From Neisseria sp. (GTDB lineage: Bacteria > Pseudomonadota > Gammaproteobacteria > Burkholderiales > Neisseriaceae), in contig JAUNTY010000015.1 of assembly GCA_030538415.1 (NCBI GenBank), positions 1-53,293 of the forward strand: DNA of 53,293 bases, in the 5' to 3' direction. The translations under genes were made by a program, and so were the position numbers. Under the pieces are notes generated by a model. That model was not told the DNA's origin, ran no database searches, and saw only the letters and a program-made list of their open reading frames with translations. This document shows, piece by piece, positions 1 through 53,293 of the stretch. Numbering within the stretch: position 1 is the first letter of the stretch; each line of letters opens with the position of its first letter.

Positions 1-101
1 GAAGAAATGAGTTTCTGCTACGGCGTTGTCTCGCCTTGTCGTACTATCTGTACTGCCTGCGGCTCGCCGCCTTGTATCAGAATCTCATTTCTCCGACTAT
101 A
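1..101. mobile_element. Correia-like repeat (CREE-type MITE), left end cut by window
   Basis: The core with TACGGCGTTG, CTCGCCTTG, TACTATCTGTACTG and GCCTTGTATCAG, ending in CTCCGACTATA, is the Correia core known from Neisseria. The left terminus (expected TATAGTC) lies just outside the window. The ends are inverted (GAAGAAATGAG against CTCATTTCTCC). The copy ends 17 bp before the glycosyltransferase start, so it probably carries or affects that gene's promoter. Confidence 0.8.
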
Positions 102-118
102 CAAAGCAAGGATGAAGC

Positions 119-1048
119 ATGGAGCAGGTAGCGCTGATTTTTATCAACTGGAATTCCGCCGATTTATTGTTTGCAGCCGCCGACACGCTGGATAAAACCG
201 CGTTGCCTTACCGGATTTACGTGGTCGATAACGGCTCGGCCGATGATTCGTGCGCACAAATCCGCACGCGCCTGCCCGATGCAGTATTGATCGAAATGGG
301 TTACAACTCGGGCTTTGCCACGGCGGTAAATGCGGGTTTGAACGCGGCGGAAAGCCGCTTTGCGCTGATTCTGAATACCGATATCGAATTCAAAAACGAT
401 GTGCCCGCTTTGCTGGTGGACGCGCTGAAGCAGTTTGATGCGGCATTGGCCTGCCCCGAATTGCACCGCCCCGACGGCTCTTTGCAGGCGGCGGTGGTGC
501 CGGAGCCGACCCTGCTGACCGAGCTGACCAACCGCAGCGTGGCGCGCCGCCTGCTGGATTATGACCGCAGCAATCCTTCTCCAGTAGAAAGCATCGTCGA
601 CCCCTGTATGGCGGTGGATATTGAAAAACTGAAAGCCTTGGGGCTAGGCGCAGACGGCCGGTTTTTCGACCAGCGCTTTTTCTTTGAAGAAACCGATTTC
701 TGCCGCCGCATTATTCAGGCCGGCGGCAAGATTGTTTACCAGCCGCAGGCGCATTTGATGCACATGCAGGGCGAGAGCGCCAACAAGCGCCCGGTGGGCG
801 CGCGGGTGCAGTTTCAGGAATCGCGCTACAAATATTTCCGCAAGCATTACGGCGCGGCGGCGGTGGCGCTGTTGTTTGCAGGCACGCTGTTGCGCACCCT
901 GGTCAACGCGCTGGTGCAAACGCTGGCCGGGTTGTTTGCTTTTTGGAAAAAGCCCAACAAAGCCTGGGACAAGGCTTATGTGTATTGGGCGCTGGTCGTC
1001 TGGCACCTGCTGCTGTGCAGGCCGCGTTGGAGTTTTGATAAGCGCTAA
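119..1048 (+). CDS. Family 2 glycosyltransferase (rhamnosyltransferase-like)
   Basis: A 309-residue GT-A fold glycosyltransferase. The N-terminus has the family 2 nucleotide-sugar signatures FINWNS (about 8-13), VVDNGS (about 35-40) and a DxD-like NTDIE (about 86-90). A later acidic block, FFFEETDFCRR, is typical of WbbL/RfbN-type enzymes that add rhamnose or a related sugar to a lipid-linked glycan. The C-terminal ~60 residues are hydrophobic and amphipathic, suggesting membrane contact on the cytoplasmic face. The donor and acceptor sugars cannot be read from sequence. It stands alone: a Correia-like element lies directly upstream and a DUS hairpin terminator follows. No polysaccharide cluster is visible, although neighbours left of the window are unknown. 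Confidence 0.85.
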   Translation: MEQVALIFINWNSADLLFAAADTLDKTALPYRIYVVDNGSADDSCAQIRTRLPDAVLIEMGYNSGFATAVNAGLNAAESRFALILNTDIEFKNDVPALLVDALKQFDAALACPELHRPDGSLQAAVVPEPTLLTELTNRSVARRLLDYDRSNPSPVESIVDPCMAVDIEKLKALGLGADGRFFDQRFFFEETDFCRRIIQAGGKIVYQPQAHLMHMQGESANKRPVGARVQFQESRYKYFRKHYGAAAVALLFAGTLLRTLVNALVQTLAGLFAFWKKPNKAWDKAYVYWALVVWHLLLCRPRWSFDKR

Positions 1049-1089
1049 AGCTGACCGATGCGCTGTCATGAAACACTAGAGAGTAAACA

Positions 1090-1121
1090 CAGGCCGTCTG
1101 AACAGCGTTTCAGACGGCCTG
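1090..1121. terminator. DUS inverted pair behind the glycosyltransferase
   Basis: CAGGCCGTCTGAA and TTCAGACGGCCTG face each other around a short loop. This is the usual Neisseria arrangement in which two uptake sequences form an intrinsic-type terminator. Its right edge touches the GAGACC element at 1121. Confidence 0.7.
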
Positions 1122-1339
1122 AGACCTTTGCAAAATCCCCCACTTGTCGCGCCCGCGCAGGCGGGTGCCCAGTGCAAAGCGCCGCTTTTTGCTTGTCTGC
1201 CTATTTTTCTGATTCCAAAAATCCAAGATGAATCTTGAGGTTGTGAATTTCCAGAGCTGGAAAGCTTGAGCTGAAGCTGCGCTTCAGGCTGGGCACCCGC
1301 CTGCGCGGGTGCGACGGTTATTTTTTTTGCAAAGGTCTC
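1121..1339. mobile_element. GAGACC-ended MITE-like element, GCGGGTGC module
   Basis: Ends are GAGACCTTTGCAAAAT and its inverse TTTGCAAAGGTCTC, resembling the ends I recall for the IS1106 type of IS5-family element. Inside, GCACCCGC-type and GCGGGTGC-type blocks appear twice in opposite orientation around a middle section related to the copies at 6882, 22573, 30850, 32864 and 40139. No transposase is encoded. GGCCT on both sides looks like a 5-bp target duplication. Confidence 0.8.
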
Positions 1340-1356
1340 GGCCTGTTGTCATGATA

Positions 1357-1508
1357 TATAGAGGGAAAACTTACCCTACTACGGCGTTGCTGCGCCCTGC
1401 TCAAAGAGGGGGCTTGACTAAGCTGCTGAAGCAGCAAGTCCGCCGCCCCGTACTATCTGTACTGTCTGCGGCTTGCTGCCTTGTATTAGAGTAAGTTTTC
1501 CCTCTATA
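1357..1508. mobile_element. Correia-like repeat, long form
   Basis: Terminal inverted repeats TATAGAGGGAAAACTTA and TAAGTTTTCCCTCTATA enclose the Correia core. The core is interrupted by an extra ~50-bp block containing GCTGAAGCAGC, like the long (~155 bp) Correia form of N. meningitidis. It shares its last TATA with the next copy. Confidence 0.8.
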
Positions 1509-1576
1509 GTCGGAGAAATGAGATTCTGCTACGGCGTTGGCTCGCCTTGTATCAGAATCTCATTTCTCCGACTATA
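1505..1576. mobile_element. Correia-like repeat, short form with deleted core
   Basis: TATAGTCGGAGAAATGAG ends inverted around a core reduced to TACGGCGTTGGCTCG/CCTTGTATCAG. It is fused in tandem to the long copy at 1357 through a shared TATA and ends 5 bp from the stop of the P-type ATPase. Confidence 0.8.
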
Positions 1577-1581
1577 GCAAA

Positions 1582-3834
1582 TCATTTCCGCAACAATCTC
1601 AAACCATTGCCCACCACCAGCAAACTCGCGCCCACGTCGGCAAACACCGCCATCCACATCGAGCCCAAACCCGCCAGCGTGAGGGCGAGGAACACGGCTT
1701 TGACTGCTAGGGCGAAGATGATGTTTTGCAGCAAAACTGCATGGGTGGCGCGGGAGAGGCGGATAAAGGCGGGGATTTTGCGCAAGTCGTCGTCCATCAA
1801 CGCGACATCGGCGGTTTCGATGGCGGTGTCGGTGCCCATCGCGCCCATGGCGAAACCGATGTCGGCGCGGGCGAGGGCGGGCGCATCGTTGATGCCGTCG
1901 CCGACCATGCCGACTTTGCCTTTGGCAGCGGCGCTTTCCGCTGCCAGGCGGCCGATGGCGGCGAGTTTGTCTTCGGGCAGCTGGTTGCCGTCGGCGCGGT
2001 CTATGCCCACTTTGGCGGCGATGGCGGCGGCGGTGTGCGGGTTGTCGCCGGTGAGCATCAGGGTGTTCACGCCCAAGCGGTGCAGCTCGGCGATGGCTGC
2101 GCGGCTGCTGTCTTTAACCGTGTCGGCAACGGCAAACATGGCCAATACTTGCGCATTATCGGCGAGCGCGACCACGGTTTTGCCTTGGCGCTCCAAGGCT
2201 TCGAATTGCGCTTCCAAATCGCCGCTGCACAAGCCTTGTTCGTGTATCAGGCGGTGGTTGCCGAAGCAGTAGGCCTGGCCGTTGATGCTGCCTGCCACGC
2301 CGCGACCGGGCAGGGCGGCGAAATCGTTTACCTCGACCGCGGCGATGCCGTCGGCTGCGGCGGCCTGCGCCACAGCTTGCGAAACGGGGTGGTCGGAACG
2401 GGCGGCGAGGCTGGTGGTCAAGGCGCGCAGGCGTTCAGACGGCATGCTGTCTGCCAAAGCTTGCCAGTCGGTTTGCACCGGTTTGCCGTGGGTGAGCGTG
2501 CCGGTTTTGTCGAGCGCCAACCATTTCAGTTGGCGGCCTTGCTCCAGATAAATGCCGCCTTTGATGAGGATGCCTTTGCGTGCCGCCGCGGCCAAACCGC
2601 TGACGATACTGACGGGAGTGGAAATCACCAGCGCGCACGGGCAGGCAATCACCAGCAGCACCAGCGCTTTGTAAATCCATTCCAGCCACGCACCGCCGAA
2701 AAACAAGGGCGCAACCACCGCCACCAACAGCGCCACCACCAATACGGCGGGAGTATAGACGGCGGCAAAACGGTCGACGAAGCGCTGCATCGGCGCTTTC
2801 ACGCCCTGCGCTTCTTCCACCGCGTGGATAATCCGCGCCAAGGTGGATTGGCTGGCCGCTGCGCTGACACGGTATTCAAACGAACCGGCTTCGTTAATCG
2901 TACCCGCAAACACGGCATCGCCGACGGTTTTATCGACCGGCAGGCTTTCGCCGGTAATCGGGGCTTGGTTGATGCTGGATGCGCCGAGCACGATTTCGCC
3001 GTCGAGCGCGATGCGTTCGCCCGGTTTCACCCGCACCACATGGCCGATGGCGACATCGGCGGCGGGCATTTCCCGCCAAGCGCCGTCGGCCTGCCGCACG
3101 GTGGCGGTTTCGGGCGCGAGCGCCATCAGCCCGGCAATGGCATGGCGGGCGCGGTCGAGCGAACGCGCTTCAATCACTTCGGCCAGCGTAAACAACACCA
3201 TCACCATCGCCGCTTCCGGCCAATGGCCGATAAACAGCGCGCCGGTCACGGCGATGCTCATCAGCGCATTGATATTCAGGCTGCGGTTGCGGATGGAAAT
3301 CCAGCCTTTTTTGTAGGTGCCGAGGCCGCACAGCAACACCGCCGCCACCGCCAACACCGCGCCCGCCCACGAAGGCAGAGCCAACCACGATACCGCCTCC
3401 GCCCCCAAAGCCAACACGCCCGCCACCGCCAGCGGCCACAGCGGTTTCGGCTTGGCTTCGGCCTGCGCCAGCGTGCCGTCGGCATCGGCCAATTCCGGCT
3501 CAAAACCGAGCGAGCGCACCGCCGCGAGGATGTTTTCCAGGCCGTCGGGCGTGTGCACCACCGTGAGCACGCGCTGCACCAAGTTGAATTCCAGCTTTTT
3601 CACTTCGGCCATGTCGCCGAGCTTTTTGCGAATCAAACCCTCTTCGGTCGGACAGTCCATCTGCATGATGCGCATGGCCGTCTGAACGCCGTCGGCGGTT
3701 GCAGTCGAGCCGCCCAAGGGCGCGAAATTATCGGCACGGCTGCCTGAAGCGTGTGACGGGGTGCAACGGTCGTGCTGATGCGTTTCAGCGGCTTGTTTTT
3801 GCGAATCTGGGCGGGCGCAGCATGATTTCATCAT
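1582..3834 (-). CDS. Heavy-metal-exporting P1B-type ATPase (Zn/Cd/Pb type)
   Basis: A 750-residue inner-membrane pump that uses ATP to expel divalent soft metals. In order: a Cys/His-rich N-terminus (SCC, HQHD), a heavy-metal-associated domain with a single-Cys MDCPTEE motif, paired membrane helices, the TGES actuator motif, the membrane metal-site motif CPC (in IACPCALVIS, a ZntA/CadA-type signature), the phosphorylation motif DKTGTLTHG, the HP motif (SDHPVSQ) and the hinge GDGINDAPAL. Length matches ZntA/CadA. The start has a good RBS (AAGGA) and sits 36 bp from the MerR-type operator, so expression is probably metal-induced by the divergent regulator. Zn, Cd and Pb cannot be told apart; the regulator's cysteines favour Pb/Cd. 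Confidence 0.93.
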   Translation of the reverse strand: MMKSCCARPDSQKQAAETHQHDRCTPSHASGSRADNFAPLGGSTATADGVQTAMRIMQMDCPTEEGLIRKKLGDMAEVKKLEFNLVQRVLTVVHTPDGLENILAAVRSLGFEPELADADGTLAQAEAKPKPLWPLAVAGVLALGAEAVSWLALPSWAGAVLAVAAVLLCGLGTYKKGWISIRNRSLNINALMSIAVTGALFIGHWPEAAMVMVLFTLAEVIEARSLDRARHAIAGLMALAPETATVRQADGAWREMPAADVAIGHVVRVKPGERIALDGEIVLGASSINQAPITGESLPVDKTVGDAVFAGTINEAGSFEYRVSAAASQSTLARIIHAVEEAQGVKAPMQRFVDRFAAVYTPAVLVVALLVAVVAPLFFGGAWLEWIYKALVLLVIACPCALVISTPVSIVSGLAAAARKGILIKGGIYLEQGRQLKWLALDKTGTLTHGKPVQTDWQALADSMPSERLRALTTSLAARSDHPVSQAVAQAAAADGIAAVEVNDFAALPGRGVAGSINGQAYCFGNHRLIHEQGLCSGDLEAQFEALERQGKTVVALADNAQVLAMFAVADTVKDSSRAAIAELHRLGVNTLMLTGDNPHTAAAIAAKVGIDRADGNQLPEDKLAAIGRLAAESAAAKGKVGMVGDGINDAPALARADIGFAMGAMGTDTAIETADVALMDDDLRKIPAFIRLSRATHAVLLQNIIFALAVKAVFLALTLAGLGSMWMAVFADVGASLLVVGNGLRLLRK

Positions 3835-3869
3835 CTGTTCCTTATCGGGTTGGTTTGATATAGAATCGC

Positions 3870-3900
3870 ATTAAATACCTTGTAGCTGCTACAGGGTCAA
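3870..3900 (-). promoter_or_regulatory. MerR-family operator/promoter for the metal ATPase
   Basis: Read on the minus strand: -35 TTGACC, a 19-bp spacer holding the dyad CCTGTAGCAGCTACAAGG, then -10 TTTAAT. The overlong spacer with a dyad between the boxes is the hallmark of promoters that MerR-family activators realign by DNA distortion. It closely resembles CadR/PbrR sites. Confidence 0.8.
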
Positions 3901-3917
3901 GCATGAAAGGCAAAACC

Positions 3918-4358
3918 ATGAAAATCGGCGAATTGGCCAAACAAGCGGGCTGTCCGGTGGAAACCGTCCGTTATTACGAGCGCGAAGGGCTGCTGCCCGA
4001 AGCCCGGCGCAATCCGTTCAACAACTACCGCGAATACGGCGCGGCGCATCTGGAACGGCTGGTGTTTATCCGCCGCTGCCGTGCCTTGGAAATGACCCAG
4101 CAGGAAATCCGCGAATTGTTGCAGGCACGCGCCGAACCCGATGCCAGTTGCGCCTCCATCAACGATTTGATCGACCAACACCTCGCCCACGTTTCCGCGC
4201 GGTTGGCCGAATTGCAGGCGCTGCAACAGCAGTTGCACGACTTGCGCAGCCAGTGCCGCGCCGTCCACGCCACGCGGGATTGCGGCATCTTGCAGGATTT
4301 GGTGCAGAATGATGATTTATTGACGCTGAAACCGACGGGCAGAATGTGCCACGATTGA
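3918..4358 (+). CDS. MerR-family metal-responsive regulator (CadR/PbrR type)
   Basis: A 146-residue dimeric transcription activator. It has an N-terminal winged helix (MKIGELAKQAGCPVETVRYY), a dimerisation helix, and metal ligands at C78, C113 and C122. That spacing matches what I recall for PbrR/CadR proteins that bind Pb(II) or Cd(II). The start at 3918 is preferred over an in-frame ATG at 3903 because family members begin MKIGELAK and AAAGG lies 7 bp upstream. It is divergent from the ATPase, and its own promoter must overlap the shared operator, so autoregulation is likely. The protein ends in GRMCHD, adding a further Cys/His near the C-terminus. Confidence 0.9.
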   Translation: MKIGELAKQAGCPVETVRYYEREGLLPEARRNPFNNYREYGAAHLERLVFIRRCRALEMTQQEIRELLQARAEPDASCASINDLIDQHLAHVSARLAELQALQQQLHDLRSQCRAVHATRDCGILQDLVQNDDLLTLKPTGRMCHD

Positions 4359-4376
4359 AGCGGGATGAATCAAGAT

Positions 4377-4423
4377 GCCGTCTGAAACACTTCGACAAGC
4401 TCAGTGCGCGCTTTTCAGACGGC
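4377..4423. terminator. DUS inverted pair between convergent genes
   Basis: GCCGTCTGAAA and TTTCAGACGGC enclose a 25-nt loop containing CTTCGACAAGCTCAGTGCG, a motif seen as a small dispersed repeat in many bacterial genomes. It probably terminates both the merR-type gene and the convergent tas gene. Confidence 0.6.
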
Positions 4424-4442
4424 CTTGTGTTGCCCAACAGGT

Positions 4443-5498
4443 TTACGGGCAGGGATTGCTGATTTCGGCGTGCACTTCGTCAATGGCGGCGAGAATGTCG
4501 TCGCTTAGCACGACGTCTGCGCTGGCGATGTTTTCGCGCAGTTGTTCCATCGTGGTGGCGCCGATGATGTTACTGGCGACAAACGGGCGCTCGTTCACAA
4601 ACGCCAGTGAGAGGGTGGCGAGTGAGAGGCCGGCCTGGTCGGCGATGGCGGCGTAGCGTTCGACGGCTTCGGCGGCTTTGGGCTTGCTGTAACGTTGGAA
4701 GCGTTCAAACAGAGTGAGCCGCGCGCCGTCGGGTTTCTGGCCGTGACGGTATTTGCCCGACAATACGCCGAAGGCGAGCGGCGAATAGGCCAACAGCGGA
4801 ATGTGTTCGCGCAGGGAGATTTCGGCCATGCCCACTTCGTAGCTACGGTTGAGCAGGTTGTAGGGATTTTGCACCGAAGCGGCACGGGGCAATTCGAGCG
4901 CGGCTTCGTGGGCGTTGAGGTGGCGCATGGTGCCCCATGGGGTTTCATTCGACAAGCCGTAGGCGCGGATTTTGCCTTGTTGCACGAGTTCGTTCATGGC
5001 GTCGAGAATTTCGGCAAACGGGGTGAATTGCTCGTTTTCATCGGGCGCGGGGAAACCGAGTTTGCCGAAAAAATTGGCGTTGCGCTCCGGCCAGTGTAAT
5101 TGATACAGGTCGAGGTAATCGGTGTTGAGACGTTTGAGGCTGGCGTGGCAGGCTTCGATGATTTGCGCGCGGGCGAAATTGTTGTTGCCGCCGCGGATGT
5201 AGCCGTCGAGGTTGTTGTTGCCGGTGGGGCCGGCGATTTTGCTGGCGAGCACGAAATCGTCGCGTTTGCCGCGTGCTTTAATCCATGTGCCGATGTATTG
5301 TTCGGTGGTGGTGTAGGTTTCCTTATTCGGCGGCACGGGATACATTTCGGCGGTGTCGATAAAATTTACTCCTTGCGAGAGTGCGTAGTCGAGCTGCTGA
5401 TGGGCTTCGGCTGCGCTGTTTTGTTCGCCCCAGGTCATGGTGCCGAGGCAGATTTTGCTGACTTGGATGCCGGTGGTGCCGAGCGGGCGGTATTGCAT
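4443..5498 (-). CDS. tas: NADP(H)-dependent aldo-keto reductase, Tas type
   Basis: A 351-residue (alpha/beta)8 cytoplasmic oxidoreductase closely resembling E. coli Tas (start MQYRPLGTTGIQVSKICLGT, then FGEQNS-like WGEQNS). The AKR catalytic tetrad is visible as D48, Y53, K87 and H135 (FIDTAEMYP, SKIAGP, LYQLHWP). The C-terminal cofactor-binding loop keeps GATTMEQLRENI. The physiological substrate of Tas is unknown; in E. coli it was found by suppressing tyrosine auxotrophy. The start was set at 5498 because a Tas-like N-terminus begins there and AAGGA lies upstream; the reading frame stays open further out through a DUS. Single gene, convergent with the metal regulator. Confidence 0.9.
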   Translation of the reverse strand: MQYRPLGTTGIQVSKICLGTMTWGEQNSAAEAHQQLDYALSQGVNFIDTAEMYPVPPNKETYTTTEQYIGTWIKARGKRDDFVLASKIAGPTGNNNLDGYIRGGNNNFARAQIIEACHASLKRLNTDYLDLYQLHWPERNANFFGKLGFPAPDENEQFTPFAEILDAMNELVQQGKIRAYGLSNETPWGTMRHLNAHEAALELPRAASVQNPYNLLNRSYEVGMAEISLREHIPLLAYSPLAFGVLSGKYRHGQKPDGARLTLFERFQRYSKPKAAEAVERYAAIADQAGLSLATLSLAFVNERPFVASNIIGATTMEQLRENIASADVVLSDDILAAIDEVHAEISNPCP

Positions 5499-5521
5499 GG
5501 CGCTGTCCTTTTGAGGTTGGG

Positions 5522-5563
5522 TTTCAGACGGCCTTATCATAGCAGCTTGCAGGCCGTCTGAAA
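5522..5563. repeat. DUS inverted pair in a divergent promoter region
   Basis: TTTCAGACGGCCT and AGGCCGTCTGAAA around a 16-nt loop, between the divergent tas and cupin genes. It cannot be a terminator for either gene, so it is best seen as an uptake-signal pair, or a leader structure of tas. Confidence 0.5.
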
Positions 5564-5663
5564 GGAAATATTTATGCCGCGCCGATGGGCAGGTCATGGC
5601 TATTGTTGCTGTTTCATATTACAATTCGGCTTTATTTTGATTATTGATTTTGCAGAAAAGTAA

Positions 5664-6542
5664 ATGGGTTTCAAATTAACACCGATTGATGTGGTCGACA
5701 GCATCAGCCGAGAAGATTTTCACGAACACTACCTCAAGCCGTGCCGCCCGCTGGTCATCAAAAACATGACCCAAAATTGGCCGGCTTACGAAAAATGGTC
5801 GCTGGATTATATGAAGGAAGTGGTGGGCGACAGGGTGGTGCCGCTTTATGACGGCAAAAAAGCCGACCCTTCCGCACCGATCAACGCGCCTACTACGGAA
5901 ATGAAATTCGGCGATTACATTGATTTGATCAAGCGCGAGCCCACCGATTTACGCATTTTCCTGTTTGACCCCATCAAGCAGGCTCCGGCGCTGCTGGATG
6001 ATTATGTGTTTCCCAAGGATTTGATGGGCGGCTTTCTCGACAAATACCCCACCATGTTTTTCGGCGGCATCGGCGCGGAAACCTTTCTGCATTACGACAT
6101 CGACATGGCGCACATTTTCCACACCCATTTCGGCCGCAAACATGTTATTTTGTTTGAATACAAATGGAAAGAGCGGCTCTACCGCATGCCTTGCGCCACC
6201 TATGCGCTTGAGGATTACAGCGTGGAGCAGCCCGATGTGGCGCGTTTTCCGGCGCTGGAGGGGGTGGAGGGCATCGAATGCTTTCTCGAATACGGCGATA
6301 CGCTGTTTATGCCCAGCGGCTGGTGGCACTGGATGAAATATCTCGACGGTTCGTTTTCCCTGTCGCTGCGCGCGTGGGACAAAAGCTGGGCAGTGAAAGC
6401 GCACAGTTTGTGGAATTTGGGGGTGCAGCGCAAGTTTGACAACTTCATGAAAGCGCGTTACCGGCAGCGCTATATGGGCTGGAAAGAGCGGCAGGCCGTG
6501 GTGCGCGCCGACAGGGCGCTGGCGCGGGGAATGCCGCGTTGA
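5664..6542 (+). CDS. Cupin_8/JmjC-like Fe(II)/2-oxoglutarate-type oxygenase
   Basis: A 292-residue cupin-fold protein of the FIH/JmjC-like group. An HxD pair (H143-Y-D145 in FLHYDIDMAH) and a distal histidine H222 (GWWHWMK) form the expected iron-binding triad, with the conserved HTHFGRKHVILF strand between. Members hydroxylate protein or small-molecule substrates, but most bacterial ones are uncharacterised. There is no signal peptide, so it is cytoplasmic. The tail after residue 250 is rich in Arg/Lys. It is a single gene, with tas divergent on the left and a repeat-filled gap on the right. The substrate cannot be predicted. Confidence 0.8.
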   Translation: MGFKLTPIDVVDSISREDFHEHYLKPCRPLVIKNMTQNWPAYEKWSLDYMKEVVGDRVVPLYDGKKADPSAPINAPTTEMKFGDYIDLIKREPTDLRIFLFDPIKQAPALLDDYVFPKDLMGGFLDKYPTMFFGGIGAETFLHYDIDMAHIFHTHFGRKHVILFEYKWKERLYRMPCATYALEDYSVEQPDVARFPALEGVEGIECFLEYGDTLFMPSGWWHWMKYLDGSFSLSLRAWDKSWAVKAHSLWNLGVQRKFDNFMKARYRQRYMGWKERQAVVRADRALARGMPR

Positions 6543-6881
6543 GCGGCGGCGGATGAGGATGCTTAACCCGGCTCCCGCTGCTATTTTGACTGATACTCTG
6601 CAATCTGGAGCCGTCTGAAAACTTTCCCGAAACGGCAATATGTCGGGCAGTAATGGCCGGGATGAAGTGGAAGAGGCTGTTATTTGACAAAAGAAACCGT
6701 CATGCTAATTCACGTGAGTCCGGGATAAGCATTTCAGATATTCTTCTTGTCTTCAAGAAATGCATTTCTCCTTAAGGCAGACAGAAAATCACTGGATTTT
6801 CGTCATTAGCTTCGCAAGCCCGCTAAGCTGCCCCCACGCAGGCGTACCGCTGTCCGGAATAACCTCAGAGGCCGTCTGAAA
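6543..6881. other. Intergenic gap with a partial NIME-type terminus
   Basis: No gene is supported. Around 6705-6825 there is a block (GGGATAAGCATTTCAGATATT, then GGCAGACAGAAAATC) that matches, inverted, the outer arm of the composite repeat at 20348-20612. This is a solo end of that element whose dRS3 part is lost or degraded. A single DUS lies at about 6869. Confidence 0.5.
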
Positions 6882-7102
6882 GACTGCAACCTTTACAAAA
6901 AAATAACCGTCGCACCCGCGCAGGCGGGTGCCCAGTGCAAAGCGCAGCTTTGCTTGTCTACCTATTTTTATGATTCTAAAAGTTCGATATCAATCATTAG
7001 GTCGTACATTTTCAGGGCTGGCAGGTTTGAGCTGAAGCTGTGCTTCAGACTGGGCACCCGCCTGCGCGGGTGCGACGGGCAGGGGAATTTTGCAAAAGTC
7101 TC
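6882..7102. mobile_element. GAGACC-ended element, GCGGGTGC module, degenerate left end
   Basis: Same module as 1121-1339. The left end is worn (GACTGCAACCTTTACAAAA) and the right end is TTTTGCAAAAGTCTC. It lies next to a DUS on the left and 6 bp from a Correia-like repeat on the right. Confidence 0.75.
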
Positions 7103-7107
7103 TTTAA

Positions 7108-7263
7108 TATAGTCGTTCCGTTAGATTGAGACAGGCAGCAAGCCGCAGACAGTACAGATATAGTGGAAAAACTTAATATTTGATACAAGGCAGCAAACCG
7201 CAGACAGTACAGATAGTACGGCAAGGCGCAGCAACGCTGTATCAAACTAACGGAACGACTATA
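7108..7263. mobile_element. Chimeric Correia-like repeat
   Basis: Outer ends TATAGTCGTTCCGTTAG and CTAACGGAACGACTATA match the type at 38128. Halfway through the core (CAGACAGTACAGATA) a second left end of another type, TATAGTGGAAAAACTTA, begins, followed by a full core. This is a recombinant of two element types. Confidence 0.8.
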
Positions 7264-7300
7264 TAAGAAGCAGGTTCTCGGTTTGCTTTAATGAATTGGC

Positions 7301-7346
7301 ATAGGAAAGGCCGTCTGAAAAAATCTTTTCAGACGGCCTTTCCTAT
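7301..7346. terminator. DUS hairpin terminator for sucrose phosphorylase
   Basis: ATAGGAAAGGCCGTCTGAAA pairs with its inverse around a short loop, giving a long stem 13 bp beyond the stop codon of the leftward gene. Confidence 0.8.
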
Positions 7347-7358
7347 GCTTTTACAACC

Positions 7359-8807
7359 TTACAGCTTGATTTCGCGGCTTTCGCCGTTAACTGTTTCCAC
7401 AATCGAGAACGTTTTCGCCTGGGTGTCGGCGGTCATCACGGCCACGGTGTTTTCGGCGGCGTTGTTCCAGCTGATTTCGATTTCGTTTTCACCCAGCGCT
7501 TTCACGGCAAATTCGCCGTCAAAGGCTTTGCTGGTGTTGCGGAATTTCAGCAGCTTGAACAATTGTTGTACCACCGGGCGTTGCACGGTTGCGTCGATTT
7601 CGTCCAAGGTGTAGTAGTGGCGGTTGATGTTGCGGCCTTCCTTGGTTTTTTCCAGCAATTCGATGTCGTTTTCACCGGCGAGCAGGCCGACGTAGTAAAT
7701 CTGCGGGATGCCGGGGGCGAAGCATTGCAACACGCGGGCGAGCAGGTAGGCCTGATCGTTGTTGCCGAGCGCGGAATAATAGGTGCAGTTGATTTGGTAA
7801 ATATCCAAATTGTTGTATTCGGCGCTGCTGTATTTTTTCTTCACGTTCGCGCCTTGGGCATACAGCGCTTCGCGGGTGGCTTCGCATTCTTCGTCGGTCA
7901 TCAGGTCTTTGACATCGACCACGCCGATGCCGTCGTGCGTATCCAAGGTGGTGAACTGTTTGCGCGGGCAGATTTCCATCCAATGCACGAGGCGGTCGAC
8001 ACGGCCGCTGAAGAGGGTGTGCAACACCAGCATCGGCAGCGCGAAATCGTAAACATAATAATCGTGTTCGGCGATTTTGAGCTGGATGGTGTAATGCTCG
8101 TGGATTTCGGGCAACACGGTCACGTTGTGCGCATCCAGCACGTCGGTGCATTCTTTCAGGGTTTCCCAGATTTCCGGTTCGACGAAGAAGCAGTTGGTGC
8201 CGATTTTTTTATTGGCGTAGGCAAAGGCATCAAGGCGGATGATGGACGCGCCTTGTTTGCTCAAAAATTCGAGGTTGTTTTTGATGAATTTTTTGGTGGT
8301 GGCGGTGGTTACGTCCAAATCGACTTGCTGCTCGTCAAAGGTACACCATACTTTTTCGGCAGTGCCGTCGGCAAATTCGGCCATGCGGTAGGGCGCGCGC
8401 GGTTTGCGTTTGTAAATCAGATCGACTTGCTCTTCGGTCGGCTCGCCATTGGGCCAGAAGTTTTTGTAGCGGATAAAGAGGTCGGCGTATTCGGAAGCGT
8501 CTTTTTTCTCGAGAAAATCTTGGAAATAAGGCGATTGGGCGGAGATGTGGTTGACCATGAAGTCAAACATCAAATAGTAATCTTCGGCCAGCGCATTCAC
8601 ATCTTCCCAGCCGCCGAATGCGGGATCGACTTTGGTGTAATCCATCGGCGCGAAACCGCGGTCGCCGGAAGAGGGGAAAAACGGCAGGATGTGCACGCCG
8701 CCGACCACGTCTTTCAACGGGCCTTGCAATACTTTTTTCAGGTCTTTCAGATTGTTACCCAGGCTGTCGGCGTAGGTAATCAGCATGGCTTCGTTTTTTA
8801 ACTGCAT
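7359..8807 (-). CDS. Sucrose phosphorylase (GH13_18)
   Basis: A 482-residue cytoplasmic enzyme that splits sucrose with phosphate to glucose-1-phosphate and fructose. It aligns by eye along its whole length with Bifidobacterium sucrose phosphorylase: [11 protein letters not shown] start, [17 protein letters not shown], nucleophile D193 (IIRLDAFAY), acid/base E234 (LPEIHEHY), transition-state stabiliser D292 ([11 protein letters not shown]) and [10 protein letters not shown]. The start at 8807 is preceded by CAGGACGAC; the frame is open further upstream without family similarity. No sucrose transporter, fructokinase or sugar regulator is adjacent. Close relatives act on glucosylglycerate or sucrose-6F-phosphate, so substrate range is not certain. 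Confidence 0.9.
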
Positions 8808-9150
8808 GGTTGTCGTCCTGTGGAAGTGATGGGAATAGGGGTATTGCCGGTGCGCAGTCCGATTGTACAGCAGCCGGATTGCAGGCGGCTGACAAAAAAA
8901 GACACCGATGTCATTAGGCGGAATCATATCAAGTGAGGCGGGCAAGTCAATCGCTAAAAGGCAAAAAAATGTTAGTTTGCCGATGCGGATTGATGCAGCG
9001 CAAATTTCAGACGGCCATGTTATCTGGTTGCGAAAAATTACCCCCGTCTTTTGGTTGTCGGGTTGTTGCTGCCAACAGGTGCAATGCTGCTGGTGTTCGT
9101 TTTGCGAATCGGTTAAAATACGTTCACTTTGTAAAGTTTTGAAAGTCGCC
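8808..9150. other. Divergent intergenic region, sucrose phosphorylase / polyene cluster
   Basis: 343 bp holding the promoters of the leftward sucrose phosphorylase and of the rightward pigment-type operon. Base composition is lower in GC than the flanking genes. TTAAAAT at about 9113-9119 could be a -10 box for the operon. One DUS lies near 9007. No operator or repeat is recognised. Confidence 0.4.
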
Positions 9151-9894
9151 ATGATTCAGGCCGAGCCAGCTTGCCGTTTTTCTTTCCGCATTGCCGCGAT
9201 GCGTGCGGTGTGTCCGCATTTTGCCGCGCCGGAAGATTGGCAGACTTGGGCGCGGGACGGGGCATTTGATGCGGCGGCGGTCTATAAGCCCGCGCTGGAT
9301 TTTCTGCCGGCGATGCAGCGCCGCCGCTTGGGTGTGTCTGCGCGTTTGGTATTCGATGCGGCTTGGCCGCTGGCCGAAGCGCATCCGCCTTGCCCTATGG
9401 TGTTTGCCTCGCACGACGGCGAGCTGAACCGCAGCGTGGAATTGTGGCTGGGCTTGCTGCGCGAGGGCAGCGTGTCGCCGACTTCGTTTGGTTTGTCGGT
9501 GCACAATGCGCTGGCGGGGCAATGGTCGATGTTGCGCGGCGACATGAGCGAGAATACGGCTTTGTCGGTGCGCTGCGACGGTTTGGAAACCGCCTTGGCC
9601 GAGGCTTATGCCTTGCTGCAAGAGGGCGCGGAACGGGTGTTGGTGGTGGTGGCGGACGAGCCGCTCAAAAGCGAATACGCCGTTGCCGCCGAGCGCGCGC
9701 CGTTTGCTTATGCGCTGGCGATGATGGTGGAAGCGGGCGACGATTACACGCTGAGCCTGATGCCGTCTGAAAAAGTTTTGCCGAATCAGGCAGGCTATGA
9801 CGGCGCACTCGATTGGCTGCGTTTTACTTATTCAGACGGCCTCGAACACCGGCAACATTACGACACGCGCGCGTGGCTGTGGCAGAAAAAATGA
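9151..9894 (+). CDS. Beta-ketoacyl synthase-like chain-length factor (aryl polyene type)
   Basis: A 247-residue protein of the short ketosynthase-like family (PF13723-type), the first gene of an APE-type operon. It has the thiolase-fold half with [15 protein letters not shown] and [10 protein letters not shown] but lacks the Cys-His-His catalytic set of true ketosynthases. In aryl polyene systems such a protein (ApeC) pairs with an active ketosynthase as a chain-length factor. The short length is normal for the family, not a truncation. The start at 9151 is chosen because the similarity begins there; the frame is open about 80 codons further upstream. Its stop overlaps the next start (ATGA). 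Confidence 0.8.
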
Positions 9895-10652
9895 AACAGC
9901 GATTGGATTATTGGCGCCGCTTTTTCGCCACGCTGTTCGGCTTCGTGCTTTTCGGCGTGGCAGGGGTATTGTTCAAACTGGCCTTGCTGCCTTATACGCT
10001 GAAAAGCACCCGCAGCGATGTGGCGCGGCAGTTGCAGGCACGGCGGTTGGTGGGCGGCGTGTGGCGGTTTTTCGTGCGCTATCTGGTTTGGTCGGGCGTG
10101 TTGAGCGTCAACTTCAACGGGCTGGAGAAGCTGGGCAGGGCGGGGCAGTTGGTGTTGGCAAACCATCCTTCCTTGCTCGATGTGGTGTTGCTCATCAGCC
10201 ACGAGCCGCGCTTAAACTGCATCGTCAAAAAAGATTTGCTTGCCAATCCCGCCATGAAAAGCCCGATTTTGGCAACGGGCTATCTGCCCAACGACGAATC
10301 GATGGAAATGATGGAAGAGGTGGATGCCGTGCTCAAAGGCGGCCAGAGCCTGCTGATTTTCCCCGAAGGCACGCGCACGGGCTGGGACGGGCAGGTGAAG
10401 CTGCATCGCGGCGCGGTTTCCATCGGTTTGCGCAGCGCCGAAGTGATGACGCCGGTGGTGATTAAAATGACCCCGCCGAATTTCAAAAAAGGCCAGCCGT
10501 GGTATAAAATCCCGCCGCAAAAAATCCATTACGAGATTACCGTCGGCGAGGATATTCATCCGCAAACATGGCTCGCCGAAAAGCCGCTGCCGATTGCGGC
10601 GCGGCGCTTAAACGATTACCTGCAAGACTATTTTATACGGGAAACAACATGA
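9891..10652 (+). CDS. 1-acylglycerol-3-phosphate-type acyltransferase (PlsC-like), polyene cluster
   Basis: A 253-residue membrane-bound acyltransferase. An N-terminal hydrophobic segment (about 10-35) precedes the acyl-acceptor motif NHPSLLD (HX4D) and the FPEGTR motif. In aryl polyene clusters this family is thought to transfer acyl or polyene chains to a glycerolipid-type anchor. It overlaps both neighbours by 4 bp (ATGA at each end), so translation is coupled with the ketosynthase-like gene and the first ACP. Confidence 0.85.
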   Translation: MKQRLDYWRRFFATLFGFVLFGVAGVLFKLALLPYTLKSTRSDVARQLQARRLVGGVWRFFVRYLVWSGVLSVNFNGLEKLGRAGQLVLANHPSLLDVVLLISHEPRLNCIVKKDLLANPAMKSPILATGYLPNDESMEMMEEVDAVLKGGQSLLIFPEGTRTGWDGQVKLHRGAVSIGLRSAEVMTPVVIKMTPPNFKKGQPWYKIPPQKIHYEITVGEDIHPQTWLAEKPLPIAARRLNDYLQDYFIRETT

Positions 10653-10909
10653 GTTTGGAAAATCAAATCAAAGAATTAATTATCGACAGCCTCGGCCTCG
10701 AAGACCTCACCGCCGCCGACATCGAAACCGATGCGCCGCTGTTTGGCGACGACGGCCTCGGCCTCGATTCGGTCGATGCGCTGGAATTGGGCTTGGCGGT
10801 GCAAAAAGCGTTCGGCTTCCAGATGGAGGGCGAGCAGCAAAACCTGCGCGAACATTTCACCAGCGTGCAAACCCTCGCCGATTTCGTGCGCAGCCAGCAG
10901 GCGCAGTGA
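10649..10909 (+). CDS. Acyl carrier protein 1, polyene cluster
   Basis: An 86-residue ACP with the 4'-phosphopantetheine attachment serine at S41 (GLGLDSVDALEL). It carries growing acyl chains in the cytoplasm. The sequence differs clearly from housekeeping AcpP (DSLDTVEL). It overlaps the preceding acyltransferase by 4 bp and is followed 10 bp later by a second ACP. Paired ACPs are characteristic of aryl polyene systems (ApeE/ApeF in Xenorhabdus), where one loads the aryl starter and both serve elongation. Confidence 0.9.
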   Translation: MSLENQIKELIIDSLGLEDLTAADIETDAPLFGDDGLGLDSVDALELGLAVQKAFGFQMEGEQQNLREHFTSVQTLADFVRSQQAQ

Positions 10910-10919
10910 GGAGCAGAGC

Positions 10920-11168
10920 ATGACCGAACAAGAAATCCGCCAAATCCTCACCGATGCCTTGGTGAACTTATTTGAAATCGAACCCGAACGCATCGCCCCC
11001 GACACCAATCTCTACGAAGATTTGGAAATCGACAGCATCGACGCGATTGATTTGATCGACTACATCAAACGCCAAACCGGCCGCAAGCTCTTGGCGGAAG
11101 ACTTCCGCAGCGTGCGCACCGTTGAAGACGTGGTGCAGGCGGTGTTGCGCAAAAACGCGGCGGAATAA
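10920..11168 (+). CDS. Acyl carrier protein 2, polyene cluster
   Basis: An 82-residue ACP with attachment serine S39 in EIDSIDAIDL. A strong RBS (GAGGAGCAG) precedes the start. It is more acidic and more AcpP-like than ACP 1 and is probably the second carrier of the polyene synthase. Its stop codon TAA directly abuts the GTG start of the next gene. Confidence 0.9.
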   Translation: MTEQEIRQILTDALVNLFEIEPERIAPDTNLYEDLEIDSIDAIDLIDYIKRQTGRKLLAEDFRSVRTVEDVVQAVLRKNAAE

Positions 11169-11708
11169 GTGCGCCTCGTCGCCAAAATCGCCCTCGGCGC
11201 CGTGAGCGCGGCCTACCCCTTATTGTGGTATTTCGGCCGCGACCACGGCGCTTTTTATTGGCTCGCCGCGTTGATGGCCGCGCTGTGGGGCATCCGCGCC
11301 TGCGCCGCACCCACGCGCGGGCAGCGGCTGGTGGCGCTTTTATTGTGCGCCTTTTTCGCCGCCGTATTGCTGCTGCGGCTGCCGCAAAGTATGTATTGGT
11401 ATCCCGTGTGGGTGAGCCTGCTGATGCTGGCCTTGTTTGGCGGCAGCCTGTTTGCCAAACAAAGCCTGATTGAGCGCCTCGCCCGTTTGCAACATCCCGA
11501 CCTGCCGCCCGAAGGCGTGCGCTACACCCGCCGCGTCACCCAAATCTGGTGCGTGTTTTTTATTCTGAACGCCGCCACCGCCGCCGCGTTGGTGTGGCTG
11601 GAGCGGCATGACTGGTGGGCGGTTTACACCGGCCTGCTGTCGTATGGCTTGATGGGCTTGCTCTTGGGCGGGGAATGGCTGTATCGGAAGAAGGTGTTGG
11701 GGCTTTAA
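11169..11708 (+). CDS. COG4648-type inner-membrane protein, polyene cluster
   Basis: A 179-residue polytopic membrane protein with about five hydrophobic segments, starting at GTG immediately after the ACP stop. It belongs by pattern and position to the conserved membrane protein of aryl polyene clusters (ApeG-like), sometimes misnamed a DNA gyrase subunit in annotations. No enzymatic motif is visible; a role in holding the synthase or ligase at the membrane is a guess. It is followed by a DUS and a Correia-like repeat that separate this five-gene block from the ligase gene. Confidence 0.7.
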   Translation: MRLVAKIALGAVSAAYPLLWYFGRDHGAFYWLAALMAALWGIRACAAPTRGQRLVALLLCAFFAAVLLLRLPQSMYWYPVWVSLLMLALFGGSLFAKQSLIERLARLQHPDLPPEGVRYTRRVTQIWCVFFILNAATAAALVWLERHDWWAVYTGLLSYGLMGLLLGGEWLYRKKVLGL

Positions 11709-11731
11709 GGCCGTCTGAAAGGTTTATCCGA

Positions 11732-11837
11732 TATAGTCGAAGATGTAGTTTCTGCTACGGCGTTGGCTCGCCTTGTCGTACTATCTGTACTGCCTGCGGC
11801 TCGCCGCCTTGTATCAGAATCTACATCTCCGACTATA
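11732..11837. mobile_element. Correia-like repeat inside the polyene cluster
   Basis: 106 bp with ends TATAGTCGAAGATGTAG and CTACATCTCCGACTATA and a full-length core. It sits between the COG4648-type and ligase genes and could introduce a promoter or an RNase III site that splits the operon. Confidence 0.85.
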
Positions 11838-11992
11838 TTTGTTTCCAAGCCATAAACTGCGTTGTTGCGGAATCCGATGATTGATAAAGTCTTTTAAAAT
11901 GATTTGCGGTGAAGCGCTTATTAATCGCCGCAAATTCTGCGGTGATTAAACCAGCCAATCGCTGCAAAGGCCGTCTGAAAACAAAAAAGCAT

Positions 11993-13714
11993 ATGCAGAA
12001 ACTATCCGAAATCTTATCCCCCGAATTGCCCCAAAACGACTTGATCGCCGTCCGTCCCGATTGGACGCGTGCCGATTTTAACCGGGCGGTGTTTTATCTT
12101 TCAGGCCGTCTGAAAGCGAAAAATATCGGCACGGCGGCGTTGTGGTTTGACGATGCGGCGCAATTTGCCTGTGCGCTGCTGGCGGCCTGGCACGCGGGCA
12201 TCAAAGTGTTGCTGCCGCCGAATCTGGCGGCGGAAAACCGCGCGTGGGCGGCACGGGAGGCGCAATGCTGGCTCACTAATGTGCCCGAAGTGCAGGCGTT
12301 TTCAGACGGCCTCGAAGTGGTTTTTACCGCAAACGAATTAGCAGAGATGCCGTCTGAATGCAATGCACCCGCCGATAACAGCCGTTTGCCCGAAAACGCC
12401 GAAGCATGGTTGAAAACGTCCGGCTCCGGCGGCGCGGCGCAATTGGTGGTGAAAACGCTGGCGCAGATGCAGGCCGAAGCCTTGGCCTTGGCTGAATTAT
12501 TGCCGTTTGCGGCGGAAAAAGCGGTGGCTGTGGGCAGCGTCAGCCCGCAGCATCTGTATGGCTTGACCTTCCGTTTTGCCGTGCCGCTCACTTTGGCTTG
12601 GCCGCTGTCGCGCGGGCAGCAGGTTTACCCCGAAACGCTGTTGGCGGAAAGCGCGGCACACTCGAAATCGGTGTGGATTGCCAGCCCCGCGCTGCTCAAC
12701 CGTTTGGGTGGGGCGCGCAATTGGCAGGGTTTGCGCGGCAAGTTGGCGGGCATCGTGTCGGCGGGCGGCGCATTGCCGCAGGCGACGGCGGATTTGCTCG
12801 GCGAAGCGGCGGTGCGGCCTTTTGAGATTTACGGCAGCACCGAAACCGGCGTCATCGCCTCGCGCCAGTTTCAGACGGCCTGGCAGCCCTTGCCGCAAGT
12901 GGCGGTCGGCCAAAACGAGGCCGGCGCATTGTGGGCGGAATCGCCGTGGAGCGCGGGCAGACAACAGACGGCAGACATCATCGAAATGCAGCCCGACGGT
13001 TTCGCCTTGCTCGGCCGCGCCGACCGCATCATCAAATTTGAAGACAAGCGCGTATCGCTGGTGCAGATCGAACACGATTTGTTGGCGCACGTATGGGTGG
13101 CCGACGCTCATTGCGGCCTGCATCCGCAGCACAAACGCTTGGCGGTGTGGCTGGCCTTGAATGCAGACGGCATCGAAGCCCTGCGCGAACAAGGCCGCGC
13201 GGCGGTGGCGGCGGCTTTGAAACAACACATCGCCGCCTCGCAAGACACCATCGCCGTGCCGCGCTATTGGCGTTTCGCCGATGCCTTGCCGCGCAACGCC
13301 CAATCGAAAATCGCCGCCGCGGATTTTCAGACGGCCTTTGTGGAAAGCACCACCACGCCGCCATGGCCGTCTGAAATGCAGCAAATCGCCGCAAACGAAT
13401 GGCAGACCACAAGCCGCGTGCCGCTGGATTTGCTGTATTTCGGCGGCCATTTCGCCAAATTCCCGCTTGTGCCGGGTGTGGTGGAGCTGCAATGGGTGCG
13501 CGATTTGGCGGCGCGTTTCGACTGGGGCGGCCAGAGCGTGGTGCGGGTGGAAAACCTCAAATACCAACAGTTTCTGCGCCCGCATGATGAAATTTTGCTG
13601 CATTTGAAATACGATGCAGATAAAAACAAGCTCACGTTCAAATTGGAGAACCAGGAGGCGGTGTGCGCTTCGGGGCGGATTGTGTTTGGTGGGTTTGCGG
13701 CGGAGGCCGTCTGA
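11993..13714 (+). CDS. Adenylating acyl ligase fused to a hotdog dehydratase (ApeH-ApeI-like)
   Basis: A 573-residue two-domain protein. Residues 1-450 are an adenylate-forming ligase: TSGSGGAAQLVVK (143-154), the aryl-binding/ATP motif YGSTET (280-285), GRADRIIKFEDKRVS (341-355) and the C-terminal lysine K439 (NAQSK). Residues about 470-570 are a FabA/FabZ-like hotdog dehydratase with GGHFAKFPLVPGV (His486). In the aryl polyene pathway the ligase activates an aryl acid onto an ACP and the dehydratase forms double bonds. The start at 11993 is the first ATG that gives a sensible domain start, but the RBS is weak. Six in-frame DUS copies lie in the gene, and a seventh supplies the stop codon (GCC GTC TGA). 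Confidence 0.82.
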   Translation: MQKLSEILSPELPQNDLIAVRPDWTRADFNRAVFYLSGRLKAKNIGTAALWFDDAAQFACALLAAWHAGIKVLLPPNLAAENRAWAAREAQCWLTNVPEVQAFSDGLEVVFTANELAEMPSECNAPADNSRLPENAEAWLKTSGSGGAAQLVVKTLAQMQAEALALAELLPFAAEKAVAVGSVSPQHLYGLTFRFAVPLTLAWPLSRGQQVYPETLLAESAAHSKSVWIASPALLNRLGGARNWQGLRGKLAGIVSAGGALPQATADLLGEAAVRPFEIYGSTETGVIASRQFQTAWQPLPQVAVGQNEAGALWAESPWSAGRQQTADIIEMQPDGFALLGRADRIIKFEDKRVSLVQIEHDLLAHVWVADAHCGLHPQHKRLAVWLALNADGIEALREQGRAAVAAALKQHIAASQDTIAVPRYWRFADALPRNAQSKIAAADFQTAFVESTTTPPWPSEMQQIAANEWQTTSRVPLDLLYFGGHFAKFPLVPGVVELQWVRDLAARFDWGGQSVVRVENLKYQQFLRPHDEILLHLKYDADKNKLTFKLENQEAVCASGRIVFGGFAAEAV

Positions 13715-13733
13715 AAAGATTTTGCGGTTTGGC

Positions 13734-13911
13734 TATAGTAAAATCTGTGAAAAAACGAACTATCGCAGCCCGTCATTCCGGCGCAGGCCGGAATCCACGG
13801 TTCAACTCCTGTAACATATTGTTTTAATAAAATTACCTAAGCGGAAAAATGGATTCCGGCCTGCGCCGGAATGACGGGCTGTAATAGCTTGTTTTTATGA
13901 ATTTCACTATA
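13734..13911. mobile_element. TATA-ended element carrying inverted dRS3-like repeats
   Basis: Ends are TATAGTAAAATCTGTGA and a loose inverse ATGAATTTCACTATA. Inside, CGTCATTCCGGCGCAGG-type blocks are present twice, inverted, around an AT-rich spacer. This is a variant of the neisserial dRS3/NIME pattern. It separates the ligase-dehydratase from the glycosyltransferase. Confidence 0.65.
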
Positions 13912-13997
13912 TCCGTCCTGCGTAAATGAACTGTTTCAGACGGCCTCAAATATTCCGATTTGATTGTTTGAGCGATTCGTCATGTAAAGATTAAAAA

Positions 13998-14723
13998 ATG
14001 AATATTCTGGCACTTATCCCGCACTACAACCATGCCGCCACCGTCGGCAAAGTGGCCGCCGGCATGCGCGGTTTCGGCTTGGATGTGTTGATTGTCGATG
14101 ACGGCTCGGCGGCGGCATGCAAAACCGTATTGGAAGCTTTGAACGCTTCAGACGGCATCAGCGTGCTGTATCGCGCGGCAAACGGCGGCAAGGGCGCGGC
14201 GGTGAAAAGCGGCTTGGATTATGCGGCGCAACACGGTTACAGCCATATTTTGCAGGTCGATGCCGATGCGCAACACCATCTGCCCGATGCGGAAAAATTA
14301 ATCCGCGCGGCTGAAGCGCAGCCGCAGGCGGTGGTGTGCGGCTGGCCGCAATACGGCGAAGATGCGCCCAAATCACGCCTTTACGGCCGCAAAATCACCG
14401 ATTTTTGGAATATGATCAATACCGGCAGCGGCGACCTCAAAGACGGCATGTGCGGCTTCCGCCTCTATCCCGTCGCCTCTGCCTTGCAAGTGGTGCGCGA
14501 AGAACGGGTGGGCGAGCGCATGGATTTCGACACCGAAATTCTGGTGCGCCTCTATTGGCGCGGCGTGGCGATGGTGTGGATTAAAACGCCGGTGCAATAC
14601 GCCGCCGACGGCATTTCCCATTTCGACGCCTGGCACGATAATGTGCGCATCAGCAAAATGCACGCGCGGCTGTTTTTCGAGATGCTGGCGCGGCGGCTGT
14701 CGGGGCGTTGGCGCAAAGATTGA
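13998..14723 (+). CDS. Family 2 glycosyltransferase (dolichol-phosphate-mannose-synthase-like), polyene cluster
   Basis: A 241-residue GT-A glycosyltransferase with IPHYNH start, VDDGSAAA, GGKGAAVKSGLDYA and the metal-binding DADAQH. In Xenorhabdus-type aryl polyene clusters a similar domain is fused to an acyltransferase (ApeJ); here it is a separate gene followed 14 bp later by an acyltransferase. It probably adds a sugar in the lipid anchor of the polyene. The last residues are basic (RRLSGRWRKD). A DUS lies between this stop and the next start. Confidence 0.85.
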   Translation: MNILALIPHYNHAATVGKVAAGMRGFGLDVLIVDDGSAAACKTVLEALNASDGISVLYRAANGGKGAAVKSGLDYAAQHGYSHILQVDADAQHHLPDAEKLIRAAEAQPQAVVCGWPQYGEDAPKSRLYGRKITDFWNMINTGSGDLKDGMCGFRLYPVASALQVVREERVGERMDFDTEILVRLYWRGVAMVWIKTPVQYAADGISHFDAWHDNVRISKMHARLFFEMLARRLSGRWRKD

Positions 14724-14737
14724 GGCCGTCTGAAACC

Positions 14738-15700
14738 ATGAATACGAAATCCCACCACTGGGCGGCGCAGCAGGAGCGCGGCAACCGCTTGTTTCTCGGC
14801 ATCACCACGCTGATGGTGCGCTGGTTGCCCGCATTTCTGATGAAGCCCTGCATCTGGTTTGTGGTCGGCTATTTCTACCTGACCGCGCCGAAGCCGCGCC
14901 GCAACATCGCCCGTTATCAGGCGCGGTTGCGGGCGGTGTATCCCGATGCACCGCTGCCGGAACGGGCGGCGGTGTTCCGCCAGTTTGTCGCCTTTGGGCG
15001 GGCGGTGTGCGACCGTTTTGCCGTGTGGCAGCGCAAAATCCGCTATGAAGATTTGGTGTTGCACGACCCCGATAATGTCTATGCCGATATGGATGCGGCG
15101 GGCGGGCGCGGCCATGTGTTTGTCTGCTCGCACGTCGGTAATGTCGAAATCTGCCGCGCGCTGGTGTCGCATCATCAGGGTTTCAAGCTCAATGTGTTGG
15201 TGCACAGCCGCCATGCCGAGGCGTTTAACGAGGCGTTGGTGAAAGCGGGGGCAGACCGCATTCAGTTGATTCAGGTCACGGATTTGGATGCGGCGCTGAT
15301 GATGGAACTCAACCGCCGCCTTGATGCGGGCGAATGGCTGGCGATTGCCGCCGACCGCGTGCCGGTTCGCGGTGAAAAAACCGTGCCGGTGGATTTTTTG
15401 GGCGCGAAAGCCGAAATGCCGCAAGGCGCGTGGCTGCTGGCGGGTTTGCTGAAAACGCAGATTCATACTTTATTCTGCATTTGGGAAAACGGCCGCTATC
15501 AACTCAAATTGCGCCGTTTTGCCGATGCTTCGGGCTGGAAACGCGGCGAGCGCGCCGAAAAAGTGGCCGCCGCCGCGCAAGCCTTTGCCGACCGCCTCGC
15601 CGAAGAATGCGCGCGCACGCCCCTGCAATGGTTTAATTTTTACGATTTCTGGAAAGACGAAGCCGATGGCCAAACACGTTTACTGCCGCCACAGCCTTGA
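14738..15700 (+). CDS. LpxL/HtrB-like acyltransferase, polyene cluster
   Basis: A 320-residue membrane-associated acyltransferase (COG4261-like). An N-terminal hydrophobic stretch (about 15-45) is followed by the acceptor motif SHVGNVE (HX4E), the form used by lipid A late acyltransferases. The middle block DRVPVRGEKTVPVDFLG is also typical. It likely attaches the polyene or a fatty acid to the glycosylated anchor. The start at 14738 directly follows a DUS. The 3' end overlaps the thioesterase gene by 35 bp in another frame, suggesting coupled translation. Confidence 0.8.
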   Translation: MNTKSHHWAAQQERGNRLFLGITTLMVRWLPAFLMKPCIWFVVGYFYLTAPKPRRNIARYQARLRAVYPDAPLPERAAVFRQFVAFGRAVCDRFAVWQRKIRYEDLVLHDPDNVYADMDAAGGRGHVFVCSHVGNVEICRALVSHHQGFKLNVLVHSRHAEAFNEALVKAGADRIQLIQVTDLDAALMMELNRRLDAGEWLAIAADRVPVRGEKTVPVDFLGAKAEMPQGAWLLAGLLKTQIHTLFCIWENGRYQLKLRRFADASGWKRGERAEKVAAAAQAFADRLAEECARTPLQWFNFYDFWKDEADGQTRLLPPQP

Positions 15701-16103
15701 AATGGAAGTGCCTTTTTTCGATGTCGATGCCATGCACATCGTGTGGCACGGCCATTATGTGAAATACCTCGAAGTCGCCCGCTGCGCGTTTTTGTCGGCG
15801 ATTGATTACGACTACACCGAAATGGGGCGGCAGGGCTTCAGCTGGCCGGTGGTGCAGCTCAATCTGAAATACGTGAAGCCCGCCCGCTTCGGCCAGAAAA
15901 TCCGCGTTGATTTGGCGGTGGTGGAAATCGAAAGCTGCCTGCGCATCGACTACACCATTGTTGATGCCGAAAGCGGCGCAAAACTCACCAAAGCCTCGAC
16001 CACGCAGGTGGCGGTGTCGCTGGCAAACGGCGAAATGCAGTTTCAAACGCCGCCGAGCTGGTTGGACGCGGTGGCGCGGCATGGCGGTTTTCAGGCCGTC
16101 TGA
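15666..16103 (+). CDS. YbgC/4HBT-type acyl-ACP thioesterase, polyene cluster
   Basis: A 145-residue hotdog thioesterase. The family motif with the catalytic aspartate is FFDVDAMHIVWHGHYVKYLE near residues 17-36. In aryl polyene clusters a thioesterase of this type (ApeK) releases or edits ACP-bound chains. It starts inside the preceding acyltransferase gene. Its stop codon is part of a DUS (CAG GCC GTC TGA), so the last residues QAV are encoded by the uptake signal. Confidence 0.85.
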   Translation: MAKHVYCRHSLEMEVPFFDVDAMHIVWHGHYVKYLEVARCAFLSAIDYDYTEMGRQGFSWPVVQLNLKYVKPARFGQKIRVDLAVVEIESCLRIDYTIVDAESGAKLTKASTTQVAVSLANGEMQFQTPPSWLDAVARHGGFQAV

Positions 16104-16135
16104 AACGGCAGATAGGATGACAGGAGATTGAATCC

Positions 16136-16873
16136 ATGAGCGAAAACCAACCCGCACTCGCCCGAATGCTGCACCACCGCCGCGCCGTGCGCCATTATGC
16201 CGATCAAAACATTGACGCGGAAACCGTGCGGCAATGCCTGCAACTGGCGCAATTGGCACCAAGCAGCTCCAATATGCAGCTTTATGAGTTTTACCACGTC
16301 ACCGATAAAGCGGTGTTGGCGCAGTTGGCAGAAGCCTGTCTGGGGCAGGGCGCAGCGGCGACGGCGCGGCAGATGGTGGTGTTTGTCACCCGTCAGGATT
16401 TGCACCGTGAGCGGGCACGAACCATGCTCGTGGCCGAGTGTGACAATATCCGCCGCAACAGCCCGCCTGAAAAGCAGGCAGGCCGTCTGAAAAAATGCGA
16501 AGATTATTACGGCAAACTGATGCCGTTTCTGTATGCGCGGGGTTTGGGCATCGGCGCATTGCGGACGCTGATTGCCCGCAGCATCGGCCTGTTCCGCCCG
16601 ATTACGGTGAAGGTGTCCGCCGCCGATGCCCGCATTGTCTGCCACAAAAGTTGTGCGCTGGCGGCGCAAACCTTTATGCTGGCCATGGCCGAGCAGGGTT
16701 ACGACACCTGTCCGATTGAAGGGCTGGACAGTCGGCGGGTCAAGCGCAGCCTCAAGCTGCCACGCGGCGCAGAAGTCAATATGATTGTCAGCTGCGGCAT
16801 CCGTGCAGCCGATAAAGGCATTTGGGGCGACCGCTTCCGCCTGCCGTTTGCCGATGTTTACCGTGAAATTTGA
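16136..16873 (+). CDS. Nitroreductase-family FMN oxidoreductase within the polyene cluster
   Basis: A 245-residue nitroreductase-fold protein. RRAVRHY at about 15-21 is the phosphate-binding start of the FMN site; LAPSSSNMQLYEF and the later SCALAAQTFMLAMAEQGYDTCPIEG are family segments. Family members reduce nitro groups, quinones or enones using NAD(P)H, and some act as dehydrogenases in natural-product tailoring. It is an in-line member of the operon, with a strong RBS (CAGGAGA) and 14 bp to the next gene. I do not recall it as a standard aryl polyene gene, so a tailoring role is inference only. Confidence 0.8.
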   Translation: MSENQPALARMLHHRRAVRHYADQNIDAETVRQCLQLAQLAPSSSNMQLYEFYHVTDKAVLAQLAEACLGQGAAATARQMVVFVTRQDLHRERARTMLVAECDNIRRNSPPEKQAGRLKKCEDYYGKLMPFLYARGLGIGALRTLIARSIGLFRPITVKVSAADARIVCHKSCALAAQTFMLAMAEQGYDTCPIEGLDSRRVKRSLKLPRGAEVNMIVSCGIRAADKGIWGDRFRLPFADVYREI

Positions 16874-16887
16874 TGAGAGAGCAAACC

Positions 16888-17484
16888 ATGAAAAAATGGC
16901 TGACCGCCGCAGCATTGCTGACCGCCAGCCCGCTGCTGTGGGCATTTGATACCGCAACATTGGCGCAAACGCTGCAAAAACCGCAAAACGTGCAGGGCGC
17001 GTTTACCCAGCAACGCTACCTGAAATCGCTGACCAAGCCGATGACCACGCAGGGGCGCTTTGTGTTGCAGCCGAAAAAAGGCTTGCTGTGGCAAATGCAA
17101 AAGCCGTTTGAAAACCGTCTGCGCGTGCGTTCCGACGGCATTATGCAGTGGAACGGCCAAAGCTGGGTGGCGGGCAACAACAGTAAAATGAGCGGCCAGA
17201 GCCAGCAAATCAAGCTCTTTCTCGACCTGCTCGGCGGCAATACGGCGGGGCTGGAAAAGCAGTTTGACTTACAGCTTTCCGGCAACGCGCAAAGCTGGAC
17301 GCTGCGGCTGAATCCGAAAACCGCGCTGATGAAGCAGGTGTTTGCCCGTATCGACATCAGCGGCGACAGCGTGGTGCGCAAGATTGAGTTGAACGAAAAA
17401 CAGGGCGACCGCACGGTGATGACGTTTAGCGGTGTGAATACCAATCAGGCGCTGGATGCGTTTGCGCGGGCGGCTTTGCAGTAG
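16888..17484 (+). CDS. LolA-like outer-membrane lipoprotein carrier, polyene cluster
   Basis: A 198-residue periplasmic protein with a clear signal peptide (MKKWLTAAALLTASPLLWA). It has the LolA-type half-barrel pattern: NVQGAFTQQRYLKSL, GRFVLQPKKGLLWQMQKPFE and ARIDISGDSVVRKIEL. In aryl polyene systems this protein, with the MMPL exporter encoded next, is thought to move the lipid-linked polyene to the outer membrane. The start at 16888 is preferred over an ATG at 16870 because of the signal peptide and the GAGAGAG upstream. It is distinct from housekeeping LolA, which should lie elsewhere. Confidence 0.82.
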   Translation: MKKWLTAAALLTASPLLWAFDTATLAQTLQKPQNVQGAFTQQRYLKSLTKPMTTQGRFVLQPKKGLLWQMQKPFENRLRVRSDGIMQWNGQSWVAGNNSKMSGQSQQIKLFLDLLGGNTAGLEKQFDLQLSGNAQSWTLRLNPKTALMKQVFARIDISGDSVVRKIELNEKQGDRTVMTFSGVNTNQALDAFARAALQ

Positions 17485-17530
17485 GTGGGGTTTGTTGTTT
17501 CAGATGGCCTGACGGAAGCAAACCTTGCGG

Positions 17531-17577
17531 TTTGCAGCCCTCACCCCCGTATCCAGTACGGGGGTGAGGGCTGCAAA
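17531..17577. repeat. Perfect 21-bp inverted repeat (hairpin)
   Basis: Two perfectly complementary 21-bp arms, beginning TTTGCAGCCCTCACCCCC, with a 5-nt loop TCCAG. Imperfect pairing continues outward (GCAAACC/GTTTGC). No U-tract follows. It may be a palindromic repeat unit or an attenuating hairpin 50 bp after the lolA-like gene. Confidence 0.75.
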
Positions 17578-17623
17578 TGGTACGTTTGCGTTGATTACCC
17601 GCATTCTATGAAAACCACAGGCC

Positions 17624-17819
17624 GAGACCTTTGCAAAATACCTTCCGCTGCATCGCAAAAGCACCCGCTCCGTCATTCCGGCGCAGGCCGGAATCCATAG
17701 CTCACCATGAAACCTATTTGAAATCAAATAACTGAATCTTGGATAAATGGATTCCGGCCTGCGCCGGAATGACGGATGTAATGGATATTTCCAAGAAAAA
17801 AGTATTTTGCAAAGGTCTC
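17624..17819. mobile_element. GAGACC-ended element with NIME-like passenger
   Basis: Ends GAGACCTTTGCAAAATAC and GTATTTTGCAAAGGTCTC enclose two inverted CGTCATTCCGGCGCAGG-type blocks. The same element, inverted, is at 48900-49096. AGGCC on both sides is a 5-bp target duplication; the insertion split a DUS. Confidence 0.85.
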
Positions 17820-17899
17820 AGGCCGTCTGAAACATTGCTTAATAAAAACAATCAAATAAATCATTAATCTAACCATTTGCATCACACCCCAAAGACACC

Positions 17900-20248
17900 A
17901 TGAACCCCAAAACCCGCTTCCTCTACACCGCCTTTACCGCGCTGGCCGCCGTGTTTGTCATCTACACGCTGGCAACCCGCGCGTGGTTGCAAACCGACCT
18001 GACCGCGCTGTTGCCGCAGGAGCAGGTGCAAGATGTGGCGTTGCAGGCGGCGGATGCGGCGAACGAAGCGCAGTTAAACGGGCAGGTGGTGTTGCTGGCG
18101 GGCAGCGACAATGCGGAGCAGGCGTTTCAGACGGCCTCTGCAATCGCCGCATTGTGGCGCGAAAGCGGGGTGTTTGCCGAGGTGGACAGCGCCGTCTCGC
18201 CCGATTTGGCGCAAACCCGCGCCGATGCGGCCGCGCTGGGTTTGGCGACTTTGCCGTCTGCCGAGCGCGAATTATTGATGAACGATGCGGCGCGCTATTT
18301 CCGCCAACGCGCCGAAGATGCGGTGAACCCGTTTGCCGCCGCATCGCCTTTGCCTTTGGACGAGGATTGGCTGGGCTTCGGGCGTTTTGCCTTGGCGCAG
18401 GCCGCGCCGCAGAGCCGTTTGCAATGGCAGGCGGATACGGGGATGTTGTTCACCGAAGACGAGCGCGGCACAACCTGGGTGTGGTTGCGCGGGCGCTTGC
18501 CGTCTGAAAGCAGCATTGCCAACACCGGCGCGGGTTTGCTGCCGCTGTTGCAGGCGAGCCGCGGGCTGGCGGCGCAAGACGATGTGCAGGTATTGAGCGC
18601 GGGCGGGGCGGTGTTTGCGGCGGCGGCCAAAGCCGATGCCGAGCGCGAAAGCCGGCTGATGAGCGCGTTCGGCTTGGGGCTGACGGTGGCCCTGCTGCTG
18701 TGGGTGTTCCGCAGTGGCAGGGTGTTGGCGTTGGTATTGCCGTTGGCGGCGGGGATGCTGACGGGGCTGGCGGCGGCCTTGGCGGTGTTTGGCGAAGTGC
18801 ATATTCTCACCATCGTTATCGGCACGAGTTTGGTGGGGATGCTGGTGGATTTTCCGCTGCATTGGCTTACGCCCTCGGTGTTTCAGGCAGCCTCGCGCCC
18901 GCGCGAATGGCAGGGCGGCTATTGGCCGTCTGAACAGGCGATGCGCCATGTGTTGCCGACTTTTGTGATTAGCCTGACGATTACCGCGCTGGGCTATGCC
19001 TTGTTGTGGTTCACGCCTTTGCCGGTGTTGCGGCAGACGGCGGTGTTTTCCGGCTTTGCGCTTTTGGGCGCGTTTGGCGCGACGGTGTGCTGGCTGCCGC
19101 CGCTGTTTCGCCGTTATGCCAATAAGCGTGTGCCGTTTGCCGCAAGGGTGGAGCGGCTTTATCCGTATGCAGGCCGTCTGAAAACGCGGCTGCAAAAACG
19201 CGGCTGGCTGGTGTTGGGCGGCTTGCTGCTGGCTGCGGGTTTGTGGCGCAGCGATTGGCACGACGACATCCGCCAATGGGTGGCGATGCAGCCTGAAATG
19301 TTGGCCGAAGCGCAGCAAATCGGCGCATTGAGCGGCAACGATTTCGGCGGCCAATACATCGTGGTGGAAGCGGCTGACGACGACGGCCTGCTGCAACAAA
19401 GTGCGGCGGTGGCTGCGGCTTTGCAGCCTCTGGTGGCGGAGAAAAAGCTCGACGGGGTGCAGTCGCTCGACCAATGGCTGCCAACGGCGGCGCAACAGCA
19501 AGCCTTGCGCGAACGCTTGGGCAAGCTGGCCGCCGAGCCTAAAGCGTGGGCGGCGATGCGCGAAATCGGCGTGCCGCGCGCCGCCATGCGCCAAGCCTTG
19601 CAACAGGCGGCGGCAAGTGAAACGGTATCGCTTTCAGACGGCCTCAAAACGCCTTTGGCCGAAGCGTGGCGGCCTTTGTATTTGGGCGAAATCGCGCCGA
19701 AGCGCGTGGCGGCGGTGGTGCGGCTGAACGGGCTGAAAGATGCGGCGGCGGCACAAGCGGCGGTGGGCGGCATGGCGGGTGTGCATTGGGCGGACAAGCG
19801 CGCGCATCTGAACGAATTGTTCCAACACACCCGCAATCAGGCCGCCTGGCTCAAGCTCGCCTCCTATGCGTTGGCGTGGCTGCTGTTGTGGCGCGTGTTC
19901 GGCGCCAAACGCGGCTCGCTGATTCTGGCCGTGCCGCTGGCGGCAGCGGTGTGCACGGTGGCGGCGCTGGGCTGGGCGGGCGTGCCGGTGAGCCTGTTTG
20001 CCATGTTCGGCCTGCTGTTGGTGTCGGCCATCGGCGTGGATTACGCCGTTTACGCCCACGCCGCCCACGAAACCGCCCCCGCGCGGCTCGGCGGCATGAT
20101 GCTGGCCGCGCTCACCACCGGCATTTCCTTCGGCCTGCTGGCCTTGAGCAGCACCCCCGCCGTGGCCGCGTTCGGCATCAGCGTGGCGGTGGGGGTGGTG
20201 TTTAATCTGCTGTTTGCGGCGTGGTTGTTGGAAGAGAAACAGGCATGA
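17900..20248 (+). CDS. MMPL/RND-family exporter (COG4258), polyene cluster
   Basis: A 782-residue inner-membrane exporter. An N-terminal helix is followed by a periplasmic domain, a five-to-six-helix block (about 250-420), a second periplasmic domain (about 450-640) and a final five-helix block. This is the duplicated MMPL layout without the AcrB-size loops. The tract VLSVSAIGVDYAVYAH-like VSAIGVDYAVYA carries an intramembrane Asp for proton coupling. The aryl polyene exporter of this family (ApeM-like) extracts the lipid-linked product for hand-over to the LolA-like carrier. Five DUS copies lie within the coding region. The last 400 bases upstream hold a hairpin and a transposable repeat, so it may have its own promoter. 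Confidence 0.88.
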   Translation: MNPKTRFLYTAFTALAAVFVIYTLATRAWLQTDLTALLPQEQVQDVALQAADAANEAQLNGQVVLLAGSDNAEQAFQTASAIAALWRESGVFAEVDSAVSPDLAQTRADAAALGLATLPSAERELLMNDAARYFRQRAEDAVNPFAAASPLPLDEDWLGFGRFALAQAAPQSRLQWQADTGMLFTEDERGTTWVWLRGRLPSESSIANTGAGLLPLLQASRGLAAQDDVQVLSAGGAVFAAAAKADAERESRLMSAFGLGLTVALLLWVFRSGRVLALVLPLAAGMLTGLAAALAVFGEVHILTIVIGTSLVGMLVDFPLHWLTPSVFQAASRPREWQGGYWPSEQAMRHVLPTFVISLTITALGYALLWFTPLPVLRQTAVFSGFALLGAFGATVCWLPPLFRRYANKRVPFAARVERLYPYAGRLKTRLQKRGWLVLGGLLLAAGLWRSDWHDDIRQWVAMQPEMLAEAQQIGALSGNDFGGQYIVVEAADDDGLLQQSAAVAAALQPLVAEKKLDGVQSLDQWLPTAAQQQALRERLGKLAAEPKAWAAMREIGVPRAAMRQALQQAAASETVSLSDGLKTPLAEAWRPLYLGEIAPKRVAAVVRLNGLKDAAAAQAAVGGMAGVHWADKRAHLNELFQHTRNQAAWLKLASYALAWLLLWRVFGAKRGSLILAVPLAAAVCTVAALGWAGVPVSLFAMFGLLLVSAIGVDYAVYAHAAHETAPARLGGMMLAALTTGISFGLLALSSTPAVAAFGISVAVGVVFNLLFAAWLLEEKQA

Positions 20249-20289
20249 TGTTTATCAAATGATGTGCATACAAGAATTGATATGATGCA

Positions 20290-20349
20290 ACTATTTTTCA
20301 GACGGCATCAGAGGCCGTCTGAAACCTGAAACACCTTATTCAAGGCAAG
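20290..20349. repeat. Left copy of a ~60-bp direct repeat with DUS pair
   Basis: An inverted DUS pair (TTTTTCAGACGGCAT and AGGCCGTCTGAAAC) followed by AAACACCTTATTC is repeated in the same orientation at 20619-20678, about 85% identical by eye. The two copies flank the NIME-type element between them. Confidence 0.75.
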
Positions 20350-20612
20350 TTCGAGATAAGTAAATGAAATATCTTTTGATTTTCAGAAATATATTTTCCG
20401 TGAGGCAGACAGAATCCGTAAGGATTCGTCATTCCCGCGCAGGCGGGAATCCAGAAGCTTGACACTTCGGCAATGTTTTCAAGGTTTCTGAAACCCCAAC
20501 CACTGGATTCCCGCCTGCGCGGGAATGACGAAAATCTGGCGATTTTCTGTCTGTGTGGTGCATACATTTTTGAAAAATAAGAATATCTGAAATGACTATC
20601 CCGAACACATGT
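20348..20612. repeat. dRS3/NIME-type composite repeat
   Basis: Two dRS3 units (ATTCCCGCGCAGGCGGGAAT at 20431 and its inverse-type copy at 20507) flank a ~55-bp spacer. Outside them lie inverted arms (GGCAGACAGAA...TTCTGTCTG) and further AT-rich arms (AATGAAATATC against GATATCTGAAATG-like sequence). This is the classical neisserial intergenic mosaic element; dRS3 units are known phage insertion sites in meningococci. Confidence 0.85.
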
Positions 20613-20618
20613 TATGAA

Positions 20619-20678
20619 ATTATTTTTCAGACGGCATTCAGAGGCCGTCTGAAACCCTAAAATACCTTATTCGGAAAG
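20619..20678. repeat. Right copy of the ~60-bp direct repeat
   Basis: Copy of 20290-20349. It ends 8 bp before the flavoprotein gene start and includes that gene's RBS region (CGGAAAG). It was probably duplicated when the NIME-type block was gained. Confidence 0.75.
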
Positions 20679-20685
20679 TGAAACC

Positions 20686-21924
20686 ATGAATCCCTCTATC
20701 GACGTCGCCATCATCGGCGCAGGCCCTTCCGGCTCGGTGGCCGCCGCTTTGCTGCACAAGCGGGGCTTTACAGTATGCGTGTTGGAAAAACAGCATTTTC
20801 CGCGTTTCGTCATCGGCGAGAGCCTGTTGCCGCACTGCATGGAAATGCTGGAAGAGGCCGGTTTTGCCGAGGCGGTAAAAGCCGAGGCGGGCTTTCAGTT
20901 TAAAAACGGCGCGGCGTTTACCTGGGGCAAGCGCTACACCTATTTCGATTTTACCGACAAGTTTTCGGACGGCCCCGGCACCACTTTTCAAGTGCGCCGC
21001 GCCGTGTTCGACAAAATCCTGATAGACGAAGCGCAAAAACAAGGCGTGGACGTGCGCTTCGGCCACGGCGTTACCGCGTTTGACAACAGCGGCGATTCGG
21101 CGCGGCTGAGCGTGGAAACCGACGGCGGCGAAGCATATGAATTGAGCGCGCGTTTCGTGCTCGATGCCAGCGGCTACGGCCGCGTGTTGCCGCGCCTGCT
21201 CGATTTGGAAACGCCGTCCGAACTGCCGCCGCGCATCGCCCATTTCACCCACATCGACGACCACATCACCAGCCCCAAATTCGACCGCAACAAAATCCTG
21301 ATTACCACCCACCCGCAGCACCGCGACGTGTGGCTGTGGACGATTCCGTTTGCCGACGGCCGCTCTTCCATCGGCGTGGTCGGCACGCCCGACAAACTGG
21401 CGGGCGACAGCGAAACCGTGCTGAAAAAATTTGCGCTCGAATGCCCGATGCTGGCCGAAGTGTTGGCCGATGCCGGGTGGGAGAACGAATTTCCGTTCCG
21501 CAGCATCCAAGGCTATTCCGCCAACGTCAAAACCCTGCACGGCAAACATTTCGCGCTGTTGGGCAACGCGGCGGAATTTCTCGACCCCGTGTTTTCATCG
21601 GGTGTGACCATCGCGCTGCATTCGGCCAAACTCGCCGCCGATTTGCTCGCCAAACAGCTCCAAGGCCAGGCGGCAGACTGGCAAACTGAATTCGCCGATC
21701 CGCTGATGGTGGGCGTGAACACCTTCCGTACCTATGTCAACGGCTGGTACGACCACCGTTTCCAAGACGTGATTTACGCCGACAACCGCAACCCCGACAT
21801 CAGCCGCATGCTCAGCTCGATTCTGGCGGGCTATGCGTGGGATACCGACAATCCGTATGTGGAAAAATCCGAACGCCGTCTGAACGCGCTGGCCGAATTG
21901 GTCGGCGAAGCGAAACAATCGTAA
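20686..21924 (+). CDS. FAD-dependent oxidoreductase (halogenase/geranylgeranyl-reductase-like), polyene cluster
   Basis: A 412-residue flavoprotein. The dinucleotide-binding motif VAIIGAGPSGSVAAALL starts at residue 8, followed by GESLLPHCMEML and the second FAD motif LLGNAAEFLDPVFSSGVTIAL. The overall form is that of the tryptophan-halogenase/geranylgeranyl-reductase superfamily, but I do not see the halogenase WxWxIP motif intact (VWLWTIP is present, a near match). Aryl polyene clusters commonly hold such a gene; its step is unclear. Position between exporter and lipoprotein supports membership. A good RBS (GGAAAG) precedes the start. Confidence 0.82.
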   Translation: MNPSIDVAIIGAGPSGSVAAALLHKRGFTVCVLEKQHFPRFVIGESLLPHCMEMLEEAGFAEAVKAEAGFQFKNGAAFTWGKRYTYFDFTDKFSDGPGTTFQVRRAVFDKILIDEAQKQGVDVRFGHGVTAFDNSGDSARLSVETDGGEAYELSARFVLDASGYGRVLPRLLDLETPSELPPRIAHFTHIDDHITSPKFDRNKILITTHPQHRDVWLWTIPFADGRSSIGVVGTPDKLAGDSETVLKKFALECPMLAEVLADAGWENEFPFRSIQGYSANVKTLHGKHFALLGNAAEFLDPVFSSGVTIALHSAKLAADLLAKQLQGQAADWQTEFADPLMVGVNTFRTYVNGWYDHRFQDVIYADNRNPDISRMLSSILAGYAWDTDNPYVEKSERRLNALAELVGEAKQS

Positions 21925-21932
21925 GGCAAGCA

Positions 21933-21964
21933 GATGCCGTCTGAAAAAAGCATTCAGACGGCAT
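21933..21964. terminator. AT-type DUS hairpin behind the flavoprotein gene
   Basis: ATGCCGTCTGAA and TTCAGACGGCAT around an 8-nt loop. It may partly terminate transcription before the DUF3261 lipoprotein gene. Confidence 0.65.
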
Positions 21965-21997
21965 GATTGTATAGGGTGAAAGTTTCGAAAGAAAACC

Positions 21998-22465
21998 ATG
22001 CGATATTTCAAAAACGTATTTAGCTTATTTTCCACCATCCTGCTGCTCGCCGCCTGCGCCGTTTCAGACGGCCTGCCCCAGCTGCAACACTGGCCGCAAT
22101 GGCAGAGCGCCGACACCCGCTGGTTCAAACTCGAATCGCTGGATGCCGAGGGCAAGGTTAGGCAAACCAGCCTACTGGCGGTGCAGCCCGAAGCCGACAG
22201 CCTGCGCTTCGTGCAAACCGATGCGCTCGGCGCGCCGTTGTCGCGGCAGATTTTGACCCGTCAAGGCTGGCGCAACGACGGCTTCGCCCCGCCCAATCCC
22301 GCCGCCCGCCGCCTTTTTGCCGCTATATTGCCGCTGTTGGCGGTTGACGGAGGCCAGATTTATCCGCCGCAAAATCCGACGCCTTGGCGCAGCCAAGTTT
22401 CAGACGGCATGATGTCGGTTGCTTTTCCTGATGGAACGCATTGGCGGGTTACGCCATTAGAATAA
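21998..22465 (+). CDS. DUF3261 lipoprotein, last gene of the polyene cluster
   Basis: A 155-residue lipoprotein. The signal ends in the lipobox LLAAC with lipidated Cys20. The rest shows the DUF3261 pattern (RWFKLESLDAEGKV..., LSRQILTRQGWRNDGF). Genes of this family are regular companions of aryl polyene MMPL exporter genes and probably act at the outer membrane in placing the product. Two in-frame DUS copies encode VSDGL and VSDGM. After it the cluster stops: a Correia-like and a GAGACC element separate it from a leftward polyamine-binding gene. Confidence 0.8.
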   Translation: MRYFKNVFSLFSTILLLAACAVSDGLPQLQHWPQWQSADTRWFKLESLDAEGKVRQTSLLAVQPEADSLRFVQTDALGAPLSRQILTRQGWRNDGFAPPNPAARRLFAAILPLLAVDGGQIYPPQNPTPWRSQVSDGMMSVAFPDGTHWRVTPLE

Positions 22466-22487
22466 GTACATGATTATTATCGTGAAA

Positions 22488-22562
22488 TATATTCGGAGAA
22501 ATTAGTTTCTGCCACGGCGTTGGCTCGCCGCCTTGTATCAGAAACTCATTTCTCCGACTATA
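22488..22562. mobile_element. Correia-like repeat, short form
   Basis: Right end CTCATTTCTCCGACTATA and a worn left end TATATTCGGAGAAATTAG surround a reduced core (CACGGCGTTGGCTCGCCGCC), 75 bp in all. Confidence 0.75.
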
Positions 22563-22572
22563 AAACAAAGGC

Positions 22573-22788
22573 TTAGACCGTTGCAAAAAAATAACCGTCG
22601 CACCCGTGCAGGCGGGTGCCCAGTCTGAAGCACGGCTTCAGTTTAAACCCGGCAGCCCTATCAATTGCCAAGCTTTTAATTTATATTGTGTTTTGAAATT
22701 TAAACCATGAGCGGACAAGCAAAGCCAGGCTTTGCACTGGGCCACCCGCCTGCGCGGGTGCGACGGGTAGGGGAATTTTGTAAAGATC
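22573..22788. mobile_element. GAGACC-ended element, GCGGGTGC module
   Basis: Left end is degenerate (TTAGACCGTTGCAAAA) and right end AATTTTGTAAAGATC. Almost identical inside to 40139-40353. AAAGGC borders it on both sides, consistent with a 5- to 6-bp target duplication at the foot of the next DUS hairpin. Confidence 0.75.
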
Positions 22789-22820
22789 AAAGGCCGTCTG
22801 AAATATTTCAGACGGCCTTT
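22789..22820. terminator. DUS hairpin terminator for the polyamine-binding gene
   Basis: AAAGGCCGTCTGAAA and TTTCAGACGGCCTTT around a 2-nt loop, 16 bp beyond the leftward gene's stop. Confidence 0.8.
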
Positions 22821-22836
22821 GAAGATAGGCTGGCGC

Positions 22837-23997
22837 TTATTTACCCGCCTTGATGCTTTGCCATTGGCGCACCATCAGCTTCAGGCTTTCCGGCTCGATG
22901 GGAATCATAATGAAGCTGTTTTTCATGTCTTCATCGGTGGGGAAAACGGTGTTGTCATCGCGGTATTCCGCCGCCATCAGCGCGCGCGCAGGCAGGCTGG
23001 CGGGGGCGTAGGTGACGTATTCGCCGTTTTTGGCCGCCACTTCGGGCTCGAGACTGTTGTCGATGTAGCGGTGGGCGTTGAGGATGTTGGCGGAATCTTT
23101 CGGGATCGCAAACGAATCAATCCAGATGCCCACGCCTTCTTTCGGCATCATCACCTGGATTTTTTCCTTGCCGCCCGCTTCTTCGGCGCGGCGTTTGGCG
23201 ATGTTCAAATCGCCGCCGAAGCCGACGGTGACGCAGGTGTCGCCGCGTGCCAAATCATCGATAAAGCCCGATGAGGTGAAGCGTTTGATATTCGGGCGGT
23301 TTTGCTTGAGCAAATCGGTGGCGGCTTTGATGTCGTCGGGATTGCTGCTGTTGGGGTTTTTACCCATATAGTTCAATACCATCGGGTAGATTTCGGCGGC
23401 GCTGTCGAGGTAGCTGATGCCGCATTGTTTCAGCTTGGCGGTGTATTCGGGGTTGAACACCAAATCCCATTGGTTATCGGGCAGGGTGTCGCTGCCGAGG
23501 GCTTTTTTGACGCGCTCGGTGTTGATGGCGAAGGTGTTGGTGCCCCAAAAGAAGGGCACGGCGTAATCGTTGCCGGGATCGACGTTCTGCATCAGTTCGA
23601 GGAGCTTGGGATTGATGTTTTTATAGTTGGTAATCAGGCTCTTGTCGAGTTTTTGATATGCGCCGGCCTTGATTTGGCGGCCGATAAAGGCATTGGAGGG
23701 GCCGGTGATGTCGTAGCCGGATTTGCCGGAAAGCACTTTGGCTTCGAGGGCTTCGTCGCTGTCGTACACATCATAAGTGACTTTGACGCCGTATTGTTTT
23801 TCAAAATCGGTAATGGTGTCGGGATCGACATAATCCGACCAGTTGTAGATTTTCAGCGCGGCGGTGGCGGGCAGGGCGCTGCTGTTTTCGGTTTGCGCGG
23901 CGGAGGCGGGCGTGCTGTTGGGGGGCTTTTCGTTGGACTTGTCGCCGCAGGCTGCCAGCGCCAAGACCACGAGGCCGAATAAAGACAATGATTTCAT
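22837..23997 (-). CDS. Polyamine ABC transporter substrate-binding lipoprotein (PotF/PotD type)
   Basis: A 386-residue periplasmic binding protein anchored by a lipobox (LALAAC, Cys17). LKIYNWSDYVDPDTITDFEKQYGVKVTYDVYDSDE is the PotF/PotD N-terminal lobe, and WGTNTFAINTERVKKAL, GGDLNIAKRR and GVGIWIDSFAIP follow as in putrescine-binding PotF. The start at 23997 was chosen for the signal peptide and the GAGGAAA RBS; a 17-codon extension is less likely. It captures putrescine or spermidine for uptake. No ATPase or permease genes are adjacent, so it must work with components encoded elsewhere. Confidence 0.9.
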   Translation of the reverse strand: MKSLSLFGLVVLALAACGDKSNEKPPNSTPASAAQTENSSALPATAALKIYNWSDYVDPDTITDFEKQYGVKVTYDVYDSDEALEAKVLSGKSGYDITGPSNAFIGRQIKAGAYQKLDKSLITNYKNINPKLLELMQNVDPGNDYAVPFFWGTNTFAINTERVKKALGSDTLPDNQWDLVFNPEYTAKLKQCGISYLDSAAEIYPMVLNYMGKNPNSSNPDDIKAATDLLKQNRPNIKRFTSSGFIDDLARGDTCVTVGFGGDLNIAKRRAEEAGGKEKIQVMMPKEGVGIWIDSFAIPKDSANILNAHRYIDNSLEPEVAAKNGEYVTYAPASLPARALMAAEYRDDNTVFPTDEDMKNSFIMIPIEPESLKLMVRQWQSIKAGK

Positions 23998-24169
23998 CAG
24001 GTTTTCCTCATATCGGGTTAATCGAAAAATGCAATCGAAGTATAACAAAAGCCGCCGCCATCGGGTAGGCGAAACGGCGGATTTCGGGTAAGATAGCCAA
24101 GATTTTATTTTGCTTTTCAGACGGCATCGAAGGCCGTCTGAAAACCGTTTAACTTACAGAAAAAACGCT

Positions 24170-27070
24170 ATGAAAACCGCTGAATTACGCCAAAAATTCC
24201 TCAAATTCTTTGAAAGCAAAGGCCACCAGATTGTGGCTTCTTCTTCGTTGGTGCCGCACGACGACCCCACCTTGCTGTTTACCAACGCGGGCATGAACCA
24301 ATTTAAAGACGTGTTTCTCGGCTTCGACAAACGCCCCTACAGCCGCGCCACCACAGCGCAAAAATGCGTGCGCGCGGGCGGCAAACACAACGATTTGGAA
24401 AATGTCGGCTACACCGCCCGCCACCACACTTTCTTTGAAATGATGGGTAATTTCAGCTTCGGCGATTATTTCAAACGCGATGCAATTCATTTTGCCTGGG
24501 AATTCCTCACCTCCCCCGACTGGCTCAACCTGCCGAAAGAAAAACTGCTCGCTACCGTGTATGCCGAAGACGACGAGGCCTACAACATCTGGCTCAACGA
24601 AATCGGTATGCCGTCTGAAAAAATCATCCGCATCGGCGACAACAAAGGCGCGAAATACGCCAGCGACAATTTCTGGCAAATGGGCGACACCGGCCCCTGC
24701 GGCCCCTGCTCGGAAATTTTCTACGACCACGGCGACCACATCTGGGGCGGCCCGCCGGGAAGCGCCGAAGAAGACGGCGACCGTTTTATCGAAATCTGGA
24801 ACTGCGTATTCATGCAGTTCAACCGCGACGAGAGCGGCACGATGAATCCGCTGCCCAAGCCCTCGGTCGATACAGGCATGGGCTTGGAGCGCATGGCGGC
24901 GGTGATGCAACACGTCAACAGCAATTACGAAATCGACTTGTTTGAAAACCTCTTGAAAGCCGCTGCCCGCGAAACCGGCGTTGAATTCAACCTCGAAACG
25001 CCGAGCCTGAAAGTCATCGCCGACCACATCCGCGCCTGCTCCTTCCTGATTGCCGACGGCGTGTTGCCGAGCAACGAAGGCCGCGGCTATGTGTTGCGCC
25101 GCATCATCCGCCGCGCCGTGCGCCACGGTTACAAACTCGGCCAGAAAAACGCCTTTTTCTACAAACTCGTGCCCGATTTGGCGGCCGAAATGGGCGCGGC
25201 TTATCCCGAATTGAAAGAGCAGCAAACCAAGATTATGGAAACGCTGCGCGGCGAAGAAAGCCGCTTCGGCCAAACGCTGGAAACCGGCCTCGAGCTGTTT
25301 GGCAAGGTGCTGGACGGCATGAAATTCATGAAACTCGAATCGCTGCTGCCTGCGGAAGGCGCAGGCAAAGCGTTGGCGCTGACCACTTCAGACGGCCTCA
25401 AATTCAGCGTAGCCTCCCGCCATGCCGCAGGCGTGAAACAAGTAGTGATTGCGCCGCAGGCAGAAGGCCGTCTGAACGAAACCCGCGTGTTTGATTTGGC
25501 TGATGTGTTGGCGGACGGCAAGCCCGAAATCAACGCAGAAGACCGAGCCATCAAAGCTGCGTTGGAGCAATACCTGCAAGCCAATATTGCCAACAGCAAG
25601 CTGATTATCCCCGGCGAACACGTGTTCAAACTCTACGACACCTACGGTTTCCCCTACGACCTCACCGCCGATATGGCACGCGAACTGGGCATCGAGCTGG
25701 ACGAAGACGGCTTCAACCGCGAAATGGAAGCCCAACGCGCCCGCGCCCGCGCCGCGCAAAGTTTCAAAGCCGATACCCAACTGGCGTATGAAGGCGGCGA
25801 CACCGAATTCAAAGGCTATACCGAGCGCCAAACCGCCGCCAAAATCCTCGCCCTCTATAAAGACAGCGAGCCGGTGAACGAATTGAACGAAGGCGAAACC
25901 GGCGCGGTGGTGCTCGACAACACCCCGTTCTACGCCGAAAGCGGCGGCCAGGTCGGCGACGTCGGCTTTATCAAAGCAGGTAGCAATCTGTTTGAAGTGC
26001 GCGACACCCAAAAAATCAAGGCAACCGTAAGCGGCCAATTCGGCGTATTGGTTTCAGGCCGTCTGAAAGTAGGCGATGCCGTATCCGCCGAAATCGACAA
26101 CGACATCCGCAACGCCAATATGCGCAACCACAGCGCCACCCACCTGATGCACCGCGCCCTGCGCGATGTGCTCGGCAGCCACGTCGAACAAAAAGGCTCG
26201 CTGGTGACCGCGCAACTGACCCGCTTCGACATTTCCCACCCGCAAGCCGTCAGCGCTGAAGAAATCGCCGAAGTCGAACGACGTGTGAACGCCGCCATCC
26301 TCGCCAACGTGCCGGTCGATGCCGACATCATGAGCATGGAAGACGCGCAAAAAGCCGGCGCAATGATGCTCTTTGGCGAAAAATACGGCGACGAAGTACG
26401 CGTATTGAAAATGGGCGACTTTTCCACCGAGCTTTGCGGCGGCACCCACGTTGCCCGCACCGGCGACATCGGCCTCTTCAAAATCATCTCCGAGGGCGGC
26501 ATCGCCGCAGGCATCCGCCGCCTCGAAGCCATCACCGGCCTGAATGCGTTGGCATGGGCGCAAGGCCAGGAGCGCCTGATTAAAGACATCATCGGCGAAG
26601 TGAAAGCGCAAACCGAAAAAGACGTGCTCGGCAAAATCCAGGCCAACGCCGCCCAAACCAAAGCGCTGGAAAAATCACTGCAAGCCGCCAAAGCCGAACT
26701 CGCCGTCCACGCAGGCGCGAAACTGCTGGATAACGCCGAAGACCTCGGCGCCGCCAAACTCGTGGTCGCCCAAATCGACGCCGAAGCAGGTGCATTGCGC
26801 GACATCGTTACCGACCTCACCGGCAAAGCCGACAACGCCGTGGTGTTGCTGGCGGCGTTGAACGACGGCAAAGTCTCCCTCTGCGCCGGCGTGTCCAAAC
26901 CGCTGACCGCCAAAGTGAAAGCCGGCGATTTGGTCAAATCCGTCGCCGAACAAATCGGTGGCAAAGGCGGCGGCCGCCCCGATTTGGCACAGGCGGGCGG
27001 TACGGACGTTGCCAAACTGCCCGAAGTGTTGGATGGGGTGAAAGATTGGGTGGGCGGTAAGCTGGCTTAA
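24170..27070 (+). CDS. alaS: Alanyl-tRNA synthetase with an extra internal segment
   Basis: A 966-residue cytoplasmic enzyme charging tRNA-Ala. Order: class II catalytic core ([33 protein letters not shown]), tRNA-recognition region, editing domain with HSATHLMH and CGGTHV zinc/hydrolysis motifs, and the C-terminal oligomerisation domain ending [10 protein letters not shown]. It is about 90 residues longer than the N. meningitidis enzyme as I remember it. The excess lies at about residues 384-479 between LFGKVLDG and [11 protein letters not shown] and holds two inverted DUS copies. The reading frame is intact and all motifs are present, so the enzyme should be active. The start at 24170 is set by homology. 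Confidence 0.95.
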
Positions 27071-27085
27071 TCTGCTGCCGACAAG

Positions 27086-27123
27086 ATGCCGTCTGAAAAT
27101 GCAGTAAAGTTTTCAGACGGCAT
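27086..27123. terminator. AT-type DUS hairpin behind alaS
   Basis: ATGCCGTCTGAAAA and TTTTCAGACGGCAT with a 10-nt loop, 15 bp after the alaS stop. Confidence 0.75.
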
Positions 27124-27181
27124 TGTTATATAAACAGTTGAAACTGAAATAATAGTCGAAGATGTAGATAAATAATTGAAA

Positions 27182-28105
27182 ATGGATAAACAATTGGAAC
27201 AACAAACCAAAAGCCGAGCCGCTCATTTAAGCGAATGGGCTTATCTCGCCCTTGTTGCCGCCGTTTGGTGGGTTTTGTCGGAATGGAGCAATGCCACCGC
27301 AGCTTTTATGCTGATTGCGGTATTTGCCGGGGTGGTGCGGCTGTTTGAGCGTTTTCGTTTGAAGCGGGCAAATGCCAAACCTGCGGGCGGCTTTATCCGT
27401 TTTATGAGCGGATTTTTTCCGATTATGGCGGCGATTTTCCTGTTTCGTGCTTTTTTGATCGAGCAGTTTGTGATTCCTTCAAGCTCGATGCGGCCGGGTT
27501 TGACGGTGGGCGATGTGATTTTGGTGAATAAATTCGGTTACGGCATTCGCGAGCCGATCAGCAATCGGGTATTGATCTCTGTGGGCAAGGTGGAGCGGGG
27601 TGATGTGGCGGTGTTCCAGCATCCCGAAGACATCAAGATCAATTATATCAAACGTGTGATGGGGATTGGCGGTGATGTGGTCGAATATCGAAACAAGATA
27701 TTGCGGATTAATGGGGAAATTATCCCTGATCAGCCGCTGGGCATGAGAAGCTATCTTGAGAATACGCCGCAATACGGCATGATTAATATTGAAACGGAAG
27801 CCTTTCGGGAAACGATGGACAAGCGTGATTTTGAAATATGGCAGATGGCGGGGCAGCCGGCATTTTTTCCGCAGGCTGTGCGCACGGATTTTGCGTTTCG
27901 CGACCAATGCGAATATGCAGCAGACGGCTCGTGGTTTCGCTGTACCGTGCCGGAAGGCTATTATTTTATGATGGGCGATAACCGCGACAATAGTGAAGAC
28001 AGCCGCTATTGGGGTTTTGTCGGCGACAAACTGCTGGTAGGCAAGGCTTGGCTCGTGTTGCTGAATTTCAAAGATCTAGGCCGATCGCTTGGCGGGATTC
28101 GGTAA
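27182..28105 (+). CDS. lepB: Signal peptidase I
   Basis: A 307-residue membrane serine protease that removes signal peptides from exported proteins. Three hydrophobic segments (about 18-32, 38-53, 77-93) precede the periplasmic catalytic domain. Catalytic Ser102 lies in IPSSSMRPGL and the general base Lys157 in YIKRVMG. MGDNRDNSEDSRYWGFV and the later LVGKAWLVLL complete the S26 signature. The ATG at 27182 follows an in-frame TTG at 27176; neither has a good RBS. Upstream, AATAGTCGAAGATGTAG looks like a solo Correia-type end. The gene stands apart from lepA here. Confidence 0.93.
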   Translation: MDKQLEQQTKSRAAHLSEWAYLALVAAVWWVLSEWSNATAAFMLIAVFAGVVRLFERFRLKRANAKPAGGFIRFMSGFFPIMAAIFLFRAFLIEQFVIPSSSMRPGLTVGDVILVNKFGYGIREPISNRVLISVGKVERGDVAVFQHPEDIKINYIKRVMGIGGDVVEYRNKILRINGEIIPDQPLGMRSYLENTPQYGMINIETEAFRETMDKRDFEIWQMAGQPAFFPQAVRTDFAFRDQCEYAADGSWFRCTVPEGYYFMMGDNRDNSEDSRYWGFVGDKLLVGKAWLVLLNFKDLGRSLGGIR

Positions 28106-28134
28106 ACGGATTGCGGTGGTTTTTCTGCAAACCA

Positions 28135-28164
28135 ATGCCGTCTGAAAATGTTTTCAGGCGGCAT
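28135..28164. terminator. DUS-like hairpin behind lepB
   Basis: ATGCCGTCTGAAAA pairs with TTTTCAGGCGGCAT (one G:U-type mismatch to the DUS), 2-nt loop. Confidence 0.7.
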
Positions 28165-28261
28165 CTTCATTATATCTGTCGATGTTTCAAGCCAATAATC
28201 CGGAGGAATCTCGCCAACGGGAATCGGTTGGATTTTGTGCTGCATGGCGTAGTGGAACCGT

Positions 28262-28354
28262 GTAGCGTGGGCTCTGCCCACGAAACTGTGGGAACTGCCG
28301 CAAAAAGAGACAAATCGGGTGGTGCATTCGGTTCGTGGGCAGAACCCACGCTAC
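28262..28354. repeat. Inverted pair of palindromic GTAGCGTGGG repeats
   Basis: GTAGCGTGGGCTCTGCCCACG and, 50 bp on, CGTGGGCAGAACCCACGCTAC face each other, and each is itself nearly palindromic. The DNA between shows no gene. This is a small MITE- or REP-like unit of unknown family. Confidence 0.65.
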
Positions 28355-28377
28355 GTCGGGTGATGGTTGAATCTTCC

Positions 28378-28414
28378 AAGGCCGTCTGAAAAAGGTTTCA
28401 GACGGCCTTTTTTT
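28378..28414. terminator. DUS hairpin with T-run
   Basis: AAGGCCGTCTGAAA and TTTCAGACGGCCTT followed by a T-run: a good intrinsic terminator for rightward transcription before mlaC. Confidence 0.7.
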
Positions 28415-28529
28415 GCCGACATTTTGCAGTTTTTAATCGCAACTAACGTTGGGATATCGTTTAATAAACCGTGTTTAAACCAATCCGTTTGCCTGCATGG
28501 TGCAGGAGCTTATGCGAGAGGAGATGTGA

Positions 28530-29141
28530 ATGAATAAATTGATGGCTGCATTACTGGTAGCGCCGATAGCGGTTGTGGCTCCTGCGGCTATGGCTGCGCA
28601 AACCGCCCAGCATCCGGCGCAGGTTCAGTTCAAACAGAATATGGATACCGTGCTGGATGTGGCGCGCAACAAGCAGCTTACCGAGGCGCAGAAAATCCAG
28701 CGCATCGAGCGCTATGCCGACCAATATCTGGATTACCAGCGTATTTCCGCGCTGGCAGTGGGCTTGTCGTGGCGTCAGTTTAGCGCAAAACAGAAAACCG
28801 ATTTCATCGCGGCGTTTAAAGAGATGATGATCGGCATGTATTCGCATTCGGCGCTGATGGGTGCGGCAGATTCGCGGGTAACGATGCTGCCGAAAATCAT
28901 CGACAGCGGCAACAACCGGGTGGAAGTGTTTACCGAAATCCGCACTTCACGCGGCAACCGCTATGAAGTGGGCTACCGCCTTTACAAGGTGGGCAATGTT
29001 TATAAAATCTACGATATCCGCGTGGATGGCGCGAGCCTGGTAACGGTGTATCGCAATCAGTTTAACGAATTAATCCGCCAGCAGGGCATTGACGGCACCA
29101 TTGCCACGGTGCGCGCACGCGGCTTGAAACAGGTGGATTAA
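28530..29141 (+). CDS. MlaC/Ttg2D-family phospholipid-binding periplasmic protein
   Basis: A 203-residue secreted protein (signal peptide ending PAAMAAQ). It has the MlaC pattern: long helical first half, RISALAVGLSWRQFSAKQKTDFIAAFKEMM, then beta strands VEVFTEIRTSRGNRYEVGYRLYKV and YKIYDIRVDGASLVTVYRNQFNELI. MlaC shuttles phospholipids between outer-membrane MlaA and the inner-membrane MlaFEDB complex. No other mla gene is near, so it is either a relocated mlaC or a paralogue. A good RBS (GAGAGGAGATG) precedes it. A Correia-like repeat starts immediately after the stop codon. Confidence 0.85.
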   Translation: MNKLMAALLVAPIAVVAPAAMAAQTAQHPAQVQFKQNMDTVLDVARNKQLTEAQKIQRIERYADQYLDYQRISALAVGLSWRQFSAKQKTDFIAAFKEMMIGMYSHSALMGAADSRVTMLPKIIDSGNNRVEVFTEIRTSRGNRYEVGYRLYKVGNVYKIYDIRVDGASLVTVYRNQFNELIRQQGIDGTIATVRARGLKQVD

Positions 29142-29252
29142 TATAGTCGGAGAAATGAGATTCTGATACAAGGCGGGGCAATCCGCAGACAGTACAGACA
29201 GTACGACAAGGCGGGCCAACGCCGTAGCAGAAACTAAATTTCTTCGACTATA
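29142..29252. mobile_element. Correia-like repeat abutting mlaC stop
   Basis: 111 bp with ends TATAGTCGGAGAAATGAG and AAATTTCTTCGACTATA and a full core. The left TATA begins at the base after the TAA stop of the mlaC-like gene, so it lies in the transcript's 3' end. Confidence 0.85.
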
Positions 29253-29301
29253 AATAGAAACCAAGCTTAATATTGCTATTTTTATCATATAAATTAAGCA
29301 C

Positions 29302-29335
29302 TAATGCCGTCTGAAAAGTGATTCGGACGGCATTA
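29302..29335. terminator. AT-type DUS hairpin after mlaC/Correia repeat
   Basis: TAATGCCGTCTGAA and TTCGGACGGCATTA with a 6-nt loop, followed by TTTGTTTTG. Confidence 0.65.
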
Positions 29336-29649
29336 TTTGTTTTGACGAAAATCAAAATCTTATCAGGATTATTAAAATTTCATGTCAAAGCTGCTTGACC
29401 TTTCGGCTCAAACTAAATACGATTACATACACAAAATTTAAAAAATTTTAATTAATTTAAAAACAACTTGCTTTTGAGAAGCGCTTTTTTTCAGCCGTTT
29501 GTGACATCGGTGTCATTTTGATGCGGGCGGGAAAATTGCAGACATATCCGGGAAATGCCGACATCGGCGGCACCCGGAGGGGAGACCCGCTTCAGCGGGC
29601 ATCGGCTGACTGGATTCTTAACTATTCTCTTGATTTGGAGATGAACTTT
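29336..29649 (+). promoter_or_regulatory. AT-rich promoter region and structured leader of the porin gene
   Basis: The first ~150 bp are very AT-rich (AAAATTTAAAAAATTTTAATTAA), typical of a strong or H-NS/IHF-bound promoter. The following ~120 bp are GC-rich with small hairpins (GCCGACATCGGC at about 29557 and CCCGCTTCAGCGGG at about 29587) before the RBS. I could not assign it to a riboswitch class. Confidence 0.4.
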
Positions 29650-30747
29650 ATGCAAATTAAAAAAACCTTGCCTTTTGTGGTTGCCGCCTTGTTTTCAATG
29701 CCCGCCTGGGCAGAAAATACCGCTGCGGCGCTGGCCACCACCGACGATTATGTCAACGCCACCGTTGACCGCGCTTATGAAGAAAAAGGTTTCTTTGACG
29801 ACCGCTTCAAAGTAACGGGCACCATCCGCGCCCGCGTCGACAGCGGCGACATCAACAGCTCTTATGCAGGCGAGGCCGATCAGCCGCGCGATACCGCCAG
29901 TCACCTGAATGCCGATTTGTGGTTTTCGGCGCGCATCTACAACGACTGGCGCGCCATCATGCAGATTGAGCCGCAGATGAATCTGGAAACCGGCAAAATG
30001 AACGGCGACCACGACATTCCGATGAACAAGCTGTATGTGGAAGGCACGGTTTACGATAAAGTGAAAGCCCGCGTGGGTAAATACGGCGCGTTTTCGTCTT
30101 ATGGCCGCGTGTTGGACAACGAAGTGACCGGCGCCGAGCTTTTCTTTGACTACAAATATCCGACCAAAGTCGGTGTGGCGCGTGTGACCAAACATCTCAA
30201 CGACAATCCGTGGGGCGCGGAAGTGCGCCGCAAGCCGATGGCTTATGCGCAAACGGTGGTGCCGGTGGCGGATAATGTCAACCTGGCCGGTACGGTGGCT
30301 TATCTGAAAGACGTGAAACGCCCGGGCAATGCCGAAAAAGATGCCGTATTCGGCGAAATCGGTCTGGATGTGACATTCAACGACGATTGGCGCTGGATGG
30401 CTGCCTACAGCCGCTCCAGCATTGACAATGTGCGCGACAGCGCCGGCCGCAAAGCGTCTCCCGACGGCGTGTTTACCGAAGTGAAATACAAGCTGGCCGA
30501 CTGGAAAGTGCGCAACTCTTACGACGTGTTTTTCAACCTGCGCCGCGTCGGCTCAATGTCTGGCCTCTCTTCAGTCAACGACTACAGCAAAAACGTGCAG
30601 GGTGCGCAGCTGGGTGTAGATTTTGTGCCGTGGAAAAACCTGAAATTCCAAACCTCGTATCTGCATGGCAAACAGGTTAACGCCACCGTGGGCAACAAAC
30701 GCCAGGATGTCAACGTGTTCCGTGCGCAGTTGGAATATGCATTCTGA
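29650..30747 (+). CDS. Outer-membrane porin-like beta-barrel protein
   Basis: A 365-residue outer-membrane protein. A signal peptide (MQIKKTLPFVVAALFSMPAWA) is followed by alternating hydrophobic/polar strands, e.g. FKVTGTIRARV, AIMQIEPQMNLETG, KVKARVGKYGAFSSYGR and NLKFQTSYLHG. It ends with the aromatic C-terminal residue (YAF) recognised by the BAM machinery. Length suggests a 14-18-strand barrel. It does not look like PorA/PorB and I cannot name the family. The ATG at 29650 fits the GGAG upstream better than the in-frame ATG at 29641. Single gene ending in a strong DUS hairpin. Confidence 0.75.
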   Translation: MQIKKTLPFVVAALFSMPAWAENTAAALATTDDYVNATVDRAYEEKGFFDDRFKVTGTIRARVDSGDINSSYAGEADQPRDTASHLNADLWFSARIYNDWRAIMQIEPQMNLETGKMNGDHDIPMNKLYVEGTVYDKVKARVGKYGAFSSYGRVLDNEVTGAELFFDYKYPTKVGVARVTKHLNDNPWGAEVRRKPMAYAQTVVPVADNVNLAGTVAYLKDVKRPGNAEKDAVFGEIGLDVTFNDDWRWMAAYSRSSIDNVRDSAGRKASPDGVFTEVKYKLADWKVRNSYDVFFNLRRVGSMSGLSSVNDYSKNVQGAQLGVDFVPWKNLKFQTSYLHGKQVNATVGNKRQDVNVFRAQLEYAF

Positions 30748-30771
30748 GCGGACATGAACGCTTGATTTGAA

Positions 30772-30805
30772 CACAGGCCGTCTGAAAGATTTCAGACGGC
30801 CTGTG
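30772..30805. terminator. DUS hairpin terminator of the porin gene
   Basis: A 16-bp perfect stem, CACAGGCCGTCTGAAA against its inverse, with a 2-nt loop. Confidence 0.8.
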
Positions 30806-30849
30806 CTGGTTTGCATTATCCGCTTGAGTTTGATTGCGTTTTACAGATG

Positions 30850-31067
30850 GAGAACCTTTGCAAAATTCCCTTACCCGTCGCACCCGCGCAGGCGGGTACC
30901 CAGCCTGAAGCAAGGCTTCAGCTCAAACTTGCTGGCCCTGAAAATGCACAATTTAATGATTCATATGGGGCTTTTAGAATCATGAAAATAGGCAGACAAG
31001 CAAAGCTGCGCTTTGCCCTAGGCACCCGCCTGCGCGGGTGCGACGGTTATTTTTTTGCAAAGGTTTC
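30850..31067. mobile_element. GAGACC-ended element, GCGGGTGC module
   Basis: Ends GAGAACCTTTGCAAAATTCCC and TTTTTTTGCAAAGGTTTC around the standard module. Target duplication is not evident. Confidence 0.8.
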
Positions 31068-31111
31068 AGCCTTCCAGCTTTTCAGACGGCCTCTGAGCTT
31101 ATTTCGGACAG

Positions 31112-31188
31112 TATAGTCGGAGAAATGAGATTCTGACACAAGGCGGCGAGCCGTAGACAGTACAGATACGCTCATTTCTTCGACTATA
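31112..31188. mobile_element. Correia-like repeat, core half deleted
   Basis: Left end TATAGTCGGAGAAATGAG and right end CTCATTTCTTCGACTATA; only AAGGCGGCGAGCCGTAGACAGTACAG of the core region, in part, remains. Confidence 0.75.
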
Positions 31189-31232
31189 GTGCGCCTGCGC
31201 GGGTGCGACGGTTATCTTTTGCAAAAGCCTCA
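31189..31232. repeat. Solo right-end fragment of a GAGACC-type element
   Basis: GCGCCTGCGCGGGTGCGACGG followed by TTATCTTTTGCAAAAGCCTC equals the last ~43 bp of the GCGGGTGC module; the rest is gone, truncated at the Correia-like repeat. Confidence 0.65.
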
Positions 31233-31289
31233 GATTGTTTTGAATCGGCATGCAACAAGCCGTTCAGACGGCCTGTATCATCATGCCGC

Positions 31290-32794
<1,505 letters not shown>

Positions 32795-32863
32795 TTTTGT
32801 TTGCAGCAGAAGGTATTTGGCGTGACCGGGCTTATGCCAAACAAGTCATCGTTTAGACCACCT

Positions 32864-33079
32864 GAGACCTTTGCAAAATTCCCCTACCCGTCGCACCCGC
32901 GCAGGCGGGTGCCTGGTGCAAAGCGCAGCTTTGCTTGTTTGTCTATTCCTCTGATTCTAAGAATCCAATATGAATCATTGGGTTGTGAATTTTCAGAACT
33001 GGCAGGTTTGAGCTGAAGCGTTGCCTCCGACTGGGCACCCGCCTGCGCGGGTGCGACGGTTATTTTTTGCCAAGGTCTC
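32864..33079. mobile_element. GAGACC-ended element, GCGGGTGC module
   Basis: Ends GAGACCTTTGCAAAATTCCC and TTTTTTGCCAAGGTCTC; well-preserved module of 216 bp. Confidence 0.85.
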
Positions 33080-33278
33080 GGCCCTCAACTGCTTGTTTTT
33101 GAGTTGCGATACGCTCAAGGCGGTGTGGAGCGCGGCATGGGGGCGTTCATGTGCATGGTTTTCCTGCTGCTTTGAGCGGGAAAGCCGGTATTCGATGCGC
33201 AGGGCTACGCCGTCCTTACCTACTGTACCTGTGAAAGTTGCGGAGCTTGTTGTCGGCTGATGCGGCGGCGTGCCGTGA
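33080..33278. other. Unassigned spacer, possible decayed coding DNA
   Basis: On the minus strand an open stretch reads SATFTGTVGKDGVALRIEY and onward, with coding-like composition but no start, RBS or recognised family. It may be the remnant of a gene interrupted by the adjacent GAGACC element. Confidence 0.3.
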
Positions 33279-33917
33279 TCAGATTTTATCCGCCGTCGGA
33301 TATTGGCGGATGGGGATTTCAGCAATGCTGTGCAGCGGTTGGGCGCGAGTGAGGAGGTCGTACCACAGGCGCAGGCGGGCGGCGCGTTCGCGGGCGTGGA
33401 TTTTCCAGCCTGCCCGCACGCCGACAATGCGGGCGTCGTAGGCGCAGGCGTTGAGATGATAAGCCTGCGCCTGCATCAGCGCGCGTTGGTTGTGGAAGGG
33501 CTGCGAGATGATGCAGACGCTTTGCTGCGGGAAGGTTTGGTGGTAGCGGATGATGCTGTCGAGCGTGCGCAGCCCGGCCGGGTCTTGCCAGATTTTGTCG
33601 GCGGGAATGCCTGCCGCGACCAAGTCGGCCTGCATGCAGGCGGTTTCGCTGGGGATGTTGTCGAGGCCACTGCCGCTGACGACGAATTGCTTCACCTTGC
33701 CCGCCCGCCACAATTCGACGGCGGCATCGATGCGGTATTGGTAGTAGCGGTTGAGGCCGCCCGTATTGCCGATGTATTTGGCGGTGCCGAGGATGAGGCC
33801 GAAATCGCATTCGGGGGTGTGGGCGGCATCTTGGTGGCTTTTGCGGCGGGCTTTGAGCAAAACGTAAATATCGGCGGCAAACAGCGCGGCAAACAGGGCA
33901 AATAAAAAAGACAACAT
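33279..33917 (-). CDS. YdcF/SanA-like DUF218 membrane protein
   Basis: A 212-residue protein with an N-terminal membrane anchor (LSFLFALFAALFAADIYVLL) and a periplasmic or cytoplasmic DUF218 domain. Typical segments are FGLILGTAKYI, RIDAAVELWRAGKVKQFVVSGSG, ETACMQADLVAAGIPADKIWQD and CIISQPFHNQRALMQA. E. coli SanA of this family affects envelope permeability to vancomycin; its reaction is unknown. It starts 5 bp downstream of the arfA stop on the same strand and shares the DUS that ends arfA as its leader. Confidence 0.8.
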   Translation of the reverse strand: MLSFLFALFAALFAADIYVLLKARRKSHQDAAHTPECDFGLILGTAKYIGNTGGLNRYYQYRIDAAVELWRAGKVKQFVVSGSGLDNIPSETACMQADLVAAGIPADKIWQDPAGLRTLDSIIRYHQTFPQQSVCIISQPFHNQRALMQAQAYHLNACAYDARIVGVRAGWKIHARERAARLRLWYDLLTRAQPLHSIAEIPIRQYPTADKI

Positions 33918-33922
33918 GTTTT

Positions 33923-34135
33923 TCAGACGGCCTCGGGCAATAAAAAATCAGGTTTCTGCATGATACGCAAAAAACCTGATTCGGTGTGGCTTTGGCGGCC
34001 TTTTCGGCTGTAGGCGCCTTTGCCTTTTTTGTTTTTGTACACTTTGTGTTTGAAGAGGTTGGATTTGACCAAGGCTTTGAGGGCGTTGTCTTTTATCGTG
34101 CCTTTGTTGATTTCGACACGGCGTTGTTTTGTCAT
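33923..34135 (-). CDS. arfA: Alternative ribosome-rescue factor ArfA
   Basis: A 70-residue protein that releases ribosomes stalled on mRNAs without a stop codon by recruiting RF2. GTIKDNALKALVKSNLFKHKV and YKNKKGKGAYSRKGR match E. coli ArfA (GQIKDNAIEALL..., KNKKGKGSYMRKGK), and this conserved part ends at residue 47. From about residue 52 the frame runs through an intrinsic terminator (33941-33981), so most transcripts should end before the stop codon. This matches the known regulation of arfA, in which non-stop mRNA makes the product tmRNA-controlled. The stop codon TGA is part of a DUS (GAG GCC GTC TGA). RBS AAAGGA. Confidence 0.9.
   Translation of the reverse strand: MTKQRRVEINKGTIKDNALKALVKSNLFKHKVYKNKKGKGAYSRKGRQSHTESGFLRIMQKPDFLLPEAV
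33941..33981 (-). terminator. Intrinsic terminator inside the arfA reading frame
   Basis: On the minus strand AATCAGGTTT pairs with AAACCTGATT across a 16-nt loop with extra TGC/GCA pairing, followed directly by TTTTT. It lies within codons ~52-65 of arfA, before the stop codon, so terminated mRNA would lack a stop. Confidence 0.85.
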
Positions 34136-34170
34136 TGTGGTGTCCTTTATGGTTGATCGTGGTCTAAAGG

Positions 34171-34210
34171 TTTTCAGACGGCCTTTATTATAACAAAGGC
34201 CGTCTGAAAA
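34171..34210. terminator. DUS hairpin between ppsR and arfA
   Basis: TTTTCAGACGGCCTTT and AAAGGCCGTCTGAAAA with an 8-nt loop: terminator of the leftward ppsR gene. On the minus strand the loop reads GTTATAAT, a possible -10 box for arfA. Confidence 0.7.
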
Positions 34211-34233
34211 GTGCGTAAACATTTGTTTAAGCG

Positions 34234-35052
34234 TTAAAACCGGCGTTTCAGCTTGCAGGCCTGCATGATGCACACGGCCAGCTCTTCCACCGATTTGTCG
34301 GTGGTGTTGGTAAACGGAATGCCGTGCTGGCGGAACATTGCTTGCGCTTCGCTGACTTCGCGGCGGCAGGTGTTGAGGCTGGAATAGGTGGAATCGGGGC
34401 GGCGTTCCTGGCGGATGGCCTGCAGGCGCTCGGGCATGATGGTGAGGCCGAAGAGCTTGTTTTTATAGGGTTTGACCATGCGCGGCAAATCGGGATCGTC
34501 CAAATCATCGGGCGTGAGCGGATAGTTGGCAGCGCGGATGCCGTATTGCAGGGCGAGGTAGAGGCAGGTGGGGGTTTTGCCCGAGCGCGACACGCCCATC
34601 AGAATTACGTCGGCGTCTTTCAAATCTTTGCCGCTGACGCCGTCGTCGTGGTTGAGCGAGAAATTCACCGCTTCCATGCGCGCATCGTAGCGCTCGGTGT
34701 CGGTAATGCCGTGGCTGCGGCCGATTTCGTGGCGGGCGGTGACGCCAAGCTCGCGTTCGATTTTGCCGAGAAAAGCGTCAAAAAAGCTCAGATGCAGACC
34801 CGTGCTGGTTTTGATGATTTCACGGATTTCCTGATTGATGACGCTGCTGAATATCAATGGGCGCAGGCCGCTTTGCTCGGCGGAAGCATCAATAATCTTC
34901 ACCATCGCCCGCGCTTTTTCGGGCGTGTCCACAAAAGGATAGGTGGCGCGTTTGAAATTTACGCCTTCGAATTGGTCGAGCAGGGCTTCACCCATGCTTT
35001 CGGAAGTCAGACCGGTGCGGTCGGAAATAAAAAAGGCGGCGCGGCGGGCCAT
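34234..35052 (-). CDS. ppsR: PEP synthase regulatory protein (bifunctional kinase/phosphorylase, DUF299)
   Basis: A 272-residue cytoplasmic enzyme that switches PEP synthase off by ADP-dependent threonine phosphorylation and on by Pi-dependent removal. The P-loop GVSRSGKT is at residues 153-160, and [12 protein letters not shown] and the C-terminal [16 protein letters not shown] are family segments. The start at 35052 has AGAGAGAA upstream; a longer frame upstream is not supported. It is divergent from ppsA, its target, across a 534-bp gap. That pairing supports the assignment. Confidence 0.93.
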
Positions 35053-35586
35053 ATGGTTCTCTCTTTGAAAATAATGGTTGTGAAGTAATCTTAAAAGGCT
35101 TTCTTCTGAGCAGTCATCTGCGTTCTCAGGAGCAAAAATCCCCCTCATAAAAGCCTCGGAGCCGTCTGAAACATTTCTATCCGATGCCGACGGCGTATAG
35201 GTAAAGATACGTTTATAATATCAAGCAAAAGCGCAATAATAAAGCCTTATTCAAAATACTACATCACGCTACATAAAAAATCTCCGAATAAAAATACACA
35301 TTTTTTTAAACTTTTATCTTAATTATTGGCATATAATGCCAGTAATTTAGCTTCAATCTGCCGTCTGAAAGTTGTTAACGTATTCCAAACCCTCTATTTA
35401 ACAACGATTAACATAAAAACCGGGCTTTTCGACAAACGGTTTCATTCGGCTACAAACGCTGTCTCCCGCAATTTTACAAACGCAGCACCGACTGAAGGCG
35501 GGGTAAAAAAACATGACACTCTCGATATGAGTGGTTAGAATACCGTTGCAAGATTCATTTCTTTTTAACTGACATATGGATTAAAC
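35053..35586. promoter_or_regulatory. Divergent ppsR/ppsA regulatory region
   Basis: 534 bp, AT-rich in the middle. TATAAT at 35332-35337 lies inside a near-palindrome GGCATATAATGCC and is the best -10 candidate for ppsA, leaving a ~240-nt leader. One DUS lies near 35360 and another near 35160. No repeat element has invaded this gap, unlike most others. GACATATGGATTAAAC precedes the ppsA start, without a strong RBS. Confidence 0.45.
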
Positions 35587-37974
35587 ATGTCTGCAAATTA
35601 CGTAATCTGGTTTGAAAACCTGCGCATGACCGACGTGGAAAGCGTGGGCGGCAAAAACGCCTCTTTGGGCGAAATGATCAGCCAACTCACCGAAAAAGGC
35701 GTGCGCGTGCCCGGTGGTTTTGCTACTACCGCAGAGGCTTACCGCGCCTTTTTGGCGCACAACGGTTTGAACGAGCGTATTTCTGCAGCCCTGGCCGCAT
35801 TGGATGTGGAAGACGTGACCGAGCTGGCGCGCGTGGGCAAGGAAATCCGCCAATGGATTCTCGATACGCCGTTCCCCGCCGAGCTTGACGAAGCCATCAA
35901 AACCGCGTGGGAAAAAATGGTGGCCGATGCGGGCAGCGAAGACATTTCCGTAGCCGTGCGCTCTTCAGCCACGGCCGAAGATTTGCCAGATGCCTCTTTT
36001 GCCGGACAGCAGGAAACTTTCCTCAATATCAACGGCTTGGACAACGTTAAAGAAGCCATGCACCATGTATTCGCATCGCTCTATAACGACCGCGCCATTT
36101 CTTACCGCGTGCACAAAGGCTTTGCCCACGACATCGTGGCGCTTTCCGCAGGCGTGCAGCGCATGGTGCGCTCAGACAGCGGCGCGGCGGGCGTGATGTT
36201 TTCCATCGATACCGAAAGCGGCTTCGATCAAGTGGTATTCGTTACCTCGTCTTACGGCCTCGGCGAAACCGTGGTGCAGGGCGCGGTCAACCCCGATGAA
36301 TTCTATGTGCACAAGCCGACCCTGAAAGCGGGCAAGCCGGCGATTCTGCGCAAAACCCTCGGCTCCAAGCTGATTAAAATGACCTTTACCGGCGAAGCGC
36401 AGGCGGGCAAATCGGTGCAGGTGGTGGATGTCGACGAAGCCGAGCGCAAGCAGTTTTCCATCAGCGATGCCGAAATCACCGAGCTGGCACAATATGCGCT
36501 CACCATCGAGCAGCACTACGGCCGCCCGATGGACATCGAATGGGGCCGCGACGGCACCGACGGCAAACTGTATATTCTGCAAGCGCGCCCGGAAACAGTG
36601 AAATCGCAGGAAGAAAGCGGCCGCAGCCTGCGCCGTTATGCGATTAATGGTGACAAACAGGTCTTGTGCGAAGGCCGCGCCATCGGTCAGAAAGTCGGCC
36701 AGGGCGTGGTGCGCCTGGTGAAAGACGCTTCCGAAATGGATACCGTGAAGCCCGGCGACGTATTGGTAACCGACATGACCGACCCGGATTGGGAGCCGGT
36801 GATGAAACGCGCTTCCGCCATCGTGACCAACCGCGGCGGCCGTACCTGCCACGCAGCGATTATCGCGCGTGAACTGGGTATTCCGGCAGTAGTGGGCTGC
36901 GGCGATGCCACTTCGGCGCTTTCAGACGGCCAGGAAGTGACTGTATCCTGCGCCGAAGGCGATACCGGCTTGATTTATGCAGGCCGTCTGAACGTGGAAG
37001 TAACCGATGTGGCTTTGGATAAAATGCCGAAATCGCCGGTGAAAATCATGATGAACGTGGGCAATCCCGAGCTGGCGTTCTCGTTTGCCGGTTTGCCCAG
37101 CGAAGGCATCGGCTTGGCGCGGATGGAGTTTATCATCAACCGCCAAATCGGTATCCATCCCAAAGCATTGCTCGAATTCGATACGCTTGATGCCGATTTG
37201 AAAGCCGAAATCAGCGACCGCATCGCAGGCTATGCTTCGCCGGTGGCGTTTTACGTTGATAAAATCGCCGAGGGCGTGGCCACGCTGGCAGCTTCGGTGT
37301 ATCCGCGCAAGGTGATTGTGCGCATGTCCGACTTCAAATCCAACGAATACGCAGGCTTGGTGGGCGGTAATGTGTATGAGCCGCATGAAGAAAACCCGAT
37401 GTTGGGCTTCCGCGGCGCGGCGCGTTATGTGTCCGATGATTTCAAGGAATGTTTCGCGCTGGAGTGCGAAGCGCTCAAACGCGTGCGCGACGACATGGGG
37501 CTCACCAACGTTGAAATCATGATTCCGTTTGTGCGCACGCTCACCGAAGCCGAGCAAGTGGTGAAAGCCTTGAAGGAAAACGGCCTCGAGCGCGGCAAAA
37601 ACGGCCTGCGCCTGATTATGATGTGCGAAGTGCCGAGCAATGCGCTCTTGGCCGAGCAATTCCTGCAATACTTCGATGGTTTCTCCATCGGCTCCAACGA
37701 CATGACCCAGCTTACCCTGGGCGTCGACCGCGACAGCGGCGGCCCGATTGCCAGCACCTTCGACGAGCGCAACCCGGCGGTGAAAGTGATGCTGCATCTG
37801 GCGATTTCCGCCTGCCGCAAACACAATAAATATGTCGGCATCTGCGGCCAAGGCCCGTCGGATCATCCCGATTTCGCCAAATGGCTGGTGGAAGAAGGCA
37901 TCGACAGCGTATCGCTCAACCCCGATACCGTGATTGAAACTTGGCTCTATCTGGCCAAAGAGCTGAACAAGTAA
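35587..37974 (+). CDS. ppsA: Phosphoenolpyruvate synthase
   Basis: A 795-residue enzyme making PEP, AMP and phosphate from pyruvate and ATP, for growth on lactate or pyruvate. Residues 1-350 are the ATP-grasp domain ([30 protein letters not shown]), followed by the swivelling phosphohistidine domain with His422 ([14 protein letters not shown]), then the pyruvate-binding TIM barrel ([37 protein letters not shown]). Length matches E. coli PpsA. It is controlled post-translationally by the divergent ppsR product. A decayed copy of its phosphohistidine region lies at 48713-48871. Confidence 0.97.
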
Positions 37975-37988
37975 CATCAGGCCGTCTG

Positions 37989-38021
37989 AAAAGCCGCTGC
38001 ATGAAAGTGCAGCGGCTTTTT
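37989..38021 (+). terminator. Intrinsic terminator of ppsA
   Basis: AAAAGCCGCTGCA and TGCAGCGGCTTTT with a 6-nt loop and trailing T residues, just after a single DUS. Confidence 0.9.
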
Positions 38022-38127
38022 GTAATTAACTTACAAAGAAAATGAGCTAAGTCAAAAGGCCGTCTGAAAAATAATTTACAATAAGCGCCATCTTCAACAC
38101 ATAGCGAAATAAAATAAGAAAGATAGA

Positions 38128-38231
38128 TATAGTCGTTCCGTTAGATTGAGACAAGGCAGCAAGCCGCAGACAGTACAGATAGTACGGCAAGGTGCAGCAA
38201 CGCTGTATCAAACTAAATTGAGACGACTATA
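38128..38231. mobile_element. Correia-like repeat, TCGTTCCG end type
   Basis: 104 bp, left end TATAGTCGTTCCGTTAG and right end AAATTGAGACGACTATA with an intact core. It lies 29 bp before the FNT channel gene and may supply its promoter. Confidence 0.85.
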
Positions 38232-38260
38232 TTTCGCTATACATCCATAAAGAGTTGGCA

Positions 38261-39058
38261 ATGAGCGATTATTATCCCCAGCAAATTCTGCAGGCAACCA
38301 TCGAAAAAGGCGAGGCCAAAGCCGCAGGCAGCACGCTTTCCCTCAGCATTTTGGGCTTTCTCGGCGGCGCGTTTATTTCGCTGGGCTACTTGGCCTATAT
38401 CCGCGTGGTCGGCGGCATGCCGCACGAATGGGGCAGCTTGGCGGTATTTATCGGCGCGGCGGTGTTTCCCATCGGCCTGATTTGCATTTTAATCGGCGGG
38501 GCGGAGCTGATTACCGGCAACATGATGGTGGTGCCTACCGCCTGGCTGGCCAAACGCATCACGCTGGCGCAACTCGGGCGCAATTGGCTGATTGTCACGC
38601 TCACCAATCTCGTGGGCGCTTTCGCCGTGGCTTGGTTTTTCGGCCATTACGTCGGTCTCACCGAAGGCGAAGTGCTGCACAAAACCATTGCCGTGGCCGA
38701 AGGCAAGGTAAATGCAGGCTTCGGGCGGGCGCTGGTTTCCGGCATCGGCTGCAACTGGATGGTGTGCATGGGCGTGTGGCTTTGCTACGGCGCACACAGT
38801 TTTTCCGGCAAAATCCTCGGTATTTGGTTTCCCATCATGATTTTCGTGCTCATCGGTTTCCAGCACGTGGTGGCCAATATGTTTGTGATTCCGGCAGCCA
38901 TCTGGGCGGGCGCCGACATCAGCTGGCTGCAGTTTGCCGAAAACATGGTATCGGTGTATATCGGCAACACCATCGGCGGCGCGGTGTTTGTCGGCGCGGT
39001 GTATTGGTATGCCTACCGGCATCAGCTCCAGAGCGGACAGCAGACCGGACAACATTGA
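38261..39058 (+). CDS. Formate/nitrite transporter (FNT) family channel
   Basis: A 265-residue inner-membrane protein with six hydrophobic segments, forming a pentameric anion channel in this family. Recognisable pieces are the N-terminal amphipathic helix, GGAELITGNMMV (first FNT signature), GCNWMVCMGVW (second signature with the conserved Asn) and GFQHVVANMFVIPAAI with the pore histidine. Formate, nitrite or related anions are possible; NirC-like or FocA-like specificity cannot be decided here. The ATG at 38261 is favoured over a TTG at 38255. No nitrite or formate enzyme is adjacent. Confidence 0.9.
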   Translation: MSDYYPQQILQATIEKGEAKAAGSTLSLSILGFLGGAFISLGYLAYIRVVGGMPHEWGSLAVFIGAAVFPIGLICILIGGAELITGNMMVVPTAWLAKRITLAQLGRNWLIVTLTNLVGAFAVAWFFGHYVGLTEGEVLHKTIAVAEGKVNAGFGRALVSGIGCNWMVCMGVWLCYGAHSFSGKILGIWFPIMIFVLIGFQHVVANMFVIPAAIWAGADISWLQFAENMVSVYIGNTIGGAVFVGAVYWYAYRHQLQSGQQTGQH

Positions 39059-39131
39059 AGCGGTCATAAACAAGTTGAGGTGCAATGAAGCCGGGTATTT
39101 TTTGAATGAGTAACACATTTTTCATATAAGC

Positions 39132-39167
39132 AACAGGCCGTCTGAACACATGTTCAGACGGCCTGTT
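39132..39167. terminator. DUS hairpin between convergent genes
   Basis: AACAGGCCGTCTGAACA against its perfect inverse with a 2-nt loop; bidirectional terminator of the FNT gene and rlmB. Confidence 0.8.
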
Positions 39168-39183
39168 TGCTGGCGCACAAAAA

Positions 39184-39933
39184 TCAGCGTTCGCTTTTCA
39201 GTGTACGCTGGCGGCGGGTTTCGCTTAACACCATGCCTGCGGATACCGATACGTTCATGCTCTCCACCGTGCCGAACATCGGAATCGACACCAATATATC
39301 GCAATGCTCGCGGGTGAGGCGGCGCATGCCTTCGCCCTCGTTGCCCATCACCCAGGCCACGCTTTCGGGCAGCGCGCAATGGAACAAATCCGCGTCGCCG
39401 CCCATGTCGGTGCCGACAATCCAGATGCCGTATTCTTTCAATTCGCGCAGGGTGCGGGCGAGGTTGGTGACGGTGATGTAGGGCACGGTTTCCGCCGCGC
39501 CGCAGGCCACTTTGCTCACGGTGGCATTCAGCCCCGCGCTTTTGTCTTTCGGCGCAATCACGGCGTGCACGCCCATCGCGTCGGCGGTGCGCAGGCAGGC
39601 GCCGAGGTTGTGCGGGTCGGTGATGCCGTCGAGCACCAATAACAAGGGCGGTTCGCTCAGGTTTTCCAACACGTCTTCCAGATGCACGTGGTTTTTTGAA
39701 GCGTCGATAAACCCGACCACGCCCTGATGGCGCGCGCCTTTGCTGATGCTGTCGAGGCGGGCGGCATCGGCAAAATGCAGGCGCACGTTTTCGGCGGCGG
39801 CTTTTTCCAATACCTCGCGGGTGCGGGCGTCGTGTTTGCCTTCCTGAATGTAAAGCTCGGTGATGGATTTCGGGTTTTGCCACAGGCGGGCATTGACGGC
39901 GTGAAAGCCGTAGATGAGTCGTTGGTTGGCCAT
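39184..39933 (-). CDS. rlmB: 23S rRNA (guanosine-2'-O)-methyltransferase RlmB
   Basis: A 249-residue SpoU/TrmH-class knotted methyltransferase that methylates the 2'-O of G2251 in 23S rRNA (E. coli numbering), using SAM. The N-terminal RNA-binding domain ([23 protein letters not shown]) precedes the three SpoU motifs: [28 protein letters not shown] and [21 protein letters not shown]. Length is normal. The start has only a weak RBS (AAAGC). Single gene. Confidence 0.94.
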
Positions 39934-40138
39934 GATTTTGCTTTAAAAGTGGTTTCAGACGGCATTATACAGGTTTGGCCTGAGGCCGTCTGAAAAGCAT
40001 CCGGCAGATCGGCGAGGCTTTGCTCCCGCGCTGGCCGGATGCGGCGACACGACCTGATGCCCGGCGCGTGCAGGTGCGGTTGCAGTAATCATCCAATGCA
40101 GTTTCCAACGTTGTTTGGGAGCGCGAAAGACGCAGGAT
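39934..40138. other. Intergenic spacer upstream of rlmB
   Basis: Contains an inverted DUS pair (39953-39964 and 39981-39993) and otherwise GC-rich sequence without a supported gene. Confidence 0.4.
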
Positions 40139-40353
40139 GAGACCGTTGCAAAAAATAACCGTCGTACCCGCGCAGGCGGGTGCCCAGTCTGAAGCACAGC
40201 TTCAGTTTAAACCCGGCAGCCCTATCAATTGCCAAGCTTTTAATTTATATTGTGTTTTGAAATTTAAACCATGAGCGGACAAGCAAAGTCAGGCTTTGCA
40301 CTGGGCACCCGCCTGCGCGGGTGCGACGGGTAGGGGAATTTTGCAAAGGTCTC
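40139..40353. mobile_element. GAGACC-ended element, GCGGGTGC module
   Basis: Ends GAGACCGTTGCAAAAAATA and GAATTTTGCAAAGGTCTC. The inner part is nearly identical to 22573-22788. Flanks AGGAT/AGGGT could be a worn 5-bp duplication. Confidence 0.85.
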
Positions 40354-40468
40354 AGGGTATGTGGTTTTAAAGCAAGCCAGCGCGGCAATTGCCTGGCAGG
40401 CTTTTTATGCGAAATGATTGATTTGGTGTTATGATTATTGCGGTAATTATTTTTTAAACGGGCAAAAC

Positions 40469-42706
40469 GTGTACCGTAATTTTTTGCTGCCGCTGTGGAG
40501 CATCGGTGTGGTGCTTTCTTTTGCTTTGCCGTTTGCACCGCCTTGGTGGGCATTGGCGGTCGCGGGCGTGTGTCTGCTGGCGGCGGCTCGGCGTTGGCGG
40601 GTATTGCTGCTGCCTTTGCTGTTGCTGCTCGGTGCGGCTTACGGCATTTGGCGTACGGAGGCGGATTTGGCGGGGCAATGGCCGTTGCGGGTGGAGCGGG
40701 CGGTGAAGTTGACGGCGACGGTGGCGGATCTGCCGCAGCGGGATGAGCGGCGGGTGCGCTTTGCGGCGTGGGCGGAAGATGAGGGCGGGCGGCGCTACCG
40801 TTTGCAGTTGGCGGATTATCAGTTGCGTGAGTGGCCGGTCGGCAGCCGCTGGCAGATTGAGGCGCGTTTGCGGCCTGCAGTGGGCGAGGTGAATTTGTCG
40901 GGGTTTAACCGCGAGGCGTGGGCGTTGGCCAACGGCATCGACGGCATGGGCAGCATCGGCAAAATGCGCGTGGAGAGGCCGTCTGAAACCTTTTTGCCCG
41001 TGCAGCGCATCCGTCAGCGAATCAGCGCCAATTGGCAGGATGTGGCGGCAACAGACGAGGGGCTTTCAGACGGCATTGCCTTGATGCGGGCGTTGAGCAT
41101 CGGCGAACAGGGCGCGTTGGGCGCGGCGGCGTGGCAGTCGTTCCGGCCTTTGGGTTTGAACCATTTGGTCAGCATTTCGGGTTTGCACGTCGGTATGGTG
41201 GCCTTGATGGTCGGCTGGTTGACGAAACAAGGGCTGCGGATATTACCGTTTACGCCCGGTAAACCGAGGGTGTGGATATTGGCGGCGGGGGTGTCGGCGG
41301 GCTTGTTTTATGCCGGGTTGGCGGGTTTTTCGGTGCCGACGCAGCGCAGCGTGTTGATGCTGCTGGCTTTGGCGTGGGCGTGGTGGCGCGGCAGCGGCGG
41401 CTCGGCCTGGCGCGCTTGGTGGCAGGCGTTGGCGGCGGTGTTGCTGATGATGCCTTCGGCGGTGTTATCGGTCGGATTTTGGTTGTCGTTCGGCTTGGTG
41501 GCGGCTTTGCTGTGGGTGTCGTTCGGGCGCAGTCATGAAGGCGGACGCGGCTGGCGTTTGGCCTTGGAAGGGCAATGGGCGGTAACGGTGTTGTCGCTGG
41601 TGGCTTTGGGCGCGTTGTTTGCCTCGCTGCCCGTCATCAGCCCCGTGGTGAACGCGCTGGCGATTCCGTGGTTTTCGTGGCTGCTGGTGCCGCTGGCGCT
41701 GCTCGCTTCGCTGCTGCCGTGGCCGCCTTTGCAATGGCTGGCGGCTGCGGCGGGCGAATACACTTTGCGCGCTTTGATGTGGCTGGCCGCCCATGCGCCG
41801 GAATATGCGGTGGCGGCCTCGCCGTGGCCGTTGATGCTGCTGGCGGTCGGCGCGGCGGCGGTGTTGCTGTTGCCGCGCGGTTTGGGCTTGAAACCGTGGG
41901 CGGCGCTGGTGTTGGCGGGCTTTGTGTTTTACCGCCCGCCCGAGTTGGCAGCAGGCCGTCTGAAAGCGGTGGTGTGGGATGTCGGGCAGGGCTTGGCGGT
42001 GTCGCTGCAAACGGCGCGGCACACTTTGCTGTTTGATACCGGCACGGAAATTTCGGCCAATATGTCGCTGCTGCCGAGTTTGAACGCGGCGGGCATCCGG
42101 CGTTTGGACGCACTGGTGTTGTCGCACCACGATGCCGATCACGACGGCGGTTTCGCAGCGGTGGCGCAGTCGAAAAAACCGCGCTTGTTGTGGGCGGGAC
42201 AGCCCGAATTTTACCCACAGGCGCGACATTGCGAAGAACAAAGCTGGCAATGGGACGGTGTGCACTTTGAATTTTTGAGGCCGTCTGAAAACCATCAAAG
42301 CCCGCACGACAACGACCAAAGCTGCATATTGCGCGTGTTGGCGGGCGAACACGCCTTATTGCTCAGCGGCGATTTGGGGCAGGGCGGCGAGCGCGATTTG
42401 GTGGTGCGTTACGGCGACGGCTTATACAGCCAGGTGTTGCTGCTGGGACACCACGGCAGCAATTCTTCATCGGCGGGCACATTTCTGAATGCGGTGTCGC
42501 CGCGCTATGCCGTGGCTTCCAGCGGCTACGCCAATGCCTACCGACACCCCGCCGAAGCAGTCCGCCACCGTGTCGCCGCACACGGCGCGACATTGCTGCG
42601 CACCGACCAATCTGGCGCATTGTGGTTTGAACTGGGTGGAGACGATGTACAACAAGGCCGTCTGAAAAAGTGGAAACCGTATTGGCAGAAAAAACCGTTT
42701 GATTGA
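40469..42706 (+). CDS. comEC: DNA internalisation competence protein ComEC/Rec2
   Basis: A 745-residue polytopic inner-membrane protein that passes single-stranded DNA into the cytoplasm during natural transformation. Order: N-terminal helices and an OB-like DUF4131 region (about 30-170), the competence domain with many membrane helices (LNHLVSISGLHVGMVALMVGWL, GFSVPTQRSVLML), and a C-terminal metallo-beta-lactamase-like domain (WDVGQGLAVSL, LSHHDADHDGGF, LLGHHGSNSSS). The GTG at 40469 is the preferred start; a TTG at 40418 is in frame, and the RBS is weak for both. It fits the dense DUS content of this naturally competent genome. Confidence 0.93.
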   Translation: MYRNFLLPLWSIGVVLSFALPFAPPWWALAVAGVCLLAAARRWRVLLLPLLLLLGAAYGIWRTEADLAGQWPLRVERAVKLTATVADLPQRDERRVRFAAWAEDEGGRRYRLQLADYQLREWPVGSRWQIEARLRPAVGEVNLSGFNREAWALANGIDGMGSIGKMRVERPSETFLPVQRIRQRISANWQDVAATDEGLSDGIALMRALSIGEQGALGAAAWQSFRPLGLNHLVSISGLHVGMVALMVGWLTKQGLRILPFTPGKPRVWILAAGVSAGLFYAGLAGFSVPTQRSVLMLLALAWAWWRGSGGSAWRAWWQALAAVLLMMPSAVLSVGFWLSFGLVAALLWVSFGRSHEGGRGWRLALEGQWAVTVLSLVALGALFASLPVISPVVNALAIPWFSWLLVPLALLASLLPWPPLQWLAAAAGEYTLRALMWLAAHAPEYAVAASPWPLMLLAVGAAAVLLLPRGLGLKPWAALVLAGFVFYRPPELAAGRLKAVVWDVGQGLAVSLQTARHTLLFDTGTEISANMSLLPSLNAAGIRRLDALVLSHHDADHDGGFAAVAQSKKPRLLWAGQPEFYPQARHCEEQSWQWDGVHFEFLRPSENHQSPHDNDQSCILRVLAGEHALLLSGDLGQGGERDLVVRYGDGLYSQVLLLGHHGSNSSSAGTFLNAVSPRYAVASSGYANAYRHPAEAVRHRVAAHGATLLRTDQSGALWFELGGDDVQQGRLKKWKPYWQKKPFD

Positions 42707-42822
42707 TGCCATTGCCGGTAAAGGCCGTCTGAAAGATTTCTGGTTGCCGCAGATTGTCAGGAAGCCCTAGCCACATCGGAAAATGACCGGAGATGCAGCT
42801 CAAATTGTGCACCGGCCTGCAA

Positions 42823-43134
42823 TCAGGCGCGCAACTGCCGCCACATCAGATAATCGCGCAACGGCGGCACGGGCGGGTTGAGACAGTGCGGGCAGACGCC
42901 GGTCACATCTTCATCCTCTTCTTCGACATGCAGCGCATTCGGGTCGAATTTTGCCTGCTGCATCACCGCCTGCGCCAGCGCCTGCGCCTGAACCACGTCA
43001 AAATCAAAGTTTTCGAGGATTTCGAACAACAGGCCGGTTTCGGCATCGCTGAAACCGCTGCTGTGGGTTTCAATCAGGCGGATATAGTCGGTGTTGTGGA
43101 TTTTTTGTCGGAGCAACTGGATGGGATTGTGCAT
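42823..43134 (-). CDS. Conserved hypothetical protein with CPHC motif
   Basis: A 103-residue soluble protein, rich in acidic residues in the middle (VEEEDEDVTG) followed by CPHCLNPPVPP. I believe homologues occur in Neisseria but know no function. The single CxxC-type pair (C-P-H-C) could bind metal or be redox active. No signal peptide. Convergent with comEC; a single DUS lies between them. Confidence 0.65.
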   Translation of the reverse strand: MHNPIQLLRQKIHNTDYIRLIETHSSGFSDAETGLLFEILENFDFDVVQAQALAQAVMQQAKFDPNALHVEEEDEDVTGVCPHCLNPPVPPLRDYLMWRQLRA

Positions 43135-43338
43135 AGATAATCAGAAAACAGGCAGAAATAAAGTTACATTATAGTCTATACCGCAACGATGAAACACCGT
43201 TTGCTGCCTGTGCCGTCTGAAACCTGTCATGTATAATTATAATTTGGCGGAGCGGCTGAAACGGCGGAGCGATTTCCGGTAATGATACCGCATTGAGCTC
43301 ACATTGATTTCATGATGGTTATTCGGGAGGGTGGCAGC

Positions 43339-43803
43339 ATGGCCTGGTTTTATTTGATAACCGCCTTGGCAGCGGGCGCCGGATTGTCGGTGCAGGCTGC
43401 GGTAAACAGCCGTTTGAGTGCGGGCATGGGCGGCCAGCCTTTGCTGGCGGCTTTGATATCGTTTGCTGTCGGCACGCTTTGTCTGCTGGTGGCCGCCTTG
43501 TTGCAGAGCAATTGGAGCGTTGCTGCCGCCAATGCAGCGCAACAACCGGGGTGGCGTTGGGCGGGCGGCGTGATTGGTGCGGGATTTGTGTTTACTTCGG
43601 TGTTGCTGGCACCGAAAATCGGCATTGCCAACACCATGTTTCTGTTTATCCTCGGCCAGCTTGCCAGCAGCATGCTGATCGACCACTTCGGTCTGATACA
43701 GATGCCGGTGCGGCCTTTGCAGTGGTGGAAGTTTGCCGGAATGGCGGTGATGCTGGCAGGCGTGGCCTTGTTTGTGTTCGGTGAGCGCTGGTTCAGGCCT
43801 TAG
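43339..43803 (+). CDS. YdcZ/DUF606-family membrane protein (DMT superfamily)
   Basis: A 154-residue inner-membrane protein with five hydrophobic helices. AAGAGLSVQAAVNSRLSAGMGGQPLLAALISFAVG and GWRWAGGVIGAGFVFTSVLLAPKIG are typical of the YdcZ family, half-size relatives of drug/metabolite transporters that dimerise. The substrate is unknown. The start at 43339 has GGGAGG 8 bp upstream. TATAAT at 43232-43237 is a plausible -10 box. Convergent with the binding-protein gene across a shared terminator. Confidence 0.8.
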   Translation: MAWFYLITALAAGAGLSVQAAVNSRLSAGMGGQPLLAALISFAVGTLCLLVAALLQSNWSVAAANAAQQPGWRWAGGVIGAGFVFTSVLLAPKIGIANTMFLFILGQLASSMLIDHFGLIQMPVRPLQWWKFAGMAVMLAGVALFVFGERWFRP

Positions 43804-43819
43804 GGCTTCCTGACAAAGT

Positions 43820-43847
43820 AAAAGCCCGATACATGTATCGGGCTTTC
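43820..43847. terminator. Bidirectional terminator, non-DUS
   Basis: AAAGCCCGATACATGTATCG and onward forms a perfect palindrome of 26 bp, with A- and T-runs outside, between convergent genes. Confidence 0.85.
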
Positions 43848-43866
43848 TGCATTCAAGCGGTTGGTT

Positions 43867-44652
43867 TTATTTGGCAAAATATTTGCTGTAAATCTGGTCG
43901 TATTCGCCGTTGTCGCGCACTTTCTGGAGCGCATCGTTGAGCATGTCTACAGTAGCGGTGTTGCCTTTGTTGACAGCCATGCCGTAATGCTCCACTTCAA
44001 AGTCGGGCACGGCCACCATGCTGAAACCTTTGTCGCTGTTGTTTTTGATGTAGTTGCCCACCACGGCGCTGTCGCTTACCACGGCATCCAGGCCGCCGCT
44101 TTCCAGCTCTTTAATCAGAAGCGGCAGGTTTTCGAAGCGGGCGATTTTGGGGCTGTCGTTGCCGAGGATTTTGGAGGCGGCAAAATCACCGGTGTTGCCG
44201 GTCACCACGCCGACCCTTTGTACGTTTTTCAAATCGGCCACGGATTTGATGCTTTTGCCCTGCGGCACCAGAATAACCTGGGTGATTTCAAAATAGGGCG
44301 CGGTGAAATCCATGCTTTGCTTACGGTCATCGGTGATGGTCACCGCGGAGGCGAGGATGTCCACATCGCCGTTGGCCAGCGCGGGGAAGAGGCTGTCCCA
44401 CGGCTGGTGCTTGAATTCCACTTTGAAATTGCCTGCTTTGGCCATGGCGTTGACCAAATCCACATCAAAGCCCTGCACCTGATTAGACGAATCCAGCGAT
44501 TCGAACGGTGCGAATTCGGCATTCATGGCCACGCGGTATACTTTGTCGGGATTTTGCGCCGGAGCAGCCGCGCTGCCGCTTTCGCCGCCACAGGCACCCA
44601 GTGCCAGAGCGGAGCAGGCCAGGGCGGTGGCCAGCCATTTTTTCATGTTCAT
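43867..44652 (-). CDS. Amino-acid-type ABC substrate-binding lipoprotein (SBP family 3)
   Basis: A 261-residue periplasmic binding protein anchored by lipobox LGAC (Cys21). The fold markers are YRVAMNAEFAPFESLDSSNQVQGFDVDLVNAMAK, the ligand-contact stretch SAVTITDDRKQSMDFTAPYFE and VGVVTGNTGDFAA. Family members bind polar amino acids such as arginine, glutamine or cystine. No permease or ATPase genes are adjacent. The upstream CAGGAA suits the ATG at 44652; another ATG lies 6 bp in. Confidence 0.88.
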   Translation of the reverse strand: MNMKKWLATALACSALALGACGGESGSAAAPAQNPDKVYRVAMNAEFAPFESLDSSNQVQGFDVDLVNAMAKAGNFKVEFKHQPWDSLFPALANGDVDILASAVTITDDRKQSMDFTAPYFEITQVILVPQGKSIKSVADLKNVQRVGVVTGNTGDFAASKILGNDSPKIARFENLPLLIKELESGGLDAVVSDSAVVGNYIKNNSDKGFSMVAVPDFEVEHYGMAVNKGNTATVDMLNDALQKVRDNGEYDQIYSKYFAK

Positions 44653-44738
44653 GGTCGATTCCTGAGAAAATAAATCAAACGCTTATTTTAGCATAAATTT
44701 ACAAAACAACGGTAATTGTTTCAGACGGCCTGTGTGCA

Positions 44739-44990
44739 TCAACGCTCTTTTTCACGAAAGAAAGCATAGGTCACATCATGAAACAAGTCCACATGCGGGC
44801 TGTCTTCATAGTTCAGCTCAGCCAGCGCATCTTCAAAAGCCAGTTGGACGGATTCCACCACGTCTTGCGCCATGTCGGCGGGCAGGGCGCGAATCATGCC
44901 TTTGAAGGCCGTTGCCAGCACGTGATTCTGCATGCGCAATATATCATTGGCTTCTTCCAGATAGTCGAGACGTTGTTCGATGCTGCTCAT
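44739..44990 (-). CDS. Small conserved hypothetical protein with coiled-coil start
   Basis: An 83-residue acidic protein. The first ~30 residues (IEQRLDYLEEANDILRMQNHVL) are predicted coiled coil; the C-terminal part DALAELNYEDSPHVDLFHDVTYAFFREKE is unknown to me. No signal peptide. AAAGGA with 6-bp spacing favours the second of two adjacent ATGs. Divergent from the acidic protein gene at 45211. A single DUS lies upstream of its neighbour. Confidence 0.6.
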   Translation of the reverse strand: MSSIEQRLDYLEEANDILRMQNHVLATAFKGMIRALPADMAQDVVESVQLAFEDALAELNYEDSPHVDLFHDVTYAFFREKER

Positions 44991-45210
44991 CATGTTTCCT
45001 TTGAATAATCTGTTAGAATGTGCGCATTATATAGCGAAACCAGACAAACCGACATCAACCGGCAGGGCGCTGCGCGCCGTGGCGGATTTTCAGTATCCAC
45101 GTCTGCCCGAACAAGCCGCTTTCTTTGAGCCGGAGCAACCGGCCGGGCCAGCTTGTTTTTCAACGGGCATCACCACAATAAAACAGCAACCGAATGAAAG
45201 TATTCCTATA

Positions 45211-46059
45211 ATGAGCAACCAACACCCAACCCCAGACCATCCTCTTACGCCTGAAGAATCCGTTTCCGCAACCGCTGCACAGCCGCAGGCGCAGCAGGAA
45301 GAATTCGATTGGGAGCGCGGTTTGGAGCAGCTGCGCGAAAAACGGCAAACGCCGCCGGCCGATGCCGCGCATGCCGACGTCCGGATTGCTGCGGCAGAGC
45401 CTGCCCGCCGCAGCCCGGCAGAGCCGCAGCAAGCCGCAGACAAGCGCGCTCTTGATGCGGTGGCACGCGAAAAAGTCTTGCGTGAATACCTGCAGCAGTG
45501 GCAGCAGGAGCACAATGATGCCTTCAGCGAGGAGGAAATCACCGGCGCTGAAACCGATACGACCGTATTGCTGCAGGAAGACTGGCTGAGCGCCCAGAAT
45601 GCCTTGCGCACGGCGGCCGACGAACATGTTTTGGCAAGCCATACCGTGTGGCTGAACCCCAAACGGCAGCAGGCGGCAGTGCAGCAGCAAGAAGAGGACG
45701 GGGAAACAGCATATGCCGAAGAGGAAGCATCAGAAGAAGCATTGCCGCTGTCGCCGGAGCAGCTTCCGGTTACCGTTCAAGTCATTGATCCTCGCGTGAA
45801 TCCTGCCTTGCCGGTGATGTGTCTGTCGGAAAAAGAATTGATGGAGCGCCTGACCAGACGTTTGCGCCCGCACCTGACCGATGCCGTTGCCGGAATGGTG
45901 CGCGTGGCCGTGCAGAAACAGGCTGCCGCATTGACTTACCAGCTGCAACAAAACCTGAACGAGCAAACCCCGGCGCTGGTAGACGAGATTCTCGAATACA
46001 ATCTCAAGGCCGTCATGTCGGAAATCCGCTACGACTTGAAATTCAAGCGCAACAAATGA
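45211..46059 (+). CDS. Hypothetical acidic, Gln/Glu/Ala-rich protein
   Basis: A 282-residue protein I do not recognise. Residues 1-210 are low-complexity and acidic (many Q, E, A), likely disordered. Residues about 210-282 ([31 protein letters not shown] ... [27 protein letters not shown]) form a helical domain with a basic end. It has no signal peptide or membrane segment. The stop overlaps the start of the DUF3465 gene (ATGA), so the two are translationally coupled. The start at 45211 has only a weak RBS; the open frame extends upstream without a convincing start. Confidence 0.6.
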
Positions 46060-46514
46060 ACACTATGTCGAAATGGATCTGGATTATCATCGCCGCTGCA
46101 GCATTGTTCGGCTATCAGCGCTGGCAGCAGCCTGCAAGCGAGCCTGTTGCCGTCGAATCATCCGCATCTGCCACCGCCGACAGCGACCAAAAGTTTCAGA
46201 CGGCCTTTGAGCAGAAGCAAAGCAATCTGCAGATAGCAGGCAGCGGCAGGGTCATCAAAACCCTGCCCGACGACAACAAAGGCTCGCGGCACCAACGCTT
46301 TATTCTCAAACTCGACAGCGGCCAAACTTTGCTGGTGGCGCACAATATTGATTTGGCGCCCAAAATCAAAGGCTTGAAAAAAGGCGACAGAATAGTGTTT
46401 TACGGCGAATATGAATGGACGGAGCAGGGCGGGGTGATTCATTGGACGCACCACGACCCGGCAGGCCGCCATGTCGGCGGCTGGTTAAAACATGACGGAA
46501 AAACATACCAATAA
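46056..46514 (+). CDS. DUF3465-like periplasmic protein
   Basis: A 152-residue protein with an N-terminal membrane anchor or signal ([17 protein letters not shown]). The globular part has an OB-like pattern: [57 protein letters not shown] and [22 protein letters not shown]. This matches DUF3465 as I know it; the function is unknown, although the histidine cluster WTHHDP..H is conserved. An ATG at 46065 is an alternative start. An in-frame DUS encodes FQTA. Confidence 0.7.
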
Positions 46515-46552
46515 AACAGATTACAAGCCTGCATCCAGACAGCGCAAATTTC

Positions 46553-46585
46553 TTTCAGACGGCCTCAAACACAGGCCGTCTGAAA
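46553..46585. terminator. DUS inverted pair after the DUF3465 gene
   Basis: TTTCAGACGGCCT and AGGCCGTCTGAAA with a 7-nt loop. Confidence 0.65.
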
Positions 46586-46628
46586 TGCAGTTGGCTTCGG
46601 CCTGCCGCCTTGTGCCGATTTGCATCAA

Positions 46629-46736
46629 TATAGTCGAATAAATTAGCTTCTGCTACAGCGTTGGCTCGCCTTGTCGTACTATCTGTACTGTCTGCAGCTC
46701 GCCGCCTTGTGTCAGAAGCTAATTTCTCCGGCTATA
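46629..46736. mobile_element. Correia-like repeat
   Basis: 108 bp with ends TATAGTCGAATAAATTAG and CTAATTTCTCCGGCTATA and a full core. It ends 41 bp before the acetyl-CoA acetyltransferase start, in promoter position. Confidence 0.85.
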
Positions 46737-46777
46737 AAAGAAAACCAAATAAAATCAAACAATAAAAGGAGAGACAC

Positions 46778-47959
46778 TTGGAAAAAATCGTTATCGTGGC
46801 CGCCGTGCGCACAGCTATCGGCAGCTTTTCCGGCAGCCTCAGCAGCATGCGCGCACCGGCGCTCGGAGCCGCCGTTATCAAAGCCTTGCTCGATAAAACC
46901 GGCGTGCAACCCGGACAGGTTGACGAAGTGCTGATGGGCAATGTGCTCACCGCCGGAGTCGGCCAGAATCCGGCGCGCCAGGCCGCTTTGGCAGCCGGGT
47001 TGCCCATACACATTCCCGCCACCACCGTCAACACCGTCTGCGGCTCCGGCCTGACTGCCGTCCAACTCGCCGCACGCAGCATTGCCTGCGGCGACAGCGA
47101 AATCGTGATTGCCGGTGGCCAGGAAAACATGTCTCAAGCGCCCCATTTGCTGGCAGGCTTCCGAAACGGCCAAAAAATGGGCAATGCCACACTGGTCGAC
47201 AGCATGGTTTCAGACGGCCTTACCGATGTTTACCACCAATACCACATGGGCATCACCGCCGAAAACATCGCCGAAAAACTCGGTATCAGCCGCGAAGAAC
47301 AAGATGCATTGGCGCTGGTTTCGCAACAACGGGCTGCCGCTGCACAAGCCGCAGGCAGGTTTGCACAAGAAATCATCCCGGTCGCCGTACCGCAACGGCA
47401 TGGTGACGCGGTCATTTTCGACGCCGACGAATACATCAAACCCGCCGCCAACGCCGAAAGCATCGCCAAACTGCGCCCGGCGTTTAAAAAAGACGGCACC
47501 GTCACCGCAGCCAACGCTTCCGGTATCAACGACGGCGCGGCCGCCGTCATGCTGATGGGCGCCAAAAAAGCCCGGGAATTGGGGTTAACACCGCTGGCAA
47601 GCATCAAGGCTTATGCCGCCACCGGTATCGAACCCGAAATCATGGGCTTGGGGCCGGTGCCCGCGATAAAGCAAACCTTGCAGAAAGCTGGTTGGCAAAT
47701 TGGCGATTTGAATCTAATCGAAGGCAACGAAGCATTCGCTGCGCAAGCCCTGGGCGTTGCCCGTGAGCTCGGATTTGATATGGACAAGGTCAACGTCAAC
47801 GGCGGTGCCATCGCTTTGGGGCATCCCATCGGCGCATCCGGCTGCCGCATCCTGGTGACCTTGCTGCACGAAATGCAGCGGCGCCACGCCCGAAAAGGCT
47901 TGGCTGCCTTATGCGTCGGCGGCGGCATGGGCGTTGCCCTGGCGGTGGAGCGCGACTGA
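46778..47959 (+). CDS. Acetyl-CoA acetyltransferase (thiolase II)
   Basis: A 393-residue cytoplasmic thiolase that condenses two acetyl-CoA to acetoacetyl-CoA, or the reverse. Acyl-accepting Cys88 is in NTVCGSGL, His349 in ALGHPIGASG and the second active Cys379 in CVGGGMG. GGQENMSQAPHLL and the loop domain are normal. The start is a TTG with a strong RBS (AAAGGAGAG), and the family begins MEKIVIVAAVRTAIG exactly here. Single gene; roles include fatty acid or ketone-body metabolism. Confidence 0.94.
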   Translation: MEKIVIVAAVRTAIGSFSGSLSSMRAPALGAAVIKALLDKTGVQPGQVDEVLMGNVLTAGVGQNPARQAALAAGLPIHIPATTVNTVCGSGLTAVQLAARSIACGDSEIVIAGGQENMSQAPHLLAGFRNGQKMGNATLVDSMVSDGLTDVYHQYHMGITAENIAEKLGISREEQDALALVSQQRAAAAQAAGRFAQEIIPVAVPQRHGDAVIFDADEYIKPAANAESIAKLRPAFKKDGTVTAANASGINDGAAAVMLMGAKKARELGLTPLASIKAYAATGIEPEIMGLGPVPAIKQTLQKAGWQIGDLNLIEGNEAFAAQALGVARELGFDMDKVNVNGGAIALGHPIGASGCRILVTLLHEMQRRHARKGLAALCVGGGMGVALAVERD

Positions 47960-47962
47960 CTG

Positions 47963-47992
47963 TTTCAGACGGCCTTCAGAGGCCGTCTGAAA
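47963..47992. terminator. DUS hairpin behind the thiolase
   Basis: TTTCAGACGGCCT and AGGCCGTCTGAAA with a 4-nt loop. Confidence 0.75.
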
Positions 47993-48021
47993 TGATAAAA
48001 ATTTGCAACGGAGAAAAACAA

Positions 48022-48408
48022 ATGGAATGGGAAAACCGAATCAAAAGAATGAAGATGAACAAATGGCAAATATTGCTTATTACGGTATCAAGCCTTTTTA
48101 TAGCACATCCCGCATCCGCAAAATATATATGGGATATCGAAAGGGCGGAGCGCAGCTGCGAGCTTCAAAAAAATTCCATTCTCCGAGAACGCAACGGAAC
48201 ACCAGCCTGCACGGAACTTAAAAACTTAAAAAGAATGCAGAGAGAATACAACCACCGACAAGGGATCATTAATTACCAAGCAGACCAACGAGAAAGACTT
48301 GAACGCCAAGAACGCGAATACCGGAATAAAAACCCCAAAAGCAAGAAAAATGGCGACGGCGCGCTACAAGCTTGCCCAAAAATGACAGACCAGCACCACC
48401 GCGCTTGA
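48022..48408 (+). CDS. Hypothetical secreted protein, low GC
   Basis: A 128-residue protein not recognised. A signal peptide is clear (MNKWQILLITVSSLFIAHPASA), and the ATG at 48022 is favoured by GGAGA 7 bp upstream even though it makes a longer n-region. The mature part has two pairs of Cys-containing helices (SCELQK, TPACTELK) and a strongly charged tail (RERLERQEREYRNKNPKSKK). Base composition is lower in GC than its neighbours, and the following ~200 bp are AT-rich, suggesting acquired DNA. Confidence 0.6.
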   Translation: MEWENRIKRMKMNKWQILLITVSSLFIAHPASAKYIWDIERAERSCELQKNSILRERNGTPACTELKNLKRMQREYNHRQGIINYQADQRERLERQEREYRNKNPKSKKNGDGALQACPKMTDQHHRA

Positions 48409-48602
48409 GTATCCGCGAACAAAGATGCCTTAACTGAAACAATAGGGGCAAGAATGAGCCTGGCGGCCACTGCGAACACTTGGCGGCCACGTAAGACGGA
48501 AGTGCTAGCATTTTCTATTTCGCATAATCTATATTATGTTAAATTTTATATTATGATTATCTTAGATTGTGCCCACTATAAGCTGAAGCTGATGCAGAAA
48601 GC
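48409..48602. other. AT-rich non-coding stretch
   Basis: No gene is seen. It holds a near-direct repeat (CTGGCGGCCACTGCGAACACTT / TTGGCGGCCACG, abbreviated) and then strongly AT-rich DNA (TATATTATGTTAAATTTTATA). It is probably part of a small acquired patch with the preceding gene. Confidence 0.4.
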
Positions 48603-48706
48603 TATAGTCGTTCCGTTAGATTGATACAGCGTTGCTGCGCCTTGCCGTACTACCTGTACTGTCTTCGGCTTACTGCTTTGTCTCAATCTAAATTGAAACG
48701 ACTATA
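48603..48706. mobile_element. Correia-like repeat, TCGTTCCG end type
   Basis: 104 bp, ends TATAGTCGTTCCGTTAG and AAATTGAAACGACTATA with the core in the opposite orientation to 38128. It abuts the ppsA fragment. Confidence 0.85.
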
Positions 48707-48712
48707 TACAGT

Positions 48713-48871
48713 CACTTCCTGGCCATCTGAAAGCTGAAAGCGCCGAAGTGACATCACCGCAGTACTACTGCCGGAATGCCCGGCTCGCGCGCAATAATCG
48801 TTGCGTGGCAGGTGCGGCCGCAGCGATTGGTAACGATGGCGTAAGCGCGTTTCATCACCGGCTCCCATCAA
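48713..48871 (-). pseudogene. Decayed fragment of ppsA (phosphohistidine region)
   Basis: Read leftward, about 158 bp match ppsA 36790-36946 at roughly 85-90% by eye: GGAGCCGGTGATGAAACGCG, ACCTGCCACGCA.CGATTAT, ATTCCGGCAGTAGT and GGCCAGGAAGTGACTGTAT. Single-base losses break the frame and the DUS of ppsA is altered to TCAGATGGCC with a small local duplication. It ends exactly at a Correia-like repeat on one side and close to a GAGACC element on the other. It makes no protein. Confidence 0.85.
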
Positions 48872-48899
48872 TTAAAAACCACAGGCCGTCTGAAAGGTT

Positions 48900-49096
48900 G
48901 AGACCTTTGCAAAATACTTTTTTCTTGGAAATATCCATTCCATCTGTCATTCCGGCGCAGGCCGGAATCCATTTTTTCAAGGTTCAGTTATTTGATTTCA
49001 AATGGGTTTTCATGGTGAGCTATGGATTCCGGCCTGCGCCGGAATGACGGAGTGGATGCTTTTGCGACGCAGCAAAAGGTATTTTGCAAAGGTCTC
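48900..49096. mobile_element. GAGACC-ended element with NIME-like passenger
   Basis: Inverted copy of 17624-17819 (about 90% identical by eye). AGGTT on both sides is a 5-bp target duplication. Removing the element restores a DUS hairpin (CACAGGCCGTCTGAA ... TTCAGACGGCCTGTG). Confidence 0.88.
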
Positions 49097-49204
49097 AGGT
49101 TAAAAGTTTTCAGACGGCCTGTGCAATCTTGCAAACACCTTACACAACCAAACCGGCGGGCGGTATAATCCGTCGCGTCAATAATCAAAACAAGCGGGAT
49201 AAAT

Positions 49205-50440
49205 ATGCAGCAGCTTAAATTGGCCGTTTCGGGCGCGCAGATTTTATTTGTGGCCTTTGGCGCGATGGTGTTGGTGCCGTTGCTTACGGGGTTGAACCCG
49301 GCAATGGCATTATTGGGTGCCGGCATCGGCACTTTGCTTTTTCAAGTGGTGACGCGGCGCAAGGTGCCGATTTTTTTGGGCTCTTCGTTTGCGTTTATCG
49401 CGCCGATTATTTATGCGGTTGCCGAATGGGGGCTGCCTTCGACCATGTTCGGCCTGTTTGCGGCGGGCTTTATGTATTTTGTGTTTGCCGGGCTGGTGAA
49501 ATGGCGCGGACTGGCGACGGTCAACCGTTTGCTGCCGCCGGTGGTTATCGGCCCGGTGATTATGGTTATCGGTCTTTCGGTGGCGGTGGTGGCCAGCCAG
49601 ATGGCGATGGGTCAGGCAGGCGGCAGCCAGGTGGTGGATTACAGCCAGTCGCTGCTGCTTTCGGGTTTCACTTTTGCGGTGACCGTTATCATTGCGGTGT
49701 TTGGCAGCAGGATGATGAAGCTGGTGCCGATTTTAATCGGAGTGGCATCCGGCTATATTGCTGCCCTGCTCCTCGGCCTGGTAGACGTGCAGCCGATTAT
49801 GGATGCGCCTTGGTTTGCCTGGCCGCAATTTGTGACACCCGAGGTCAACTGGCATGCGGCGCTGTTTATGCTGCCGGTGGCGATTGCGCCTGCCATCGAA
49901 CACATCGGCGGCATCATGGCCATCGGCAAGGTAACGGGCAAGGACTACGCCAAAGATCCCGGCCTGCACAAAACGCTGGCGGGCGACGGCTTGGGCGTGT
50001 GTGTGGCCGGTTTGATCGGCGGCCCGCCGGTAACGACTTACGGCGAGGTAACCGGAGCGGTGATGCTCACGAAAAACAGCAATCCGAAAATCATGACCTG
50101 GGCGGCGGTATTTGCCATTTGTATGGCTTTTTTCGGTAAATTCAATGCTTTTCTGGCTTCGATTCCGCTGCCGGTAATGGGCGGAGTGATGATTTTGCTG
50201 TTCGGCACCATCGCTTCGCTCGGCCTGAAAACGCTGATTGATGCCAAGGTGGATTTGATGCAGCCGAAAAATCTGGTGATTGTCAGCTCGGTGCTCACCA
50301 CCGGCGTGGGCGGCATGGTCATCAAATTCGGCAGCATGAGCTTTGCGGGCGTGGGCTTGTGCGCGATTTTGGCGATTATCCTCAATTGGCTGCTGCCGAA
50401 CGAAAAGGCGGATGCTGTTGTATTGAATGAGGAAATCTGA
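49205..50440 (+). CDS. uraA: Uracil permease (NCS2 family)
   Basis: A 411-residue inner-membrane proton symporter for uracil. About fourteen hydrophobic segments follow the NCS2 order. Key substrate and proton residues are visible in APAIEHIGGIMAIGKVTGKDY (Glu and His) and in GGPPVTTYGEVTGAVMLTKN (Glu), as in E. coli UraA. Length is that of UraA rather than of xanthine permeases. RBS GCGGGATAAAT is weak. Single gene; a DUS lies upstream. Confidence 0.93.
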   Translation: MQQLKLAVSGAQILFVAFGAMVLVPLLTGLNPAMALLGAGIGTLLFQVVTRRKVPIFLGSSFAFIAPIIYAVAEWGLPSTMFGLFAAGFMYFVFAGLVKWRGLATVNRLLPPVVIGPVIMVIGLSVAVVASQMAMGQAGGSQVVDYSQSLLLSGFTFAVTVIIAVFGSRMMKLVPILIGVASGYIAALLLGLVDVQPIMDAPWFAWPQFVTPEVNWHAALFMLPVAIAPAIEHIGGIMAIGKVTGKDYAKDPGLHKTLAGDGLGVCVAGLIGGPPVTTYGEVTGAVMLTKNSNPKIMTWAAVFAICMAFFGKFNAFLASIPLPVMGGVMILLFGTIASLGLKTLIDAKVDLMQPKNLVIVSSVLTTGVGGMVIKFGSMSFAGVGLCAILAIILNWLLPNEKADAVVLNEEI

Positions 50441-50463
50441 TTATTTATGCAGCAACTCAGCTT

Positions 50464-50565
50464 GAGACTTTTGCAAAAAATAATATCCGTCGCACCCGCG
50501 CAGGCGGGTGCCTAGTGCAAAGCGCAGCTTTGCTTGTCCATAAAAAGGTATTTTGCAAAGGTCTC
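50464..50565. mobile_element. Short hybrid GAGACC-ended element
   Basis: Left end GAGACTTTTGCAAAA and first half belong to the GCGGGTGC module; the right end (AAAAAGGTATTTTGCAAAGG) belongs to the NIME-passenger type. The middle is missing, giving 102 bp. Its last bases lie in the stop codon of moeA. Confidence 0.75.
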
Positions 50566-51763
50566 AGCTCGGCAGAATATGCACTTTGACCCGCTGCCCC
50601 TCTTCCACTACCGTGCCGGCCGGCACTTCGCACAAGGCATTGGCATGGGCGCAGGTGCTGAGCATGGCCGAGCCCTGGTTGGGCAACAACACGGCCACAG
50701 TGTCGCCGGCTTCGTTCACCTCGATGCGCACGCGCAAAAATTCGCGCCGCTTGATGGCTTTTTTGGTGCTGAAGGCGGCCTTGACATTGAAGTTGGGCAG
50801 ATTCCAATAGCGCGGGTATTTGCCCATCAGCTTGTTGAGCACGGGGAAAAGCAGCATGTGCGCGGTAACAAATGTGGCGACCGGGTTGCCGGGCAGGATG
50901 AATACCTTGGTGTTGCCGATATTGCCCCAGGCAAACGGCTTGCCCGGTTTGATGGCCAGCGTGTGTGTGGTCAGCGTGCCCACGTTTTCGATGGCCTGCT
51001 TCAGGTAATCGGCCTCGCCCACCGAAGCGCCGCCGCTGGTGATAATCACGTCAAACTTTTTGGCCGCATAGGTGAGCGCGGTTTCGGTACGCGCCAGATC
51101 GTCGGGCAAAATGCCGCCGTCCATCACTTCTGCGCCGCGTGTTTTCAGCCATGAAATCATCTGATAGCGGTTGGCATCGTAGATCTTGCCGTCGGCCAGC
51201 GGCTCGCCCGGCTCGGTGATTTCGTTGCCGCTGGAAAACACGATGACTTTCAGCTTTTCGTATACCGGCACATTTTTGTAGCCCTGCGAAGCGGCCAGCC
51301 CCAAAGCAGCGGCATTCATCTTGCTGCCCTGCTCCAGCAGCTCGTCGCCCACTTCGATTTCTTCGGCTTTCATGCGCATGTGTTGGCCGGGTTCGATTTC
51401 GGCGTTGACATGCAGGCATCCGCCGTTTATTTCCGCCTGCTCCTGCGGCACTACGGCAGTGGTGTTTTGCGGCAGCGGCGCGCCGGTGAAAATGCGCACG
51501 GCCTCGCCCTGCTGCAAGGGGGCAGCAGCCGCATCGCCCGCCTGCACGCGGTTGACAACGGCAAAATCTTTCAGACGGCCTTCTTTGTCGCACACCGCAT
51601 AGCCGTCCATGGCGCTGTTGTCAAACATGGGGCTGGGGTAACGGGCTTGCAGCGGCGCGGACAAAAAGCGGTTGGCGGCTTCCATCAACGCCAGATTGAC
51701 GCTGCCGAGGGCGCAGCTGTGGGTGTCGAGCAATTGCTGACGGGCAATTTCAAAATCTAGCAT
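50564..51763 (-). CDS. moeA: Molybdopterin molybdenumtransferase
   Basis: A 399-residue cytoplasmic enzyme inserting molybdate into adenylylated molybdopterin. Family segments include [76 protein letters not shown] and [10 protein letters not shown]. The C-terminal domain is complete and ends VKVHILPS; the stop codon TGA takes its GA from the terminal bases of an adjacent GAGACC element. It is the last gene of the moaD-moaE-mobA-moeA operon and overlaps the mobA stop by 7 bp. An in-frame DUS encodes EGRLKDF. Confidence 0.94.
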
Positions 51764-52341
51764 GGCGGGTTTTCCATATCCTGTAATGAGTTGTAATTTA
51801 CAAAATCGGCTTCTTGTGCAAACAACACCGAACGGGCGCGCTGCTGTTGCAGCCAGCCGCGTATGGTGCGCATGCCGGCGTTGAGATAAGTAATCGAGCT
51901 CGGCAGCAGTTGCGGGCGGATGAACATCACGCTGTAATGCGGCTGGTTGCCGGTTTGGGCATAAAAAGCGCTGCAAAGCGGCGAGCGCTGGGCGGCGGTT
52001 TTGAAGGTTTGCACCAAATCTTCGGGCAGACGCAACGTGTCGCACGGCACCACCAGCAGCCAATCGGCCTTGGCCAGCTGGATGTCGCTGGCGGCGGTGC
52101 AGAGGGCGGCCAGCGGCCCCAAGCCCTGCCATTGGCGCGCATCGGTGAAAATATGCGGGCTGCGGGCGGAATATTTTTCCAGATTGCGGTTGGCGCTGAT
52201 GGCGACATGCTCCACCTGCGGCCTGATACGGTCGGCCACATGGTCGATAAACGCGCGGCCTTCCCATTCGATCAGACCTTTGTCTTGGCCCCCCATGCGG
52301 CTGCCCTGCCCGCCGGCCAATATCAGTGCGATGACTCTCAT
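51757..52341 (-). CDS. mobA: Molybdenum cofactor guanylyltransferase
   Basis: A 194-residue nucleotidyltransferase that joins GMP to Mo-molybdopterin, making the bis-MGD cofactor of DMSO-reductase-family enzymes. The GTP-binding start [21 protein letters not shown] and the metal-binding [10 protein letters not shown] are present. The start overlaps the moaE stop by 4 bp (ATGA type) and the end overlaps moeA, so the operon is translationally coupled. Confidence 0.93.
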
Positions 52342-52805
52342 GCTTGCGTGTCCCATTGGCGGGCGGCCGCTTGGTCGCTTTGTCTGGCTTCCACCCAATG
52401 CTCGCGGCCGTCTGAAAACTGTTCTTTTTTCCAGAAAGGCGCTTCGGTTTTCAGGTAGTCCATCAGGTATTCGGCTGCAGCGAAAGCGGCCTTGCGATGC
52501 GCCGAGGCGGCCAGCACCAGCACAATCTGCTCGTCGGCAGCCAGCTCCCCTACCCTGTGGATGACGGTACAGGCCGAAAGCGGCCACCGCTCGGCGGCAG
52601 CGGCGGCAATGCGGCCGATTTCGGCTTCGGTCACTTCCGGAAAATGTTCGAGATAAAGGCTTGAAAGCGGTATGTCGGTATCGCGGTCTCGCACCAGGCC
52701 GACAAAAGCCGCAACTGCGCCCACGTTGCCGCCGCCCGCCAGCAAGGCACGGTATTCATCCTGCAAATTGAAATCGGCATGCTGCACGCGGATAAGGGTC
52801 TGCAT
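52338..52805 (-). CDS. moaE: Molybdopterin synthase catalytic subunit
   Basis: A 155-residue subunit that, with MoaD, adds two sulfurs to precursor Z to form molybdopterin. Recognisable are [58 protein letters not shown] and the active-site [11 protein letters not shown]. It starts 1 bp after the moaD stop and has the usual length. Confidence 0.94.
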
Positions 52806-52806
52806 G

Positions 52807-53055
52807 TCAGCCTCCCGTTACCGGCGGCAACAGGCCGACTTCGGCGCCGTCGGGTATGTCGTCGCTCCAGCCGCTGATTTTTTTATTAATGACCAACCGG
52901 AAAATCTTGTCGGGCGCCAATGCTGCCTGCCATTCGCCGCCGCGCGCATGCAGCAGCGCCAGCAGGTCATGCCCGCTGCCGCCGCTCCAGGCAATTTCTT
53001 CCTGGGCAGTATCCAGATGTTGTTTGAGCACACCGAAATATAGAATTTTAATCAT
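52807..53055 (-). CDS. moaD: Molybdopterin synthase sulfur-carrier subunit
   Basis: An 82-residue ubiquitin-fold protein ending in the Gly-Gly (PPVTGG) that is thiocarboxylated and donates sulfur to MoaE. The start MIKILYFGVLKQ is typical; the ATG at 53061 (two codons earlier) is an alternative, and neither has a strong RBS. It is the first visible gene of the leftward moaD-moaE-mobA-moeA operon. moaA, moaC and moeB are not in the window. Confidence 0.9.
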   Translation of the reverse strand: MIKILYFGVLKQHLDTAQEEIAWSGGSGHDLLALLHARGGEWQAALAPDKIFRLVINKKISGWSDDIPDGAEVGLLPPVTGG

Positions 53056-53239
53056 AACCATGTTTACTTTATCGAGAGCGGTTGATGCGTGATGGTGCCA
53101 CATCTGATGCACATTGCGGCATTGTCGGGCAATCATTTGACTGAAATCAAACCAATCAGCCTGCCTTTGTCGGCCGTTATTGAATCGCGGTTATTCTGCA
53201 ATATCCTGCAGGCCGTCTGAAAAAATCCGGATTGGCCGG

Positions 53240-53293
53240 TATAGTCGGAGAAATGAGCTTCTGATACAAGGCGGCGAGCCGCAGACAGTACAG
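53240..53293. mobile_element. Correia-like repeat, right end cut by window
   Basis: TATAGTCGGAGAAATGAGC end and the first half of the core up to CAGACAGTACAG; the rest lies beyond the window. Confidence 0.8.

Follow-up and report, generated by a model that had tools for sequence, protein, structure and literature searches.

The dRS3 repeats are described as the second most abundant class of meningococcal repeats (PMC3898611). The dRS3/NIME units and the CGTC-1 REPs share with the repeats analyzed here a CGTC tag, an 8-bp stem, a 4-bp loop, a CC tail and an arrangement in head-to-head dimers around a spacer (PMC3733652, PMC9778887); according to a 2013 survey, CGTC repeats apparently have no dedicated transposase. 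ISNme1, an IS5-family element of Neisseria meningitidis, has 15-bp ends, GAGACCTTTGCAAAA and TTTTGCAAAGGTCTC (as tabulated in PMC4596501, Table 2), that are identical to those of our repeats.

Here, we report an analysis of a 53,293-nucleotide stretch (hereafter, the window) of a Neisseria sp. genome (contig JAUNTY010000015.1) and of repeats with the same ends elsewhere in this genome and its relatives. We are highly confident that these repeats are MITEs of an ISNme1-like, IS5-family IS that targets AGGCC, and that they were moved in trans and carry CGTC/dRS3 dimers.

GAGACC-ended MITEs in the window

The end sequence GAGACCTTTGCAAAA (at most three mismatches) has 20 matches in the window, compared to 2.4 on average and at most 7 in 100 shuffles. 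The paired-end copies listed in a preliminary description of this DNA, six of the GCACCC type and two of the ATTCCGG type, proved to be real and as described; no strand is assigned to the paired copies or to the dimers below. Among the GCACCC-type MITEs, the copy at 1121..1339 has two perfect ends and the duplication GGCCT (1116-1120 and 1340-1344), lies at the outer edge of a pair of uptake sequences (DUS), and contains CGTC-type palindromes at 1149-1168 and 1293-1312. The copy at 6886..7102 (palindromes at 6912-6931 and 7054-7073) has decayed ends, no duplication, and a spacer whose orientation relative to the arms is opposite to that in 1121; it had been said to touch a DUS, and in fact lies five bases from a single one. 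The copy at 22574..22790 (palindromes at 22600-22619 and 22742-22761) has a decayed right end and lies at the edge of a DUS pair; its end mismatches are too many for the counts of duplications, site rates and spacer orientation given below. The copy at 30851..31067 (palindromes at 30880-30899 and 31022-31041) has no duplication and an inverted spacer relative to its arms, and a lone GAGACC-type end, apparently from a truncated copy, is found at 31217..31231 on the minus strand. The copy at 32864..33079 (palindromes at 32893-32912 and 33035-33054) also has no duplication (CACCT/GGCCC), and the one at 40139..40353 (palindromes at 40164-40183 and 40305-40324) is flanked by AGGAT/AGGGT, matching at four of five positions.

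Both ATTCCGG-type (dRS3-like) MITEs have perfect ends. The first, at 17624..17819 (palindromes at 17675-17694 and 17751-17770), is flanked by AGGCC at 17619-17623 and 17820-17824, and the right copy of this duplication is the start of an intact DUS, AGGCCGTCTGAA. The second, at 48900..49096 (palindromes at 48949-48968 and 49026-49045), is flanked by the duplication AGGTT and sits in the loop of an inverted DUS pair. Thus, the four 5-bp duplications that had been claimed are exact at 1121, 17624 and 48900, whereas at 22574 the flanks defined by the element ends, AGGCT/AGGCC, match at only four of five positions, and the AAAGG proposed at 22573 is incompatible with these ends. Likewise, the statement that all four copies lie within or touch DUS inverted repeats holds for 1121, 22574 and 48900 but not for 17624, which adjoins one DUS that lacks a nearby partner in inverted orientation.

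A ninth copy in the window, absent from the preliminary description, is a shortened 102-bp GCACCC-type MITE at 50464..50565 with a single palindrome (50492-50511) and flanks AGCTT/AGCTC (four of five). The window also contains two palindrome dimers that lack GAGACC ends: a CGTC dimer (ATTCCGG) at 13771..13876, between TATAGT and ACTATA, and a canonical dRS3 (ATTCCC) dimer at 20427..20530, in a third repeat context that is present at four other sampled places.

Target duplications across the genome

Genome-wide, the end sequence has 305 matches with at most one mismatch, and the reversed control has one. In 1.061 Mb of the genome, window included, 71 paired elements were counted, leaving out copies with more than four mismatches over both ends (22574 among them), lone ends, and copies less than 60 bp from the end of a sampled stretch. 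The duplications noted in the window are borne out at this scale: 40 of the 71 elements have an exact 5-bp target duplication, against a mean of 10.4 and a maximum of 19 in 2000 shuffles of the flanks, and none has a duplication of 3, 4, 6 or 7 bp. Among the 31 copies without an exact duplication, 16 have flanks matching at four of five positions. Unlike ISNme1, which is an IS with a transposase, the elements are 56-322 bp in size, and no transposase gene was found inside any of the 54 that were inspected in full sequence. The GAGACC-ended repeats are therefore MITEs with ISNme1 (IS5-family) ends, and are products of transposition with a 5-bp target duplication. The assembly is a draft and breaks inside such repeats.

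Target preference in the own genome

The sequence AGGCC comprises the first five bases of the host uptake sequence. Of the 40 exact copies, 31 have duplicated AGGCC or its complement, and 27 of these 31 are at DUS edges. Site rates were obtained with gene calls from a crude longest-ORF scheme and with copies masked from the background (among the 40 exact copies, four lie inside other copies). Intergenic AGGCC sites within DUS were hit at 24 of 811 positions (29.6 insertions per 1000), and those outside DUS at 4 of 199 (20.1 per 1000); the corresponding figures for other intergenic sequence outside DUS are 3/5511 (0.54 per 1000) for one-mismatch sites and 4/169432 (0.024 per 1000) for the remaining sites. 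Non-DUS AGGCC is hence hit about 800 times as often per site as other intergenic sequence, and although one of the four insertions lies inside the end of another copy, the contrast is of the same size without nested copies (3/199 versus 3/169432). The mini-elements strongly prefer AGGCC in this genome. Most intergenic targets are DUS edges, whether or not these are paired, because AGGCC begins AGGCCGTCTGAA.

The preliminary description had proposed instead that the transposase recognizes DUS hairpins, that is, paired uptake sequences. Four of the nine window copies are indeed at or in a DUS or DUS pair, and 15 of the 24 intergenic insertions at AGGCC within DUS are at paired DUS. However, intergenic AGGCC-type DUS are paired equally often when unoccupied (486 of 811), such that 15 of 486 paired and 9 of 325 unpaired DUS were hit (odds ratio 1.1, p=0.84), and the rate per site is similar for AGGCC outside DUS. 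Together with the dialect comparison below, these counts make hairpin recognition extremely unlikely, and the proposed preference for hairpin-forming pairs is not borne out.

It could also be argued that insertions land widely and persist only in harmless, terminator-like DUS. Insertions in called coding sequence are few, as differential survival would predict: the 2469 AGGCC sites outside DUS have none, and the 460 within DUS have three (two of the three at paired DUS, 2/89 versus 1/371 sites, too few to weigh). This explanation gives no account of the exact register at the AGGCC edge or of the roughly 800-fold contrast at non-DUS AGGCC, and we consider it very improbable.

A more serious alternative, although still an unlikely one, is that the entire 12-bp AG-DUS (AGGCC plus GTCTGAA) is read, or that a DUS-binding host factor guides insertion, with no need for a hairpin. 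Apart from the 27 exact copies at AGGCC DUS edges, one is at an ATGCC DUS edge; this sole ATGCC insertion of the own sample hit one of 99 AT-type DUS, compared to none at 4042 other ATGCC sites. The copy at C30:2992, also filed as a one-mismatch DUS edge, is a chance near-match. Against whole-DUS recognition, AGGCC without a DUS is hit at a similar rate per site, and DUS membership has no detectable added effect given intergenic AGGCC (odds ratio 1.5, p=0.63), although the numbers are small.

Full-length IS and uptake-sequence dialects

Full IS with matching ends exist in the genus, with the same duplication size, but were not found in this assembly. Elements of 1.1-1.3 kb have the same 15-bp ends as the mini-elements, and in ten sister genomes, end pairs 900-1500 bp apart, taken as full IS, have exact 5-bp duplications in 62 of 91 cases (a few of the 91 may be nested, and copies with identical left flanks were left out). 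Two sister-genome transposases score 259 and 253 bits against the NCBIfam IS5 model NF033581 (cut-off 140) and match PF01609 and PF05598, which identifies them as IS5-type DDE transposases.

The position of the full IS varies with the dialect of the host. In AG-dialect genomes, 18 of 24 insertions are at DUS edges (5/7, 7/7, 5/7 and 1/3 in the individual genomes), compared to 0 of 35 in other dialects, namely, 0/23 (G007) and 0/6 in AGGTC-dialect genomes and 0/6 in an ATGCC-dialect genome; G036 (0/2), G037 (0/1) and G044 (0 exact of 2) have no dialect group and are outside these sums. The transposases of the 7/7 and 0/23 genomes are 94% identical (the identity table leaves out G011b, a 78-aa fragment, and G020, 316 aa with a diverging C-terminal end). 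The absence of DUS-edge insertions from AGGTC- and ATGCC-type genomes argues against hairpin recognition, and the comparison constitutes a natural experiment in which the landing sites of a mobile element differ with the uptake-sequence dialect of its host, apparently because target and signal have five letters in common.

Some observations in the relatives fit recognition of the entire DUS. Insertions are also seen where GTCTGAA adjoins a variant of the five opening bases, including ATGCC, AGGCT and TGCCT in AG-dialect genomes, as well as AGGTC in L051 and AAGCC in L054, two genomes that were not assigned to a dialect. Moreover, the AGGTC-dialect G007 ignores non-DUS AGGCC as well: none of its 23 insertions is at AGGCC, where own-genome rates predict about 5.6, and none is at one-mismatch DUS edges, where about 9.5 are predicted by a rate derived from two copies. 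A looser, symmetric AGNCT pattern describes the duplications in G007 and G019, so that members of the family differ in target choice.

Source of the transposase

No full-length IS or transposase with GAGACC-type ends was found in this assembly. Two own-genome PF01609 matches, C93 and C27, were considered as donors and rejected: a degenerate search found no GAGACC-type ends within the surrounding 3.3-3.5 kb, and the C93 protein aligns only in part, with just 31% identity. Because no matching transposase was found, donor and mini-element are not seen together in this genome. Given the full IS in the genus, a transposase acting in trans, as suggested previously, is the natural reading and fits these data. 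From the shared ends, duplication size and target, we infer that the mini-elements were mobilized by an ISNme1-like transposase, which would have been supplied in trans and would now be absent, or missing from the assembly. At a DUS edge, the duplicated target preserves one intact DUS next to the element.

No clean orthologous empty site was found at the loci compared (48900, C9:67043 and C60:24895). At C9:67043, the alignment to one relative scores higher when the element is left out (575 versus 462), at a poorly conserved junction; at 48900, the nearest relatives are 84% identical in the neighboring gene, and the intergenic DNA has diverged too far for the comparison. At 1121, the flanking gene aligned in four relatives only.

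Palindrome dimers and exchange of spacers

The two passengers had been called unrelated. Their sequences do differ, but both are built from palindromes that have a CGTC tag, an 8-bp stem and a 4-bp loop and that face each other head to head across a short spacer. The stems GCACCCGC, ATTCCGGC and ATTCCCGC account for 127 of 134 palindromes, and the loop is GCAG in 123 of 134. The arms of the window MITEs, ATTCCG and GCACCC, depart from the dRS3 consensus ATTCCC(N8)GGGAAT; canonical ATTCCC arms occur in the sister genome G011. Of 52 CGTC dimers in the own sample, 40 are enclosed by GAGACC ends on both sides and a further 5 have a single such end, and all six dimers in G011 are enclosed by GAGACC ends. 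Given this location inside IS5-type ends, an IS5-type transposase would carry the CGTC/dRS3 dimers along.

Spacer orientation, determined by alignment scoring, could be parsed in 56 of the 71 copies, three of which are unclassified. Five of the 27 GCACCC-type copies have an inverted spacer (C46:35776 among them, on weak scores), as do 4 of 29 ATTCC-type copies; an identical arm on both sides is found in five of the 27 GCACCC-type copies. Spacers thus lie either way round between the arms, and the arms are reassorted, so that the modules appear to be exchanged at the palindromes. We propose that this exchange takes place by homologous or template-switch recombination at the head-to-head pair, of the dRS3 kind, inside the ends.

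Alternatively, spacers might be inverted by a dedicated site-specific recombinase acting at the dRS3-like palindromes, for example, of the Piv/IS110 type. The 56 parsed copies, with nine inversions and five same-arm cases across two palindrome types, would accord with such an enzyme, as would the reported use of dRS3 as an integration target by Nf phages (PMC3898611). Nevertheless, a search with PF01548, the first IS110 domain only, gave no matches in the own genome, and homologous exchange between inverted repeats would be sufficient; a dedicated recombinase thus seems doubtful. Equally doubtful is a broader scheme, a cassette platform in which IS5-type ends would transpose into uptake-sequence edges with the signal kept, a dedicated enzyme would invert or exchange spacers at the CGTC/dRS3 palindromes, and arms and passengers would evolve independently and spread by DUS-dependent transformation.

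Implications and comparison with known elements

Under the preferred interpretation, namely, ISNme1-like MITEs carrying the dimers, IS5-type mini-transposons harbor most CGTC-type repeats in the samples examined, and the spread of these repeats becomes testable. An insertion that leaves an intact uptake signal alongside could also move efficiently between cells by transformation.

The closest counterparts of these elements are similar only in part. The ATR elements of N. meningitidis, MITEs assigned to ISNme1, likewise lack a transposase and have ISNme1-type ends, but are described as AT-rich with 19 occurrences (PMC4596501), whereas here there are the 305 end matches and the CGTC palindrome dimers. 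The BrickBuilt MITE of Porphyromonas gingivalis is also GAGACC-ended and tied to IS5-family elements, but has variable-length target duplications and internal tandem 23-nt repeats (PMC4596501), unlike the 5-bp duplications here. A Correia-type identity was rejected, those elements being characterized by TA duplications and 26-bp repeats (PMC3898611). IS1106 (ISNm1106), an IS5-family element of N. meningitidis, prefers REP-containing spacers, near palindromic repeats; this link is an association by proximity, and the available part of PMC1525189 describes no AGGCC or DUS register such as that seen here. Finally, unlike the usual CGTC-1 stem, the GCACCC stem does not start with AT, and whereas dRS3 and CGTC-1 repeats have been reported, apparently, without a dedicated transposase, here they lie within IS5-type ends and target duplications, which provides these repeats with a vehicle.

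Elements with ISNme1-type ends

The assembly that contains the window (GCA_030538415.1) is a Neisseria-type draft genome of 2.84 Mb in 106 contigs, 96% complete. DNA-uptake sequences (DUS) are abundant, with 96 copies of the core GCCGTCTGAA in the window. In a 1.061-Mb sample of this genome, window included, the 12-mer AGGCCGTCTGAA occurs 1274 times, ATGCCGTCTGAA 99 times and AGGTCGTCTGAA 4 times. Because the first far outnumbers the others, this is an AG-dialect genome in terms of the dialect scheme of PMC3630211.

The 15-bp end sequence GAGACCTTTGCAAAA, with up to 3 mismatches, is found 20 times in the window, compared to 2.4 in shuffled sequence, and, with at most 1 mismatch, 305 times genome-wide, compared to a single match with the reversed control. 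In the window, paired ends bound nine elements. Two belong to the ATTCCGG type and seven to the GCACCC type, among them a shortened 102-bp copy (50464-50565) overlooked in the preliminary description. Exact 5-bp duplications flank three of these elements (1121, 17624 and 48900), and flanks matching at 4/5 positions another three (22574, 40139 and 50464); the AAAGG duplication previously claimed at 22573 is inconsistent with the ends of that element.

Exact 5-bp duplications were present in 28/54 paired elements in the first 793 kb of the sample and in 40/71 in the full 1.061 Mb (shuffled mean 10.4, maximum 19); among these 71, 16 more match at 4/5 positions and none has a duplication of 3, 4, 6 or 7 bp. 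The duplication is AGGCC, on either strand, in 31 of the 40 exact copies. Four exact copies have inserted within other copies, two inside an end (C1:2922, duplication AGACC, and C12:25990, AGGCC) and two inside a spacer (C26:3120 and C42:8278). Three 56-bp elements (C14:1469, C53:43371 and C60:7685), two with exact AGGCC/GGCCT duplications, consist of barely more than two GAGACC ends that together form one palindrome, and are the smallest form that appears mobile.

The source of the transposase

As described in PMC4596501, ISNme1 of N. meningitidis, an IS5 family member and the proposed parent of the ATR MITE, has exactly the ends of the window elements. In a search of 45 genomes of the genus, PF05598 transposases were present in 26 but not in the genome analyzed here. 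GAGACC ends lie 900-1400 bp apart at 16 of 30 fetched transposase loci, with exact 5-bp duplications at 11 of the 16 (both counted by eye), and two transposases from GAGACC-ended loci exceed the NCBIfam IS5 cut-off. Searching our genome with one relative's GAGACC-element transposase yielded, at best, a partial match (31%). Two PF01609 genes were ruled out as donors given that no GAGACC-type ends surround them. An IS5-type transposase gene at C93:7400, separate from the GAGACC-ended elements, belongs to an element that has TAGGGCTTCCTGACAA-type ends and adjoins a DUS pair. Because no transposase with GAGACC ends was found in this assembly, and the six contig ends inspected run into mini-element sequence, the donor is either missing from the genome or was dropped during assembly.

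Target choice

AGGCC begins AGGCCGTCTGAA, so that an inserted element is flanked by AGGCC at one end and by a complete DUS at the other. Per 1000 intergenic sites, the sample has 29.6 insertions at AGGCC in DUS (24/811) and 20.1 at AGGCC outside DUS (4/199); among AGGCC sites, the odds ratio for lying in a DUS is 1.47 (p=0.63). Sites one mismatch from AGGCC received 13.1 with a DUS flank (2/153; one at a true AT-type DUS edge, the other a chance near-match) and 0.54 without (3/5511), and other sites 0 (0/538) and 0.024 (4/169432), respectively. With nested copies excluded, the counts are 3/199 for non-DUS AGGCC and 3/169432 for other sites. The proposed preference for DUS hairpins found no support: paired and unpaired DUS were hit at 15/486 and 9/325 intergenic AGGCC sites (odds ratio 1.11, p=0.84). 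Targeting seems to be by motif, not by hairpin. A smaller set of 28 exact copies agrees with these rates, with 21 at DUS edges (background 618/780), 13 of them paired (background 360/618). Called coding sequence contains three more exact copies, all at AGGCC DUS edges (3/460), and none at its 2469 non-DUS AGGCC sites. The single ATGCC insertion in the sample is at 1 of 99 AT-type DUS, with none at the other 4042 ATGCC sites.

Among relatives, we counted full IS copies with exact duplications. DUS-edge copies made up 5/7, 7/7, 5/7 and 1/3 in the AG-dialect genomes G011, G014, G043 and G004, 0/23 and 0/6 in the mostly-AGGTCGTCTGAA genomes G007 and G019, and 0/6 in the mostly-ATGCCGTCTGAA genome G020; G036 (0/2) and G037 (0/1) are too few or mixed for dialect assignment, and neither of two copies in G044 has an exact duplication. 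The G007 transposase is 98% identical to that of G004 and 94% identical to that of G014, yet the target spectra of G007 and G014 are far apart (0/23 and 7/7 at DUS edges). From the rates in our genome, about 24% of the G007 insertions (5.6/23) would be expected at AGGCC and about 41% (a rate from two copies) at one-mismatch DUS edges; none was observed at either. The AGGCC deficit counts against a pure AGGCC rule and is not fully accounted for by dialect. The 29 duplications examined in G007 and G019 conform to a symmetric motif, AGNCT, and two DUS-edge copies beyond the sets compared have AGGTC (locus L051, G024) and AAGCC (locus L054, G041). Together with the lone ATGCC insertion, these observations show that target choice differs within the IS family and that the DUS body may have a part in it.

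Palindrome dimers as cargo

The two types of passengers, initially described as unrelated, follow a common layout, in which the end is succeeded by an arm, (C/T)GTC, an 8-bp stem, a loop of 4 bp (mostly GCAG), the other stem, CC and a spacer, and then by the mirror image. An inward GAGACC end lies within 60 bp of 96/134 CGTC palindromes in our sample (random expectation 0.8%) and of 14/14 in the G011 sample. Forty of 52 head-to-head dimers are located between two GAGACC ends, five have one such end and seven lie elsewhere; hence, these ends are the main but not the sole carriers. One CGTC palindrome dimer in the window (at 13771, within 13730-13900) is flanked by TATAGT on one side and ACTATA on the other, which places this cargo in a second class of ends. 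Canonical dRS3 dimers (window 20427-20530; C28:7420, C62:8015, C62:18332 and C51:8643) share a third context, GGCAGACAGAATCCGTAAGGATT .. AAAATCTGGCGATTTTCTGTCTG, which is a separate repeat family. GCACCC-type copies of 312-322 bp (C8:14692, C60:24895, C9:28078, C14:10336 and C11:15158) hold, in an arm or the spacer, a second, TATAGT..ACTATA-ended element of about 100 bp, which we take to be Correia-like or a relative.

With the spacer fixed in one orientation, arm order among 27 GCACCC-type copies is 2-1 in 14, 1-2 in five (one of which, C46:35776, has weak scores), 1-1 in three and 2-2 in two, with three unclassified; among 29 ATTCC-type copies, it is 1-2 in 25 and 2-1 in four. In the window, copies 6886 and 30851 have the orientation opposite to that of 1121, 32864 and 40139. 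Both arms and just one palindrome are present in four mini-elements of 70-75 bp, and in G011, a single contig, identical arms are paired with differing spacers (compared by eye). Judging from these sequences, recombination probably takes place at the palindromes. A PF01548 search of our genome turned up no IS110-type gene.

Comparison with known repeats

In a literature search that many subscription papers lay beyond, we found neither the targeting of AGGCC or DUS edges by ISNme1-type elements nor the presence of dRS3 dimers between ISNme1 ends described. Meningococcal IS1106 prefers spacers containing REP repeats, according to PMC1525189. As MITEs of a known IS family, the elements described here are of an ordinary kind; what is unusual is their setting. 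Their target motif is also found in the uptake sequence, and their cargo consists of CGTC/dRS3 palindrome dimers, the modules of which reassort. According to PMC3733652, CGTC repeats apparently have no transposase of their own and are possibly moved by those of other elements. Compared with CGTC-1 and dRS3, as presented in PMC3733652 and PMC9778887, the GAGACC-ended elements are alike in design but differ in the stem, which is ATTCCGGC or GCACCCGC instead of ATTCCCGC.
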